From: Phlebopus portentosus
Lineage: Eukaryota > Basidiomycota > Agaricomycetes > Boletales > Boletinellaceae
Reading direction: 5' to 3'
DNA length: 64,000 nt
Assembly: GCA_037892935.1 (NCBI GenBank)
Contig: JAYXKI010000014.1
Span: forward strand, 372,001 to 436,000
Below, piece by piece: positions 1 through 64,000 of this stretch. The notes under the pieces are model-generated. The model did no database searches. It saw nothing but the letters and a program-made list of their open reading frames with translations, and was not told the origin of the DNA. Each line of letters starts with the position of its first letter. Positions within the stretch are counted from its first letter, which is position 1. The translations under genes were made by a program, and so were the position numbers.

Positions 1-1157
1 CTATGTGTCCCTTAAACCATTCCTATGCGCTCCTCTCCTTGGTAGATAGTGATATGCGTTCCCTTTTCTTTATGACGTAGGTTCTCTGACCGCTGGGAGG
101 CTCAGTCTTGGACGTTTAGTATAAATATAGCACGACTCTCGTAGTAGAGGGACAGCTTAGTCGGAGCTTAGTGGGAGCTTAGATTGCAGTTCTCACATCG
201 TCTCAAAGCCTCTCGACCTCTAGTCTACTTGTTCGTTGTGGACTCTCTCGTCTCTATAGTCTAATATACGACATTTCGTGTTCTGTACAGTCGATCGGTG
301 ATCTCTCTTCGCAGTAGAGCCGTTCGTGTGTTCGTATAGTTCGCCGTCATCGTATAAAGGCTTCTCTATCTCCTCTCACCCGAAACAAGACCCCCTCACG
401 TGTTTCGATCCGTTTCGCCCGGTTTCGCTCGTAACTCAGTTACTCCGCATGCCGCTCGCATTTGGTCTCGCAACACCTTCTCCTCTCCATTGTCGTCGGG
501 AAAGGACACCATATCACCCCTTTCCTCTTGACTTTCCACTCTCCGCTTCCTCAAGACCAGCCCAGTGCTATTCCGCATCGTTTCGATCGGAAACGGTCGG
601 TTTTATCGTCCCACACGTATCCTTCGATTCTCTCAGTCCCCTTCCATCATCGTTTTGCACCTCCATTCCTCACATCACATTTCAACACACTCAGCAATTG
701 TCCTTCGTCCATCGAATTGCATTTCGAATCGTTACGCCGCGTTCCGACACTTAAGACTACGAGTGAGATCGACTGCAGTCGCTTACCAGTGTGTTAGCAC
801 AGTCGATTAGTCACGTTCGGGTTGGTGGTTTGACTAGCGTAGCTTAGTTAGTTTAGTTCTTGTGCCTTGGGTTAGTCGGCTTTAGTCCAGAGCTCGCAGT
901 TGAGCCGGAGAGTCGATTTAGCCTTTGCACCGCCACCGTCAATCTCGGGAGAAGCCTACCCTCGGAATTCCTCCTCGAGCGCTTCCCTCATATCCCCGGT
1001 TCTCACCAAGCCCTTCCATTGTCTATCCATATTTCCCTCCACTCCTTCGTGCCCTTAGCTCGGGTGTAATTCTCTGCTGACCGTTTGAAGGTATTCTAGG
1101 GCAGCCCCTCGAACTATACACTCCCTGTCCGGCATCAGAACGTCTACAGGAGTTTCA
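1..1157 (+). repeat. LTR-A, 3' part of a family-B Gypsy LTR
   Basis: This stretch matches the two LTRs of Gypsy B (16575-18202 and 51102-52729) from their internal CTATGTGTCCC onward, and ends with the same GGAGTTTCA terminus at 1157. A TATA box (TATAAATA) lies near 120. Many scattered substitutions separate it from the B LTRs, so it is an older insertion. It interrupts the pol of element D. The window opens inside it, so a solo LTR cannot be told from the 3' LTR of a full element lying to the left. Open frames inside it are not genes. Confidence 0.9.
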
Positions 1158-1456
1158 CCGGCCGGTTGAGCGGCCTTGGTATTAAGAGTGCTGTTGGAGC
1201 GGGGTATTCGGTTGTGTACGGGAAGTGATTCATCGTCGAAAATAGAGTTAATGAAGAAGGCTGGATGTTTTTGGGCTTTGTTCTGGGCTGTGAAACCCTT
1301 TTCGGCGGATTGATCAGAAAATGAGGTGGAGATATCTATGGTGCAGGGATTGAAGGCGATATTTACAGTCGCCGGGCCATGATGGAGCACATATGCATCA
1401 GGTATGGTTGGGGGTATACGCCGCATATGTTCCGGCGGACACCGCTGGGACGTCAT
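1158..1456 (-). pseudogene. Start of pol of Gypsy D, cut by LTR-A
   Basis: This minus-strand frame starts with an ATG at 1456, overlapping the end of gag by 4 bases, and runs about 100 codons before meeting the foreign LTR at 1157. The stop of the continuous frame lies inside the LTR. No catalytic motif falls in the retained part. Its place right after gag-protease makes it the N-terminus of pol; reverse transcriptase would follow but is separated by the LTR. Confidence 0.6.
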
Positions 1457-4400
1457 TGTCTAGGGGGGCGCTGTTTTTCTGTCCCGGCGCCGCGCTGAAT
1501 CGTCAGGATCGACATGGTTTCATTCATATCGGAATGAGTAAGGTATAGCGTCTGTTCGCCGTCAGCCTCGTCTATGACCTGCGCCCTAGTGTGTACGAAA
1601 AACGGCCGGCCTAATAGTAACTGAAAGGGGGCCTTTTCGATGACCTGGACTTGGACAACAATAGAGAAGGCGCCTATGGTGAGTCTGACGCGAGGGATGA
1701 GTCCCACCGAGCGTGAGGTTTGTCTGTCGGCGGTTTCTACTGTGATTGCTTGGCTCATTATCGTTGGGGAGCCGAGGTCCTTCCATACCTCTTTTGGCAC
1801 AGCGATAAATGTCGACCCCGAGTCGAGCAAGGCCTTTACTTTGAATTTATCATCAAGCCAGACCTCGATTTCGCGGAGGGGGATGTTTGGCGGGGCGACG
1901 GATGGATCTTCATCGCCGAAGTTGACCGGCGAGGTGGGCTTTGGGATTGAGGCGTACATTGCCATCTCGTGATCAGGATTTTCCCTAATTAGTTCTCGGC
2001 GCCCCATGACAAATTCTTTACACTTCTTTCTGATTTCGGGAGAGGCGGCGAGCAGGCTTCGGATCGGCAGGGTGACTTCCGAGTCCAGAATCTTGTCGAA
2101 AACGTTTGATACCGTGGCATCATCGTATGCTGGTACGGTGGTTCGGTATTGTGGCTTCGGATCTGCCACGTCGTCCCTGTGCGGCGCCGAGGGCGTCGGC
2201 GGCAGGGCCGGGCGTTGTCTGGGTGGTTTCCCTTTCTTGCTGTTATCTCCCCATTTCGGGTTGGGGTCTTGAGGCGGCTTTCTGGTAGGGATTTTGATTC
2301 CGTCAAAAACTTCTCTGGGGCCTGGCCGTCTTCCGGCGGCGGCGAAGGCATTCTGCGGTTGTTCGGTGGATTCTTCTTGTTCAAAAAGGAGCACGACTCC
2401 ATCGCAGGCATCGTTGTCTGGGGGGTCTTCTGGGGTGATAGCCTCGAAGTAGTTCGATTCCTGGATTCGCGGCGGCAGGCCATTCGGCGGATTGGTATTG
2501 TAGGCTAAGGGAGGCGGTGCCCGGTTGAGGCCCCGGTACATAGATTCCTGTGATGGAGGGTGTGACTGATACATGGATTGTTGAGTCGGTGGTTGTCCCT
2601 GATATGTAGGATCCTGCCTCGGCAGAGTAATCCTTGGCGGCGTGTCGGATACGGGCTGAATGGGGAGCTGGACGCTGACTGGTGCGTAGTTTGGATTCTC
2701 CATAAAGAGCTTATTAATCCTGTCCAGTACTGACATCCCCGGTTCTCCCTGAGGAAGTCGGCCGTTGGAGGGGTATAAGTACCCTTTGGCGTCGGCGAGC
2801 ATAATTCCCCTCTGGATCAGGGAGATCTTGGTAGGACAGTCGCAGGTAGAGTGCGTTACACTGGCGCATACGGCGCATTTTCCGTTAAATCTGGCTTGTC
2901 GGGGCTGCGGCGGGGCTCCTGCAGTTGGCGGCGGAGCGCGGCGGTTTGACTTCTCGGTGGCTTCACGGAGGGCGCGCATCTCCTGGATTAGGAGGGACAC
3001 CCACGGTTCTTCTTGCTTGACCTGGGGTTGGTTGATGACTCCGTAGGCCGGTGCACTGGGTTGCGGTGGCGGCGTGTACATCGTAACTTGTGTATAGGTG
3101 GGCATGGCCACTGTCACCGCATACATCAGGGGTTGGTCGGCGGTTGTGAGGCGGCCACCGGTTAGGATTCGTTCTAGTTCTCTTACAACCGTGTCGATGT
3201 CCCAGGGCACGCCGGTAGGGTGGTCGTGCTTGACAAACCGCAAATTAAGATCCAGCTCTCTGTTTAGCATCGGGTGGAGGCCTTCTCTGAACATGCGCTT
3301 CTGTTCGAACTCTGATAGCATGCCGGCATCGATCAGATATGAGGAGACGGTGATAAAGTTCCTATGGTATTCGCCGAGGGCGGCGGTGTTCAGCATAATT
3401 TGGTTGCGGCTTATGTTAATAAGGTTGTGGAGGTCGCCGAGTGTGTACTGGGTCGTAGCGTTTGGGTAGTACTTTAGGATAGCGTCTTTGAATGCCATAA
3501 AGTCGTTTCCTCTTGTTTCGGGCCTTTTGCACCATAGCTGATCGTCTTTAGCGTCGGCGTAGCATCTTGCCCAAGCGATCATTTGTGCATCTGTTAGGCC
3601 GGCGCTTCGTCCAAATAGCCGGACTCTGTTAAAGAAGATGGGGATTTCTGCAGGGTCGCCGGAGGCGTTGAACTTCGGCGCGCGGCGGTCTCCCGGGTAG
3701 GGCATTGTAGCTCCCGGCACTGGTGGGTTGGGACCACTTAATGGATGGGTATCTGGGTCACTGAGGTCTGGAAGAGGGGGAAAGGCGCCCATGGGGGGTG
3801 GTGCTGGTGCGGCATAGGCTGGTGCGGCAGGGGACGGCTGTTGGGGGGGCGGCGGGGTCGATCCTGAGGCTGCGGGGGGCGCGGCGGGAATGCCGGTATA
3901 GGTGCTGGTCATTGTTGGTATCGAGGCCATCTTAGGAGGTGTACTGGGGGTGGGTGGTTGGGCGTTGTCAATTGGGGAGAGCTGCGGCCTCTGAGCTGGG
4001 GTCGGCGGCGTAAGAGGGGGGGGTGGGGAGCGCCTCGCCGATCGCTCTTCTTCGACGGGGGATAGTGGAGAGTCGGGGGTGATTGCGTGGCCGTGTACGA
4101 GGGAGTCGGGGACGTAAAGGTTGTCATCCTCCTGTTCTTCTGCAGCGGAGTATAACTGTAGGCCGGTGCGGCGGTGGATATCTGGGGGGTTGTCTATGTC
4201 GGAGAAGAGGTCTGTTTCGATGGGACCAGTGGCTGGAGGTTCCTGAAGGGATATTGACAGGTCCTCGATGCCGCCGGGGACATGAACGTGAGTACTGGGG
4301 CGAATTTCAGATTCGCGGAGGTCTTTAGGAATGTGGATGAAGCGAGGGGGAATTATAGGCGATATAGGGCATGCGGCGGCGGTGCTTGCGCTTTTGCCAG

Positions 4401-4770
4401 GCAGTGGGTTGCGTGTAAAAGGAGTGATAGATGCTCTTCTGGGATGCCGGGTGGGTGGGTCGTCTGCGGCGATGGACGCGCATCGACGGTTCGGCACGGA
4501 TGGAGATCTGGGTGCGGTGGGACGGGGTTCTTCTGTTCGGCCTCTTGTAAAGAGTGTGGAATAATGGTATGGTTGGCCGGCAGTTGTGGCTGAGGCTGTT
4601 TGACTGTTTTCCACCCTTCTTTGCAGCCTTAGTGAGTATCGCGTGCCCTTGGAAGGGCCTGAGATCGGTTGGAACGACACCTTTTTACCTCCCTCGCGGT
4701 GGGCTCCAAAATGTAGACTATCAGACTCTCCTAGATAGGGACAAAGGCGGCGGCGGCGGCGTTCGACCAC
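1453..4770 (-). CDS. gag: Gag-protease polyprotein of Gypsy D
   Basis: An open frame of 1,105 codons on the minus strand. The N-terminal third is very rich in Pro, Ser and Thr. A gag core follows, with a GDRRAPKFNASGDP segment matching GDKRAPTFDGSEP in Gypsy B gag. Next is a CCHC zinc knuckle (CAVC-x4-H-x4-C). A retropepsin-like protease lies near the C-terminus, with active site LLDSGST followed by a hydrophobic flap region and LLGRPFF. It packages the RNA and processes the polyprotein. The frame runs without a stop through the primer-binding site into the LTR edge, so the first residues are not protein. The first internal Met preceding the conserved core (MASIPTMTS, near 3930) is a candidate start, but a non-AUG start upstream is possible. 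No internal stop is present. Confidence 0.85.
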   Translation of the reverse strand: MVERRRRRLCPYLGESDSLHFGAHREGGKKVSFQPISGPSKGTRYSLRLQRRVENSQTASATTAGQPYHYSTLFTRGRTEEPRPTAPRSPSVPNRRCASIAADDPPTRHPRRASITPFTRNPLPGKSASTAAACPISPIIPPRFIHIPKDLRESEIRPSTHVHVPGGIEDLSISLQEPPATGPIETDLFSDIDNPPDIHRRTGLQLYSAAEEQEDDNLYVPDSLVHGHAITPDSPLSPVEEERSARRSPPPPLTPPTPAQRPQLSPIDNAQPPTPSTPPKMASIPTMTSTYTGIPAAPPAASGSTPPPPQQPSPAAPAYAAPAPPPMGAFPPLPDLSDPDTHPLSGPNPPVPGATMPYPGDRRAPKFNASGDPAEIPIFFNRVRLFGRSAGLTDAQMIAWARCYADAKDDQLWCKRPETRGNDFMAFKDAILKYYPNATTQYTLGDLHNLINISRNQIMLNTAALGEYHRNFITVSSYLIDAGMLSEFEQKRMFREGLHPMLNRELDLNLRFVKHDHPTGVPWDIDTVVRELERILTGGRLTTADQPLMYAVTVAMPTYTQVTMYTPPPQPSAPAYGVINQPQVKQEEPWVSLLIQEMRALREATEKSNRRAPPPTAGAPPQPRQARFNGKCAVCASVTHSTCDCPTKISLIQRGIMLADAKGYLYPSNGRLPQGEPGMSVLDRINKLFMENPNYAPVSVQLPIQPVSDTPPRITLPRQDPTYQGQPPTQQSMYQSHPPSQESMYRGLNRAPPPLAYNTNPPNGLPPRIQESNYFEAITPEDPPDNDACDGVVLLFEQEESTEQPQNAFAAAGRRPGPREVFDGIKIPTRKPPQDPNPKWGDNSKKGKPPRQRPALPPTPSAPHRDDVADPKPQYRTTVPAYDDATVSNVFDKILDSEVTLPIRSLLAASPEIRKKCKEFVMGRRELIRENPDHEMAMYASIPKPTSPVNFGDEDPSVAPPNIPLREIEVWLDDKFKVKALLDSGSTFIAVPKEVWKDLGSPTIMSQAITVETADRQTSRSVGLIPRVRLTIGAFSIVVQVQVIEKAPFQLLLGRPFFVHTRAQVIDEADGEQTLYLTHSDMNETMSILTIQRGAGTEKQRPPRQ
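4688..4708 (-). other. Primer-binding site of Gypsy D
   Basis: On the minus strand TGGAGCCCACCGCGAGGG begins three bases after the LTR terminus TCTACA. It has the TGG start expected for annealing to a tRNA CCA end. Gypsy B has nearly the same site (TGGAGCCCACGGCGAGGG at 18205), which supports the call and suggests a shared primer tRNA that I did not identify. Confidence 0.7.
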
Positions 4771-5842
4771 AGGGAGGCGATGTCAAAGGTGTCGAGAGGA
4801 AAAAGGGGAGGTCCTACCAGATCTACAGACTACCTACAGGCTTTCAGAAGCGACACTCAGCTCAGATGCACAAGGATCTGGCCGTTAGGCAGATCCGCCG
4901 CACCTTCGAATAACTCGCCGCAGCGATCCGGGCCTCGACGGCTGTATAGGGATCGCCGAGTCCGACTAAACCGGCGAAGGGGTCACAGCGGCGGACTGGG
5001 TGCGGCGCCGGTGGAGGTTCGCACCAGTGCAATTCTGCCTGGTAGTCGGGGAGATGACACTGGAACGACACAGAGAAGATGCGGGAGAGAGAGCGTCGAC
5101 ACCACTTGAAAGGGTAGTAGTGTCGGCGGTGGACCGACGTGGAGGTGGCGGAGGCGGTGAGAAGTGGGAGACTGGATTCAGTCGAAAAGGGGCGCCGGCG
5201 CCGACGGTAGTGGCGAACACAAGAAGAGTGACAGCTGCGTTGAGACGTCAAGGAAGTATAACAGATGCCTAGAAGAGTGATGGCTGCGTCGAGGCGTTGA
5301 GGAAGAATCACAAACGATCTGAACCGAGCGGCGGCGAGGAAATACGAAAGGGGCCTCAGGCGCAGGGGGGAATCGAAGACTGCGGGATTGATTACTAGAG
5401 GAGTGATGGCTGTGTCGGGACGTGGAGGAGCAATCCCCAATGCTCAGGACCGAGCGGCGGCAGAGGCTAAAGAGAGAGAGACGGCGATGCAGATAGAAGG
5501 GGGAAGTCCCTGGAGCGATTACTAGACGAGTGACAGCTGCGCAGAAGGGAGATGGCCAGGGCGGCAAATGAGCTCAGCGGCTTCTATCCTGTGAGATCGG
5601 GGGCCACGCCGTCAGGACGGGATCGGCGAGGGCACGTGACTGGGAGTTTGCCTGATCCGGCTGTCTGGTTCTCTGTATATACTGGTTTCTTGAAGGAGGC
5701 TTCTTTACTTGTGGTCGGTCTCTGATAGCTGCGTTCTAGAGTGTATATGTGCTGCTTTTTAGGATAGATACATGCTCTCTATATATACTATGAGTCCTTG
5801 ATAAGAAATATCACTTAAAGCGGCGGGCGGCGAGGTGTGACA
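4712..5842 (-). repeat. 5' LTR of Gypsy D (1,131 bp)
   Basis: The boundaries are TGTAGAC at 4712 and GTGTGACA at 5842, giving TG...CA ends on either strand. The inner edge abuts the primer-binding site. It is rich in short GGCG/GACG motifs on the plus strand and contains TATA-like runs near 5677 and 5780. There is no second copy in the window to confirm its length. Confidence 0.65.
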
Positions 5843-5984
5843 GGCGCGCTGCGACGGCGGGGGCCGCCGCCGAGATGCACCGCCAAGCCACCAAGACCTA
5901 GGGGCGCCCCAATCGGAACGGCGGAGTGCTGGTACGTCATGTCGAATGTCGGGGCTGTTTGGATCGGTCAGGGCGCACTCTATA

Positions 5985-6900
5985 TATACCAGCTGATGGT
6001 AATGCAGTTCGGATTAATGAATGCACCTGCAGTATTCCAACATACAATGAACAAGCTCTTTCAGGATATGATTGGGCAGGGCATACTCATTTATCTGGAT
6101 GACATTATAGTCTATGCAGAAACGGAACAGGAACATTGGGACCTGCTAGCAGAGGTATTGCGCAGGTTAAGGAAAGCAGACTTCTTCTGTAAACCAGAGA
6201 AGTGCTACTTTGAAAAGAAAGGAACTTGACTATTTAGGATTTGTGGTTAACCAGTTGGGCATGCAGATAGATCCCTACAAGGTAAAAGCAGTTCAAGAGT
6301 GGCCGGATTTGTCAAGCAAGCAAGACATTCGAAAGTTTATCAGTTTTGCAAACTTCTACCAAAAATTCATCGAAAGCTTCGCCAAGATCGCTAGGCCATT
6401 AATGAAACTTATGTCTGGCAAGAAGATATTTACCTGGGGAGAACAACAACAGGAGAGCTTCAGGAAACTAAAAGAGGCTTTCACCACTGCACCAATGCTA
6501 GTACGACTGGATTATGAGAAGCAATTTGTGCTGGAAACCAACGCATCAAACTTTGCGATGGGAGCTGTGCTCTCACAGCTCGGGGACGATGAAATTTTGC
6601 ACCCCATAGGATATTGGTTGAACACCTATCAAGATGCCGAGAATAACTATCCAGTAATGGACAAGGAATTACTAGCGATTGTCAAGGCCTTGAGCAACTG
6701 GAGGCATCATTTGGAAGGAGCTAAACATGAGATTCAAGTGGTTAGCAATCAAGCTAACCTTCGATACTTTATGGGAGCTAGGAAGCTAAGTGGCCGCCAA
6801 GCAAGATAGGTGACATTTCTCAGCAGATTTCGATTTCAAATCGAGTATCAACCCGGAACCAAGAATTCATGAGCAGACGCATTATCAAGAAGGCCAGACT
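5985..6900 (+). pseudogene. Reverse transcriptase / RNase H of Gypsy E (broken)
   Basis: RT is recognisable from FGLMNAPAVFQ and the catalytic LIYLDDI box, then a frameshift at about 6225, then the connection domain (DYLGFVV, KFISFANFYQKFI) and RNase H (PVMDKELLAI). RNase H shows ETNASNFAMG where ETDAS is usual, so catalytic Asp codons have become Asn. A stop at about 6806 replaces an expected Trp and another follows in PGTKNS*ADALSRR. These are mostly G-to-A or C-to-T changes, as expected of RIP-like decay. Non-functional. Confidence 0.85.
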
Positions 6901-8128
6901 ATGAACAGGGCCAAGAGGACCAGCCAGAACAAGTCCTACTTCCTCCGCAATTATTCAGAACATTGGACCTGCCCATGTGCACAGTATGGGTATTTGAGCT
7001 TACAGGAGGTCCAGAACTGGGAGAGAAGATTCGAGACGCCTATGAATGATCCAAAGAGCCAGAAATCGGAACATTCGAAGAAGGATATTGGTGGAAAGAT
7101 GATAAATTGGTTATCCCACCAGATGAAGAAGTTAAAAAGGAAATTGTATGACAATGCCATGACGCACCAGCGTCGGGACACCCAGGGTTACAGAAGACTA
7201 TAGACAAACTGGAAAGAAGAGTTTGGTGGCCAAAGATGAGGGAATGGGTCGAAGAATATGTGCGCGCATGCGACGTGTGCCAGAGGACAAAGGCACGACG
7301 AGGAAAGACACAACCACCACTGCAACCACTGCAGATAGCGACAAGGCCCTATGAAGAGATTACTATGGACTATATCACTGGACTACCGACGATGAGCAGG
7401 GGAAATAATGCGATACTAGTGGTGGTAGACAGGTTCTCTAAAATGGGAACTTTTATACCTACTACAGTCAATGCAAACTCGAAAACCACTGCGGATTTAA
7501 TGATCAATTATGTCTACAGCAAGGTTGGGACTCCAAAGACAGTAATCAGTGACAGGGGACCTCAATTCGCTAGCCAGTTTACAGAACAGGTGAACCAGGC
7601 CCTCGGGATCAAAACAAAGCTTAGTACGGCATATCATCCACAAACAGATGGGCAAACAGAGCGAGTAAATCAAGAAATGGAACAGCTGTTACGATGCTAT
7701 TCCAGCTTGCAGCAGGACAATTGGGACGAACATCTGCCTATAGCAGAATTCGCTTACAATAGTCGATCTCACTCTAGTACAGGCAAGACGCCATTTGAAT
7801 TGGTATATGGATTCCAGCCGGAATTAGGATTCAAGCTTTCGATCCGAGGAACACAGGACTATGTGGCTATGCAAAAGAAGAATCAAAAAGAAGCAACGAA
7901 GGCGCTGGAGAAGGCACGAGACGCGATAAAGAGATTTGCAGATAGACACCGAGGCCTGATGCCATCATTTGAAGTTGGCGATAAAGTTATGTTAGATGGT
8001 CGGAATCTAACCCTGCTAGTTCCCACGAGGAAGCTGGGGGATAGAAACCTGGGACCTTATCAGATTATCGCAAAGCATGGGCTAGTCAACTACGAGTTAG
8101 ATCTCCCGAAGGAGTTGAGGATCCACAT
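6901..8128 (+). pseudogene. Integrase of Gypsy E, C-terminus lost
   Basis: An HHCC zinc-binding segment (around HPGLQKTI and CDVCQRTK) is followed by the DDE core: Asp in MDYITGLP, Asp in VISDRGPQF and Glu in TDGQTERVNQ. The core is open from 7236 to the end. The upstream linker (6901-7200) is out of frame or carries stops. The frame reaches LPKELRIH, where a ...HPVFHVS-like motif would follow in this family, then runs into the transposon end at 8129. The enzyme would join LTR cDNA to the genome, but this copy is dead. Confidence 0.85.
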
Positions 8129-8146
8129 CAGGAAATCAGTCCATTT
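8129..8146 (+). repeat. Left terminal inverted repeat, giant transposon copy 1
   Basis: CAGGAAATCAGTCCATTT is identical to the left end of copy 2 (26344). It is inverted-complementary, with one internal mismatch over the first 15 bases, to the right end of copy 2 (50419-50433). The dinucleotide AT precedes it in both copies. Confidence 0.75.
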
Positions 8147-8159
8147 GGGTTATTAATGG

Positions 8160-8660
8160 ATAGTGAGTTATAACACCATAGTAGTTTATAGTAGTACATA
8201 GTGTACTATAATAATGTATAGTAATATATAGATACATATAGATGGTATCCTATAGTAACATATAATGCATAGGTATAAATAGCAAATGATAGTATTATAT
8301 AGTTTGATATCTCTGTATAAATTCTGATAAATAGTTATAGTCTATAGTTCAAAGAAGTGTATAGTTGTTCATAGCAGTGAGCTATCTATATTAGTATCTA
8401 GATAGTAATAGAGGTTAGTTATACATAGTCAATATATGGCTAATAATATATAGAAATATATAGATGCATATAGATAGTATCTTACAGTAACATATAGTAC
8501 ATAAACATGAATAATAATCAATAGTATAATATAGCTTGATATCTCTATATAAATTCTGATAAATAGTTATAGTCCATAGTTCAAAAAAAGATATAGCTGT
8601 TCATAGTAGTAAGTTATTTATATTAGTATCCAGATAGTAATAGAGATTAGTTATATAAAA
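8160..8660 (+). repeat. AT-rich subterminal region with a 232-bp tandem unit (2 copies)
   Basis: Strongly A/T-rich sequence made of short CATATAG/TATAGTAA motifs. A 232-bp unit is repeated about twice (for example TTCTGATAAATAG at 8322 and 8554). Copy 2 of the transposon has three units. No coding potential. Subterminal repeats of this kind commonly serve as transposase-binding regions in CACTA-like elements; that role is inferred here. Confidence 0.75.
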
Positions 8661-8661
8661 G

Positions 8662-10500
8662 GTAGGGAAAGTATAAACTCGACCAACAGTGATGTGCCAC
8701 ACCTTATACCTTTTGGTCAATAACCCTCCCACACAACATCTACAGAAATAAAGAAAATACAACATTTCAAATACAAATTCTGGGTGCAAAGATGTGTAAA
8801 GGGCACCTATAACTACAATTTGATCATTATAATTTCTAAAAATAAAGTAAAATGAGCTTCCTATTTTAGGAAAAAGTCAAACTTAGCAAACTTACTCCCG
8901 TGAATTCTAGAGCAAGCTGAAAATTTTCAACAAGATTTTTGCTGCTTACAAATACAAAAATATTATGCAAATGAGCTTATTTGTAATACAATGACATAAT
9001 TTACTAAGTATTTGTCATACCTTCATATAGTAAATCTGTCTGGGGGTGGAAGAGCTATCTACTGGCCTTACTGCCTTTTTCATATGTATTGTCACTCGCG
9101 ACTTCTGTGATTTTTGTCACACAGAACACCTCATAATATAAAAATCACCATATCTCACTCAATTTCTGACCTTTCTGCGTGATCTAAGTTGCTAAATCCA
9201 TAGTTTTAAGATCCTCTTCAAACTCCAACACGGATGAAGAGAAATGAGCAAATAATGAGTGAGATATGTCATAAAAGGCCGATTTTAGACACTTCCTTCA
9301 TGTGCATTTTTTCCTGCCCTCAGACTGGGTGCTACAACAACCTAGACTGCACCAGAGTGGTGCTATTGGCATAATATGAATTTACAGACATTAGATTGCC
9401 TAAGAATGAATTTATTTTGAGGTCTGGAGGCCCTTGAGAAAAGGTAGGTTTGAGCTCAGCTCAGACATGTATCAAACCAGCAGATACAACACAGAATAGA
9501 GCTCAGAGTCAGTCTGTAAATTTACAATAAAATAATTATATCATTTTGGACTTGCCTGTAGGACTGTAGAAGCAGGGATGAGGGCAGGAAAAACTGCACA
9601 TGAAAGATGTGTCTAAAATCGGCCTTTTGTGACATATCCCACTCATTATTTGCTCATTTCTATTTATAATTGTTGAGGTTTGAAACCAATCTTAGAACTA
9701 TGAATTAAGCAACTTAGATCATGCAAAACGGACGGTCAAGAATTGAGTGAGATATGGTGATTTTTATATTATGAGGTGCTCTGTGTGACAAAAATCACAG
9801 AAGTCGCGAGTGACAATACATACAAGCTTCTAATATCTAAGGAGAGCCTGTACAAGTCAACTCAACCTCTTTGTGAGAGGAGAAATGTAAAACTTCCTGG
9901 GTCAGTCATGCACAGTGGGCAAACTGTTATTTAGACCTGGAATAAATTAATAACTAAATGACAAATGAAATTTGAAATAACAAAAGGGATTAAATTATAA
10001 GTAAAGTCATGTGAGAAATGCATAAAGAAATTTGAAATCTCATAAAGGAAAGATGCTTGCATTTCTTCATGTGCGACATTTTATATTATCCCAAGGAAGA
10101 CATTTGAAGTTTCTTTTGTAATCTTGTCAAGGAAGAAATAACTTTTGTGGTCAATGTGAGTTATTTCTTCCTTGACAAGATTACAAAAGAAACTTCAAAT
10201 GTCTTCCTTGGGATAATATAAAATGTCGCACATGAAGAAATGCAAGCATCTTTCCTTTATGAGATTTCAAATTTCTTTATGCATTTCTCACATGACTTTA
10301 CTTATAATTTAATCCCTTTTGTTATTTCAAATTTCATTTGTCATTTAGTTATGAATTTATTCCAGGCCTAAATAACAGTTTGCCCGCTGTGATGTCTCCT
10401 CGAAGATTTTTGCCACAGGGTCCTTCCAAATAAAGTTAGCTCAGGGTTCATCAGAGCCATCAGTCACGTGGCGGGCCGGTCGAGTTTATAGTTTCCCTAC
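8662..10500. repeat. Inverted-repeat-bounded segment (1.84 kb), no genes
   Basis: It is bounded by a 23-bp inverted repeat starting GTAGGGAAAGTATAAACTCG (8662-8684 against 10478-10500, one mismatch). Inside it, arms of about 240 bp at 9084-9324 and 9572-9823 are inverted copies of each other, followed by the tighter hairpin at 9911-10391. It looks like a non-autonomous fold-back or MITE-like insertion. I found no convincing target duplication or coding sequence. Confidence 0.65.
9911..10391. repeat. Long near-perfect hairpin, 232-bp arms with 17-nt loop
   Basis: The arms 9911-10142 and 10160-10391 are reverse complements with only a few mismatches, separated by 10143-10159. A transcript would form a very long double-stranded stem; in DNA it could extrude as a cruciform. 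The same hairpin is kept in copy 2. Confidence 0.85.
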
Positions 10501-11749
10501 GTTATTACAGCCGTTTGCGTTAGCAATGGCACTCCCAGGTGTTTTTTTTTTTTTGAATGAAGTAAAGACAAAATATAACACGTGATGACTGGACTCAGTG
10601 GAAAATTTGGTTGGATTTGAGGGTCAATAGCATCACAAAATCATCAGTTACGACTCTTCTTTACTGAAACTTGGTTTACATGTGTTACTCATAGATTGAG
10701 AAAACCACAGTTTTTCTCAATGGCGATATCCAATGCAGGTCCCCTTAGGTGCCTTCCTACCCACTACTACCTCAAGATTAGAAGGTATTCAATTTTATTC
10801 TACAAATCAAATCTTTTCTTTCAAATTTTGACAGGCAGTAGGCAGTCAATGATTAATTTACAAGCTTGTTCTGAGCAATTTGGTTGAAAATTGAGCTCAA
10901 GACAAAATGGGTAGTGCCGGAGGAAAGGTGGAAGGCATGTCAGATGTGGATTGTAACAGCGAAGTCCATTTTCCCATCCACTTCTGAAAACAAATTCTCC
11001 TCATTCAAAAAAAAATCCAGAGCACCATTACTAACGCAAACGGGTGTAATAGGGATATTTTGGATGTCTATACATATTCGATTATATATGCAGACCAAGA
11101 AAATTATAAATATAAGCACGTGAAATACACAGAAAAGATATTTAAAATGTCCAAAAGGGTATCCGAGGCTCGGGAATTTATTGCAGATATAATACATCAT
11201 AAAATTTATGCAGTTTGATGTGTTATAGGAGTGCAGCTGCATCCCGGAAGCCATCTCAGGCCAGGATGCGTACGCATCGCAACAACTGAGTCAAGTCACG
11301 TGACAAAAAGCTGCGGATGTGTACGCATCTGGCCAAAGCTATACAAGGTGGTGATGTGCATCACGTTCTTTGATCATCTGTGAAGAATTTTTGCTTAACG
11401 CCCATGTATATCTGTACAGCCGTTTAATGGGTATGTACATATTCCCATAAAATTATAAATCTGGGTTTGGGGAGGACTCCTGCCAGTTGCAAGTGCCTTG
11501 TTTCTGTATAGTGAGGGCTCTAGCACCTCTTAAAATTGAATTTTTTCGTCAGAGATAGCCTCCTACATCCATGTATCTAAGCGTCTATTTCTTTTGTGAG
11601 TGGTAAACATCAAAATGTGATGGTGCGAAGGCATATTTGCACTTCACCCCCTATCTGCCCTCTGTTTTAATCACACGCCCTTCACTCCCATCCCCACTAT
11701 CTTCGACACTCCCTTCTATACCATCTGTGATCACTTCCAGCATGAATAA
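10501..11749 (+). other. Non-coding spacer upstream of the kinase gene
   Basis: I recognise no gene here. It holds a poly-T run near 10545 (longer in copy 2) and two GATGCGTACGCATC-type palindromes with an E-box between them. The palindrome GTGATGTGCATCAC lies near 11351. Kinase promoter signals presumably lie in the last few hundred bases. Confidence 0.5.
11265..11329. promoter_or_regulatory. Paired GATGCGTACGCATC palindromes flanking TCACGTGAC
   Basis: A perfect 14-bp palindrome lies at 11265-11278, a one-mismatch copy at 11316-11329, and the E-box palindrome TCACGTGA lies between. In copy 2 both palindromes are perfect (29710 and 29761). The same module recurs elsewhere in the element's spacers, suggesting a protein-binding site; function is inferred. 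Confidence 0.55.
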
Positions 11750-12820
11750 ATGGCAGGCCCTGCATCTGAGTGTAAGTAATGAATGGTGAATTGCCTTCGT
11801 AATGTAATGGCCCGCCCATAGCCAATATCGACTATCTGTTGTGCAAGTGCATTGGTAAAGGGTCGTTTGGGGCCGTATACCGCGCATTGAACCGCTCGAC
11901 TGGCGATTTAATCGCAGTAAAGCAAGTTATTGACCAGGACAATAAGATACGAGGCAAGGCGGCCTCCGATGCGTTAAGGAATGAAAGTGAGATTCTAGAG
12001 AGCCTCAGCCACCCCAATATTGTGCAGTACTTGGGATTTGAAGGCGGGGATGGCTCTGAAATGATGTGAGTGCCTCTTGCACGCCTTTACCAGGCACTTA
12101 AGGGGCGTTTTCCAGGTTCATGGAATATGTCTTGAATGGATCTATCAGGGCCTGCTTAAGGGAGCATGGCAGGTTCGAAGACCAAGTTTGTCGGTCGTTC
12201 ACGGGTCAAGTTCTTGAAGGAATTGGCTACTGTCACTCCAAAGGCATAATCCACAGAGTAAGCTGGTTTATTGTTTTGTAACACCACATTTACTGAGCAT
12301 ATATGCAGGACTTGAAGAGCGACAACATACTTGTCGGTCCTTATGGGGTCTGTAAAATTGCAGATTTTGGCACTTCAAAGCGCACTGACGACGTTTACAT
12401 GAACAAAATGCACTCTCCCCTCCGAGGCACATTAATCTACATGGCGCCGGAGGTGCTACGAGCAACGTTTGGATACAGCGCGAAAGTAGACATCTGGAGC
12501 TTGGGTTGTGTAGTGTCTGAGATGTGGACTGGCCATCGACCCTGGGAGGGCAGAGAGGTGGCTAATATTATTCTCGTGGTAAGCAGTGCTGAAATGGCAT
12601 TGTTTCATGCTAACTAACTTGCTGCGGTTGTCTCTAGTTAGGAGGAAAAAAGCCAGAGCCCCCCTGCATCCCACTGGATGCAGTTCCTGGGCCTGATGGG
12701 GATGACTTTAGAAGGCGCTGCCTTTCCATCAGCCCAGATGGGCGACCAACTGCATCTGAGCTACGCCAGCATCCTTATCTAGCCGTGAAACCAGGCTGGT
12801 CCTTTACGTGTTTCAAATAA
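11750..12820 (+). CDS. MAPKKK-like serine/threonine protein kinase, cargo gene, copy 1
   Basis: There are five exons: 11750-11771, 11822-12065, 12116-12257, 12309-12578 and 12638-12820. They give 286 codons with consistent phases and GT-AG introns of 50-59 bp. All kinase landmarks are present: Gly loop GKGSFGAV (about residues 19-26), Lys41 in AVKQV, alphaC Glu in NESEIL, HRDLKSDN (H135-D137), DFG (155-157), APEV, DIWSLG and the C-lobe Arg in GRPTASELRQHP. The style is STE11/MEKK-like. It is essentially a bare catalytic domain with no regulatory region. The start ATG follows a short leader, and the reading frame requires intron 1. The protein should phosphorylate Ser/Thr; its substrate is unknown. 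It sits between the inverted-repeat segment and a mariner MITE, on the transposase strand. Complete ORF conservation in both copies suggests recent function; a captured host gene is likely. Confidence 0.95.
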
Positions 12821-12869
12821 GCTGCCTGCTTGCTTGCTCATTGTTAGCAAAAGCTCTGTAGCAGTTACT

Positions 12870-12907
12870 GTTGCTGCTGCTGCTGCTGCTGCTGTTGTTG
12901 TTGTTAT
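12870..12907 (+). repeat. CTG/TTG microsatellite downstream of the kinase
   Basis: A run of GCT/GTT triplets just after the kinase stop. Copy 2 (31314-31354) has about two more units, so it differs in length between the two copies. Confidence 0.8.
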
Positions 12908-12986
12908 AGCTTCTCTATATTTTCCCTAATTTTTATCCACCCCCGCGCGGCAGCGGCAGGGCAAATTTCACGTGATCAGTTGAGGG

Positions 12987-13052
12987 GATGCGTACGCATC
13001 CATCCGTTAGGGTACCGTGTCACATGACAGTTTGGACGGATGCGTACGCATC
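12987..13052. promoter_or_regulatory. Second pair of GATGCGTACGCATC palindromes
   Basis: Perfect 14-bp palindromes lie at 12987-13000 and 13039-13052, with TCACATGAC (TCACGTGAC in copy 2) between them and TCACGTGATC just upstream. This is the same architecture as at 11265. The right palindrome abuts the mariner MITE. Confidence 0.55.
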
Positions 13053-13058
13053 CATGTA

Positions 13059-13842
13059 CAGTCCCCTGACAAAAGTTTTCACCCCCTTTTTTTACATGTT
13101 TTTTGCAAATTTCTCTGTCAATTTTTACTTGTTCCTTCTGAAAAAAAATCAGCATTATTCTGTCATAAGAAGTAACATTCCTGTGAAGTTTCATGAGAAA
13201 ATACCAGAAATTGAGTTCAAAACACAGCTCGGGTGGTGTCAAATTACATAGGGAAAATGATTGACTCTCGGAGACTCCTTTCTTCATAAAAGTATTTCTA
13301 CACAAGCTTCTAGCATGAGACTTTGTAAACATGCTGTTCTGATAGTATTGCGTATCATGTACATTTACTGGATTTTTCTTACATGTGTGGAATAGTCTGG
13401 AGGGCAATGAAGCTCAAGTGAGGTCAAAAATAGCCAAAACAAAAGGGAAAATTGGCAAAACTGCCACTTTCCAACCCCAGCAAGTGCAGCCCAGGCTCTC
13501 TCGCTTGACGCAAAAATCTGAAAAAATCATATGTTATTCCTACATATGAGAAATGTAAATGTGCAATATTTCATATTGTTTCAAGGACTTGTTGAGCCTC
13601 TGGAGGTCAAACAAGACCGAAAAATTGGGCCAATTTGGTGCATATAGTCACTTTGGCCTGTTTCCAGTTCCAACTCAGTTTTCAAGTTTTCGCCATCAAA
13701 TTTTGCATGTATGTTGGTTCATATCATAGAATGATTGTAAATTTTTTTCAGAAACAACAGGGCTGAATTGAGCACGAAAAAATGAAGATTACACCAAGAA
13801 TGGCTCAAAAACATGGGTGACAAAACTTTTGTCATGGGACTG
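13059..13842. mobile_element. Tc1/mariner-type non-autonomous element (784 bp)
   Basis: Its ends are inverted repeats beginning CAGTCCC(C/A)TGACAAAAGTTTT and it is flanked by TA on both sides, the classic Tc1/mariner duplication. It contains no transposase. It is present at the same place in copy 2 (31510-32291), so it entered before the two giant copies separated. Confidence 0.85.
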
Positions 13843-13844
13843 TA

Positions 13845-14570
13845 CTATTTATTGAAACTCGAGTTTAATGTCAACTGAAATAAAAGAACAGAGAAAATGA
13901 GAGCACGCAAACCCAAATGAGGGAGGAGACCGGTACAAAATATACGGGGAAGTTTTACGATGGAGCACAAAAACACGATTAATGATATTCGGATAATAGA
14001 ACATAAAGTCAGTATCGGTGTCAGGTAACCGTGGAGTTATTCGAAGGATGGAAGCCAAGAGTAAAGTGTATGTGTCAGTCGAGGTTGTTGAGGTTCGGTC
14101 GGGACGTCAAGAAGGCCATCTCTTGAGACCTCGTATAGCTGCACCTGGCTTCATATCTGGGCAGCATACGGCATTTGTCTTAGCAGGTGATCACTATCTT
14201 TCTATCACAGCCTAGGAAAGGTGCTCTTTCTGGACGCAAATGGTTGTCTATGACTCTTGGGCAAATATCCAGAAGAAGAGCCAGTGATACCTTCACAAAT
14301 GAATTATTCGATACAGCACTTCACTTATACAGCACTTCATTTACTTTAATCGGCAAGGTCAACAGTACCGCCCTGTACGTTCTTTACTTTCGGAATCTGT
14401 TCAGAAAAAAAAGGATAGGCAGTTTGCACCTGTAAAAATATACAAGAGAACTCACCTTCTTCCCTTTCAACCTTTCTTTCCTCTTTATGCTCTGCTTCTT
14501 TCTTTCCTCGCGCTTTCATAATCCTACCCCGAACTTCAGGTCGGGGTTTTGCTCTTCGAACTACCTCCTC
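13845..14570. other. Spacer without recognisable gene
   Basis: I see no gene with supportable structure. A candidate short intron-like segment (GTGATC...TCACAG at about 14185-14212) sits between two short plus-strand open frames, but the pieces resemble nothing I know and could be chance. Confidence 0.4.
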
Positions 14571-14615
14571 ATCAGATCAACCAGCCTTCTCTGAAAGTTT
14601 GAATCCAAAGACCAA

Positions 14616-15036
14616 TCACAGATCCTCCCCAAGCACCAATGAAATACTTTGCCTGCTGCCAGAAGATCTGGCTACCGCACCACCGATGATACCCTCGATA
14701 GGGCAAGCAAGGGCAAAGCGCTGCGAAAAAGAAAGATGAAAAGGACAAAGGGGGCGTTCTCGTGAAGGGACTAGGCGAGGTGAATTGAAATACGGGATGA
14801 TGAGACTGAGGACAAGCCGGTCGTACTCGATAATGCAGACGAACACATAAATTCCGACCAGAGAAGTGAGGATGACATGGATATGAAAGTAGATATGTAC
14901 AAATAAAAAAAAGAATGTAATGCACTTCTCCTGCTCCCAACTCGTCCACCGGCACTCCAGCCACGATTGCGGCTTGCACACCATCCTTCTGTGCATTTTC
15001 ACGCTGGCGCGCGGTCTTCGACAACTTCACACCCAT
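14616..15036 (-). CDS. Doubtful minus-strand spliced gene, product unknown
   Basis: On the minus strand an ATG at 15036 opens a plausible first exon (MGVKLSKTARQRENAQKDG...), rich in charged residues and about 37 codons long. A possible donor, then hydrophobic frames and a good acceptor (polypyrimidine tract, TTTTTCGCAG) precede a piece reading RFALACPIEGIIGGAVARS. I recognise no family. Copy 2 (33010-33486) carries a one-base deletion near the 3' end that changes the last residues, so the C-terminus is not conserved. It may be a captured gene fragment or non-coding. Confidence 0.3.
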
Positions 15037-15641
15037 TTGCGGAGAGTATCGTTTGCGATCTGCGTAGGTTTAATCAAATTCGAGGCGACCAAATAGACGT
15101 GACGTATTGGGTGTGCCATTGAGCAAAGATCGTAAGTCCATGGATATCAGAGGACAGGAGATGTTTACCCACTTCTATAGTGTCCACGAGCTGACCTGTG
15201 TAGATTGTGATCAGCGTAGGCAGCGAGCTAGAGGCGGGTGGGCACAACGATAGGCAAGTCGCGTTGACTTAAGCACACAGCTACCGGATTCGGCCAGTGC
15301 CTCTCACCCCACTATGCAATGGTCTTCTTCAGTCCTATTCCACTGGCTATACACATACGAAGAGGTATCAAGCTGTTCACAAAGATAGCAATATTGCACT
15401 TATTTCTCTTAATCGGTTCTGAACTTTTTGGGTCTGTGTAGAAAAGCCACGTATATGAATTCAAACCGATAATCAATGACCAACAAACCGCATATCCTCA
15501 ATCTAATGGCCCAAAATACGCAGTTTGAAAGAAATGCCAAGGCTGTTTCAATTTTGGTTGAAAAAAATTTACATGAAATCCAATAAAAAATTTATGGACT
15601 ACTTTACATAGCTTGTAAGCAACTCAGAATATCATTCCTGT
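15037..15641. other. Spacer, nothing recognised
   Basis: No open frame of note, RNA gene or repeat was recognised here. It is nearly identical to copy 2 (33487-34091). Confidence 0.5.
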
Positions 15642-15769
15642 CACACCGGGCAAAAACTCATTCCGAGCCCTTAGAAATTTTGGTCGGAACGGGCGAGCTC
15701 TCATCTGACTGGCTCTTTCCATTTTGGGTAGCATTTTCATAGCTTGGAAATGAGTTTTTGCCCGGTGTG
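15642..15769. mobile_element. 128-bp MITE-like inverted repeat
   Basis: The ends CACACCGGGCAAAAACTCATT and AATGAGTTTTTGCCCGGTGTG are inverted complements enclosing about 80 bp. I could not define the target duplication. It is present also in copy 2 at 34092-34219. Confidence 0.65.
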
Positions 15770-16574
15770 TCTACATATCCAAGCCTCCCATACCTTTCTG
15801 GATATTGCAAGTATTTGTTACCGTTTTAGCTGCGAGTATCTATGCCACCGATACTCTTTTGGATATTTAAAATATTCTTTTGGGAGTCTTTCATGGTGAT
15901 GCTCGAAATATCTCCTCTTGGAATACCCAAATGGAAATCTTAACAGTGCTTTCAATATCCATGTAGATATAAGCCATTATATATCTCCCGCGGTGATTCC
16001 ACAGCTGCCTGCTGTGTGGATGCATCCGTCGGGTGCCATGTCACGTGATAGTTTGGGCGGGTGCGTACGCATCCTGTCGAGATACATCTGACCATGTGAC
16101 AGCTCTTCAAAGTTGGCCAGTAGGGGGTTTTGATAGTGCAAGGGTAACTCAACAAACGTGCATTGATACCTGAATTTTTGTCATGTATTTTACTGTATAA
16201 AAACTTTTAATTACATTCTGGCAAAATTCTAGAATCTCTTGGCCACAGGGATTTTATGCAGTGCTAAATTTCAGCTCACAGCAGTCCTAAAAATAGTCTG
16301 GCATTGTCAGAAAGGCCCAAGCTTTGGTGGTGGCACAGGCCTCTAAGTATGTCAATATGGGCAGGCTTGGGAATCATATCTTATTGCCATGTTTTGTGAG
16401 TGCTGCAATATGTAAGCTGATATCTAAGACTCAGCGCCCCTACTAGTACAGCTGGGATCCCATGTTTGAGTAGTACAGCTCAGCTCATAATGTGCTGTGC
16501 AAAGGAATGACCTTACATATACGTGCGTATCAAGGCTATGTCTGATTTTGATTTTTCTTGTAAGCCCATACCGC
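15770..16574. other. Spacer with a GGTGCGTACGCATC site at 16060
   Basis: No gene seen. A near-palindromic GGTGCGTACGCATC lies at 16060-16073 next to TCACGTGATA, as in the other modules. The segment ends at CCCATACCGC, half of a hairpin (CCCATACC...GGTATGGG) that Gypsy B splits. Confidence 0.5.
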
Positions 16575-18202
16575 TGAAGAGTAAGTCTGAAGCTTGGGAA
16601 CGTACGGAGTCGTTACGACCAGTTCCGCGGTGTTCCGACTGGTTTCGCTCGGTTTCGACTGGTTTCGCTCGAACGAGTAGACTTAGCAAGAACGCCATAG
16701 TCCAGATGGCACGTGCACCGTTCTTTGATCGGCCATCAAGACGGGAGAATCACGGCATCGAGTTTGCACGCGTCGATCACAAGTCTCCGGACCTCGGATC
16801 CGCATTCCAGACAAAGAGATTTGACCCTGCAACCTCGTCCTCAGTCCCTCTCCTTTGTTAAACATCGCAGACTTACTTTGTCAGGCTAGCCAGAGCCCTT
16901 CCGAGTCGTTTCCCCGAGTTCCGCTCCGTTCCGCTCAAAGAGACCCGGTTCCGAAGGTTCCGCACATTTTCTGACCTTTCTATATGCGTCCCCTTTAATC
17001 CATTATGCTCTCGTTCCAGACATGCTTAGTATTGTTTCTTTTGACCTATGTGTCCCTTAAACCATTCCTATGCGCTCCTCTCCTTTGTAGATAGCGATAT
17101 GCGTTCCCTTTTCTTTATGACGTAGGTTCTCTGACCGCTGGGAGGCTCAGTCTTGGACGTTTAGTATAAATATAGCACGACTCTCGTAGTAGAGGGAGAG
17201 CTTAGTCGGAGCTGAGTGGGAGCTTAGCTTGCAGTTCTCACATCGTCTCAAAGCCTCTCGACCTCTAGTCTACTTGTTCGTAGTGGACTCTCTCGTCTCT
17301 ATAGTCTAATATACGACATTTCGTGTTCTGTACAGTCGATCGGTGATCTCTCTTCGCAGTAGAGCCGTTCGTGCGTTCGTATAGTTCGCCGTCATCGTAA
17401 AAAGGCTTCTCTATCTTCTCTCACCCGAAACAAGACCCCCTCACGTGTTTCGATCCGTTTCGCCCGGTTTCGCTCGTAACCCAGTTACTCTGCGTGCCGC
17501 TCGCATTTGGTCTCGCAACACCTTCTCCTCTCCATTGTCGTCGGGAAAGGACACCATATCATCCCTTTCCTCTTGACTTTCCACTCTCCGCTTCCTCAAG
17601 ACCAGCCCGGTGCTATTCCGCATCGTTTCGATCGGAAACAGTCGGTTTCATCGTCCCACACATATCCTTCGATTCTCTCAGTCCCCTTCCATCATCGTTT
17701 CGCACCTCCATCCCTCGCATCACATTTCGACACACTCAGCAATTGTCCTTCGTCCATCGTATCGCGTTTCGAATCGTTACGCCGCGTTCCGACACTTAAG
17801 ACTACGAGTGAGATCGACTGCAGTCGCTTACCAGTGTGTTAGCACAGTCGATTAGTCACGTTCGGGTTGGTGGTTCGACTAGCGTAGCTTAGTTAGTTTA
17901 GTTCTTGTGCCTTGGGTTAGTCGGCTTTAGTCCAGAGCTCGCAGTTGAGCCGGAGAGTCGATTTAGCCTTTGCACCGCCACCGTCGATCTCGGAAGAAGT
18001 TCACCCTCGGAATTCTTCCTCGAGCGCTTCCCTCATATCCCCGGTTCTCACCAAGCCCTTCCATTGTATATCCCTATTTCCCTCCATTCCTTCGTGCCCT
18101 TAGCTCGGGTGTAATTCTCTGCTGACCACTTGAAGGTATTCTAGGGCAGCCCCTCGAACTATACACTCCCTGTCCGGCATCAGAACGTCCATAGGAGTTT
18201 CA
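16575..18202 (+). repeat. 5' LTR of Gypsy B
   Basis: 1,628 bp, TG...CA ends, TATAAATA at about 17165. It is nearly identical to the 3' LTR; I counted about three substitutions by eye. Short open frames inside are shadows. Confidence 0.95.
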
Positions 18203-18204
18203 AG

Positions 18205-18222
18205 TGGAGCCCACGGCGAGGG
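18205..18222 (+). other. Primer-binding site of Gypsy B
   Basis: TGGAGCCCACGGCGAGGG begins two bases after the LTR end and is almost the same as the site of Gypsy D. The primer tRNA was not identified. Confidence 0.7.
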
Positions 18223-18321
18223 GGATTTCACTGTCCAACCATTACGAATACCCCGCCAAATTCGTCTAGCAGACGAGTTACACGTAGCCAATCCGCTCGA
18301 GTCCCTGTAGAACATCAGGTT

Positions 18322-20715
18322 TTGCCGCCGACTCGAAGGCCGAGGATTGTCAATCGCAACTTACGTTCCGCTGCGGAAAACGCGGAACACAGCGAAACAC
18401 CCTTGCGACAATCCGTTAGCGCCATTCCTTCCAACATCGATTCCCTAGATCATTCCCCATCTACCATCGCCGATTCAGAACTCCCCAACCTCTCATCCGT
18501 GCCAGCTTCCACCCCAGGCTCACCGAACAGACCAGCTAGCCCGCCTACCAATTACCAACTACCTACCGGAACTCAACAGATCTTAGCCAGCAACGCAGCG
18601 ATAATAGCTCGTCTGTCTGCTAACGCTAACGTATTACAACAACTTACAAATCGACAAACCGCAATGGCGTACCAACCGCCCTCGCGTGGGGACAAACGTG
18701 CCCCAACGTTTGACGGCTCAGAACCAAAGGAACTCCCTAGGTTCTTCGAAGACGTTGCAGAAATAGCAAGACAGGCCGCGTGGAACGATAGAGATCACGT
18801 CCGAAAGTTCTTGTACTATGCGAAGACCGACGTCGCGGAACTTTGGGAGACTACCGACGAAATTAACGACCCGAACCCTGATGTGGAGACGGTGAAGAGA
18901 GAGATTATAGCTCTATACCCGAGTCTCACAGCAGGGAAACGCTACTCCAAGGGAGAACTGGAGCATTTGGTCGTAGAACGGGCGAAGAAAGGGATCAAGA
19001 ACCGAGAAGACCTAGGCGAATATCATCGAGAATTCGTCAGGCGCTCTAAGTATCTTATAACGAACGGAAAGATCTTAGAGTCCCAAGCTGACGAGATGTT
19101 CCTGATGGGAATTACAGGAGACCTTAGAGAGGCGCTCATTCGTCGTATCGAGATCAAGCTACCAGACCACGATTCGTCTACGCCTTACAAGATTAAAGAC
19201 GTGCTCGAACATTCGAATTTCGTGCTGGGAGGAAAGATTGTGGGCAGTTTCGGCAGTAACTTTCCACCCCCAGCTACCGGAGAAGCTTCGACAAGTATCG
19301 TAAAGAAGGAAGAAGTGGATTTGGCCAAGGTAATGGATACGTTGAAGAGTTTTCAGGTTACGCTAGACGCCCTGAGCAAGGGGAACGTTCCGCATCGATC
19401 AGGGGCGGAACGCAGCGAAACTCCGCGAAACCCAGTTTGCAACTTCTGCGGCGAAGCAGGACACTATATTCGATCGTGTACGAAGGTTCTCGAGTACATC
19501 CAAGCCGGAAAGTGCGTTAGGAGCCAGGATGGAAGGATTGTGTTGCCGAACGGCGGTCTCATTACGAGGTCGCTACCGGGGAACAATCTCAAAGAACGAA
19601 TCGATAGCTTTCATGCTAAAGCCCCGGCGACACACACAGTAGGGATGGTCGAGTCAGTCACGCCTGCATATAGCCATCAAGCTGGTCCAGCGTACGCATA
19701 TAGTCACGACGAAGAAGATCAGGACGAGCAGGAAAACTACGACATCGAACGTTTGGAGATTTTGATTAACGAGGCGAAGAAGAAGGCAGCTGGTGGACGA
19801 AGAACGAAGCCCGATGGCGTAGAGATCCCTAGAGTTCAGCCTCATAAGAAGGCGCAGGCGAAACCGCAGCCCGCGCCACCGAGTGGCGCGCGGCCCTCGA
19901 CAAGGTCACTCCAGTCACCGCAGCAGGACGACATTACCAGGAAATCACAACCCCAGTATAAATACGTCGTACCAATAGAAGACTCTAGCGCAGTCTCCAA
20001 CGTTCTGACTCGTACCCTCGATACCCCTATCACCATCAGCCAACGTGAACTCCTCTCAATCGCCCCGGACGTTAGGAAACAGATGAAGGAGTTGACGACG
20101 GCGAAGAGATACAACGCGGCTGAAGTCAAATATGGTGAGGTCGTGGATGATTCACTTACGTTACAAGTGGGGCGTTTCGCGGCGGAACAAGTCGAAACAG
20201 GCGAAACGCTTTCGACGGATGAAATACTGGCGCTCAGTGGACAAGGCGTTGCCGCAGAGGCATCCATGCCCCTCAGGACCGTTAGCGCGTTGATTGAAGA
20301 CACCCTCGAAGTCGAATGCGTGCTTGACCAGGGAGCCGTAGTGTGTCTGCTCCGCGAAGACGTGTGGGAGAAGCTTCAGATACCCCTATCCCCTGACAAA
20401 GGAATGATCCTCGAGACAGCAGACGCAGCTAGGTCATCTACCATTGGCATGATCTCTAATGCGAAGTTCACGATAGCCGGGATTGACGTTTCGCTCCAAG
20501 TGCAAGTGGTTCCGAACGCTCCCTTCCAGGCTTTGTTGGGGAGACCGTTTTTCGCTATTACGGAGTGCGAAACGAAGGATTACACGTCAGGTGACCAACA
20601 TATCACCTTAACGGACCCGAACGATCGCAGAAAGCAAAGCAAAGTGGCCACCGGAATTCGAACAATCGCGCGAGGACCACTTCCAAAGGGTTTTCCGCAA
20701 GCGTCGAGGAACTGA
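18322..20715 (+). CDS. gag: Gag-protease polyprotein of Gypsy B
   Basis: An intact frame of about 797 codons. An N-terminal Ser/Pro-rich leader is followed by the gag core (GDKRAPTFDGSEPKELPRFF onward). A CCHC knuckle reads CNFCGEAGHYIRSC. A Lys/Glu/Gln-rich linker leads to a C-terminal protease-like domain with VLDQGAVVCLL and LLGRPFF. The protease active site reads DQG where DSG/DTG is usual, which is worth noting because element D has DSG. The first in-frame ATG is at about 18664 (MAYQPP), just before the conserved core; the open frame extends upstream to the primer site without one, so the true start is uncertain. It ends 38 bp before the pol frame opens. It builds the virus-like particle and binds the RNA. 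Confidence 0.88.
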   Translation: MPPTRRPRIVNRNLRSAAENAEHSETPLRQSVSAIPSNIDSLDHSPSTIADSELPNLSSVPASTPGSPNRPASPPTNYQLPTGTQQILASNAAIIARLSANANVLQQLTNRQTAMAYQPPSRGDKRAPTFDGSEPKELPRFFEDVAEIARQAAWNDRDHVRKFLYYAKTDVAELWETTDEINDPNPDVETVKREIIALYPSLTAGKRYSKGELEHLVVERAKKGIKNREDLGEYHREFVRRSKYLITNGKILESQADEMFLMGITGDLREALIRRIEIKLPDHDSSTPYKIKDVLEHSNFVLGGKIVGSFGSNFPPPATGEASTSIVKKEEVDLAKVMDTLKSFQVTLDALSKGNVPHRSGAERSETPRNPVCNFCGEAGHYIRSCTKVLEYIQAGKCVRSQDGRIVLPNGGLITRSLPGNNLKERIDSFHAKAPATHTVGMVESVTPAYSHQAGPAYAYSHDEEDQDEQENYDIERLEILINEAKKKAAGGRRTKPDGVEIPRVQPHKKAQAKPQPAPPSGARPSTRSLQSPQQDDITRKSQPQYKYVVPIEDSSAVSNVLTRTLDTPITISQRELLSIAPDVRKQMKELTTAKRYNAAEVKYGEVVDDSLTLQVGRFAAEQVETGETLSTDEILALSGQGVAAEASMPLRTVSALIEDTLEVECVLDQGAVVCLLREDVWEKLQIPLSPDKGMILETADAARSSTIGMISNAKFTIAGIDVSLQVQVVPNAPFQALLGRPFFAITECETKDYTSGDQHITLTDPNDRRKQSKVATGIRTIARGPLPKGFPQASRN

Positions 20716-20753
20716 TTGAGAGAAATCGGCGAGACGAGAATGGTAGTAACCAA

Positions 20754-23700
20754 TTGCCGGTTCAGGTATTTTCTTATGATTTCGAATTTATCTCACACAT
20801 GATCCCATCTCTTTTCAACCAACGATTGCCTTATTTATTAAACAAAAATTGCTATACTACTGACAAAGAAGAACGGTCATATCGTTCATGTGTTTTAGAA
20901 ACCCCAGAAGAAGAAGACGCGGCAGTAATGGCTTACAAACGAGTAGCGCAGAAAGTCAGGCCGATTCCGGGAGTCCTTCCAGAAGAGTACAGGATCGTTC
21001 GAAGGCAGCATCCAGATCCGTTGAGAGGGATGCCCGAGATGCCAGTTGTACCGAAGCCGTTCGAACCCACGGGTCGTGTAACCGCCGAAAGGATGGAAGC
21101 GCTGAAGATCGACGAGAATACCTTTCTGTGGCCGGCGGAGAGGTTGTTAGTGAAGAATCTAATTATGTTGCAGGAAGAAGCATTAGCATGGACCGAATCC
21201 GAACGCGGAACACTCGATCCGACGTATTTCGACCCGATATGCATTCCCACGATACCGCATATACCGTGGCAGCACAAGAGCATTCCGATTCCCCCGGGAA
21301 TTCATGACAAGGCCCTCGAACTTATTCGAGAGAAGATTCGCAACGGGGTTATTGAACCGTCGAATTCGTCGTATCGATCCAGATGGTTTTGCTTGGTAAA
21401 GAAAGACAAAGAATCGTTACGATCCATCATCGACTTGCAGGATCTTAATGCGGTTACGGTTAAGGACTCGGCAGTACCACCGAACGTCGAAACGATCGCG
21501 GAGAGTAGTGGAGGACGAGCTTGTTACACGGAGTTGGATTTATTCGTTGCCTTCGACCAAAGAAAGCTTGACGAACACTCACGAGATCTTACTACGTTCC
21601 AGACACCCTTGGGAACATTTCGAATGACGGTTCTACCAATGGGATACACCAATTCCTTGCAGATTATGCATAACGACGTGGCCTTTATCCTTCAGGACGA
21701 GATTCCGCACGTTACGAACCCTTTCGCAGACGATGCGCCCGGTTTAGGTCCGAAATCGCGATACGAGTTACCAGACGGTTCGTACGAGACCATACCAGGA
21801 AACTCCGAGATTCGTCGTTTCGTGTATGAGCATATATGCGATGTGAACAGGATTTTGCAGCGAATGAAGGCGGTAGGTGGAACGTTTTCAGGGAAGAAGC
21901 TGGTGCCGTGTGTGGAGTCAGCGGTATTCGTTGGACACAAGTTAACGTACCAGGGACGCGAGCCAGACGATTCGAAAGTGCAGAAGATACGAGATTGGCC
22001 GCCATGTAGAACGCTGACGGAAGTCAGAGGATTTCTGGGAACGGTAGGAGTCCTTCGAATTTTCGTCAGGGATTATTCGAAACTCGCTCGCCCGTTGTAC
22101 CGCATGACAAGGAAGAACCAGATTTTCGCGTGGACAGACGAAGAACAGAACGCAATGGACGAACTAAAGCAAGCCGTTATTCTTTGCCCCGCGCTGTGCG
22201 CTATCGACTACGCGTCGGATAACGAAGTAATATTGGCGGTAGACTCGTCTATTATTGGAGTTGGTTGGTATTTAGGACAAGAGCACTCGGATGGAAGGCG
22301 AAGGATCAATCGATTCGGCTCTATTAACTGGAATCAGACCCAGGCATCGTATTCACAGCCGAAAATCGAGTTATACGGCTTATTTCGAGCATTGCACGCG
22401 ATGCGACTGTATCTCATCGGAGTCCGGAATCTAGTAGTCGAAATGGACGCAGCATACATCAAGGGGATGATCAACAATCCCGACCTGCAGCCCAATGCGA
22501 CCATTAACAGATGGATCGCAGGTATCCTTCTCTTCAGTTTCAAGCTCAGACACATCCCAGCAGCCGATTTCCGATGTACCGATGGATTATCCAGACGAAG
22601 AGCAGCTGAAGAAGACCCCCCTCCGGATGAAACGTACGAAGACTGGGTAGACGAAACGTACAGTTTTGCGATAGAAGAGCCGGTTTCGACATACCAAGTA
22701 GCGCAACAGGGCGGAACACCTAGCGAAACAGCGACCGAGAACCTATTTCCTTCTACGGAATCCGTGAAAAGGAAGGATAGCCGCTTAGATGACGTCACGA
22801 AGCTAGTCACGCATCTCACACGCCCAGACAATCTTAGCGATAGTGGCTATGCGAAGCTAATCAGGTACGCAGCTGACTTCTTCGTGAAGGGAGGCCGTCT
22901 GTGGAGAAAGGCGCGGAACGGCCGGCACCAAGTCGTAATAGAAGCGAAACGCAGGTGGGACCTAGTCAAGCAAGCTCACGACGATCTAGGACACAAAGGA
23001 ATTTTCTGCACTCGAATGCGACTGCTGGAGAGATTTTGGTGGCCGTCCTTAGGACAGGACGTGAAGTATTTCGTGCGCACCTGTCATGAGTGCCAGATAC
23101 GCCAGACGAAGAATATTCTTATCCCACCGAACGTACCGGAGGTAGCCCCTCTGTTTCAACGCATCCATATTGACTCGAAGGTCATGCCGAAATCGAGTGG
23201 ATTCCGGTATATTGTGCACGCGCGTTGTTCGTTAACCGCGTATCCCGAATTTAGACTTCTTCGTGAAGAAACTGGTAAGACCGTAGGCCAGTTTATCTTC
23301 CAGAACCTTTTGTGTCGATATGGAGCATGCCCCGAAATCGTTACAGATAACGGCACACCATTCGTCGCTGCGCTAGATTACTTGAAGACGCGGTATCACA
23401 TCAACCACATTCGGATTTCGTCATACAACTCACGCGCAAATGGATTAGTCGAACGCAGACATTTCGACGTACAGGAAGCCTTGATTAAAGCTGCAGACGG
23501 TAATGACAAGCGTTGGAGTGATCACGCTGACTCGGTATTTTGGGCAGAAAGAATCACGATCAACAGAGCAACAGGAATGTCCCCGTATTACATGGCCCAT
23601 GGAGTCGAAGCAGTTTTGCCTTTCGACCTCGCAGAAGCAACATACCTGGCACCGCCGCTCGATTCGCCAGTTACGACGTCGGAACTCATCGTAATACGTG

Positions 23701-24137
23701 CGAAACAACTCCAGAAACGTCCAGAAGAGTTGGATCACGTTGCGAAACTCGTCATGAATGCAAGGCATGCATACGCGAAGCAGTTCGCCGAGGTGGAGAA
23801 GCATAGAATCAAGGACTACGACTTTCAGCCAGGAAGCCTCGTACTCTTGCGAAACACGCGCATCAAGATGGAACTCAATTGTAAAACGAAACCCCGCTAT
23901 TTAGGCCCCTACGTGGTAGTTCGACGCACCCAAGGCGGTTCGTATATCGTCGCCGAACTCGATGGAGCGGTTTCGAAACTCCGAATAGCAGCGTTTCGCC
24001 TGGTTCCGTACTTCCCGCGTTCGCATTTGACTGTTCCGGTGACCAAGCTCATTGGATCGGACGAAGATGATGACATACCCGAAATAGAAGATTCGCAAGA
24101 GAAATTCCCTGACGATGAGTCCCAAAATTCCGATTAA
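20754..24137 (+). CDS. pol: Pol polyprotein (RT, RNase H, integrase) of Gypsy B
   Basis: An intact frame of about 1,127 codons. RT shows RSRWFCLVKKD, IIDLQDLN, ELDLFVAFDQ, a PMGYTNSLQ block and a catalytic box FADDAPG, an unusual form of YxDD. RNase H shows DSSIIGVGWYLG and KIELYGLF. The integrase HHCC finger is around HDDLGHKGIF and CHECQIRQT. The catalytic core has Asp in HIDSKVM, Asp in VTDNGTPF and Glu in ANGLVERRHFD. A C-terminal domain follows and the tail is acidic. The frame is offset from gag. The first ATG is well inside the frame (about 20799), so expression as a gag-pol fusion by frameshift, or from an internal start, is possible. No internal stop, so it is potentially active. Confidence 0.92.
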   Translation: MPVQVFSYDFEFISHMIPSLFNQRLPYLLNKNCYTTDKEERSYRSCVLETPEEEDAAVMAYKRVAQKVRPIPGVLPEEYRIVRRQHPDPLRGMPEMPVVPKPFEPTGRVTAERMEALKIDENTFLWPAERLLVKNLIMLQEEALAWTESERGTLDPTYFDPICIPTIPHIPWQHKSIPIPPGIHDKALELIREKIRNGVIEPSNSSYRSRWFCLVKKDKESLRSIIDLQDLNAVTVKDSAVPPNVETIAESSGGRACYTELDLFVAFDQRKLDEHSRDLTTFQTPLGTFRMTVLPMGYTNSLQIMHNDVAFILQDEIPHVTNPFADDAPGLGPKSRYELPDGSYETIPGNSEIRRFVYEHICDVNRILQRMKAVGGTFSGKKLVPCVESAVFVGHKLTYQGREPDDSKVQKIRDWPPCRTLTEVRGFLGTVGVLRIFVRDYSKLARPLYRMTRKNQIFAWTDEEQNAMDELKQAVILCPALCAIDYASDNEVILAVDSSIIGVGWYLGQEHSDGRRRINRFGSINWNQTQASYSQPKIELYGLFRALHAMRLYLIGVRNLVVEMDAAYIKGMINNPDLQPNATINRWIAGILLFSFKLRHIPAADFRCTDGLSRRRAAEEDPPPDETYEDWVDETYSFAIEEPVSTYQVAQQGGTPSETATENLFPSTESVKRKDSRLDDVTKLVTHLTRPDNLSDSGYAKLIRYAADFFVKGGRLWRKARNGRHQVVIEAKRRWDLVKQAHDDLGHKGIFCTRMRLLERFWWPSLGQDVKYFVRTCHECQIRQTKNILIPPNVPEVAPLFQRIHIDSKVMPKSSGFRYIVHARCSLTAYPEFRLLREETGKTVGQFIFQNLLCRYGACPEIVTDNGTPFVAALDYLKTRYHINHIRISSYNSRANGLVERRHFDVQEALIKAADGNDKRWSDHADSVFWAERITINRATGMSPYYMAHGVEAVLPFDLAEATYLAPPLDSPVTTSELIVIRAKQLQKRPEELDHVAKLVMNARHAYAKQFAEVEKHRIKDYDFQPGSLVLLRNTRIKMELNCKTKPRYLGPYVVVRRTQGGSYIVAELDGAVSKLRIAAFRLVPYFPRSHLTVPVTKLIGSDEDDDIPEIEDSQEKFPDDESQNSD

Positions 24138-24583
24138 ATCATTCATTTCCCTTCATATATGCTCCTTACTCATTTCCGATTCTCTCTCTCTCCTCTGATC
24201 AATTCTAATCTTCCAATTCTCCTTCTATAGTTTCGTCTCTGCTAGCGTGATCCACAATAGGATCTAACGCGTGTACTTTTACTTAATACGCAGTTCCGCA
24301 CGGTTTCGCCGTTCAAAACAGCGGAACGACGGCGAAACGCCTCAATTCACTTCGTATCAGTTTCCTTTCATCCTATTCCTTGAATTCTTTGATCTATTCT
24401 TCTAGTCATCACTCAGTCTCGCTCGATCACACGAAAATTCACAAAAACCGAAACAAAATCGTATAAATTAACTATAAAAACAACTATGTACAGTACAAGT
24501 TATTTTTCTTTTTCTTTTGTCCTTTTCTTTTTCTATTTTACAAAAGTCCGACCAGGACATAGAGCATACGCGATGATTATACT
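24138..24583. other. Convergent spacer between pol and antisense gene of Gypsy B
   Basis: No gene is present. It lies between the tail-to-tail stop codons of pol (plus) and the antisense gene (minus), and probably holds both 3' ends. An A/T-rich stretch occurs at 24420-24540. Confidence 0.5.
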
Positions 24584-26343
24584 CTATTCCCGAGCCCTAC
24601 CTTTCCCCTTCGACTGACGAACCCTCTCCACTTCCCCTCTATCTTCCTCTTCCTCGTCTTCACCTTCCCCCGTCTTCACCCCAGCCAACTCGAGCAGCAG
24701 ACGACGATCCGCGTGCGCCTGCGCTACGAGGACGCTGAATTCGTTCAGCATCCGGGACAGGACCTTGTCCCGGTGATCCATCCGCGCCAGCACGAACTGC
24801 AGCTCGGATTCCCCGACCTCCCGCTGCAGAGCCTCATGCTCGACGCGACCACCCACAGATCTGGCTGCCAGAGCCGTGACTTTCCGGCGTTTTGCTTCCC
24901 GATCGCGCGCCTCCCGAGCTGCCTTACGCTTTGCGGCTACAGCCCTGCCCTTCGTGGCTAGACTACAGCCCTTCGCCTGCTTCAAGCACGGAGCGCAGGT
25001 CCTCTGCGGAAGACCCACGCAATCACGGCCACGCTTCTGGCACTGGTCGCACGGAACCCGATGACGAACGCGCCCATCGCCCAATCGTTCGTCACCATCG
25101 TCGTCGTCGTCGTCGTCGTCGTCGTCATTATCGTTGTCGTCACCTCCAGAACCTCCACCATTAGCCGGAATCCTAGAAGGACCAGCCTCAGGTTGAGACG
25201 ACGCTCGTCGTGCCGGAGAAACGCGTCTCGCTTGCGTTTCGACAGTTTCGCGCGGAACAGCAGCAGTACCGCTATTGTTGTTGTTGTTGTTGCTGTTGTT
25301 GTTGTTGCTCGCGGTATTGAGAGCCTGAATCTCTTCAAGGCTTGCGTCCGCCTCAAACGGCTCATTCGCCTCCATTCCCACATCACCGATATCCATTCCT
25401 CCGTCGCCTGGACTCATGACAACGGAGTCTTCTCCCCGATGACCAGGAGGAGGACTCTCAGGACTTTCCTGAATCGCAGGAGTCTCCTCGTCCGAGTCCA
25501 CCACTTGCCGAACACCACGAACGCGGCGAGTCCCTGCATCCAGTCGTCGTCGCATGTTGGCCTCGATTTCGGCAGCCATCCGGGAGATTTCGGCGCGTTG
25601 AGCAGCGCGTTCCTCTTCTTCACGCCTTTCACTCTCGCGAAGCTCAATCTCGAGCATTGTAGGTTCGAGTGAGGTTAAGGGTGTAGAACGGCTAGCCCCT
25701 TCCAAACGTTCCGCTCCGGTTTCGAGCGTTTCGACCGGTTCCGCGACCTCTCCGTCCTCAATCGTTTCGCCAGTTTCGACCTGGAGAGGAGCGGAATCAA
25801 CCTCCATTGGACTATCGACGTCCTGAGGCAGCATTTGATGTTGCTGCTGTTGTTGTTGCGGAGGAAATGGTTCAGGCAGCATTGGTTGTTGCTGCTGTTG
25901 TTGTTGCGGTTGAGAGAAAGGTTCAGACAGCACTTGTTGGGATCGTTGTTGTTGCTGCTGTTGTTGTTGCGTTTTGGATTCCTGAGCACGAACGAGTTGA
26001 TAGAGCCGACGACGAAGGATGGAATAGCCGTAGTATTCCCAGAGGAGCCGGACCGTTCTCAATTTCACCCTGTCGATGCGAAGGATGTGCCCTGCACGAA
26101 GGTGTCGTTGCTCGATATCCTCCCAATATTCGAACGCTTGCTGTAGAAAGGATTAGATGGAGATGATAGACAAGAAGAAGTACCTACGTGACTCCGGACA
26201 GCTTCGTCTCGCGTGTAGTCCGTGTTGCCGGTGAACCTCGCCATTTGTTGGAACTTGGAGCTCTCCATTCTCACGTTCTCGAGAGCCTTTTCGATGTCAG
26301 GGCGCGGTTTCAGGAACATTGGAGGGAACGATTCGCCCAACAT
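24584..26343 (-). pseudogene. Antisense zinc-cluster gene of Gypsy B, 3' part, interrupted
   Basis: Minus-strand exons are 26343-26188 and 26140-24584, with an intron at 26187-26141 (GTAGGT...CTACAG). The main exon encodes poly-Gln tracts, an Arg/Glu-rich helix, Asn and Asp runs, then a Cys cluster: CDQCQKRGRDC followed by CAPCLKQAKGC (C-x2-C-x6-C twice). A basic nuclear-signal-like segment (AAKRKAAREARDREAKRRK) and an acidic end follow. The cluster resembles DNA-binding-type Cys motifs common in mushroom proteins. The 5' part of the gene is at 50434-50973, on the other side of giant transposon copy 2. Reading across with the AT duplication collapsed keeps the frame. Function unknown; a regulator or nucleic-acid-binding accessory protein of the retroelement is a guess. 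Confidence 0.7.
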
Positions 26344-26361
26344 CAGGAAATCAGTCCATTT
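26344..26361 (+). repeat. Left terminal inverted repeat, copy 2
   Basis: CAGGAAATCAGTCCATTT pairs with the right end at 50416-50433. It is identical to the left end of copy 1. Confidence 0.75.
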
Positions 26362-26369
26362 GGGTTATT

Positions 26370-27108
26370 AATGGATAGTGAGTTATAACACCATAGTAGT
26401 TTATAGTAGTACATAGTGTACTATAATAATGTATAGTAATATATAGATACATATAGATGGTATCCTATAGTAACGTATAATGCATAGGTATGAATAGCAA
26501 ATGATAGTATCATATAGTTTGATATCTCTGTATAAATTCTGATAAATAGTTATAGTCTATAGTTCAAAGAAGTGTATAGTTGTTCATAGCAGTGAGCTAT
26601 CTATATTAGTATCTAGATAGTAATAGAGGTTAGTTATACATAGTTAATATATGGCTAGTAATATATAGAAATATATAGATGCATATAGATAGTATCTTAC
26701 AGTAACATATAGTATATAAACATGAATAATAATCAATAGTATAATATAGCTTGATATCTCTATATAAATTCTGATAAATAGTTATAGTCTATAGTTCAAA
26801 GAAGTGTATAGTTGTTCATAGCAGTGAGCTATCTATATTAGTATCTAGATAGTAATAGAGGTTAGTTATACATAGTTAATATATGGCTAGTAATATATAG
26901 AAATATATAGATGCATATAGATAGTATCTTACAGTAACATATAGTACATAAACATGAATAATAATCAATGATGTAATATAGCTTGATATCTCTATATAAA
27001 TTCTGATAAATAGTTATAGTCCATAGTTCAAAAAAAGATATAGCTGTTCATAGTAGTAAGTTATTTATATTAGTATCCAGATAGTAATAGAGATTAGTTA
27101 TATAAAAG
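26370..27108 (+). repeat. AT-rich subterminal region with a 232-bp tandem unit (3 copies)
   Basis: The same sequence as 8160-8660 but with one more 232-bp unit (anchor TTCTGATAAATAG at 26537, 26769 and 27001). Confidence 0.8.
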
Positions 27109-28943
27109 GTAGGGAAAGTATAAACTCGACCAACAGTGATGTGCCACACCTTATACCTTTTGGTCAATAACCCTCCCACACAACATCTACAGAAATAAAG
27201 AAAATACAACATTTCAAATACAAATTCTGGGTGCAAAGATGTGTAAAGGGCACCTATAACTACAATTTGATCATTATAATTTCTAAAAATAAAGTAAAAT
27301 GAGCTTCCTATTTTAGGAAAAAGTCAAACTTAGCAAACTTACTCCCGTGAATTCTAGAGCAAGCTGAAAATTTTCAACAAGATTTTTGCTGCTTACAAAT
27401 ACAAAAATATTATGCAAATGAGCTTATTTGTAATACAATGACATAATTTACTAAGTATTTGTCATACCTTCATATAGTAAATCTGTCTGGGGGTGGAAGA
27501 GCTATCTACTGGCCTTACTGCCTTTTTCATATGTATTGTCACTCGCGACTTCTGTGATTTTTGTCACACAGAACACCTCATAATATAAAAATCACCATAT
27601 CTCACTCAATTTCTGACCTTTCTGCGTGATCTAAGTTGCTAAATCCATAGTTTTAAGATCCTCTTCAAACTCCAACACGGATGAAGAGAAATGAGCAAAT
27701 AATGAGTGAGATATGTCGTAAAAGGCCGATTTTAGACACTTCCTTCATGTGCATTTTTTCCTGCCCTCAGACTGGGTGCTACAACAACCTAGACTGCACC
27801 AGAGTGGTGCTATTGGCATAATATGAATTTACAGACATTAGATTGCCTAAGAATGAATTTATTTTGAGGTCTGGAGGCCCTTGAGAAAAGGTAGGTTTGA
27901 GCTCAGCTCAGACATGTATCAAACCAGCAGATACAACACAGAATAGAGCTCAGAGTCAGTCTGTAAATTTACAATAAAATTATTATATCATTTTGGACTT
28001 GCCTGTAGGACTGTAGAAGCAGGGATGAGGGCAGGAAAAACTGCACATGAAAGATGTGTCTAAAATCGGCCTTTTGCGACATATCTCACTCATTATTTGC
28101 TCATTTCTATTTATAATTGTTGAGGTTTGAAACCGATCTTAAAACTATGAATTAAGCAACTTAGATCATGCAAAACGGTCAAGAATTGAGTGAGATATGG
28201 TGATTTTTATATTATGAGGTGCTCTGTGTGACAAAAATCACAGAAGTCGCGAGTGACAATACATACAAGCTTCTAATATCTAAGGAGAGCCTGTACAAGT
28301 CAACTCAACCTCTTTGTGAGAGGAGAAATGTAAAACTTCCTGGGTCAGTCATGCACAGTGGGCAAACTGTTATTTAGACCTGGAATAAATTAATAACTAA
28401 ATGACAAATGAAATTTGAAATAACAAAAGGGATTAAATTATAAGTAAAGTCATGTGAGAAATGCATAAAGAAATTTGAAATCTCATAAAGGAAAGGTGCT
28501 TGCATTTCTTCTTGTGCGACATTTTATATTATCCCAAGGAAGACATTTGAAGTTTCTTTTGTAATCTTGTCAAGGAAGAAATAACTTTTGTGGTCAATGT
28601 GAGTTATTTCTTCCTTGACAAGATTACAAAAGAAACTTCAAATGTCTTCCTTGGGATAATATAAAATGTCGCACATGAAGAAATGCAAGCATCTTTCCTT
28701 TATGAGATTTCAAATTTCTTTATGCATTTCTCACATGACTTTACTTATAATTTAATCCCTTTTGTTATTTCAAATTTCATTTGTCATTTAGTTATGAATT
28801 TATTCCAGGCCTAAATAACAGTTTGCCCGCTGTGATGTCTCCTCGAAGATTTTTGCCACAGGGTCCTTCCAAATAAAGTTAGCTCAGGGTTCATCAGAGC
28901 CATCAGTCACGTGGCGGGCCGGTCGAGTTTATACTTTCCCTAC
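27109..28943. repeat. Inverted-repeat-bounded segment, copy 2
   Basis: Counterpart of 8662-10500. The 23-bp terminal repeats (27109-27131 and 28921-28943) are perfectly inverted here. It contains the long hairpin with arms 28354-28585 and 28603-28834 around a 17-nt loop. No coding sequence. Confidence 0.65.
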
Positions 28944-30194
28944 GTTATTACAGCCGTTTGCGTTAGCAATGGCACTCCCAAGTGTTTTTTTTTTTTTTTG
29001 AATGAAGTAAAGACAAAATATAACACGTGATGACTGGACTCAGTGGAAAATTTGGTTGGATTTGAGGGTCAATAGCATCACAAAATCATCAGTTACGACT
29101 CTTCTTTACTGAAACTTGGTTTACATGTGTTACTCATAGATTGAGAAAACCACAGTTTTTCTCAATGGCGATATCCAATGCAGGTCCCCTTAGGTGCCTT
29201 CCTACCCACTACTACCTCAAGATTAGAAGGTATTCAATTTTATTCTACAAATCAAATCTTTTCTTTCAAATTTTGACAGGCAGTAGGCAGTCAATGATTA
29301 ATTTACAAGCTTGTTCTGAGCAATTTGGTTGAAAATTGAGCTCAAGACAAAATGGGTAGTGCCGGAGGAAAGGTGGAAGGCATGTCAGATGTGGATTGTA
29401 ACAGCGAAGTCCATTTTCCCATCCACTTCTGAAAACAAATTCTCCTCATTCAAAAAAAAATCCAGAGCACCATTACTAACGCAAACGGGTGTAATAGGGA
29501 TATTTTGGATGTCTATACATATTCGATTATATATGCAGACCAAGAAAATTATAAATATAAGCACGTGAAATACACAGAAAAGATATTTAAAATGTCCAAA
29601 AGGGTATCCGAGGCTCGGGAATTTATTGCAGATATAATACATCATAAAATTTATGCGGTTTGATGTGTTATAGGAGTGCAGCTGCATCCCGGAAGCCATC
29701 TCAGGCCAAGATGCGTACGCATCGCAACAACTGAGTCAAGTCACGTGACAAAAAGCTGCGGATGCGTACGCATCTGGCCAAAGCTATACAAGATGGTGAT
29801 GTGCATCACGTTCTTTGATCATCTGTGAAGAATTTTTGCTTAACGCCCATGTATATCTGTACAGCCGTTTAATGGGTACGTACACATTCCCATAAAATTA
29901 TAAATCTGGGTTTGGGGAGGACTCCTGCCAGTTGCAAGTGCCTTGTTTCTGTATAGTGAGGGCTCTAGCACCCCTTAAAATTGAATTTTTTCGTCAGAGA
30001 TAGCCTCCTACATCCATGTATCTAAGCGTCTATTTCTTTTGTGAGTGGTGAACATCAAAATGTGATGGTGCGAAGGCATATTTGCACTTCACCCCCTATC
30101 TGCCCTCTGTTTTAATCACACGCCCTTCACTCCCATCCCCACTATCTTCGACACTCCCTTCTATACCATCTGTGATCACTTCCAGCACGAATAA
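28944..30194 (+). other. Kinase upstream spacer, copy 2, with two perfect palindromes
   Basis: No gene is present. GATGCGTACGCATC occurs at 29710-29723 and 29761-29774 with TCACGTGAC between them. Confidence 0.5.
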
Positions 30195-31265
30195 ATGGCA
30201 GGCCCTGCATCTGAGTGTAAGTAATGAATGGTGAATTGCCTTCGTAATGTAATGGCCCGCCCATAGCCAATATCGACTATCTGTTGTGCAAGTGCATTGG
30301 TAAAGGGTCGTTTGGGGCCGTATACCGCGCATTGAACCGCTCGACTGGCGATTTAATCGCAGTAAAGCAAGTTATTGACCAGGACGATAAGATACGAGGC
30401 AAGGCGGCCTCCGATGCGTTAAGGAATGAAAGTGAGATTCTAGGGAGCCTCAGCCACCCCAATATTGTGCAGTACTTGGGATTTGAAGGCGGGGATGGCT
30501 CTGAAATGATGTGAGTGCCTCTTGCACGCCTTTACCAGGCACTTAAGGGGCGTTTTCCAGGTTCATGGAATATGTCTTGAATGGATCTATCAGGGCCTGC
30601 TTAAGGGAGCATGGCAGGTTCGAAGACCAAGTTTGTCGGTCGTTCACGGGTCAAGTTCTTGAAGGAATTGGCTACTGTCACTCCAAAGGCATAATCCACA
30701 GAGTAAGCTGGTTTATTATTTTGTAACACCACATTTACTGAGCATATATGCAGGACTTGAAGAGCGACAACATACTTGTCGGTCCTTATGGGGTCTGTAA
30801 AATTGCAGATTTCGGCACTTCAAAGCGCACTGACGACGTTTACACGAACAAAATGCACTCTCCCCTCCGAGGCACATTAATCTACATGGCGCCGGAGGTG
30901 CTACGAGCAACGTTTGGATACAGCGCGAAAGTAGACATCTGGAGCTTGGGTTGTGTGGTGTCTGAGATGTGGACTGGCCATCGACCCTGGGAGGGCAGAG
31001 AGGTGGCTAATATTATTCTCGTGGTAAGCAGTGCTGAAATGGCATTGTTTCATGCTAACTAACTTGCTGCGGTTGTCTCTAGTTAGGAGGAAAAAAGCCA
31101 GAGCCCCCCTGCGTCCCACTGGATGCAGTTCCTGGGCCTGATGGGGATGACTTTAGAAGGCGCTGCCTTTCCATCAGCCCAGATGGGCGACCAACTGCAT
31201 CTGAGCTACGCCAGCATCCTTATCTAGCCGTGAAACCAGGCTGGTCCTTTACGTGTTTCAAATAA
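30195..31265 (+). CDS. MAPKKK-like protein kinase, cargo gene, copy 2
   Basis: Five exons match those of 11750-12820 exactly in position and phase (offset 18,445), again giving 286 codons without stop. Differences from copy 1 are few. They include Asn-to-Asp and Glu-to-Gly in the N-lobe, Met-to-Thr in the activation segment and Ile-to-Val near the C-terminus. No catalytic residue is touched (GKGSFGAV, AVK, HRDLKSDN, DFG, APE all intact). The upstream ATG present in copy 1 eight bases earlier is ACG here, supporting the chosen start. Confidence 0.95.
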
Positions 31266-31312
31266 GCTGCCTGCTTGCTTGCTCATTGTTAGCAAAAGCT
31301 CTGTAGCAGTTA

Positions 31313-31313
<1 letters not shown>

Positions 31314-31348
<35 letters not shown>

Positions 31349-31354
31349 TTGTTG
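31314..31354 (+). repeat. CTG/TTG microsatellite, copy 2
   Basis: Longer by about two triplets than the copy at 12870. Confidence 0.75.
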
Positions 31355-31437
31355 TTATAGCTTCTCTATATTTTCCCTAATTTTTATCCACCCCCGCGCG
31401 GCAGCGGCAGGGCAAATTTCACGTGATCAGTCGAGGG

Positions 31438-31503
31438 GATGCGTACGCATCCATCCGTTAGGGTACCGTGTCACGTGACAGTTTGGACGGATGCGTACAC
31501 ATC
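31438..31503. promoter_or_regulatory. Palindrome pair, copy 2
   Basis: GATGCGTACGCATC is perfect at 31438-31451; the partner at 31490-31503 has decayed to GATGCGTACACATC, a G-to-A change. TCACGTGAC lies between. Confidence 0.5.
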
Positions 31504-31509
31504 CATGTA

Positions 31510-32291
31510 CAGTCCCCTGACAAAAGTTTTCACCCCCTTTTTTACATGTTTTTTGCAAATTTCTCTGTCAATTTTTACTTGTTCCTTCTGAAAAAAATCA
31601 GCATTGTTCTGTCATAAGAAGTAACATTTCTGTGAAGTTTCATGAGAAAATACCAGAAATTGAGTTCAAAACACAGCTCGGGTGGTGTCAAATTATATAG
31701 GGAAAATGATTGACTCTTGGAGACTCCTTTCTTCATAAAAGTATTTCTACACAAGCTTCTAGCATGAGACTTTGTAAATATGCTGTTCTGATAGTATTGC
31801 GTATCATGTACATTTACTGGATTTTTCTTACATGTGTGAAATAGTCTGGAGGGCAATGAAGCTCAAGTGAGGTCAAAAATAGCCAAAACAAAAGGGAAAA
31901 TTGGCAAAACTGCCACTTTCCAACCCCAGCAAGTGCAGCCCAGGCTCTCTCGCTTGATACAAAAATCTGAAAAAATCATATGTTATTCCTACATATGAGA
32001 AATGTAAATGTGCAATATTTCATATTGTTTCAAGGACTTGTTGAGCCTCTGGAGGTCAAACAAGACCGAAAAATTGGGCCAATTTGGTGCATATAGTCAC
32101 TTTGGCCTGTTTCCAGTTCCAACTCAGTTTTCAAGTTTTCGCCATCAAATTTTGCATGTATGTTGGTTCATATCATAGAATGATTGTAAATTTTTTTCAG
32201 AAACAACAGGGCTGAATTGAGCACGAAAAAATGAAGATTACACCAAGAATGGCTCAAAAACATGGGTGACAAAACTTTTGTCATGGGACTG
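31510..32291. mobile_element. Tc1/mariner-type MITE, copy 2
   Basis: Same element and same TA target as 13059-13842, with a few small indels in A/T runs. Confidence 0.85.
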
Positions 32292-32293
32292 TA

Positions 32294-34091
32294 CTATTTA
32301 TTGAAACTCGAGTTTAATGTCAACTGAAATAAAAGAACAGAGAAAATGAGAGCACGCAAACCCAAATGAGGGAGGAGACCGGTACAAAATATACGGGGAA
32401 GTTTTACGATGGAGCACAAAAACACGATTAATGATATTCGGATAATAGAACATAAAGTCAGTATCGGTGTCAGGTAACCGTGGAGTTATTCGAAGGATGG
32501 AAGCCAAGAGTAAAGTGTATGTGTCAGTCGAGGTTGTTGAGGTTCGGTCGGGACGTCAAGAAGGCCATCTCTTGGGACCTCGTATAGCTGCACCTGGCTT
32601 CATATCTGGGCAGCATACGGCATTTGTCTTAGCAGGTGATCACTATCTTTCTATCACAGCCTAGGAAAGGTGCTCTTTCTGGACGCAAATGGTTGTCTAT
32701 GACTCTTGGGCAAATATCCAGAAGAAGAGCCAGTGATACCTTCACAAATGAATTATTCGATACAGCACTTCACTTATACAGCACTTCATTTACTTTAATC
32801 GGCAAGGTCAACAGTACCGCCCTGTACGTTCTTTACTTTCGGAATCTGTTCAGAAAAAAAAGGATAGGCAGTTTGCACCTGTAAAAATATACAAGAGAAC
32901 TCACCTTCTTCCCTTTCAACCTTTCTTTCCTCTTTATGCTCTGCTTCTTTCTTTCCTCGCGCTTTCGTAATCCTACCCCGAACTTCAGGTCGGGGTTTTG
33001 CTCTTCGAACTACCTCCTCATCAGATCAACCAGCCTTCTCTGAAAGTTTGAATCCAAAGACCAATCGCAGATCCTCCCCAAGCACCATGAAATACTTTGC
33101 CTGCTGCCAGAAGATCTGGCTACCGCACCACCGATGATACCCTCGATAGGGCAAGCAAGGGCAAAGCGCTGCGTAAAAAAGAAAGATGAAAAGGACAAAG
33201 GGGGCGTTCTCGTGAAGGGACTAGGCGAGGTGAATTGAAATACGGGATGATGAGACTGAGGACAAGCCGGTCGTACTCGATAATGCAGACGAACACATAA
33301 ATTCCGACCAGAGAAGTGAGGATGACATGGATATGAAAGTAGATATGTACAAATAAAAAAAAGAATGTAACGCACTTCTCCTGCTCCCAACTCGTCCACC
33401 GGCACTCCAGCCGCGATTGCGGCTTGCGCACCATCCTTCTGTGCATTTTCACGCTGGCGCGCGGTCTTCGACAACTTCACACCCATTTGCGGAGAGTATC
33501 GTTTGCGATCTGCGTAGGTTTAATCGAATTCGAGGCGACCAAATAGACGTGACGTATTGGGTGTGCCATTGAGCAAAGATCGTAAGTCCATGGATATCAG
33601 AGGACAGGAGATGTTTACCCACTTCTATAGTGTCCACGAGCTGACCTGTGTAGATTGTGATCAGCGTAGGCAGCGAGCTAGAGGCGGGTGGGCACGACGA
33701 TAGGCAAGTCGCGTTGACTTAAGCACACAGCTACCGGATTCGGCCAGTGCCTCTCACCCCACTATGCAATGGTCTTCTTCAGTCCTATTCCACTGGCTAT
33801 ACACATACGAAGAGGTATCAAGCTGTTCACAAAGATAGCAATATTGCACTTATTTCTCTTAATCGGTTCTGAACTTTTTGGGTCTGTGTAGAAAAGCCAC
33901 GCATATGAATTCAAACCGATAATCAATGACCAACAAACCGCATATCCTCAATCTAATGGCCCAAAATACGCAGTTTGAAAGAAATGCCAAGGCTGTTTCA
34001 ATTTTGGTTGAAAAAAATTTACATGAAATCCAATAAAAAATTTATGGACTACTTTACATGGCTTGTAAGCAACTCAGAATATCATTCCTGT
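32294..34091. other. Spacer including the doubtful minus-strand gene of copy 2
   Basis: Counterpart of 13845-15641. The possible minus-strand gene starts with ATG at 33486 and its frame runs to about 33010, differing from copy 1 at the 3' end through a one-base deletion. I recognise nothing else. Confidence 0.4.
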
Positions 34092-34219
34092 CACACCGGG
34101 CAAAAACTCATTCCGAGCCCTTAGAAATTTTGGTCGGAACGGGCGAGCTCTCATCTGACTGGCTCTTTCCATTTTGGGTAGCATTTTCATAGCTTGGAAA
34201 TGAGTTTTTGCCCGGTGTG
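34092..34219. mobile_element. 128-bp MITE-like inverted repeat, copy 2
   Basis: Same ends and position as 15642-15769. Confidence 0.65.
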
Positions 34220-35247
34220 TCTACATATCCAAGCCTCCCATACCTTTCTGGATATTGCAAGTATTTGTTACCGTTTTAGCTGCGAGTATCTATGCCACCG
34301 ATACTCTTTTGGATATTTAAAATATTCTTTTGGGAGTCTTTCATGGTGATGCTCGAAATACCTCCTCTTGGAATACCCAAATGGAAATCTTAACAGTGCT
34401 TTCAATATCCATGTAGATATAAGCCATTATATATCTCCCGCGGTGATTCCACAGCTGCCTGCTGTGTGGATGCATCCGTCGGGTGCCATGTCACGTGATA
34501 GTTTAGGCGGGTGCGTACGCATCCTGTCGAGATACATCTGACCACGTGACAGCTCTTCAAAGTTGGCCAGTAGGGGGTTTTGATAGTGCAAGGGTAACTC
34601 AACAAACGTGCATTGATACCTGAATTTTTGTCATGTATTTTACTGTATAAAAACTTTTAATTACATTCTGGCAAAATTCTAGAATCTCTTGGCCACAGGG
34701 ATTTTATGCAGTGCTAAATTTCAGCTCACAGCAGTCCTAAAAATAGTCTGGCATTGTCAGAAAGGCCCAAGCTTTGGTGGTGGCACAGGCCTCTAAGTAT
34801 GTCAATATGGGCAGGCTTGGGAATCATATCTTATTGCCATGTTTTGTGAGTGCTGCAATATGTAAGCTGATATCTAAGACTCAGCGCCCCTACTAGTACA
34901 GCTGGGATCCCATGTTTGAGTAGTACAGCTCAGCTCATAATGTGCTGTGCAAAGGAATGACCTTACATATACGTGCGTATCAAGGCTATGTCTGATTTTG
35001 ATTTTTCTTGTAAGCCCATACCGCCTGCGCTGTAAGGGTATGGGCTGCTGACACAGCAGTCTAATAGCAGCACCTGGTCAGTTCTCTCAGATCCAGAAGT
35101 AACAGCTGTCCCCGACTATAAATACCCTCCCCAGCCACAGCCACCATCGTAGATGGGCAAACTTTGTGAGCTGCTGACCTCTACACTAGCCGAGGGTAGT
35201 GACGTGGCAATTTTCAGCACAAGGTGCTCTCTGCTCCTACCAACAAC
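34220..35247 (+). promoter_or_regulatory. Transposase upstream region, copy 2 (empty site of Gypsy B)
   Basis: This holds GGTGCGTACGCATC at 34510-34523, the uninterrupted hairpin CCCATACC...GGTATGGG around 35018-35050 (the site Gypsy B hit in copy 1), and a TATA box TATAAATA at about 35118. The transposase ATG lies 130 bp past the TATA box. No gene in this stretch. Confidence 0.55.
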
Positions 35248-38200
35248 ATGCCCATCTCTAGCAACTGGTGTCCATCATGCTTCAAGACTTTCAACAATTC
35301 AGCTGATGTCACCAGGCATATCAAAGTCAGCAGATGCAGAGAGAATGTCAGGGATGGGCGCCATTCAACACCTCAGCCAAGCTTTCTCAGATCCCCCTCC
35401 CATCATGACGCAGGCGATTTGCACAAAAACCTTGAACAAACTGACAGCAATGAAGTCACGGGCTTGCTTGACTATGTCATGGAGGTAGACAATGATCTGG
35501 GATGGGCATACTTGAACAACAGCGAAGCTGCCAGTAATGGCAACCATCCTACACCAACTTCTCACCAACCAGCGAATCTGGAATCTTGTGGACAGGCAGA
35601 AGTGGAGAGTAGAGCTGCAGTCGACTACTTTGAAGGAGCTGGGAAGGTCTATGGCAAGGGGGAGGACACCTTTAGCAGACTCTGGACCTCTGGTGAATGT
35701 GCTAGCTATAGAAGGGCCAACCCATACTATCCCTTCTCCTGCTTTACGGACTTTGAAGTTGGAAAATGGCTTGTGGAGTTGGGCATATCACAGTCCAAGA
35801 TTGATGAGTTTTTCAAGCTTAAATATGTATGGTACACCTTAATTCCTCCATGAAATCTAAGTACTGACTAAAAAATTTAGGTGCAGGATAGACCGCTTTC
35901 ATTTGATAGCAGCAATGCCCTGCAAAAGAAAGTGGAGCAGCTTCCGAGCCCTCCATGTTGGAAGGAAGCAGAAGTAGAAGTCCCTGGAGCCAAGACTCAG
36001 CACCCTTTGAAGCTGTTTTATCGAGATGCTTTGGAGTGCTTCGAATACCTCTTTGGAAACCCAGTTTTTAATGGAAAGATGGAGTTTGTGCCCCAAAAAG
36101 TCTGGCAGGGGGATAGGGCAGAGCGGCTGTACTCAGAGATGATGACTGGTGACCTAGTCTGGGATGTGCAGGTCTGTTATTACAACCTCTTCTTAAGTGC
36201 TTGCATACTGAAGCATTGCAAAGTCAAAGGTTTCGCCTGGTGAAACACTGGGACTTGTTATCCTAGCCTCTGACAAGACTCACCTCACGAACTTCCAAGG
36301 TGATAAGGAGTGCCATGCCGTGTATCTTACCTGTGGAAATATCCACAAGGATCTACGTAGGAAAGCCACTTCACGAAGTTGGATGTTGATAGGCCAAATT
36401 CCCATTGCAAAGTTTATGGAGGATAAGGAAGTGGCAGGAATGCTTGCAGCTCGGCTGTACCACCGATGCATGGATATCATCCTGGAGAACATGAAGAGAT
36501 GCTCGCATACCCCCAAGCTTATTGTCGACCCAGCTGGCGATAGACGATTAGTCAGGACAATAGCTGCTGCACTGCAAGCTGATCTACCTGAAATGCACAC
36601 AATCGCCTGCACTTCACAGAGGGTGTCGCCTGTTTCAACTGCTGAGCAAGCTGACTTTGGAGATGGAAAGCAACATAAGCTACGAAAGGGCCAGAGCACG
36701 CTCAAGGAGATCGACTCACTCCTCAGCCACACCAGTCCACGGAACTTCATTCACTTTCAGAAGATTGCGAAGGAGAAGGGCCTTAATGGAGTTCAGGAGC
36801 CTTTCTGGAGAGACTGGAAGTTTGCAGACCCCTCTGTTGTCCTGGCTCCTGATGCTCTGCATCAATGGCACAAATTTTTTGCCGACCACCCTCTCAAGTG
36901 GGCAGTCTCTCTTCTAGGGAAGGAGGAGTATGACAAGCGGCTATCAGCCCTTCAGCCACGTATTGGGTATAGAAGCTTCCCCCGAGGTGTCACAAAGTTC
37001 AAGCAACACTCCTTAAGGAGACTAGGGATTTAGAGTGCTCTCTGGTTGCAATTTTGCAGGGCCACCCTAGGGTTGAACTGGAAACCTTGAAGGCATTTCG
37101 AGCTCTGAAGGATTTTATTTACACCGCACAATACGAGAGCCAGTCGACAGGTACCTTAAAAGATATGGACAAGTACATCAAGATCTTCCACAGGCACAAG
37201 AAGGCACTTTCGAATGCTGGGGTGAGGGATGGAATGCAGAAGAGGGGGGAATTTCGCATTCCTAAGATGGAGCTGCTGATGCATGTGGTTCAAGCTATAC
37301 GAATGTTGGGGTCAGCCCCTCAGTTCTCAACTGAACAGTCGGAGAGAGCACACATCACAGAGTGCAAACAACCCTACAAGCTCACAAACCACAGAAGCTA
37401 CCAAGAGCAGATGTGTCGCAGACTAGACAACCTACTTCGTGTCCATGTGGTCAGCCAGCTTGTGCTTTGGGAGGAGTGTAGGAAGCAAGCTGGCCTCTCA
37501 TCCCAGGAGGCAGACCTAGATCCCAAGGAAAACACCTGCCTCACAAAGCAGATGTCAGAGAAGCTGCGCCAGAAGTTCTTGCCACAGCCAGTGGAGGACA
37601 TATCAATGAATGAGATGGCAGTGCGGGGCGATAATTCCACCTGGTTGCTAAACTTCCACTTCGACCATATCCATGTCAAGTTTGATTCTGTGGAGCCTCG
37701 TTATGGTGCAGCCCAGTTTCAGGAAGAACTCCTCAAATACCTTAAGGATCAGCACCATCATCAGCCTTTCGAAGGTTTCCGCATGCCATTCAATGAGCTG
37801 TTCATCTGGTGGAGTGTCAGGGTCCAACTTAAAGATCCTCAAGATGAAAGCTCTCCACAACCGCTGCAACGAATTTCTGCACGTCCAAAGACTGCCTTAA
37901 AACCGGCATGCTTTAATTTTGTTCTTGTTAATGGTGCAAGTAAATTGGGCATCTATGGGATTGTTGGTAAGCCATTCAGAGACCAGGCTGTCATAGTGCT
38001 AACTAGATAATGTCAGGAGATCACTTTGCGGCACAGCTCCGCATGGTGTTTGTAGCCTGCAACAAGCACTCAAAGGAGAGGTCTGAGCCCCTTGCATATG
38101 TGCATGTGCTTATTCCTGGAGACAAGTCGGTTAAGTCCATAGAAGGTGAAAGGCAGTTTTGCCCGGATGCTGGTACAGAGATGTTTCGTGTTAGGAGAAG

Positions 38201-38390
38201 GTGTTTGAGAGGTGGAGAGAGGGTAGGAACGGTGGTTGCTCTGAAAGATATTTGGAGGCCTGTTGAGTTGGTCCCTAGATTTGGGAAGAGGTGCCCTCCA
38301 GAGTGGACATGTGACACCGCAGTAGAAGAGGCTGAGGAGTTTCACATTAACCCCTTCTGTGACAAAATTACTTATCAACATGTGTACTGA
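35248..38390 (+). pseudogene. Plavaka-like transposase, copy 2, one-base frameshift
   Basis: Exons are 35248-35826, 35881-36171, 36230-37966 and 38017-38390. It is colinear with the copy 1 gene but has lost one G at about 37016 (CTTAAGGAG instead of CTTAAGGGAG), which ends the frame shortly after. The codon that is TGA in copy 1 is CGA here (37870), so the two copies are broken in different places. The N-terminal finger and the first catalytic Asp (ASDKT) are unaffected. If no other copy exists in the genome, this element cannot move by itself. Confidence 0.8.
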
Positions 38391-39082
38391 GAAGAGTCGA
38401 AGTAGGGTGTTTGATAATGTAGATGCCATTCAGGAGAAAATAGTCGAGAAATGAATTCAGGAACAGAGAGGTTTGAGTAAAGTAAGTAAGGGGTGTGTAA
38501 TTTTGTCTGATGATGCTTACATCAGGAAAAGCCCCATCACTTACTAAGACTTGCAACTTATATAAGGTAATGTACCCTCATTAACCGTCATATATCTGAG
38601 TTATGATGTCTCTCCCAGATTATATGGGGTGAATGTGCGTCTGAGGTCCTCCTACAAGACATTTATCAATAATTTTAGCATTACAGAGCCATTACTTCTA
38701 TGCAGTTGCTAATTTATTCTGGATTTATATACTACAGGTGGGTGCGTTAAGTCTTCGACCCCCTGGTTTAGGAAGGAGGATTTGCATGCTTTTTATAAAT
38801 ACCTATATATATAAATAGTACCACAGGCGTCAGATAGCACCTTGCCAACCAACTTGCCCATATCGGCAAAGGTGAGGGATCACCTCGTTTCGCAACTGTT
38901 TGTTTCCCGAGAAGGCATACAAATCACCTTCCATAAATAGGGGGGCCGAAGACTTAATGTACCTATCTATCGTTTGTTTCGTAGGTAGGATAGAGTCACG
39001 TGACTGCATGGCGTGTCAACTACGTCTCCCTTCTAGACGCTGCCTCCCTTACACCCACGCCCAACTCACCTCCGGAGTGACA
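38391..39082 (+). promoter_or_regulatory. Spacer and promoter of the JmjC gene, copy 2
   Basis: No gene. TATA-like TTATAAATACC occurs at about 38793 and TATATAAATAG at about 38808, with TCACGTGAC at 38997. The JmjC start codon follows at 39083. Confidence 0.5.
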
Positions 39083-42000
39083 ATGGCAGGCCTAAGTGAT
39101 GGGCCACTACGGCCACCTGACTCACCAACTACGGATTGTAGCTCTCTCTCTCCTCCTCCCGATGAACTGCCAAGCCCAGAGCAGCCTCAAGACTCTCCGC
39201 TCACGCCAGAAGGCTCTCCGCTCACGCCAGAGCAGCCTCAAGACTCCCCGCCCACGCCAGAGCAGCCTCAAGACTCTCCGCCCACGCCAGAGCAGCCTCA
39301 AGACTCTCCGCCCACGCCAGAGCAGCCTCAAGACTCTCCTCTCACGCCAGATCCGCTCACGCCAGATCCGCCCACACCCACCTCCCATCCTCCTGCAATG
39401 GCAGGTGAAAACCCTGATCCTCCCCAGCTATTGCGTGATGCAACAACAGATGAGGTCTTGTTCTCTCCACTGCTGGATGGCGTGCCAACTGCATCAGAGA
39501 CACTCAAGGCCTCTCCACCACCTCGCAATTATCTTAATAGCCTGATCGAGAGATTCCAGCGTGGCCCGAGCCCAGTCAATGCAGCTATGCTACTTTCCTC
39601 AGTTAGCTCTACAGTGAATTACTACATGCATTCACAGAGTGTGCGGGACCTACTTGTGCAAGTTGACTGTCAAGAGGACATTCCTGGAACATCCAAATTC
39701 CTCCTCTGCCGTCTGTACACTGTCACTCACGAGTTTAACAACAAATTCATCAACAGAGCCAAAAATGGTAATGTATTCACCAGATCTGCTTTCCTCGAGA
39801 TCAAGGAGAACGTGGCTTCAGAGTGGATGCATGGCTTTGCCCAGAATCTCGTTTTCGACAAGGTTGCATTCGCCCTCTCCAAGTGCCCTGCCGAGGATGA
39901 CAGGCCACTGCAATCCCCAAGTATAGGAAGTCTCGGCATTCACAAGAGTCTGAAGGTGTTTGACTGATATGAAGACTGGAGGACGACGCTTAAGGAGTTC
40001 AAAGAGGTGATGGAACACACCTGGAGGTACAACGATAACCAATACATTTTCCCCTGGAGCAAGGGCAACGCAATCTCTGATTGGGTAAGGGCGGGGTTCA
40101 TCGAGGGCGCTGATTCCATGGACGTTGTAAAGCCTCTGGTAGAATCCGACTACAGCTCCCAGCTGATGCCGTCCCTCTTGAAAGATGTTCCCGCGCAAAC
40201 CCCACCTCAGCCTGACTCTGGTAATGATGAGATGGACGTTGATGCGGATTCACAAGCTCATGCGGCTTCTGGTAACAACGATGGCACCCCTAGCCCTGCT
40301 AGGCCGGAATGTGACGGCCCTGGACAGATAGACGAGGTTTCACGATCTCTGATTCAGGCTCTGAACAAGACCTGGGGTAGCGCCAGAGCCAGCATGGTCT
40401 TTACTAACTTCTGCTATGCCGCACTTGGCTTGCGTGGTTTGATGCTAGTGAGTTAATTCCACATATGTATGGAGCTTAGACTGATGCTACTGGCAGAGAG
40501 GTGAACAGATCCATTTGGAGAAGGGCTCAATGAAAAAGCTATATGATCTACTCAAGTGCGTTTTCCCCTTCTAAGACAGACCGAATAGAGCATAATGCAT
40601 ACAGCAGCCCAAATTCGAAGGACACTGAGGATATCGTGAAAAAGAAGACTGCGGGAGACTTTCAACTGCTTCGCCCACTGTACGTTATGTCAATGATATC
40701 GCCAATTACCCTTCTGGGCAGCTCTGTTGTTAGCAGTTCCCATGAGCGGATTTCTTTATTCGCCCTTGCCCAGGTACGCCTGCGCATATTCTGTCGGTTC
40801 TGCACTTATGTTGAAGCATAGACTGCTACTGCTCGGGGACTTAAGAGAGACAGGACGAGAATGCATATCAAGTATATGCTGTTGCGGCTAGTGATCGGCA
40901 TGACTCTTTATGGTGCAAAGGTGTATGAAGTCGGTATTTCCACCATTTTAGGAGAATGTAACTCTCTCTGGAATGAGGAAAGCATGAGTGCTCCAGGCGC
41001 TCAAGCCTACATCCAAGAACAAAGCCCTCCTCCTAGCAGAGCTTCCTCCTACCCTGTGCCTGGCATTTCTCCGGTGGTCCCAGAGCACCCTTCTGCAAGC
41101 GATGATGGCTTAAGTGATGGTGGTTCAAATGAGGACGCAGAGTTCAAGAACTCAAGAGTGCTAGTCAGAGACACCAAGGTGACACCCAAGGAATGGGAAA
41201 GGATGCTGAAAGAAACCACTGATGAGACGATGTACCTTCATCGACGCTTGCTTTCTGCGATCCGTCAAACTCTTGTCGATGATATGAAAGGCGTGAACTT
41301 GCTAGGTGATGGCTTAGCCATGGTTGATGGAGTCCTACGTGACGCATATTCACAGGTGCAAAATAATAGTGGAAAGCCTTACCGGCTAAAGCCCATAAAG
41401 CTAGCATCATAGTCACGGATCCCAGTTGGGGCTCCCTTGGAGCCATCGAGCAAACGCATAGCGGACAACGATGGGGATGACAACTCCCGCCCTTCCAAGC
41501 ACATCAGGACTGGAGAAGAGAGTTCAAAAGCCACCAGCCAATGAAGGAAGGTGGGGCATAAGAAACGCAAGAGCGTGAAGATGGTCGTCGATGATGACGC
41601 CAGTAGCAATGGGGAGGAAGAAGGCAGGGGTGAAAAGGTTGTAGATGAAGAGAGAAGGGCGGATGTGGAGAGACCTGCAGAATTGCAAGGTGATGCCGAT
41701 GTCTATGAAGAGGAGATCATAGCCAACATTGGTGGGTCGACTGGTAACGGCCGGCACACCCTAGCATCGGTGGCACTCATTGAATTGAATGAAACTAGCT
41801 ATCAAGCATCAGCAAGCCTGCCAGTCCCTGATGTATACGGACAAGCTACAGATCTAGAGTAGCGAAGCTGGGCCATTCCCAAGGTCAGTGCAGTCTCAAG
41901 TTGCATCATCGCCTCGTTGGGCTAACTTTCCAAAAGAAAAAACCAGAATTCATATCTATTCACAATGTCCTAGTCATCAAATTCAAGCAAACGGAAAAGA

Positions 42001-43810
42001 CATCCAAGAAGGGAGCAAAGTTGAAAACCTATAGACTCGAATGGGAGAAAGAAAGTTTCACTGTTTATTCGTGGGACAAGAGGGCACGTCAGATGCACAG
42101 TTGCTCTCTACTTCTCACCTCTGACGCTGATCTTTCTCTTTTAGCAAGTTCTTGCCCAACACATCAAGGCTCTTATGAGGGACACGAGCTATCAGACTGC
42201 ACCGTACGCGATAGTACAAGTCTACTCGATAGACCAATGAGAAAATTTGAAGATTCTTGAGCAGCGCAGCATGTTTAGAAGTGGACATATACTTATTAAA
42301 CGGCATGGAAGGGACCTAGAGGCATTTGACGGTCATATGAGGTGCGGTATGAGGGAGGCCTTTGATACCGAGGTGCCAATCTCTGCAAACGGTGCACCTA
42401 CGTCCTTTACTGTACTTATAGGTCACCTACTGACACAAATCAAGACTGCACAGAGACAGAGGTGGGGGAGAATTTATTCAAGCAAGTGAGGGGAAACTAC
42501 CGAGACTTTGCCCACGCTACTGAAGTTGATGAAAAGAGCTAGAATGAGGCATTAAAGAAATACAGGGAAGACATGAAGAAATGGGAGAAGGACAGGGTGG
42601 AGTATGAAGACAAGCTAGCAGCATATAACGCAAGTATGAAGGAAGGGAGAATGAGTGCTAAGCCTTGGAAGAGACCTTCGAAGCCTGCTAAGCTTAGGGC
42701 AGAGCCAAAGATAGACGAGCTTAGCCACCTTCGCCCCTTAAACTTCTTAGATATGCCTCTAAGTGGAGACATTTTTGAAAGGTGGGCCCTACAACTACTC
42801 ACCTCCATACAATGTTTGTTTTGACCTCGCCCCTTTCAGACCTCTCGATGATTCATCAAAGTTCTTTGCATGACAGTCATTTGTGTGCGACAGCAAGCTA
42901 TATGTATTCTTCACCCTCTGTCCTCCTGAGCAATTTGGCAAGTCCTGGCTGCTGGCCAGCATAAGATCAGCCTGGTCAGATTGGCATATCGACACCACAG
43001 GGATGGCGACAGCACTTTACATGATTGACGGCAGAAAACTAATCTTTATCCCTCGTGACTTTCAACTGTTTCTGGCGGGCTAGCAAAAAGAGCACGACGG
43101 ATGTCTAGCATGCAACGCCGTACTGCTGGAAAGGGGAGATACCTTGTAAGTAACCCCCTCTAACCCGCCTCGACATGGCTCACACTTTGCTGCAGCTTAA
43201 TGAAGCCTGGAACTAGTCACTTCGTTGTTACGCTAGTCCATTCGATGGTAATTGGAGCTCACTTCTATTCTCTCTTGTCTATGAAGGAAATGCTCATGAG
43301 GCTGCTACAAGTGCACTATCTTGACAGGATAAGCACAAACGTCCTGCACAATACATTGCCCATTATGCTCACAAAATGCCTTGCTTCTTTGGCAGAATGC
43401 TGCGGTTTAGGTACGCCGCCAGATGCAGAGGAGAGGGTTGGGCTGGGTAAGCTGAAAGTCACACTCAAGGGCACAATAAATGAGGACCTTGCATATCTAC
43501 TCATCATAAATGCACACATCGATCAGCTGCAACCCGAGTGCTGCCCAGATGACACAGATGCATGGCAAAAACTCGAGAGTTTGCATTGAACTATCCACTA
43601 ATCAGGGGTGCGCTAAGATGTGTCATAGATCGTATGGAGGAGGCCACCTCTGACGCTCTCATGAGTGCAGAGGATGAATTCTTCAGAATAGTGAAGGACT
43701 TTGAAGTGAGGTTGGCAAAAGAAGTCGGAAATAGCTAGGCCAATGACAGTAGAAGCATTAAAGTAACTTGTGTAGACCATCGCCATAATGGCAGGCATAG
43801 CTGGCAATAG
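39083..43810 (+). pseudogene. JmjC-domain gene, copy 2, hypermutated
   Basis: Colinear with the copy 1 gene but with about nine in-frame stops. The ones I located are at 39965, 41410, 41542, 41860, 42238, 42540, 42871, 43081 and 43736. Each corresponds to CGA or TGG in copy 1, or to a shared CGA inferred from both. Single-base deletions also occur (for example near 43570). The differences from copy 1 are overwhelmingly C-to-T or G-to-A and cluster in parts of this gene while the flanking genes barely differ. The HID motif and the distal His region survive, but the gene is dead. The QPQDSPPTPE repeat has fewer units than in copy 1. Confidence 0.85.
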
Positions 43811-43873
43811 ATGTGTAAGTAATTAGCACGTGATACTGCTGTATAGCATCCAACTGCGGACACGTCGACTGCG

Positions 43874-43887
43874 GATGCGTACGCATC
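43874..43887. promoter_or_regulatory. GATGCGTACGCATC palindrome between JmjC and TET/JBP genes
   Basis: A perfect 14-bp palindrome, with GCACGTGATA about 45 bp upstream. The copy 1 counterpart is at 61651-61664. Confidence 0.55.
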
Positions 43888-44052
43888 CCTCCCCCCCCGC
43901 AATCAGCACCCAAGCCCCCACCCCCGGTCCCCTGCTTTTCTAGGCCACAGCTGCTCCCTGGGCCCCGGTTTGGATTCAGCTACACTTGCTTTTGGCAGGT
44001 AAGTGATCCCCAAACAGCCTCATCTCACCATAGCTGGCAGCCTGCTCAAGCA

Positions 44053-44525
44053 GAGGTGCTGAAAAGGCCGAGTGCTGCTGAGCCCGTGCTGCGTAGCCAG
44101 GGCAGTGCCAGCCATCTGGGAGGTGTGCTATGCGCTGCTGAACCCATGCCACTTAGCTGGGGCGGCGCTGGCACACTTCGGCCCTCTGCCAGCCATCTGG
44201 AGGTGCGCTATGCGCTGCTGAACCCATGTCACTTAGCTGGGGCGGCGCTGGCACACCTCGGCCCTCTGCAATCCAACCGGGAGGTGTGCTGCGCACTGCT
44301 GAACCCATGCCACTTAGCTGGGGTGGTGCCGACACACCTCGGTCCTCTGCCAGACACCTGGGAGGTGTGCTGCACACTGCTGAACCTATGTCGCTTAGCT
44401 GGGGCAGCACTGGCGCACCTCGGCCCTATGCAAGCCAGCTGGAAGGCATGCTGTGCACTGCTGAACCTGTGCCACTTAGCCAGGGTGGTGTTGCCGCACC
44501 TTGGCCCTCTGTGAGCCAGCTTGGG
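44053..44525 (+). repeat. 81-bp minisatellite upstream of the TET/JBP gene, copy 2
   Basis: About 5.5 units of an 81-bp GC-rich repeat (GAACCCATGCCACTTAGC core). Because 81 is divisible by three, several frames stay open on both strands. I regard those frames as by-products. One unit is a base shorter than in copy 1. Confidence 0.85.
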
Positions 44526-44640
44526 AGGTTGGGGGGGGTTGTGCTGGGCATGCCATAGCACTGCGCCAGCTGTCCACAGCCCTGAATCTCACCAGTCCTC
44601 TGTAGTCAGGCTAGCACTGAGCACTATTTTACAGGTAGAG

Positions 44641-46317
44641 ATGGCAGCAGGTACTTCTATTAAGTCTAAGGCAGCTGGTGCTGGCCAGCGAAATGAGAGC
44701 AGCACATCGCCACAAGCATCAGTTATAAAGCCTGCTTGCCAATCTGAGGGTGCATTGAGACTGGGTTTGCAGGCGAGCTTAAGGGCTCCAGGCCTACCTG
44801 GTGAGCAGCTAATCCCTCAAGGACTAGAAGAGTTGGCAGAAGTGCCCTCACCATCCATCGCTTTAAAACAAAAAAAATCGTTCGAGAGGCAGGGCATCTC
44901 GTGAGAAGCATGTCAAGCGACACAGGCAATATATGGAGCAGGTTAAAGAGTGAGTGGCCAGCTATTCTCCTACAAGTCTTGCTCAGCACAGCCTATCACC
45001 TGGTAGTCAACCGACATTCAACACCCCAGCTTCTCCAAAGCCAGAAGGCCATTGCAGAGGTTCTATTGGAGCTCCACTGGGTGATCCAGTCTTGAGTGCA
45101 CAGGAGTATGTGGTAGACCTAGATGTCCACCATCTTCAAGGGATAGGGCCAGGTTGGATAGGCATAGGTGACAGTAGGTGCATTGCTACATTTGCTAAAA
45201 AAATTGCTGAGCGGTAGATGCAGGTACAGGGCCAGAAGTTACATCCTTGGATAGCAGTGAGATAAAACGGCTTGTAGAGCATGAGGGGTGGCACTATATT
45301 CTAAATGACCCTAGGTAAGTCGCTGTTGGATTCCTAACTTCTATTCTAACATGGGCCATCAAGGAGGGCGCAGGTCTTGTTAGACAGGGGGAGATGAGTT
45401 TTTGCTGTTAAAGCCAGAACACCCAACAACTGGGACCACACTGTGACTGGGGTTGAGAAAGCCATGGATGAATTTAGCTTGGCAATTAACCTTGGGAACA
45501 AGAATCTCTTTAATCACAGACGAGGGGAGTTCCCAAGTTTTGTATTTGGTGATGCTGCACATGGAGGGGGACGATCAGTAAGCAGAGAGCCTCTCTCTAT
45601 CTGAATGAGACTCACTTAGCATGTATCTATAGCAACCTGCGACTGTAAAGGTCAAGGATAGCAGGGTAGAAGCTCTGCAAAAATTCCAAAATGATGCCAG
45701 CGTAGAGCATTATTTGGGATTTGTTTCTAGTAAGTTGACCTGTCCTGGCAATTGCTACTAGCCAGTTCTCATTGCTGCCAGGCACCTTCAAGACCTGGTT
45801 TCCACTCATATCTGAGCTCTATGAGAGAGAAAAGCGATGCACCGCGAGTCACAACAGCATAACAGCAAGTGCGCTTCTTAAATCGCAGTTCTCCTCTATG
45901 GCTCTTAACTTAGGTGGGGAGGTTGCAACATGCTGGCACAGGGATGCAAAGAATTTATTTTTTGGCCTCTGCTGTGTCGGTGTCTTTGGGTGCTTTGACT
46001 GGAGAAATTCTGGACAGCTGATGTTCAAGGAGGCGAAGGTCATCATTGAACTTAGGCCTGGAGATGTCGTACTGTTCCCATCAGCAGCCCTAACACATAG
46101 GAATGCTCCAATTGCCAACGACTCAAGCAGGAGATCAGTAGTTCTTTTTACAGCTGGGGCAAACTTTCAGCATATTGCTCAGGGGCATAAGATGGCAGGG
46201 TGCAGAAGTTATAAAGAGAGAAAGGAGGAGGCAGAGGCTGGATATAGACGTTCATGTGAGGGGTGGTGCCTTTACTCCACCCTGGAGGATCTCCAGAGCA
46301 TAAGAACCTGTACATAG
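44641..46317 (+). pseudogene. TET/JBP-type 2OG-Fe(II) dioxygenase, copy 2, N-terminal frameshift
   Basis: Same six-exon structure as the copy 1 gene at 62420. The last exon (45782-46317) holds the catalytic core: a WHRDAKN segment gives the HxD iron ligands. FGLCCVGVFGCFDW follows, then the LRPGDVVLFPSAALTHRNAPI stretch with the distal His, then SRRSVVLFTAG with the Arg expected to bind 2-oxoglutarate. The family oxidises 5-methylcytosine or thymine bases in DNA. Exon 1 has one extra A near 44875 relative to copy 1, shifting the frame to an early stop. The catalytic exons themselves are open, so use of a later start cannot be excluded. The gene ends 130 bp before a short open frame at 46447. 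Confidence 0.8.
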
Positions 46318-46446
46318 CTGATCTAGTAGCGTAGAATTGAAGGCTGCCACTGCCACCGAAAAATTGCTGTGGATAGCTTAGTCAGCAGAATTTTCCACGT
46401 CAGCAGGCATGCCTCGGCAACAACTTAGCTCTTAGCAACAAACATC

Positions 46447-46755
46447 ATGCCAACTAGGTGCCCCCACTCACAAGGCAGGCGTGCCCTCTCCCAGCTCAGC
46501 CTAGAGCCATTCGTCGAGGATGCCCAGCTAGCTCTACAGCACGAACCCCTGTCAAGGCATCATATTACATACGAGGAGTTTAGCCTTTGGACGACTTTCA
46601 TGTGGCTGGAATTTAGACTCGGAACGTTTCAACCTGCAAGTCTAGCAGCATTCAGCATCTACACTGCGCTCAGAACCACAGCCATCCAGGAGGCACCTCC
46701 AGTAATTAGGGACTACCTTGTACATGCTCTTGCTGTAAGACTTTTTCTCGACTGA
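46447..46755 (+). CDS. Short open frame, 102 aa, unrecognised
   Basis: ATG to stop with no intron needed. The protein has an acidic/aromatic middle (YEEFSLWTTFMWLEFRLGTF) and no recognised motif. It lies between the TET/JBP gene and the DUF6532-like gene on the same strand. It could be an exon of a larger gene or chance. Copy 1's version is outside the window. Confidence 0.3.
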   Translation: MPTRCPHSQGRRALSQLSLEPFVEDAQLALQHEPLSRHHITYEEFSLWTTFMWLEFRLGTFQPASLAAFSIYTALRTTAIQEAPPVIRDYLVHALAVRLFLD

Positions 46756-47230
46756 TCTGCGCCAGTCCTAATGTATGAAAACAGATAGAGTTGGCAAGGC
46801 TCTAGTATCAGGCCTGATAAGGGCTAGCACTTTACCAGCAATGTAAGCTACTTTACTCAGAACTACCTGTCTAAACAGCCGTTCTGATTAACAAAATAAC
46901 ATAACACTCAAATTCCCTAGGATAAGATTGTCGCTTAGGTTATGGCAAAAAATAATTTACAGTTTCCTGTTTGCTTTGTTTTTTTGCTTTGTCGTTTACA
47001 ATATAGACTTGATTGTCACTGCTGCCATATTCCATGTCTACTTGCAGCTCAGGTTTGCATCTGCGTATTACAAGGGCCTGCTCTTAGTAAGCCAAAGTGA
47101 GCGGCCGAACCGCAGTAGCTTAGCCAATCTCGGCTATTGCTTGGCCTCTTTTTCGCCCGCCCACTACAACTGCCACGTAGCATACGTACCGCTACTGCCC
47201 CCACCCACCTTCCTCCCCTCCCTAGCCTGT
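46756..47230. other. Spacer, nothing recognised
   Basis: Contains a T-rich stretch around 46970-46990 and no supportable gene. It presumably includes the promoter of the next gene. Confidence 0.45.
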
Positions 47231-49491
47231 TAAGATGCCTCCTAGAGCTGGCAAGTTCCTCAATCTTTACAGCACTTGCAAGCTTATCTCATCCTTATCA
47301 TAGCAAAGCCCAGAAAACTCAGGCAATTGGCAGGAGCAGCTGCGGTAAGGAGATTTACACCATTAAGAGTCGCTGGCATTTTAACCCTGCAGTAGCAGCA
47401 GCCAGAATCAAGGATTGGCAATCAAGAGAAGCTGCACTCTGCACCTCTAGCCTATCAGGTAAGCCTTAGCACCTCATTCTTGCAGGAACCCAGTGATAAC
47501 GCACTGCACCTTTTTACTTAAAGAGAACAACTCGCTCAAGGGGACAGCTTCCCTCTCCAGAGTATCTGGAGGAGCATGCCACTGCCTTAGAAGGTAGCAG
47601 GGCTACTGCTATAGAAGAAGTAGCGCTGCAGCAGGGAGAGGGTTTCCAGACTAATTTACAGGGATGTAGCGGTGAGCCTATAGCCCATCTATCTAAGATG
47701 TATCTGATATTGGTGGTTAGAGCCCCAGCCCTCCTTATGCAATCATAGCGATAGCCAGATAGAGGATTTCAGGCAGGACAGTGCTACTTTTTACGATGAT
47801 GGTGGAGGGCAGAGAGACGACGAGAGGACTAGCGAGGATGAGGTTAAAGATCAAGATGAAGCTGAGAAGGACAGCGGTGAAAACTCCAGCAAAGATAGCA
47901 GCAGCAGTGAGGATGGGTGTGGGAGTGACGATGGTGGTGGGAGCGATGGTGGTAGTGGAAGCTACCACAAGGGCAAGGGTGCGGAAGAGGCCTACTCTAC
48001 TGACAATAGCGACTGGGAGGCAGTTCAAAACAAGGGCCGAAACACAAGTGTTAAGAAACTTCTAAAGTCTAATCAAGAGGTCTTTATGGAGAGCGAGGGC
48101 AACCTAAGTGACGATCCCTCTGGAAAGGATGGCAAGCAGCGTAGAAAAGCTCAGAGAAAGCGGAAGTCAAGGCTTGAGCAAGGTAAGTGTCTACCAGCTA
48201 TTACAAGCTGTTACTAACAAAGGACAGAGCCAGGTCGAGCGAAGGATGACCACTTTCTGTCCAAATTCGAGGGTCCAGAGAAGCTACTTATGATTACTGC
48301 ATCTGGCATGCTCAGACTATATACGCTTGCCTACCAGTTTTTCCCAGACTACCATACACAGTCATCTACTCAGCGCAGCGTACTGAGTAAAGCAAGGCAG
48401 CAATTGGGTAGTAATAACCAAAATGGTGAGTAGCTTTTATAGGAGTGGATCTGCGTCCAAAGTGCTTAGCCGAGTTTACTTTCTAGAGTTTTCGGAGGAG
48501 CAGATACCAACAACTAACCGAATGATAGACTGTGTAAGTACTTCAATATATGGCATCGCTACAATTGACAGCTGGCCTTTAGCTCAGTAGAGAGACGACT
48601 ACCATAAAAGGGGCATTTATAAGAACTGCCAGAGAGATAGTGCTCGAGTACTACTCAATCACTCCAGGCCGAGATGATAAAGATGTCAAAGACATTTACA
48701 AAGGTCGTATTGAACAGCTTTCTGACAAGATCACTGAGGAGGTTAAGGAAACTGCGATGAGAAAGGCTCTTAAAGCAGCAAAGAAAGGCCGTGTAGCAGC
48801 ACTGATAGGTGACTTGCTTGAGGAGCCGAGCAGCAACTACATGTTTGCCACCTTAGATGTACGTCTGCCAACTTTTTCTTAGCAGTGAACTCATATCTCA
48901 ACGTCTCAGAGTGATAAAGGGGATCCTTACTCCCATGAAGCCATTCATGAGCTCATTGCGAGAACAGTCTTTACACATACCAAGGATTTGGTAGCTCTCT
49001 CTGAGCGCCAACCAGGCTGGGTCCGGCCAATACCAATCCATCTCATCGCAGTAGCTACACAAGCTGTAAGTTGCTTTACTGTAAAGAAGCCTATTTGAGA
49101 GCTAATATAAGTTAGATCTGTTGCGCGCTAGAAGAGCATTCTTCTGGAAATGCACAGAGAGCTTCAACTAGCTTTTCAAGTGCCAGGTACAGGTCGTCTG
49201 TCAATGTGTTGAAGGAGAACATAAAGCTCTTCAAGATAAATGAACCCGAGTCATTCGAGAAAGTACGAACAGCGATACTTAATATGGGAAAGTAAGCATT
49301 AGTATTATATACTATATAGTCTTCTATTAACATCTAAGTAGAGCTCGTCTATCTTCAAGGGGAAAGCGCATCTTAGAGCAGAAGAAGGTGGCAGTAGGCT
49401 ATAACCCTAATAAGAGAAGGCGTACTGACAGGTAAGTCAAAGTGAACCTTCTACTGTGATTTCGCCACTCATTACTAATAGTAGTGACTAA
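47231..49491 (+). CDS. DUF6532-like nuclear protein, cargo gene, multi-exon
   Basis: A spliced gene opening with MPPRA at 47231 and ending with TDSSD and TAA at 49491. The 5' exon boundaries are uncertain; one fit needs a GC-AG intron. The middle (about 47745-48180) is a Ser/Asp/Glu-rich linker ending in a basic, nuclear-signal-like KQRRKAQRKRKSRLEQ. The C-terminal half reads LLMITASGMLRLYTLAYQFF, then TIKGAFIRTAREIVLEYY, then an Ala/Lys-rich helix, DPYSHEAIHELIARTVF and an ICCALEEHSSGN region. This order resembles the basidiomycete-specific DUF6532 domain as I remember it. Introns such as 49098-49132-like short GT-AG gaps were inferred from frame continuity. Function unknown. It is the last gene before the right end; copy 1's version is outside the window. 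Confidence 0.55.
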
Positions 49492-50415
49492 ATATGACGT
49501 ACTCTGGCTATAGGAAGGGCGTCTTCGACTAGGCTCATCTAGCTGTTCCAGTAATGTAAGCAGCTTCTATTAGCTTCTAGAAGCAGCTAGCTCACCATTT
49601 GATAGCGCCTATATATTTCTTTCATCTTATTTTCCTCTCTTGCTCTTTTAATTCACCGCCATTCCTTACTTAATTGTAACTCTAATCATCCCTACGAGGT
49701 TTATATATATCTAGATCACTCTCAGAAGTGCTTAATAGGCGTGTGAATAGATTTAAACTGCAGCTATGATAATCTAAGTGCGCTACTATCTACTGTCTGA
49801 CTATGAACAGAGCAGTTATCAGCAACTATCTTTTACTAAGAATCTCTATCAGGCATTAGTATGCTATTCAGTAATATCCGCTACTAGTAATTATAAGCTA
49901 CTCACCACTTTATTAGCCTTCTATCAGTTTATACTGGCTAACAAATATAGTTTATTATACTTTATAATAAACTACTATTAATAACTATCTTGGTATAACA
50001 TAATATCCTCTAATAGGTACTGGCTACTATCTATGACTACCTACTACTACATAAGACTTTAGTCTAGTATCCGCTATAGATACTACTAATTACACAATAC
50101 TACTGCAAACTATAGCCTCATATCTGCTACTATTACCTGCTACCATCTACATACTAACTTACTCTAACCCCACTTATTGACAACTATTCAACAATATTGG
50201 TAGTTAGACAATATGTACTATCTACTACTTTGTAGCCCTATAAATAAATATCAACTATGTAACTATGGCCTCTATAAAGCTTTACAAGCCTCTATATAGT
50301 AGGGGGGTCACGATAAATCACTATAGACTACTAACTTATTATAGGCCTCTATATAGCAGCCTATAGCAGTAGGTAGTAGGGAGTAACAGGGAGTAGCAGG
50401 GAGTAGCAGTGGATA
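49492..50415. repeat. AT-rich right subterminal region, copy 2
   Basis: No gene. Rich in CTACTA/TATAGC motifs on one strand, with short tandem GGGAGTAGCA units next to the terminus (50385-50415). It mirrors the A/T-rich left subterminal region but is not a simple inverted copy. Confidence 0.65.
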
Positions 50416-50433
50416 CTTTGGACTGTTTTCCTG
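50416..50433 (-). repeat. Right terminal inverted repeat, copy 2
   Basis: The complement reads CAGGAAAACAGTCCAAAG, matching the left end at 14 of the first 15 positions. The flanking AT at 50434 equals the AT at 26342. Confidence 0.75.
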
Positions 50434-50973
50434 ATGAAGAAGAACCCACGAATCGAATCGAACGAGGCAGGATGGAATGGAACCCTGCGTCTGCGGAAGA
50501 AAGCTCGTCGTTTGGTCTCCATCCTGGCGTAAAATTCCCGTCGATCGTAGTACAGCGTCCGTAGGAGAGCGTCCGTGTCGCAGTAGTTGGAGTACGCCGT
50601 CTCTGACCAGACTTCTTTCGTTCCTTTGGGACGGACTTGCTCCAACGCTTCCTTCCGTGCCTGTCGAATTTCGTTAACAAAAATTCTTGATTAGAGTGCG
50701 CGGTTTACGCACCGTGGTTGCCTTCCACCCATCCATCAAAGATTCCATCACCGGATTCGTCAACCACCGAACCGTCATCGAACCTGTAGGCGCGATCCAT
50801 TCGACCGGTTTTGTCTTATCCGGCAGAATTACCGTCGTGACGCCATGGTCTAGTTCATCCATTGCCGACCTGGCCAAGGCGACGTCTGCCTCGAATTTCG
50901 CGACCGCTGCCTTCCAGTCGTCATCGGAGTTGATGGGTCCCAAGAGCGCGACGATTTCTTCGGAAGTGAACAT
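50434..50973 (-). pseudogene. Antisense gene of Gypsy B, 5' part
   Basis: Minus-strand exon 1 runs 50973-50713 (ATG, MFTSEEIVALLGPINSDDDW..., 87 codons). An intron GTGCGT...CGACAG spans 50712-50661, and exon 2 starts at 50660 and runs into the transposon junction at 50436. The protein is helical and charged, with an Arg-rich stretch (KRRAFFRRRR) before the break. Its continuation is at 26343-24584. The gene reads away from the 3' LTR, towards pol. The intact protein would be about 730 residues. Confidence 0.7.
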
Positions 50974-51101
50974 GTTAGAGAATGAAGAAGAGATGACAGC
51001 GGAAGAAAATTTGGACGCGACGCGTTATGCTTCGAAACTCCCACGCGTCGGATTGAAATGGGAGTGACCGCGGACGGTCACTATTTCATGAACCCGGGAG
51101 A

Positions 51102-52729
51102 TGAAGAGTAAGTCTGAAGCTTGGGAACGTACGGAGTCGTTACGACCAGTTCCGCGGTGTTCCGACTGGTTTCGCTCGGTTTCGACTGGTTTCGCTCGAA
51201 CGAGTAGACTTAGCAAGAACGCCATAGTCCAGATGGCACGTGCACCGTTCTTTGATCGGCCATCAAGACGGGAGAATCACGGCATCGAGTTTGCACGCGT
51301 CGATCACAAGTCTCCGGACCTCGGATCCGCATTCCAGACAAAGAGATTTGACCCTGCAACCTCGTCCTCAGTCCCTCTCCTTTGTTAAACATCGCAGACT
51401 TACTTTGTCAGGCTAGCCAGAGCCCTTCCGAGTCGTTTCCCCGAGTTCCGCTCCGTTCCGCTCAAAGAGACCCGGTTCCGAAGGTTCCGCACATTTTCTG
51501 ACCTTTCTATATGCGTCCCCTTTAATCCATTATGCTCTCGTTCCAGACATGCTTAGTATTGTTTCTTTTGACCTATGTGTCCCTTAAACCATTCCTATGC
51601 GCTCCTCTCCTTTGTAGATAGCGATATGCGTTCCCTTTTCTTTATGACGTAGGTTCTCTGACCGCTGGGAGGCTCAGTCTTGGACGTTTAGTATAAATAT
51701 AGCACGACTCTCGTAGTAGAGGGACAGCTTAGTCGGAGCTGAGTGGGAGCTTAGCTTGCAGTTCTCACATCGTCTCAAAGCCTCTCGACCTCTAGTCTAC
51801 TTGTTCGTAGTGGACTCTCTCGTCTCTATAGTCTAATATACGACATTTCGTGTTCTGTACAGTCGATCGGTGATCTCTCTTCGCAGTAGAGCCGTTCGTG
51901 CGTTCGTATAGTTCGCCGTCATCGTAAAAAGGCTTCTCTATCTTCTCTCACCCGAAACAAGACCCCCTCACGTGTTTCGATCCGTTTCGCCCGGTTTCGC
52001 TCGTAACCCAGTTACTCTGCGTGCCGCTCGCATTTGGTCTCGCAACACCTTCTCCTCTCCATTGTCGTCGGGAAAGGACACCATATCATCCCTTTCCTCT
52101 TGACTTTCCACTCTCCGCTTCCTCAAGACCAGCCCGGTGCTATTCCGCATCGTTTCGATCGGAAACAGTCGGTTTCATCGTCCCACACATATCCTTCGAT
52201 TCTCTCAGTCCCCTTCCGTCATCGTTTCGCACCTCCATCCCTCGCATCACATTTCGACACACTCAGCAATTGTCCTTCGTCCATCGTATCGCGTTTCGAA
52301 TCGTTACGCCGCGTTCCGACACTTAAGACTACGAGTGAGATCGACTGCAGTCGCTTACCAGTGTGTTAGCACAGTCGATTAGTCACGTTCGGGTTGGTGG
52401 TTCGACTAGCGTAGCTTAGTTAGTTTAGTTCTTGTGCCTTGGGTTAGTCGGCTTTAGTCCAGAGCTCGCAGTTGAGCCGGAGAGTCGATTTAGCCTTCGC
52501 ACCGCCACCGTCGATCTCGGAAGAAGTTCACCCTCGGAATTCTTCCTCGAGCGCTTCCCTCATATCCCCGGTTCTCACCAAGCCCTTCCATTGTATATCC
52601 CTATTTCCCTCCATTCCTTCGTGCCCTTAGCTCGGGTGTAATTCTCTGCTGACCACTTGAAGGTATTCTAGGGCAGCCCCTCGAACTATACACTCCCTGT
52701 CCGGCATCAGAACGTCCATAGGAGTTTCA
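51102..52729 (+). repeat. 3' LTR of Gypsy B
   Basis: 1,628 bp, same ends as the 5' LTR; TATAAATA at 51692. Followed by the CCGC duplication (52730-52733) and then the rest of giant copy 1. Confidence 0.95.
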
Positions 52730-52957
52730 CCGCCTGCGCTGTAAGGGTATGGGCTGCTGACACAGCAGTCTAATAGCAGCACCTGGTCAGTTCTCTCAGA
52801 TCCAGAAGTAACAGCTGTCCCCGACTATAAATACCCTCCCCCAGCCACAGCCACCATCGTAGATGGGCAAACTTTGTGAGCTGCTGACCTCTACACTAGC
52901 CAAGGGTAGTGACATGGCAATTTTCAGCACAAGGTGCTCTCTGCTCCTACCAACAAC

Positions 52958-55900
52958 ATGCCCATCTCTAGCAACTGGTGTCCATCATGCTTCAAGACTT
53001 TCAACAATTCAGCTGATGTCACCAGGCATATCAAAGTCAGCAGATGCAGAGAGAATGTCAGGGATGGGCGCCATTCAACACCTCAGCCAAGCTTTCTCAG
53101 ATCCCCCTCCCATCATGACGCAGGCGATTTGCACAAAAACCTTAAACAAACTGACAGCAATGAAGTCACGGGCTTGCTTGACTATGCCATAGAGGTAGAC
53201 AATGATCTGGGATGGGCATACTTGAACAACAGCGAAGCTGCCAGTAATGGCAACCATCCTACACCAACTTCTCACCAACCAGCGAATCTGGAATCTTGTG
53301 GACAGGCAGAAGTGGAGAGTAGAGCTGCAGTCGACTACTTTGAAGGAGCTGGGAAGGTCTATGGCAAGGGGGAGGACACCTTTAGCAGACTCTGGACCTC
53401 TGGTGAATGTGCTAGCTATAGAAGGGCCAACCCGTACTATCCCTTCTCCTGCTTTACGGACTTTGAAGTTGGAAAATGGCTTGTGGAGTTGGGCATATCA
53501 CAGTCCAAGATTGATGAGTTTTTCAAGCTTAAATATGTATGGTACACCTTAATTCCTCCATGAAATCTAAGTACTGACTAAAAAATTTAGGTGCAGGATA
53601 GACCGCTTTCATTTGATAGTAGCAATGCCCTGCGAAAGAAAGTGGAGCAGCTTCCGAGCCCTCCATGTTGGAAGGAAGCAGAAGTAGAAGTCCCTGGAGC
53701 CAAGACTCAGCACCCTTTGAAGCTGTTTTATCGAGATGCTTTGGAGTGCTTCGAATACCTCTTTGGAAACCCAGTTTTTAATGGAAAGATGGAGTTTGTG
53801 CCCCAAAAAGTCTGGCAGGGGGATAGGGCAGAGCGGCTGTACTCAGAGATGATGACTGGTGACCTAGTCTGGGATGTGCAGGTCTGTTATTACAACCTCT
53901 TCTTAAGTGCTCGCATACTGAAGCATTGCAAAGTCAAAGGTTTCACCTGGTGAAACACTGGGACTTGTTATCCTAGCCTCTGACAAGACTCACCTCACGA
54001 ACTTCCAAGGTGATAAGGAGTGCCATGCCGTGTATCTTACCTGTGGAAATATCCACAAGGATCTACGTAGGAAAGCCACTTCACGAAGTTGGATGTTGAT
54101 AGGCCAAATTCCCATTGCAAAGTTTATGGAGGATAAGGAAGTGGCAGGAATGCTTGCAGCTCGGCTGTACCACCGATGCATGGATATCATCCTGGAGAAC
54201 ATGAAGAGATGCTCGCATACCCCCAAGCTTATTGTCGACCCAGCTGGCGATAGACGATTAGTCAGGACAATAGCTGCTGCACTGCAAGCTGATCTACCTG
54301 AAATGCACACAATCGCCTGCACTTCACAGAGGGTGTCGCCTGTTTCAACTGCTGAGCAAGCTGACTTTGGAGATGGAAAGCAACATAAGCTACGAAAGGG
54401 CCAGAGCACGCTCAAGGAGATTGACTCACTCCTCAGCCACACCAGTCCACGGAACTTCATTCACTTTCAGAAGATTGCGAAGGAGAAGGGCCTTAATGGA
54501 GTTCAGGAGCCTTTCTGGAGAGACTGGAAGTTTGCAGACCCCTCTGTTGTCCTGGCTCCTGATGCTCTGCATCAATGGCACAAATTTTTTGCCGACCACC
54601 CTCTCAAGTGGGCAGTCTCTCTTCTAGGGAAGGAGGAGTATGACAAGCGGCTATCAGCCCTTCAGCCACGTATTGGGTATAGAAGCTTCCCCCGAGGTGT
54701 CACAAAGTTCAAGCAACACTCCTTAAGGGAGACTAGGGATTTAGAGTGCTCTCTGGTTGCAATTTTGCAGGGCCACCCTAGGGTTGAACTGGAAACCTTG
54801 AAGGCATTTCAAGCTCTGAAGGATTTTATTTACACCGCACAATACGAGAGCCAGTCGACAGGTACCTTAAAAGATATGGACAAGTACATCAAGATCTTCC
54901 ACAGGCACAAGAAGGCACTTTCGAATGCTGGGGTGAGGGATGGAATGCAGAAGAGGGGGGAATTTCGCATTCCTAAGATGGAGCTGCTGATGCATGTGGT
55001 TCAAGCTATACGAATGTTGGGGTCAGCCCCTCAGTTCTCAACTGAACAGTCGGAGAGAGCACACATCACAGAGTGCAAACAACCCTACAAGCTCACAAAC
55101 CACAGAAGCTACCAAGAGCAGATGTGTCGCAGACTAGACAACCTACTTCGTGTCCATGTGGTCAGCCAGCTTGTGCTTTGGGAGGAGTGTAGGAAGCAAG
55201 CTGGCCTCTCATCCCAGGAGGCAGACCTAGATCCCAAGGAAAACACCTGCCTCACAAAGCAGATGTCAGAGAAGCTGTGCCAGAAGTTCTTGCCACAGCC
55301 AGTGGAGGACATATCAATGAATGAGATGGCAGTGCGGGGCGATAATTCCACCTGGTTGCTAAACTTCCACTTCGACCATATCCATGTCAAGTTTGATTCT
55401 GTGGAGCCTCGTTATGGTGCAGCCCAGTTTCAGGAAGAACTCCTCAAATACCTTAAGGATCAGCACCATCATCAGCCTTTCGAAGGTTTCCGCATGCCAT
55501 TCAATGAGCTGTTCATCTGGTGGAGTGTCAGGGTCCAACTTAAAGATCCTCAAGATGAAAGCTCTCCACAACCGCTGCAATGAATTTCTGCACGTCCAAA
55601 GACTGCCTTAAAACCGGCATGCTTTAATTTTGTTCTTGTTAATGGTGCAAGTAAATTGGGCATCTATGGGATTGTTGGTAAGCCATTCAGAGACCAGGCT
55701 GTCATAGTGCTAACTAGATAATGTCAGGAGATCACTTTGCGGCACAGCTCCGCATGGTGTTTGTAGCCTGCAACAAGCACTCAAAGGAGAGGTCTGAGCC
55801 CCTTGCATATGTGCATGTGCTTATTCCTGGAGACAAGTCGGTTAAGTCCATAGAAGGTGAAAGGCAGTTTTGCCCGGATGCTGGTACAGAGATGTTTCGT

Positions 55901-56101
55901 GTTAGGAGAAGGTGTTTGAGAGGTGGAGAGAGGGTAGGAACGGTGGTTGCTCTGAAAGATATTTGGAGGCCTGTTGAGTTGGTCCCTAGATTTGGGAAGA
56001 GGTGCCCTCCAGAGTGGACATGTGACACCGCAGTAGAAGAGGCTGAGGAGTTTCACATTAACCCCTTCTGTGACAAAATTACTTATCAACATGTGTACTG
56101 A
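52958..56101 (+). pseudogene. Plavaka-like transposase, copy 1, one nonsense codon
   Basis: Exons are 52958-53536, 53591-53881, 53940-55677 and 55728-56101: 2,982 bases, 993 codons plus stop, phases consistent. An N-terminal C2HC finger has Cys8, Cys11, His24 and Cys30. A DDE-type core follows: VILASDKT holds the first Asp, DPAGD and APDALHQWH segments follow, and STEQSERAH gives the likely Glu. The C-terminal domain reads GIVG-GDHFAAQL. The order and motifs match fungal Plavaka/CACTA-like transposases. A TGA at 55581-55583 stands where copy 2 has CGA, removing about 170 C-terminal residues but leaving the core. A TATA box lies at 52826. Upstream ATGs (for example 52864) are in other frames. 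Confidence 0.82.
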
Positions 56102-56794
56102 GAAGAGTCGAAGTAGGGTGTTTGATAATGTAGATGCCATTCAGGAGAAAATAGTCGAGAAATGAATTCAGGAACAGAGAGGTTTGAGTAAAGTAAGTAA
56201 GGGGTGTGTAGTTTTGTCTGATGATGCTTACATCAGGAAAAGCCCCATCACTTACTAAGACTTGCAACTTATATAAGGTAATGTACCCTCATTAACCGTC
56301 ATATATCTGAGTTATGATGTCTCTCCCAGATTATATGGGGTGAATGTGCGTCTGAGGTCCTCCTACAAGACATTTATCAATAATTTTAGCATTACAGAGC
56401 CATTACTTCTATGCAGTTGCTAATTTATTCTGGATTTATATACTACAGGTGGGTGCGTTAAGTCTTCGACCCCCTGGTTTAGGAAGGAGGATTTGCATGC
56501 TTTTTATAAATACCTATATATATAAATAGTACCACAGGCGTCAGATAGCACCTTGCCAACCAACTTGCCCATATCGGCAAAGGTGAGAGATCACCTCGTT
56601 TCGCAACTGTTTGTTTCCCGAGAAGGCATACAAATCACCTTCCATAAATAGGGGGGCCAAAGACTTATTGTACCTATCTATCGTTTGTTTCGTAGGTAGG
56701 ATAGAGTCACGTGACTGTATGGCGTGTCAACTACATCTCCCTTCTAGATGCTCGCCTCCCTTACACCCACGCCCAACTCACCTCCGGAGTGACA
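56102..56794 (+). promoter_or_regulatory. Spacer and promoter of the JmjC gene, copy 1
   Basis: No gene. TATA-like TTATAAATACC lies at about 56504 and TATATAAATAG at about 56520, with TCACGTGAC at 56707. The start codon is at 56795. Confidence 0.5.
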
Positions 56795-59700
56795 ATGGCA
56801 GGCCTAAGTGATGGGCCACTACGGCCACCTGACTCACCAACTACGGATTGTAGCTCTCTCTCTCCTCCTCCCGATGAACTGTCAAGCCCAGAGCAGCCTC
56901 AAGACTCTCCGCTCACGCCAGAAGGCTCTCCGCTCATGCCAGAGCAGCCTCAAGACTCCCCGCACACACTAGAGCAGCCTCAAGACTCCCCGCCCACGCC
57001 AGAGCAGCCTCAAGACTCTCTGCCCACGCCAGAGCAGCCTCAAGACTCTCTGCCCATGCCAGAGCAGCCTCAAGACTCTCCGCCCACGCCAGAGCAGCCT
57101 CAAGACTCTCCTCTCACGCCAGATCCGCTCACGCCAGATCCGCCCACACCCACCTCCCATCCTCCTGCAATGGCAGGTGAAAACCCTGATCCGACCCAGC
57201 CGTTGCGTGATGCAACGACAGACGGGGTCTCGTTCTCTCCACAACCGGATGGCGTGCCAACTTCATCAGAGACACCCGAGGCCTCTCCACCACCTCGCGA
57301 TCATCTCAACAGCCTGATCGAGAGATTCCAGCGTGGCCCGAGCCCGGTCGATGCAGCCATGCTACTTTCCCCAGTTAGCTCTACAGCGAATTACTACATG
57401 CATCCACAGAGTGTGCGGGACCTACTTGCGCAAGTTGACCGTCGAGAGGACATTCCTGGGACACCCGAATTCCTCCTCCGCCGCCTGTACGCCGTCACTC
57501 ACAAGTTTAATGACAAATTCATCAACGGAGCCAAAAATGGTAATGTATTTGCCAGATCCGCTTTCCTCGAGATCAAGGAGAACGTGGCTTCAGAGTGGAT
57601 GCATGGCTTTGCCCAGAATCTCGTTTTCGACAAGGTCGCATTCGCCCTCTCCAAGTGCCCTGCCGAGGACGACAGGCCGCTGCAATCTCCAAGTATGGGA
57701 AGTCTCGGCATTCACAAGAGTCTGAAGAAGGTGTTTGACCGATATGAAGACTGGAGGACGACGCTTAAGGAGTTCAAAGAGGTGATGGAACACACCTGGA
57801 GGTACAACGATAACCAATACATTTTCCCCTGGAGCAAGGGCAACGCAATCTCTGATTGGGTAAGGGCGGGGTTCATCGAGGGCGCTGATTCCATGGATGT
57901 TGTAAAGCCTCTGGTAGAATCCGACTACAGCTCCCAGCTGATGCCGTCCCTCTTGAAAGATGTTCCCACGCAAACCCCACCTCAGCCTGACTCTGGTAAT
58001 GATGAGATGGACGTTGATGCGGATTCACAAGCTCATGCGGCTTCTGGTAACAACGATGGCACCCCTAGCCCTGCTAGGCCAGAATGTGACGGCCCTGGAC
58101 AGATAGACGAGGTTTCACGATCTCTGATTCAGGCTCTGAACAAGACCTGGGGTAGCGCCAGAGCCAGCATGGTCTTTACTAACTTCTGCTATGCCGCACT
58201 TGGCTTGCGTGGTTTGATGCTAGTGAGTTAATTCCACGTATGTACGGAGCTTAGACTGATGCTACTGGCAGAGAGGTGAACAGATCCGTTCGGAGAAGGG
58301 CTCAATGAAAAAGCTATATGATCTACTCAAGTGCGTTTTCCCCTTCTAAGACAGACCGAATAGAGCGTAACGCATACAACAGCCCAAATTCGAAGGACAC
58401 TGGGGATATCGTGAAAAAGAAGACTGCGGGGGACTTTCAACTGCTTCGCCCACTGTACGTCATGTCAATGATATCGCCGATTACCCTTCTGGGCGGCTCT
58501 GTCGTTAGCAGTTCCCATGAGCGGATTCCTTTATTCGCCCTTGCCCAGGTACGCCTGCGCATATTCCGTCGGTTCTGCGCTTACGTTGAAGCATAGACTG
58601 CTACTGCTCGGGGACTTAAGAGAGACAGGACGAGAATGCGTATCGAGTATATGCTGTCACGGCTAGTGATCGGCATGACTCTTTACGGTGCAAAGGTGTA
58701 TGAAGCCGGTATTTCCGCCATTTTAGGAGAATGTGACTCTCTCTGGAACGAGGAAAGCACAAGTGCTCCAGGCGCTCAAGCCTACATCCAAGAACAAAGC
58801 CCTCCTCCTAGCAGAGCTTCCTCCCACCCTGCGCCTGGCATTTCTCTGGTGGTCCCAGAGCACCCTCCTGCAAGCGATGATGGCTTAAGTGATGGCGGTT
58901 CAAATGAGGACGCAGAGTTCGAGAACTCAAGAGCGCTAGTCAGAGACACCAAGGTGACACCCAAGGAATGGGAAAGGATGCTGAAAGAAACCACTGATGA
59001 GACGACGTACCTTCATCGACGCTTGCTTTCTGCGATCCGTCAAACCCTTGTCGATGATATGAAAGGCGTGAACTTGCTAGGTGATGGCTCGGCCATGGTT
59101 GATGGAGTCCTACGCGACGCATATTCACAGGTGCAAAATAACAGTGGAAAGCCTTACCGGCTAAAGCCCATAAAGCTAGCATCATGGTCACGGATCCCAG
59201 TCGGGGCTCCCTTGGAGCCGTCGAGCAAACACATGGCGGACAACGATGGGGATGACAACTCCCGCCCTTCCAAGCGCATCAGGACTGGAGAAGAGAGTTC
59301 AAAAGCCACCAGCTGACAAAGGAAGGCGGGGCATAAGAAACGCAAGAGCGCGAAGATGGTCGTCGATGATGACGCCAGTAGCAATGGGGAGGAAGAAGGC
59401 GGGGGTGAGGAGGTCGTAGATGAAGAGAGAAGGGCGGATGTGGAGAGACCTGCAGAATCGCAAGGTGATGCCGATGTCCATGAAGAGGAGATCATAGCCA
59501 ACGTTGGTGGGTCAACTGGTAATGGCCGGCACACCCTAGCATCGGCGGCGCTCGTTGAATCGAATGAAACTGGCTCTCAAGCATCGGCAAGCCTGCCAGT
59601 CCCCGATGTATATGGACAAGCTACAGATCTAGAGTGGCGAAGCTGGGCCATTCCCAAGGTCAGTGCAGTCTCGAGTTGCATCATCGCCTCGTTGGGCTAA

Positions 59701-61586
59701 CTTTCCAAAAGAAAAAACCAGAATTCATATCTATTCACAATGTCCCAGTCATCAAATTCAAGCAAACGGAAAAGACATCCAAGAAGGGAGCAAAGTTGAA
59801 AACCTATAGACTCGAATGGGAGAAAGAAAGCTTCACTGTTTATTCGTGGGACAAGAGGGCACGTCAGATGCACAGTTGCTCTCCACTTCTCACCTCTGAC
59901 GCTGATCTTTCTCTTTTAGCGAGTTCTTGCCCGACGCATCAAGGCTCTTATGAGGGACACGAGCTATCAGACTGCACCGTACGCGACGGTACAAGTCTAC
60001 TCGATAGACCAATGGGAAAATTTGAAGATTCTTGAGCAGCGCAGCACGTTTAGAAGTGGACATATACTTATTAAATGGCATGGAAGGGACCTAGAGGCGT
60101 TTGACGGTCGTGTGAGGTGCGGTATGAGGGAGGCCTTCGATACCGAGGCGCCAATCTCTGCAAACGGTGCACCTATGTCCTTTACTGTACTTATGGGCCA
60201 CCTACTGACACAAATCAAGACTGCACAGAGACAGAGGTGGGGGAGAATTTATTCAAGCAAGTGAGGGGAAACTACCGAGACTTTGCCCGCGCTACTGAAG
60301 TTGATGAAAAGAGCTGGAATGAGGCATTAAAGAAATACAGGGAAGACATGAAGAAATGGGAGAAGGACAGGGCGGAGTATGAAGACAAGCTAGCAGCATA
60401 TAACGCAAGTATGAAGGAAGGGAGAACGAGTGCTAAGCCTTGGAAGAGACCTTCGAAGCCTGCTAAGCTTAGGGCAGAGCCAAAGATAGATAAGCTTAGC
60501 CACCTTCGCCCCTTGAACTTCTTAGATATGCCTCTAAGTGGAGACGTTTTTGAAAGGTGGGCCCTACAACTACCCGCCTCCATACGATGTTTGCTTTGAC
60601 CTCGCCCCTTTCAGACCTCTCGATGATTTGTCAAAGTTCTTTGCACGACAGTCGTTCGTGCGCGACAGCAAGCTATACGTATTCTCCACCCCCTGCCCTC
60701 CTGAGCAATTTGGCAAGTCCTGGCTGCTGGCCAGCATAAGATCAGCCTGGTCGGATTGGCATATCGACACCGCAGGGATGGCGACGGCACTCCACGTGAT
60801 TGACGGCAGAAAACTAATCTTTATCTCTTGTGACTTTCGACTGTTTCCAGCGGGCTGGCAAGAAGAGCGCGACGGACATCTAGCATGCGACGCCGTACTG
60901 CTGGAAAGGGGAGATACCTTGTAAGTAACCCCCTCTAACCCGCCTCGACACGGCTCACGCTTTGCTGCAGCTTAATGAAGCCTGGAACTAGTCACTTCGT
61001 TGTTACGCTGGTCCATTCGACGGTAATTGGAGCTCACTTCTATTCTCTCTCGTCCATGAAGGAAACGCTCGTGGGGCTGCTACGAGTGCACTATCTCGGC
61101 AGGACAAGCACAAACGTCCTGCACAATACATCGCCCATTATGCTCGCAAAATGCCTTGCTTCTTTGGCAGAACGCTGCGGTTCAGGTATGCCGCCGGATG
61201 CAGAGGGGAGGGTTGGGCTGGGTAAGCCGAAAGTCGCGCTCAAGGGCGCGACGAACGAGGACCTCGCATATCTACTCATCATAAATGCACACATCGATCA
61301 GCTGCAACCCGAGTGCTGCCCGGACGACACAGATGCATGGCAAAAAACTCGGGAGTTTGCATTGGACTATCCACTAATCAGGGGTGCACTAAGATGCGTC
61401 GTGGATCGCATGGAGGAGGCCGCCTCTGACGCTCTCATGAGCGCAGAGGATGAATTCTTCAGAATAGTGAAGGACTTTGAAGTGAGGTTGGCAAAAGAAG
61501 TCGGAAATAGCTGGGCCAATGACGGTAGAAGCATTAAAGTAACTTGTGTAGACCATCGCCATAATGGCAGGCATAGCTGGCAATAG
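56795..61586 (+). pseudogene. JmjC-domain protein gene, copy 1, nearly intact
   Basis: A multi-exon gene. Exon 1 is 56795-58222, then 58272-58330, 58383-58548, 58629 onward, with further exons to the stop at 61584. The N-terminus is Pro/Ser-rich with 10-residue QPQDSPPTPE repeats, then an uncharacterised helical region, acidic linkers, and a Lys/Glu-rich coiled-coil-like segment (YREDMKKWEKDRAEYEDKL). The C-terminal JmjC-like fold reads SDWHIDTAG (HxD at 60760), HVIDGRKLIF, then across an intron DTFLMKPGTSHFVV (distal His at 60993) and GAHFYS. Such enzymes use Fe(II) and 2-oxoglutarate to hydroxylate or demethylate proteins, often histones. One TGA lies in frame at 59314, and a frame change near 60550 needs an intron or error that I could not resolve. 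Functional status uncertain. Confidence 0.75.
56888..57130 (+). repeat. 30-bp coding repeat (QPQDSPPTPE), copy 1
   Basis: About seven 30-bp units within the first exon of the JmjC gene. Copy 2 (39177-39360) has about five. The repeat stays in frame in both. Confidence 0.8.
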
Positions 61587-61650
61587 ATGTGTATAGTAAT
61601 TAGCACGTGATACTGCTGTATAGCATCCAACTGCGGACACGTCGACTGCA

Positions 61651-61664
61651 GATGCGTACGCATC
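61651..61664. promoter_or_regulatory. GATGCGTACGCATC palindrome, copy 1
   Basis: Perfect 14-bp palindrome between the JmjC and TET/JBP genes, counterpart of 43874. GCACGTGATA lies upstream. Confidence 0.55.
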
Positions 61665-61836
61665 CCTCCCCCCCCCCCCGCAATCAGCACCCAAGCCCCC
61701 ACCCCCGGTCCCCTGCTTTTCTAGGCCACAGCTGCTCCCTGGGCCCCGGTTTGGATTCAGCTACACTTGCTTTTGGCAGGTAAGTGATCCCCAAACAGCC
61801 TCATCTCACCATAGCTGGCAGCCTGCTCAAGCAGAG

Positions 61837-62310
61837 GTGCTGAAAAGGCCGAGTGCTGCTGAGCCCGTGCTGCATAGCCGGGGCAGTTCCAGCCATCTGG
61901 GAGGTGTGCTATGTGCTGCTGAACCCATGCCACTTAGCTGGGGCAGCGCTGGCACACTTCGGCCCTCTGCCAGCCATCTGGGAGGTGTGCTATGCGCTGC
62001 TGAACCCATGTCACTTAGCTGGGGCGGCGCTGGCACACCTCGGCCCTCTGCAATCCAACTGGGAGGTGTGCTGCGCACTGCTGAACCCATGCCACTTAGC
62101 TGGGGTGGTGCCGACACACCTCGGTCCTCTGCCAGACACCTGGGAGGTGTGCTGCATACTGCTGAACCTATGTCGCTTAGCTGGGGCAGCACTGGCGCAC
62201 CTCAGCCCTATGCAAGCCAGCTGGAAGGCATGCTGTGCACTGCTGAACCTGTGCCACTTAGCCAGGGCAGTGTTGCCGCACCTTGGCCCTCTGTGAGCCA
62301 GCTTGGGAGG
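61837..62310 (+). repeat. 81-bp minisatellite, copy 1
   Basis: Units start at 61921, 62002, 62083, 62164 and 62245, exactly 81 bp apart, with partial units at each side. GC-rich, no stop in several frames. It lies just upstream of the TET/JBP start codon and is probably not translated. Confidence 0.88.
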
Positions 62311-62419
62311 TTGGGGGTTGTGCTGGGCATGCCATAGCACTCCGCCAGCCATCCACAGCCCTGAATCTCACCAGTCCTCTGTAGTCAGGCCAGCACTGAG
62401 CGCTATTTTACAGGTAGAG

Positions 62420-64000
62420 ATGGCAGCAGGTACTTCTATTAAGTCTAAGGCAGCTGGTGCTGGCCAGCGAAATGAGAGCAGCACATCGCCGCAAGCATCA
62501 GTTATAAAGCCTGCTTGCCAATCTGAGGGTGCATTGAGACTGGGTTTGCAGGCGAGCTTAAGGGCTCCAGGCCTACCTGGTGAGCAGCTAATCCCTCAAG
62601 GACTAGAAGAGTTGGCAGAAGTGCCCTCACCATCCATCGCTTCAAAACGAAAAAATTGTCCGAGAGGCAGGGCATCTCGTGAGAAGCATGTCAAGCGACA
62701 CAGGCAACATATGGAGCAGGTTAAGGAGTGAGTGGCCAGCTATTCTCCTACAAGTCTTGCTCAGCACAGCCCATCACCTGGTAGTCAACCGACATTCAAC
62801 ACCCCAGCTTCTCCAAAGCCAGAAGGCCATTACAGAGGTTCTATTGGAGCTCCGCTAGGTGATCCAGTCTTAAGTGCACAGGAGTATGTGGTAGACCTAG
62901 ATGTCCACCATCTTCAAGGGACAGGGCCAGGTTGGATAGGCCTAGGCGACAGTAGGTGCATTGCTACATTTGCTAAAAAAATTGCTGAGCGGTAGATGCA
63001 GGTACAGGGCCAGAAGTTACATCCTTGGATGGCAGCGAGATAAAATGGCTTGTAGAGCATGAGGGGTGGCGCTATATTCCAAATGACCCCAGGTAAGTCG
63101 CTGTTGGATTCCTAACTTCTATTCTAGCATGGGCCATCAAGGAGGGCGCAGGTCTTGTTAGACAGGGGGAGGCGAGTTTTTGCTGTTAAAGCCAGAACAC
63201 CCAACAACTGGGACCGCACTGTGACTGGGGTTGAGAAAGCCATGGATGAATTTAGCTCGGCAATTAACCTTGGGAACAAGGATCTCTTTAATCACAGACG
63301 AGGGGAGTTCCCAAGTTTTGTATTTGGTGATGCTGCACATGGAGGGGGACGATCAGTAAGCAGAGAGCCTCTCTCTATCTGAATGAGACTCACTTAGCAT
63401 ATATCTATAGCAACCTGCGACTGTAAAGGTCAAGGATAGCAGGGTAGAAGCTCTGCAAAAATTCCAAAATGATGCCAGCGTAGAGCATTATTTGGGATTT
63501 GTTTCTAGTAAGTTGACCTGTCCTGGCAATTGCTACTAGCCAGTTCTCATTGCTGCCAGGCACCTTCAAGACCTGGTTTCCACTCATATCTGAGCTCTAT
63601 GAGAGAGAAAAGCGATGCACCGCGAGTCACAACAGCATAACAGCAAGTGCGCTTCTTAAATCGCAGTTCTCCTCTATGGCTCTTAACTTAGGTGGGGAGG
63701 TTGCAACATGCTGGCACAGGGATGCAAAGAATTTATTTTTTGGCCTCTGCTGTGTCGGTGTCTTTGGGTGCTTTGACTGGAGAAATTCTGGACAGCTGAT
63801 GTTCAAGGAGGCGAAGGTCATCATTGAACTTAGGCCTGGAGATGTCGTACTGTTCCCATCAGCAGCCCTAACACATAGGAATGCTCCAATTGCCAACGAC
63901 TCAAGCAGGAGATCAGTAGTTCTTTTTACAGCTGGGGCAAACTTTCAGCATATTGCTCAGGGGCATAAGACGGCAGGGTGCAGAAGTTATAAAGAGAGAA
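62420..64000 (+). CDS. TET/JBP-type 2OG-Fe(II) dioxygenase, copy 1, cut by window end
   Basis: Exons are 62420-62727, 62770-62951, 63002-63092, 63142-63355, 63411-63507 and 63560 onward, all with consistent phases. With the ending seen in copy 2 the protein would be about 475 residues. The N-terminus is low-complexity and basic (GRASREKHVKRHR). A conserved lead-in follows: EGWRYIPNDPRRAQVLLDRGRR, typical of basidiomycete TET/JBP proteins. The catalytic core has His and Asp in WHRDAKN, distal His in SAALTHRNAPI and Arg in SRRSVVLFTAG. Enzymes of this family oxidise 5-methylcytosine or thymine in DNA. No stop is seen up to the window end. In mushrooms such genes are known to travel with KDZ-class transposons. 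Here the partner transposase is Plavaka-like. Confidence 0.82.

Follow-up and report, generated by a model that had tools for sequence, protein, structure and literature searches.

Why should a 24-kb fungal DNA transposon carry, together with its transposase, a kinase and two dioxygenases of the kinds that act on methylated DNA and histones? The question is raised by element B, which lies in the window analyzed here (the whole stretch of 64,000 nucleotides from Phlebopus portentosus). Element B is a giant Plavaka-type DNA transposon, a 24-kb multi-gene unit bounded by terminal inverted repeats (TIRs); the unit is seen both in the sequence and in its copies, which supports the reading as a cargo-carrying giant transposon made in the original prediction. 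Our preferred explanation, held with moderate confidence, is that its TET/JBP-like and JmjC enzymes would counter host silencing. The element may hence come equipped to lift the silencing to which the host subjects transposons.

The element had been placed at 26344-50433, with inverted ends and AT flanks. The element itself stands, and each border lies 3 bases further out (table below). The termini follow the consensus CATCAGGAAA(T/A)CAGTCCA and have the CATCA..TGATG form by which PlavakaB is recognized. The AT proved to be the inner part of this terminus, and both the empty site and the comparison of flanks across copies ruled it out as a target duplication, which is AA instead. The empty site is another copy of the LTR retroelement that hosts B; it lies within copy C2, lacks element B and reads as the B flanks fused at a single AA. 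As a check against chance, the 18-base end motif was counted with at most one mismatch allowed: there were 62 occurrences across the 38.4-Mb genome, against 0 for a backward-read control. Element B is inserted in an LTR retroelement, which is itself inserted in copy A.

Features of the window, with element B and the repeats in which it is nested
Feature	Position	Strand	Remarks and evidence
Copy A, left part	8122..16574	+	
LTR retroelement hosting B, nested in copy A	16575..52729	+	LTRs 16575-18202 and 51102-52729
Target duplication AA	left 26339..26340, right 50437-50438	.	flank comparison
Element B, Plavaka-type transposon	26341..50436	+	24,096 bp; ends and AA duplication, empty site, colinear copies
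Left terminal inverted repeat, CATCAGGAAATCAGTCCA	26341..26358	+	end comparison, motif search
Kinase gene	30248..31262	+	four exon pieces, 30248-30508, 30547-30690, 30742-31050, 31083-31262; exon edges approximate, start codon unsettled
Transposase gene	35248..38390	+	zinc-finger-like exon 1, then Plavaka domain; PF18759, exon model
JmjC gene	39083..43735	+	proline-rich N-terminus, JmjC domain ~42.6-43.4 kb; model on copy C1, P0004, profile
Tract with 158/175 private substitutions of B	39150..45950	.	
TET/JBP-like dioxygenase gene	45398..46314	+	last exon 45739-46314, 192 aa, WHRD...H
DUF6532 gene	47698..49098	+	six-exon model; PF20149 30.6 bits, cut-off 24
Right terminal inverted repeat, CATCAGGAAAACAGTCCA (minus-strand reading)	50419..50436	-	17/18 bases identical to left repeat
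Copy A, continuation	52730..64000	+	right end C14:465042, beyond window

The colinearity first noted with a second copy extends to seven two-ended copies on five contigs (B, A, C1, C7a, C7b, C2 and C6), found by searching the host genome for further full-length copies; C3 has the left end only and a copy at C6:316645 the right end only. Six of the seven were read entire, and copy A is represented by its parts in the window and its last 343 bp. The copies are 96.7-99.0% alike, with one internal order common to the six fully read ones. All five predicted genes (transposase, kinase, JmjC, TET/JBP-type and DUF6532-like) lie between the ends and recur in 7/7 two-ended copies, the JmjC gene in pieces; the kinase is present in 8/8 left-end copies. 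A matching 2-bp target duplication flanks five of the seven copies and is missing in two, and a 3-bp duplication was seen in 0/7. Nested repeats are hard to assemble, which would favor an artefact or a chance order of unrelated repeats. We reject this reading as highly improbable on the strength of the colinear copies on separate contigs, the exact empty site and an independent gene model from Sanghuangporus sanghuang (P0004), in which the JmjC and TET cargo is linked as well. Neither of the outcomes that had been named as refuting the original prediction was encountered.

The description of the element as complete from end to end applies to its ends and not to every gene, because the transposase frame (near 37030) and the JmjC frame are shifted in B relative to other copies. 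Stops or frame shifts affect the transposase in C7a, C2, C7b, C6, C3 and B and the JmjC gene in B, C1, C2, C7b and C6. Pfam assigns the transposase to Plavaka, with PF18759 scores of 215.4 and 71.4 bits over the cut-off of 26.3; this domain is the defining criterion for an autonomous Plavaka (PMC8290104), and the CATCA..TGATG ends and 2-bp duplications fit PlavakaB, for which 2- or 3-bp duplications are described in the main text of PMC12730594. HQWH, SDKT, VDPAGD and ETRDLE were picked by eye as candidates for the H(3-4)H motif and the DDE triad. The same source describes, without making it part of the definition, a C(2)C motif between the second D and the last E of Plavaka transposases; with D and E placed by eye, no C..C was found in frames 36212-37030 and 36973-38007 or in 53922-55583 of copy A. 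A KDZ transposase was rejected, as Pfam gives Plavaka and the matches listed by the KDZ domain search include none inside a copy.

The TET/JBP-like gene is so named because its Tet_JBP score of 20.4 bits, although the best Pfam match, falls below the curated cut-off of 34.9. Protein searches gave four matches in total, three of them from S. sanghuang, and P0001 and P0002 support the gene. Across the four sequences of alignment A1, H206, D208 and H259 of P0002 are invariant, that is, HxD and a downstream H are conserved at 41% identity; HxD is found in 4/4, and the HxE of the PE type in none. Six of eight close copies have a TET frame without stops. PDB searches using the TET sequence gave nothing relevant, and an AlphaFold model of the frame from four sequences had a mean pLDDT of 33.5. 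The JmjC gene was undetected by Pfam, and single-sequence PDB searches were not significant. With the two-sequence profile A3, 14 of 18 PDB rows were KDM2/7-family chains (KDM7/PHF8/KDM2A; E-values of 4.3e-10 to 9.1e-5), and H77, D79 and H138 form a conserved HxD...H, the catalytic residues being kept at 33% identity. By this profile match and motif, the predicted JmjC protein is of the KDM2/7 type. Proline-rich words had swamped the first JmjC protein search, and P0003, a low-complexity match, was discarded as a JmjC relative.

Do JmjC and TET belong together? In P0004 they are joined in one protein, in the same order as in the element, and a second JmjC-TET pair lies elsewhere in the genome, at C7:733-742 kb. 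This pair, which has a gene with a KDZ-associated CxC6 domain ~8 kb away, could mean that an older JmjC and TET element or gene block became nested in a Plavaka and is now mobile with it as one, and a 505-bp stretch in the left arm of B matches sequence next to the second pair at 78.6%. We consider such a composite origin unlikely: the six fully read copies have the same order from end to end, the end motif (at most one mismatch) is absent from their interior, and the two genes face each other at the second place but run in the same direction in the element.

The kinase (Pkinase 44.5 bits, over the cut-off; kinase chains matched in PDB) aligns with the host-like gene L033 and shares with it an intron in HR^DLK. 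On this alignment, the predicted kinase goes back to a copy, since diverged, of the 3' portion of a MAPKKK-like gene, a relative of which is still in the genome; the element has taken up a portion of a kinase gene, introns included. Our home-made exon models, used for the transposase, JmjC and DUF6532 genes, miss weakly biased exons.

Are the extra genes merely passengers, moved by their position between the ends and decaying without any role, as in Pack-type capture? The kinase derived from a host-like gene, introns included, would fit this reading, as would the cargo frames broken in several copies and a TET pN/pS of 0.96 among copies (values for the other genes are weak evidence). Related elements fit it too. 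About two dozen 8-kb elements share ends with the 24-kb family and carry, without a recognized transposase, clearly decayed parts of Argonaute, Rpb1 and Hsp70 genes. However, passive capture does not readily account for JmjC and TET occurring together at two places in the genome and in S. sanghuang, for catalytic residues kept at such low identities, or for a kinase dN/dS of 0.24, which is rough given a dS of 1.12 to which the host branch contributes. We regard passengers as possible rather than probable.

The copies also carry a record of mutation. The share of C>T/G>A among private changes ranges from 29/34 to 245/266 per copy, with 79/119 in C7a, and CpG sites take half or more of the private mutations, which are mostly C to T; lost in the projection were, at the right, the ends of C7b and C6 and, at the left, the doubled end of A, C6 and C3. 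This pattern is as methylation would give. With a candidate JmjC histone demethylase beside TET in one element, and with such mutations in the genome, the idea of counter-silencing can be put to the test on an element whose ends are exact, whose empty site is known and whose copies are nearly identical.

How might the preferred counter-silencing explanation work? Judging from its family, the DDD/E transposase would cut at the CATCA..TGATG ends and paste the whole 24 kb elsewhere. The products of the adjacent TET/JBP-like and JmjC (KDM2/7-type) genes would strip methyl marks from the DNA and histones of the element itself, whereupon the transposase could be expressed and get to the termini in the face of host silencing. 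A truncated, unregulated form of action is probable for the kinase. The recipient LTRs are 99.8% alike, which argues for a recent move of copy B, and with the frames of both its transposase and its JmjC gene shifted, it probably owed the move to the products of other copies. Points that speak for this explanation are the precise insertion, the two-ended copies, the Plavaka domain, the linked cargo, the KDM2/7 profile matches, the stop-free TET frames with HxD and H kept, the second JmjC-TET pair, the methylation-like mutations and the kinase dN/dS; points against it are the TET score, the poor TET model and fruitless PDB searches, the broken frames, the absent C(2)C motif, the two copies without a duplication, the TET pN/pS and the C>T changes, which pile up in the copies despite TET.

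A wider version, which we consider doubtful, would make the 24-kb element the master of a counter-silencing system, contributing a DNA and histone demethylase module (possibly a single protein, to judge by the gene model from S. sanghuang) and the host-MAPKKK-derived kinase. The 8-kb elements that share its ends would depend on it and would spread an Argonaute, truncated and altered at its catalytic site, with which host RNA interference could be obstructed.

How much of this is new? So large an element with several apparently regulatory enzymes had been thought unusual, but transposon-borne TET, Plavaka included, is already in print: the main text of PMC12730594 (Kojima 2025) describes TET-bearing PlavakaB families in Agaricus bisporus and Gymnopus confluens, which share with element B the Plavaka transposase, ends, duplications and internal TET/JBP gene. 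That text also cites an earlier study as implying a TET-Plavaka association in other orders and states that transposon-borne TET is thought to aid escape from methylation, without experimental proof. What appears to be new here is the pairing of TET with a JmjC gene of the KDM2/7 type, a kinase that goes back to a host-like MAPKKK gene, and a TET that has HxD, whereas the PlavakaB active site described there is the PE-type HxE. The terms JmjC, protein kinase and DUF6532 are absent from its main text, and we found no JmjC or such kinase on a TET-bearing transposon in the literature on Plavaka and transposon-borne TET. Our element hence extends complete TET-bearing Plavaka to a host probably outside the Agaricales and adds another active-site type.

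Among the other systems described there, the TET-bearing Kyakuja/Zisupton (KDZ) elements and CcTET share an Agaricomycete transposon TET with HxD, but KDZ elements have a KDZ transposase, other ends and other duplications. Where the AG type has Gly/Ser five residues after the H and Asp eleven after it (positions 331 and 337 of CcTET), our sequence has, by gapless count, Asn (N211) and Cys (C217). The TET-bearing IS3EU of rust fungi likewise combines transposase, TET and a kinase gene in a DNA transposon; it belongs to another transposase superfamily, and its kinase is an alpha-kinase and not MAPKKK-like. Starships, as outlined in PMC12134995, are also giant, cargo-carrying and fungal, but their defining feature is a tyrosine recombinase and their known hosts are Pezizomycotina, whereas element B has a Plavaka transposase and inverted ends; no tyrosine recombinase was found by Pfam in three plus frames at 35.4-50.4 kb, one minus frame at 26.3-35.4 kb and the kinase frame. 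The enlarged En/Spm elements of Chondrus crispus (PMC6431247, in the part describing them) come from a red-algal host and are likened to element B by size and ORF number, as oversized multi-gene CACTA-related elements of 16-20 kb with 4-5 ORFs.

Our analysis of the 38.4-Mb genome (23 contigs) shows that a 24-kb unit lies between the inverted ends of element B, the Plavaka-type transposon of the window, and that its insertion is precise, recent and family-wide. Self-comparison of the window, positions 372001-436000 of contig C14, revealed three layers, each nested in the next: another copy of the same transposon, A, is broken by an LTR retroelement, which in turn contains B. The matches of A to B at the retroelement borders overlap by 5 bp, which fits the retroelement's own target duplication. 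B terminates in CATCAGGAAATCAGTCCA and, inverted, CATCAGGAAAACAGTCCA. A second copy of the same retroelement, lacking B, sits inside C2, another copy of the transposon, and is the empty site for B: its sequence at this site equals the two flanks of B joined at one AA, with 1 base differing in the 60 compared.

Nested features of the window (window positions)
Feature	Position	Size	Remarks
Copy A	8122-16574, then from 52730 on		Broken by the LTR retroelement
LTR retroelement	16575-52729		LTRs of 1,628 bp, 99.8% alike; contains B
Element B	26341-50436	24,096 bp	Ends plus AA on both sides

The left 501 bp of B match 8 places in the genome at at least 97% identity, and the right 600 bp match 8 at at least 99%. 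Pairing of these ends gave seven two-ended elements (B, A, C1, C7a, C7b, C2 and C6), a left end only (C3) and a right end only (at C6:316645). The six copies compared at full length (B, C1, C7a, C7b, C2 and C6) are colinear; the C3 comparison covers 20 kb. Identity between pairs of the eight copies is 96.7 to 99.0%. Three copies have received later insertions (12.7 kb in C1, 6.6 kb in C7a, and a 12.1-kb retroelement plus a 1.6-kb piece in C2). Matching 2-bp duplications flank five of the seven two-ended copies; those of C7b and C6 do not match. The left arms of A (9911-10391) and B (28354-28834) each contain a perfect-looking hairpin of 233 bp (arms 98 to 99% complementary, 15-nt loop), and 81-bp tandem repeats, open over long stretches in at least two reading frames, lie between the JmjC and TET genes (44118-44579 and 61819-62361).

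What does the unit carry? The transposase was assigned to Plavaka by Pfam, and its first exon is zinc-finger-like (PF13894, under the cut-off), but it lacks the C(2)C motif reported for Plavaka transposases. Its frame is shifted near 37030 in B, is stop-free in A (553 aa) and C1 (599 aa), and has stops or shifts in the other copies. The DUF6532 gene (30.6 bits in Pfam) is present in all seven two-ended copies, in the right-end-only copy and at C16:2045.

The kinase frames contain the motifs AVKQV, HR^DLKSDN, ADFGTSKR and APEVL. Kinase DNA occurs in all eight left-end copies and only once elsewhere in the genome, at 66%, in the gene L033 (contig C1, 2487045), which we take to resemble a MAPKKK of the BCK1 kind. 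Because three exon pieces (214 residues) are 65, 57 and 64% identical to the L033 protein, both proteins terminate in GW(S/T)FT(C/G)FK, and the HR^DLK intron lies at the identical place in both, we conclude that the element acquired its kinase by taking up genomic DNA, introns included, of the 3' part of a MAPKKK-like gene such as L033.

For the JmjC gene, of KDM2/7 type, the C1 gene model encodes 1,198 aa before it meets a stop within the domain. Across the six gene pieces examined, neither A nor C7a has a stop, or any shift apart from the one separating B from all others; stops or shifts occur in C1, C2, C7b and C6. A domain profile built from P0004, a Sanghuangporus sanghuang gene model, and the C7 locus described below matched KDM7, PHF8, PHF2 and KDM2A chains in 14 of 18 rows (best E value, 4.3e-10), the other 4 being ubiquitins at 0.07 or worse. 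The 192-aa frame of the TET/JBP-like gene (20.4 bits in Pfam, under the cut-off) is stop-free in six of eight close copies. The sole close protein relatives found are from S. sanghuang (95 to 97% identical), whose genus is placed in Hymenochaetales; the host is probably a member of Sanghuangporus. P0004 (1,794 aa) runs from the JmjC protein through TET to the start of the next gene, the order of the element, and P0001 and P0002, from the same species, comprise TET and the beginning of the next gene; JmjC-TET as a single protein is a prediction of the P0004 gene model only. Another TET-like gene, 41% identical and with HxD retained, lies at C7:733-742 kb and faces a JmjC gene that belongs to the same family as the element's. 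About 8 kb upstream of this pair lies a gene with a CxC6 domain (86 bits), which is associated with KDZ transposases; the domain search gave no KDZ match on contig C7. The diverged pair has ordinary-looking genes on its flanks (C7:725-742 kb; L035, L034 and L036), and the region is either an old element or a host locus.

TET genes are already known in Plavaka and other fungal transposons, according to PMC12730594. The literature searched yielded neither a JmjC nor a MAPKKK-like kinase gene on such an element, nor a complete TET-bearing Plavaka outside Agaricales. We propose that the element is mobilised by DDD/E chemistry, that TET and JmjC may counter host silencing, and that the kinase may contribute signalling.

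Summed pN/pS between copies is 0.48 for the kinase, 0.62 for the transposase, 0.43 for JmjC, 0.96 for TET and 0.46 for DUF6532, values that are weak because of few changes, CpG bias and common ancestry and that do not support constraint on TET. Longer-term signs are a kinase-L033 dN/dS of 0.24, which is rough since dS is 1.12, and metal-binding residues kept at 41% (TET) and 33% (JmjC) identity.

Changes private to one of the eight copies compared are mostly C>T or G>A: 160/175 in B (82 at CpG), 43/53 in A (26), 29/34 in C1 (19), 79/119 in C7a (41), 119/137 in C2 (67), 245/266 in C7b (130), 54/60 in C6 (37) and 103/111 in C3 (59). CpG makes up 771 of 5,210 C-dinucleotides. This excess, measured on element copies alone, is what deamination of methylated cytosine would give. 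In B, 158 of the 175 private changes fall within 39150-45950 (2.33% versus 0.13% of comparable sites), with C-to-T on both strands. This could alternatively reflect a targeted mutation burst, but the nearby copy A has only 53 private changes. The LTRs of the recipient retroelement differ by only 0.2%, and therefore the tract probably arrived with the donor of B, for example, via conversion from an older copy. The local excess contrasts with PMC12730594, which states that no hypermutation was detected in Agaricomycotina.

The 18-base end motif occurs 62 times genome-wide with at most 1 mismatch (control motif, 0). These ends cluster on C1, C2, C6, C8, C14 and other contigs (e.g., 10 in 185 kb of the 3.26-Mb C2 and 6 in 141 kb of the 1.38-Mb C14), perhaps in centromeric regions, and are scattered on C3, C4, C12 and C15. 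Genome matches to the element ends include, on the left, 22 at 82 to 85% and a further one at 74%, and, on the right, 22 at 75 to 78%. Five such elements examined (L029, L032, L038, L039 and L040) are 7.8 to 8.2 kb long, with the ends of the 24-kb element and a different interior, and partial scans recognised no transposase in them; they presumably form a dependent family. By end motif, 2-bp duplications match in four of the five; in the fifth, L040, the motif search had taken a later motif, and the end placed separately gives TT/TT.

On their minus strand, the 8-kb elements carry part of an Argonaute gene (PAZ, ArgoL1, ArgoL2 and Piwi all over the cut-off in the L038 gene model), with 25 genome matches of at least 112 aa at 82 to 100%, 19 of them stop-free. 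Piece by piece, it is 40 to 74% identical to the Argonaute gene on C19. Judged from its sequence, this part is decayed or slicer-dead, since the N-terminal portion is missing, PIWI is interrupted by about 0.7 kb, and FRAS replaces the FRDG of the C19 gene, presumably the place of a catalytic Asp. Its pN/pS is 0.63 to 0.79 (4 comparisons). The 8-kb elements also carry pieces of Rpb1 domain 2 (49.4 bits) and Hsp70 (41.7 bits), seen on the plus strand of L032:1-3600; the Rpb1-like DNA has 22 matches at 92 to 100% and 18 at 81 to 85%, several of the latter close to contig ends.
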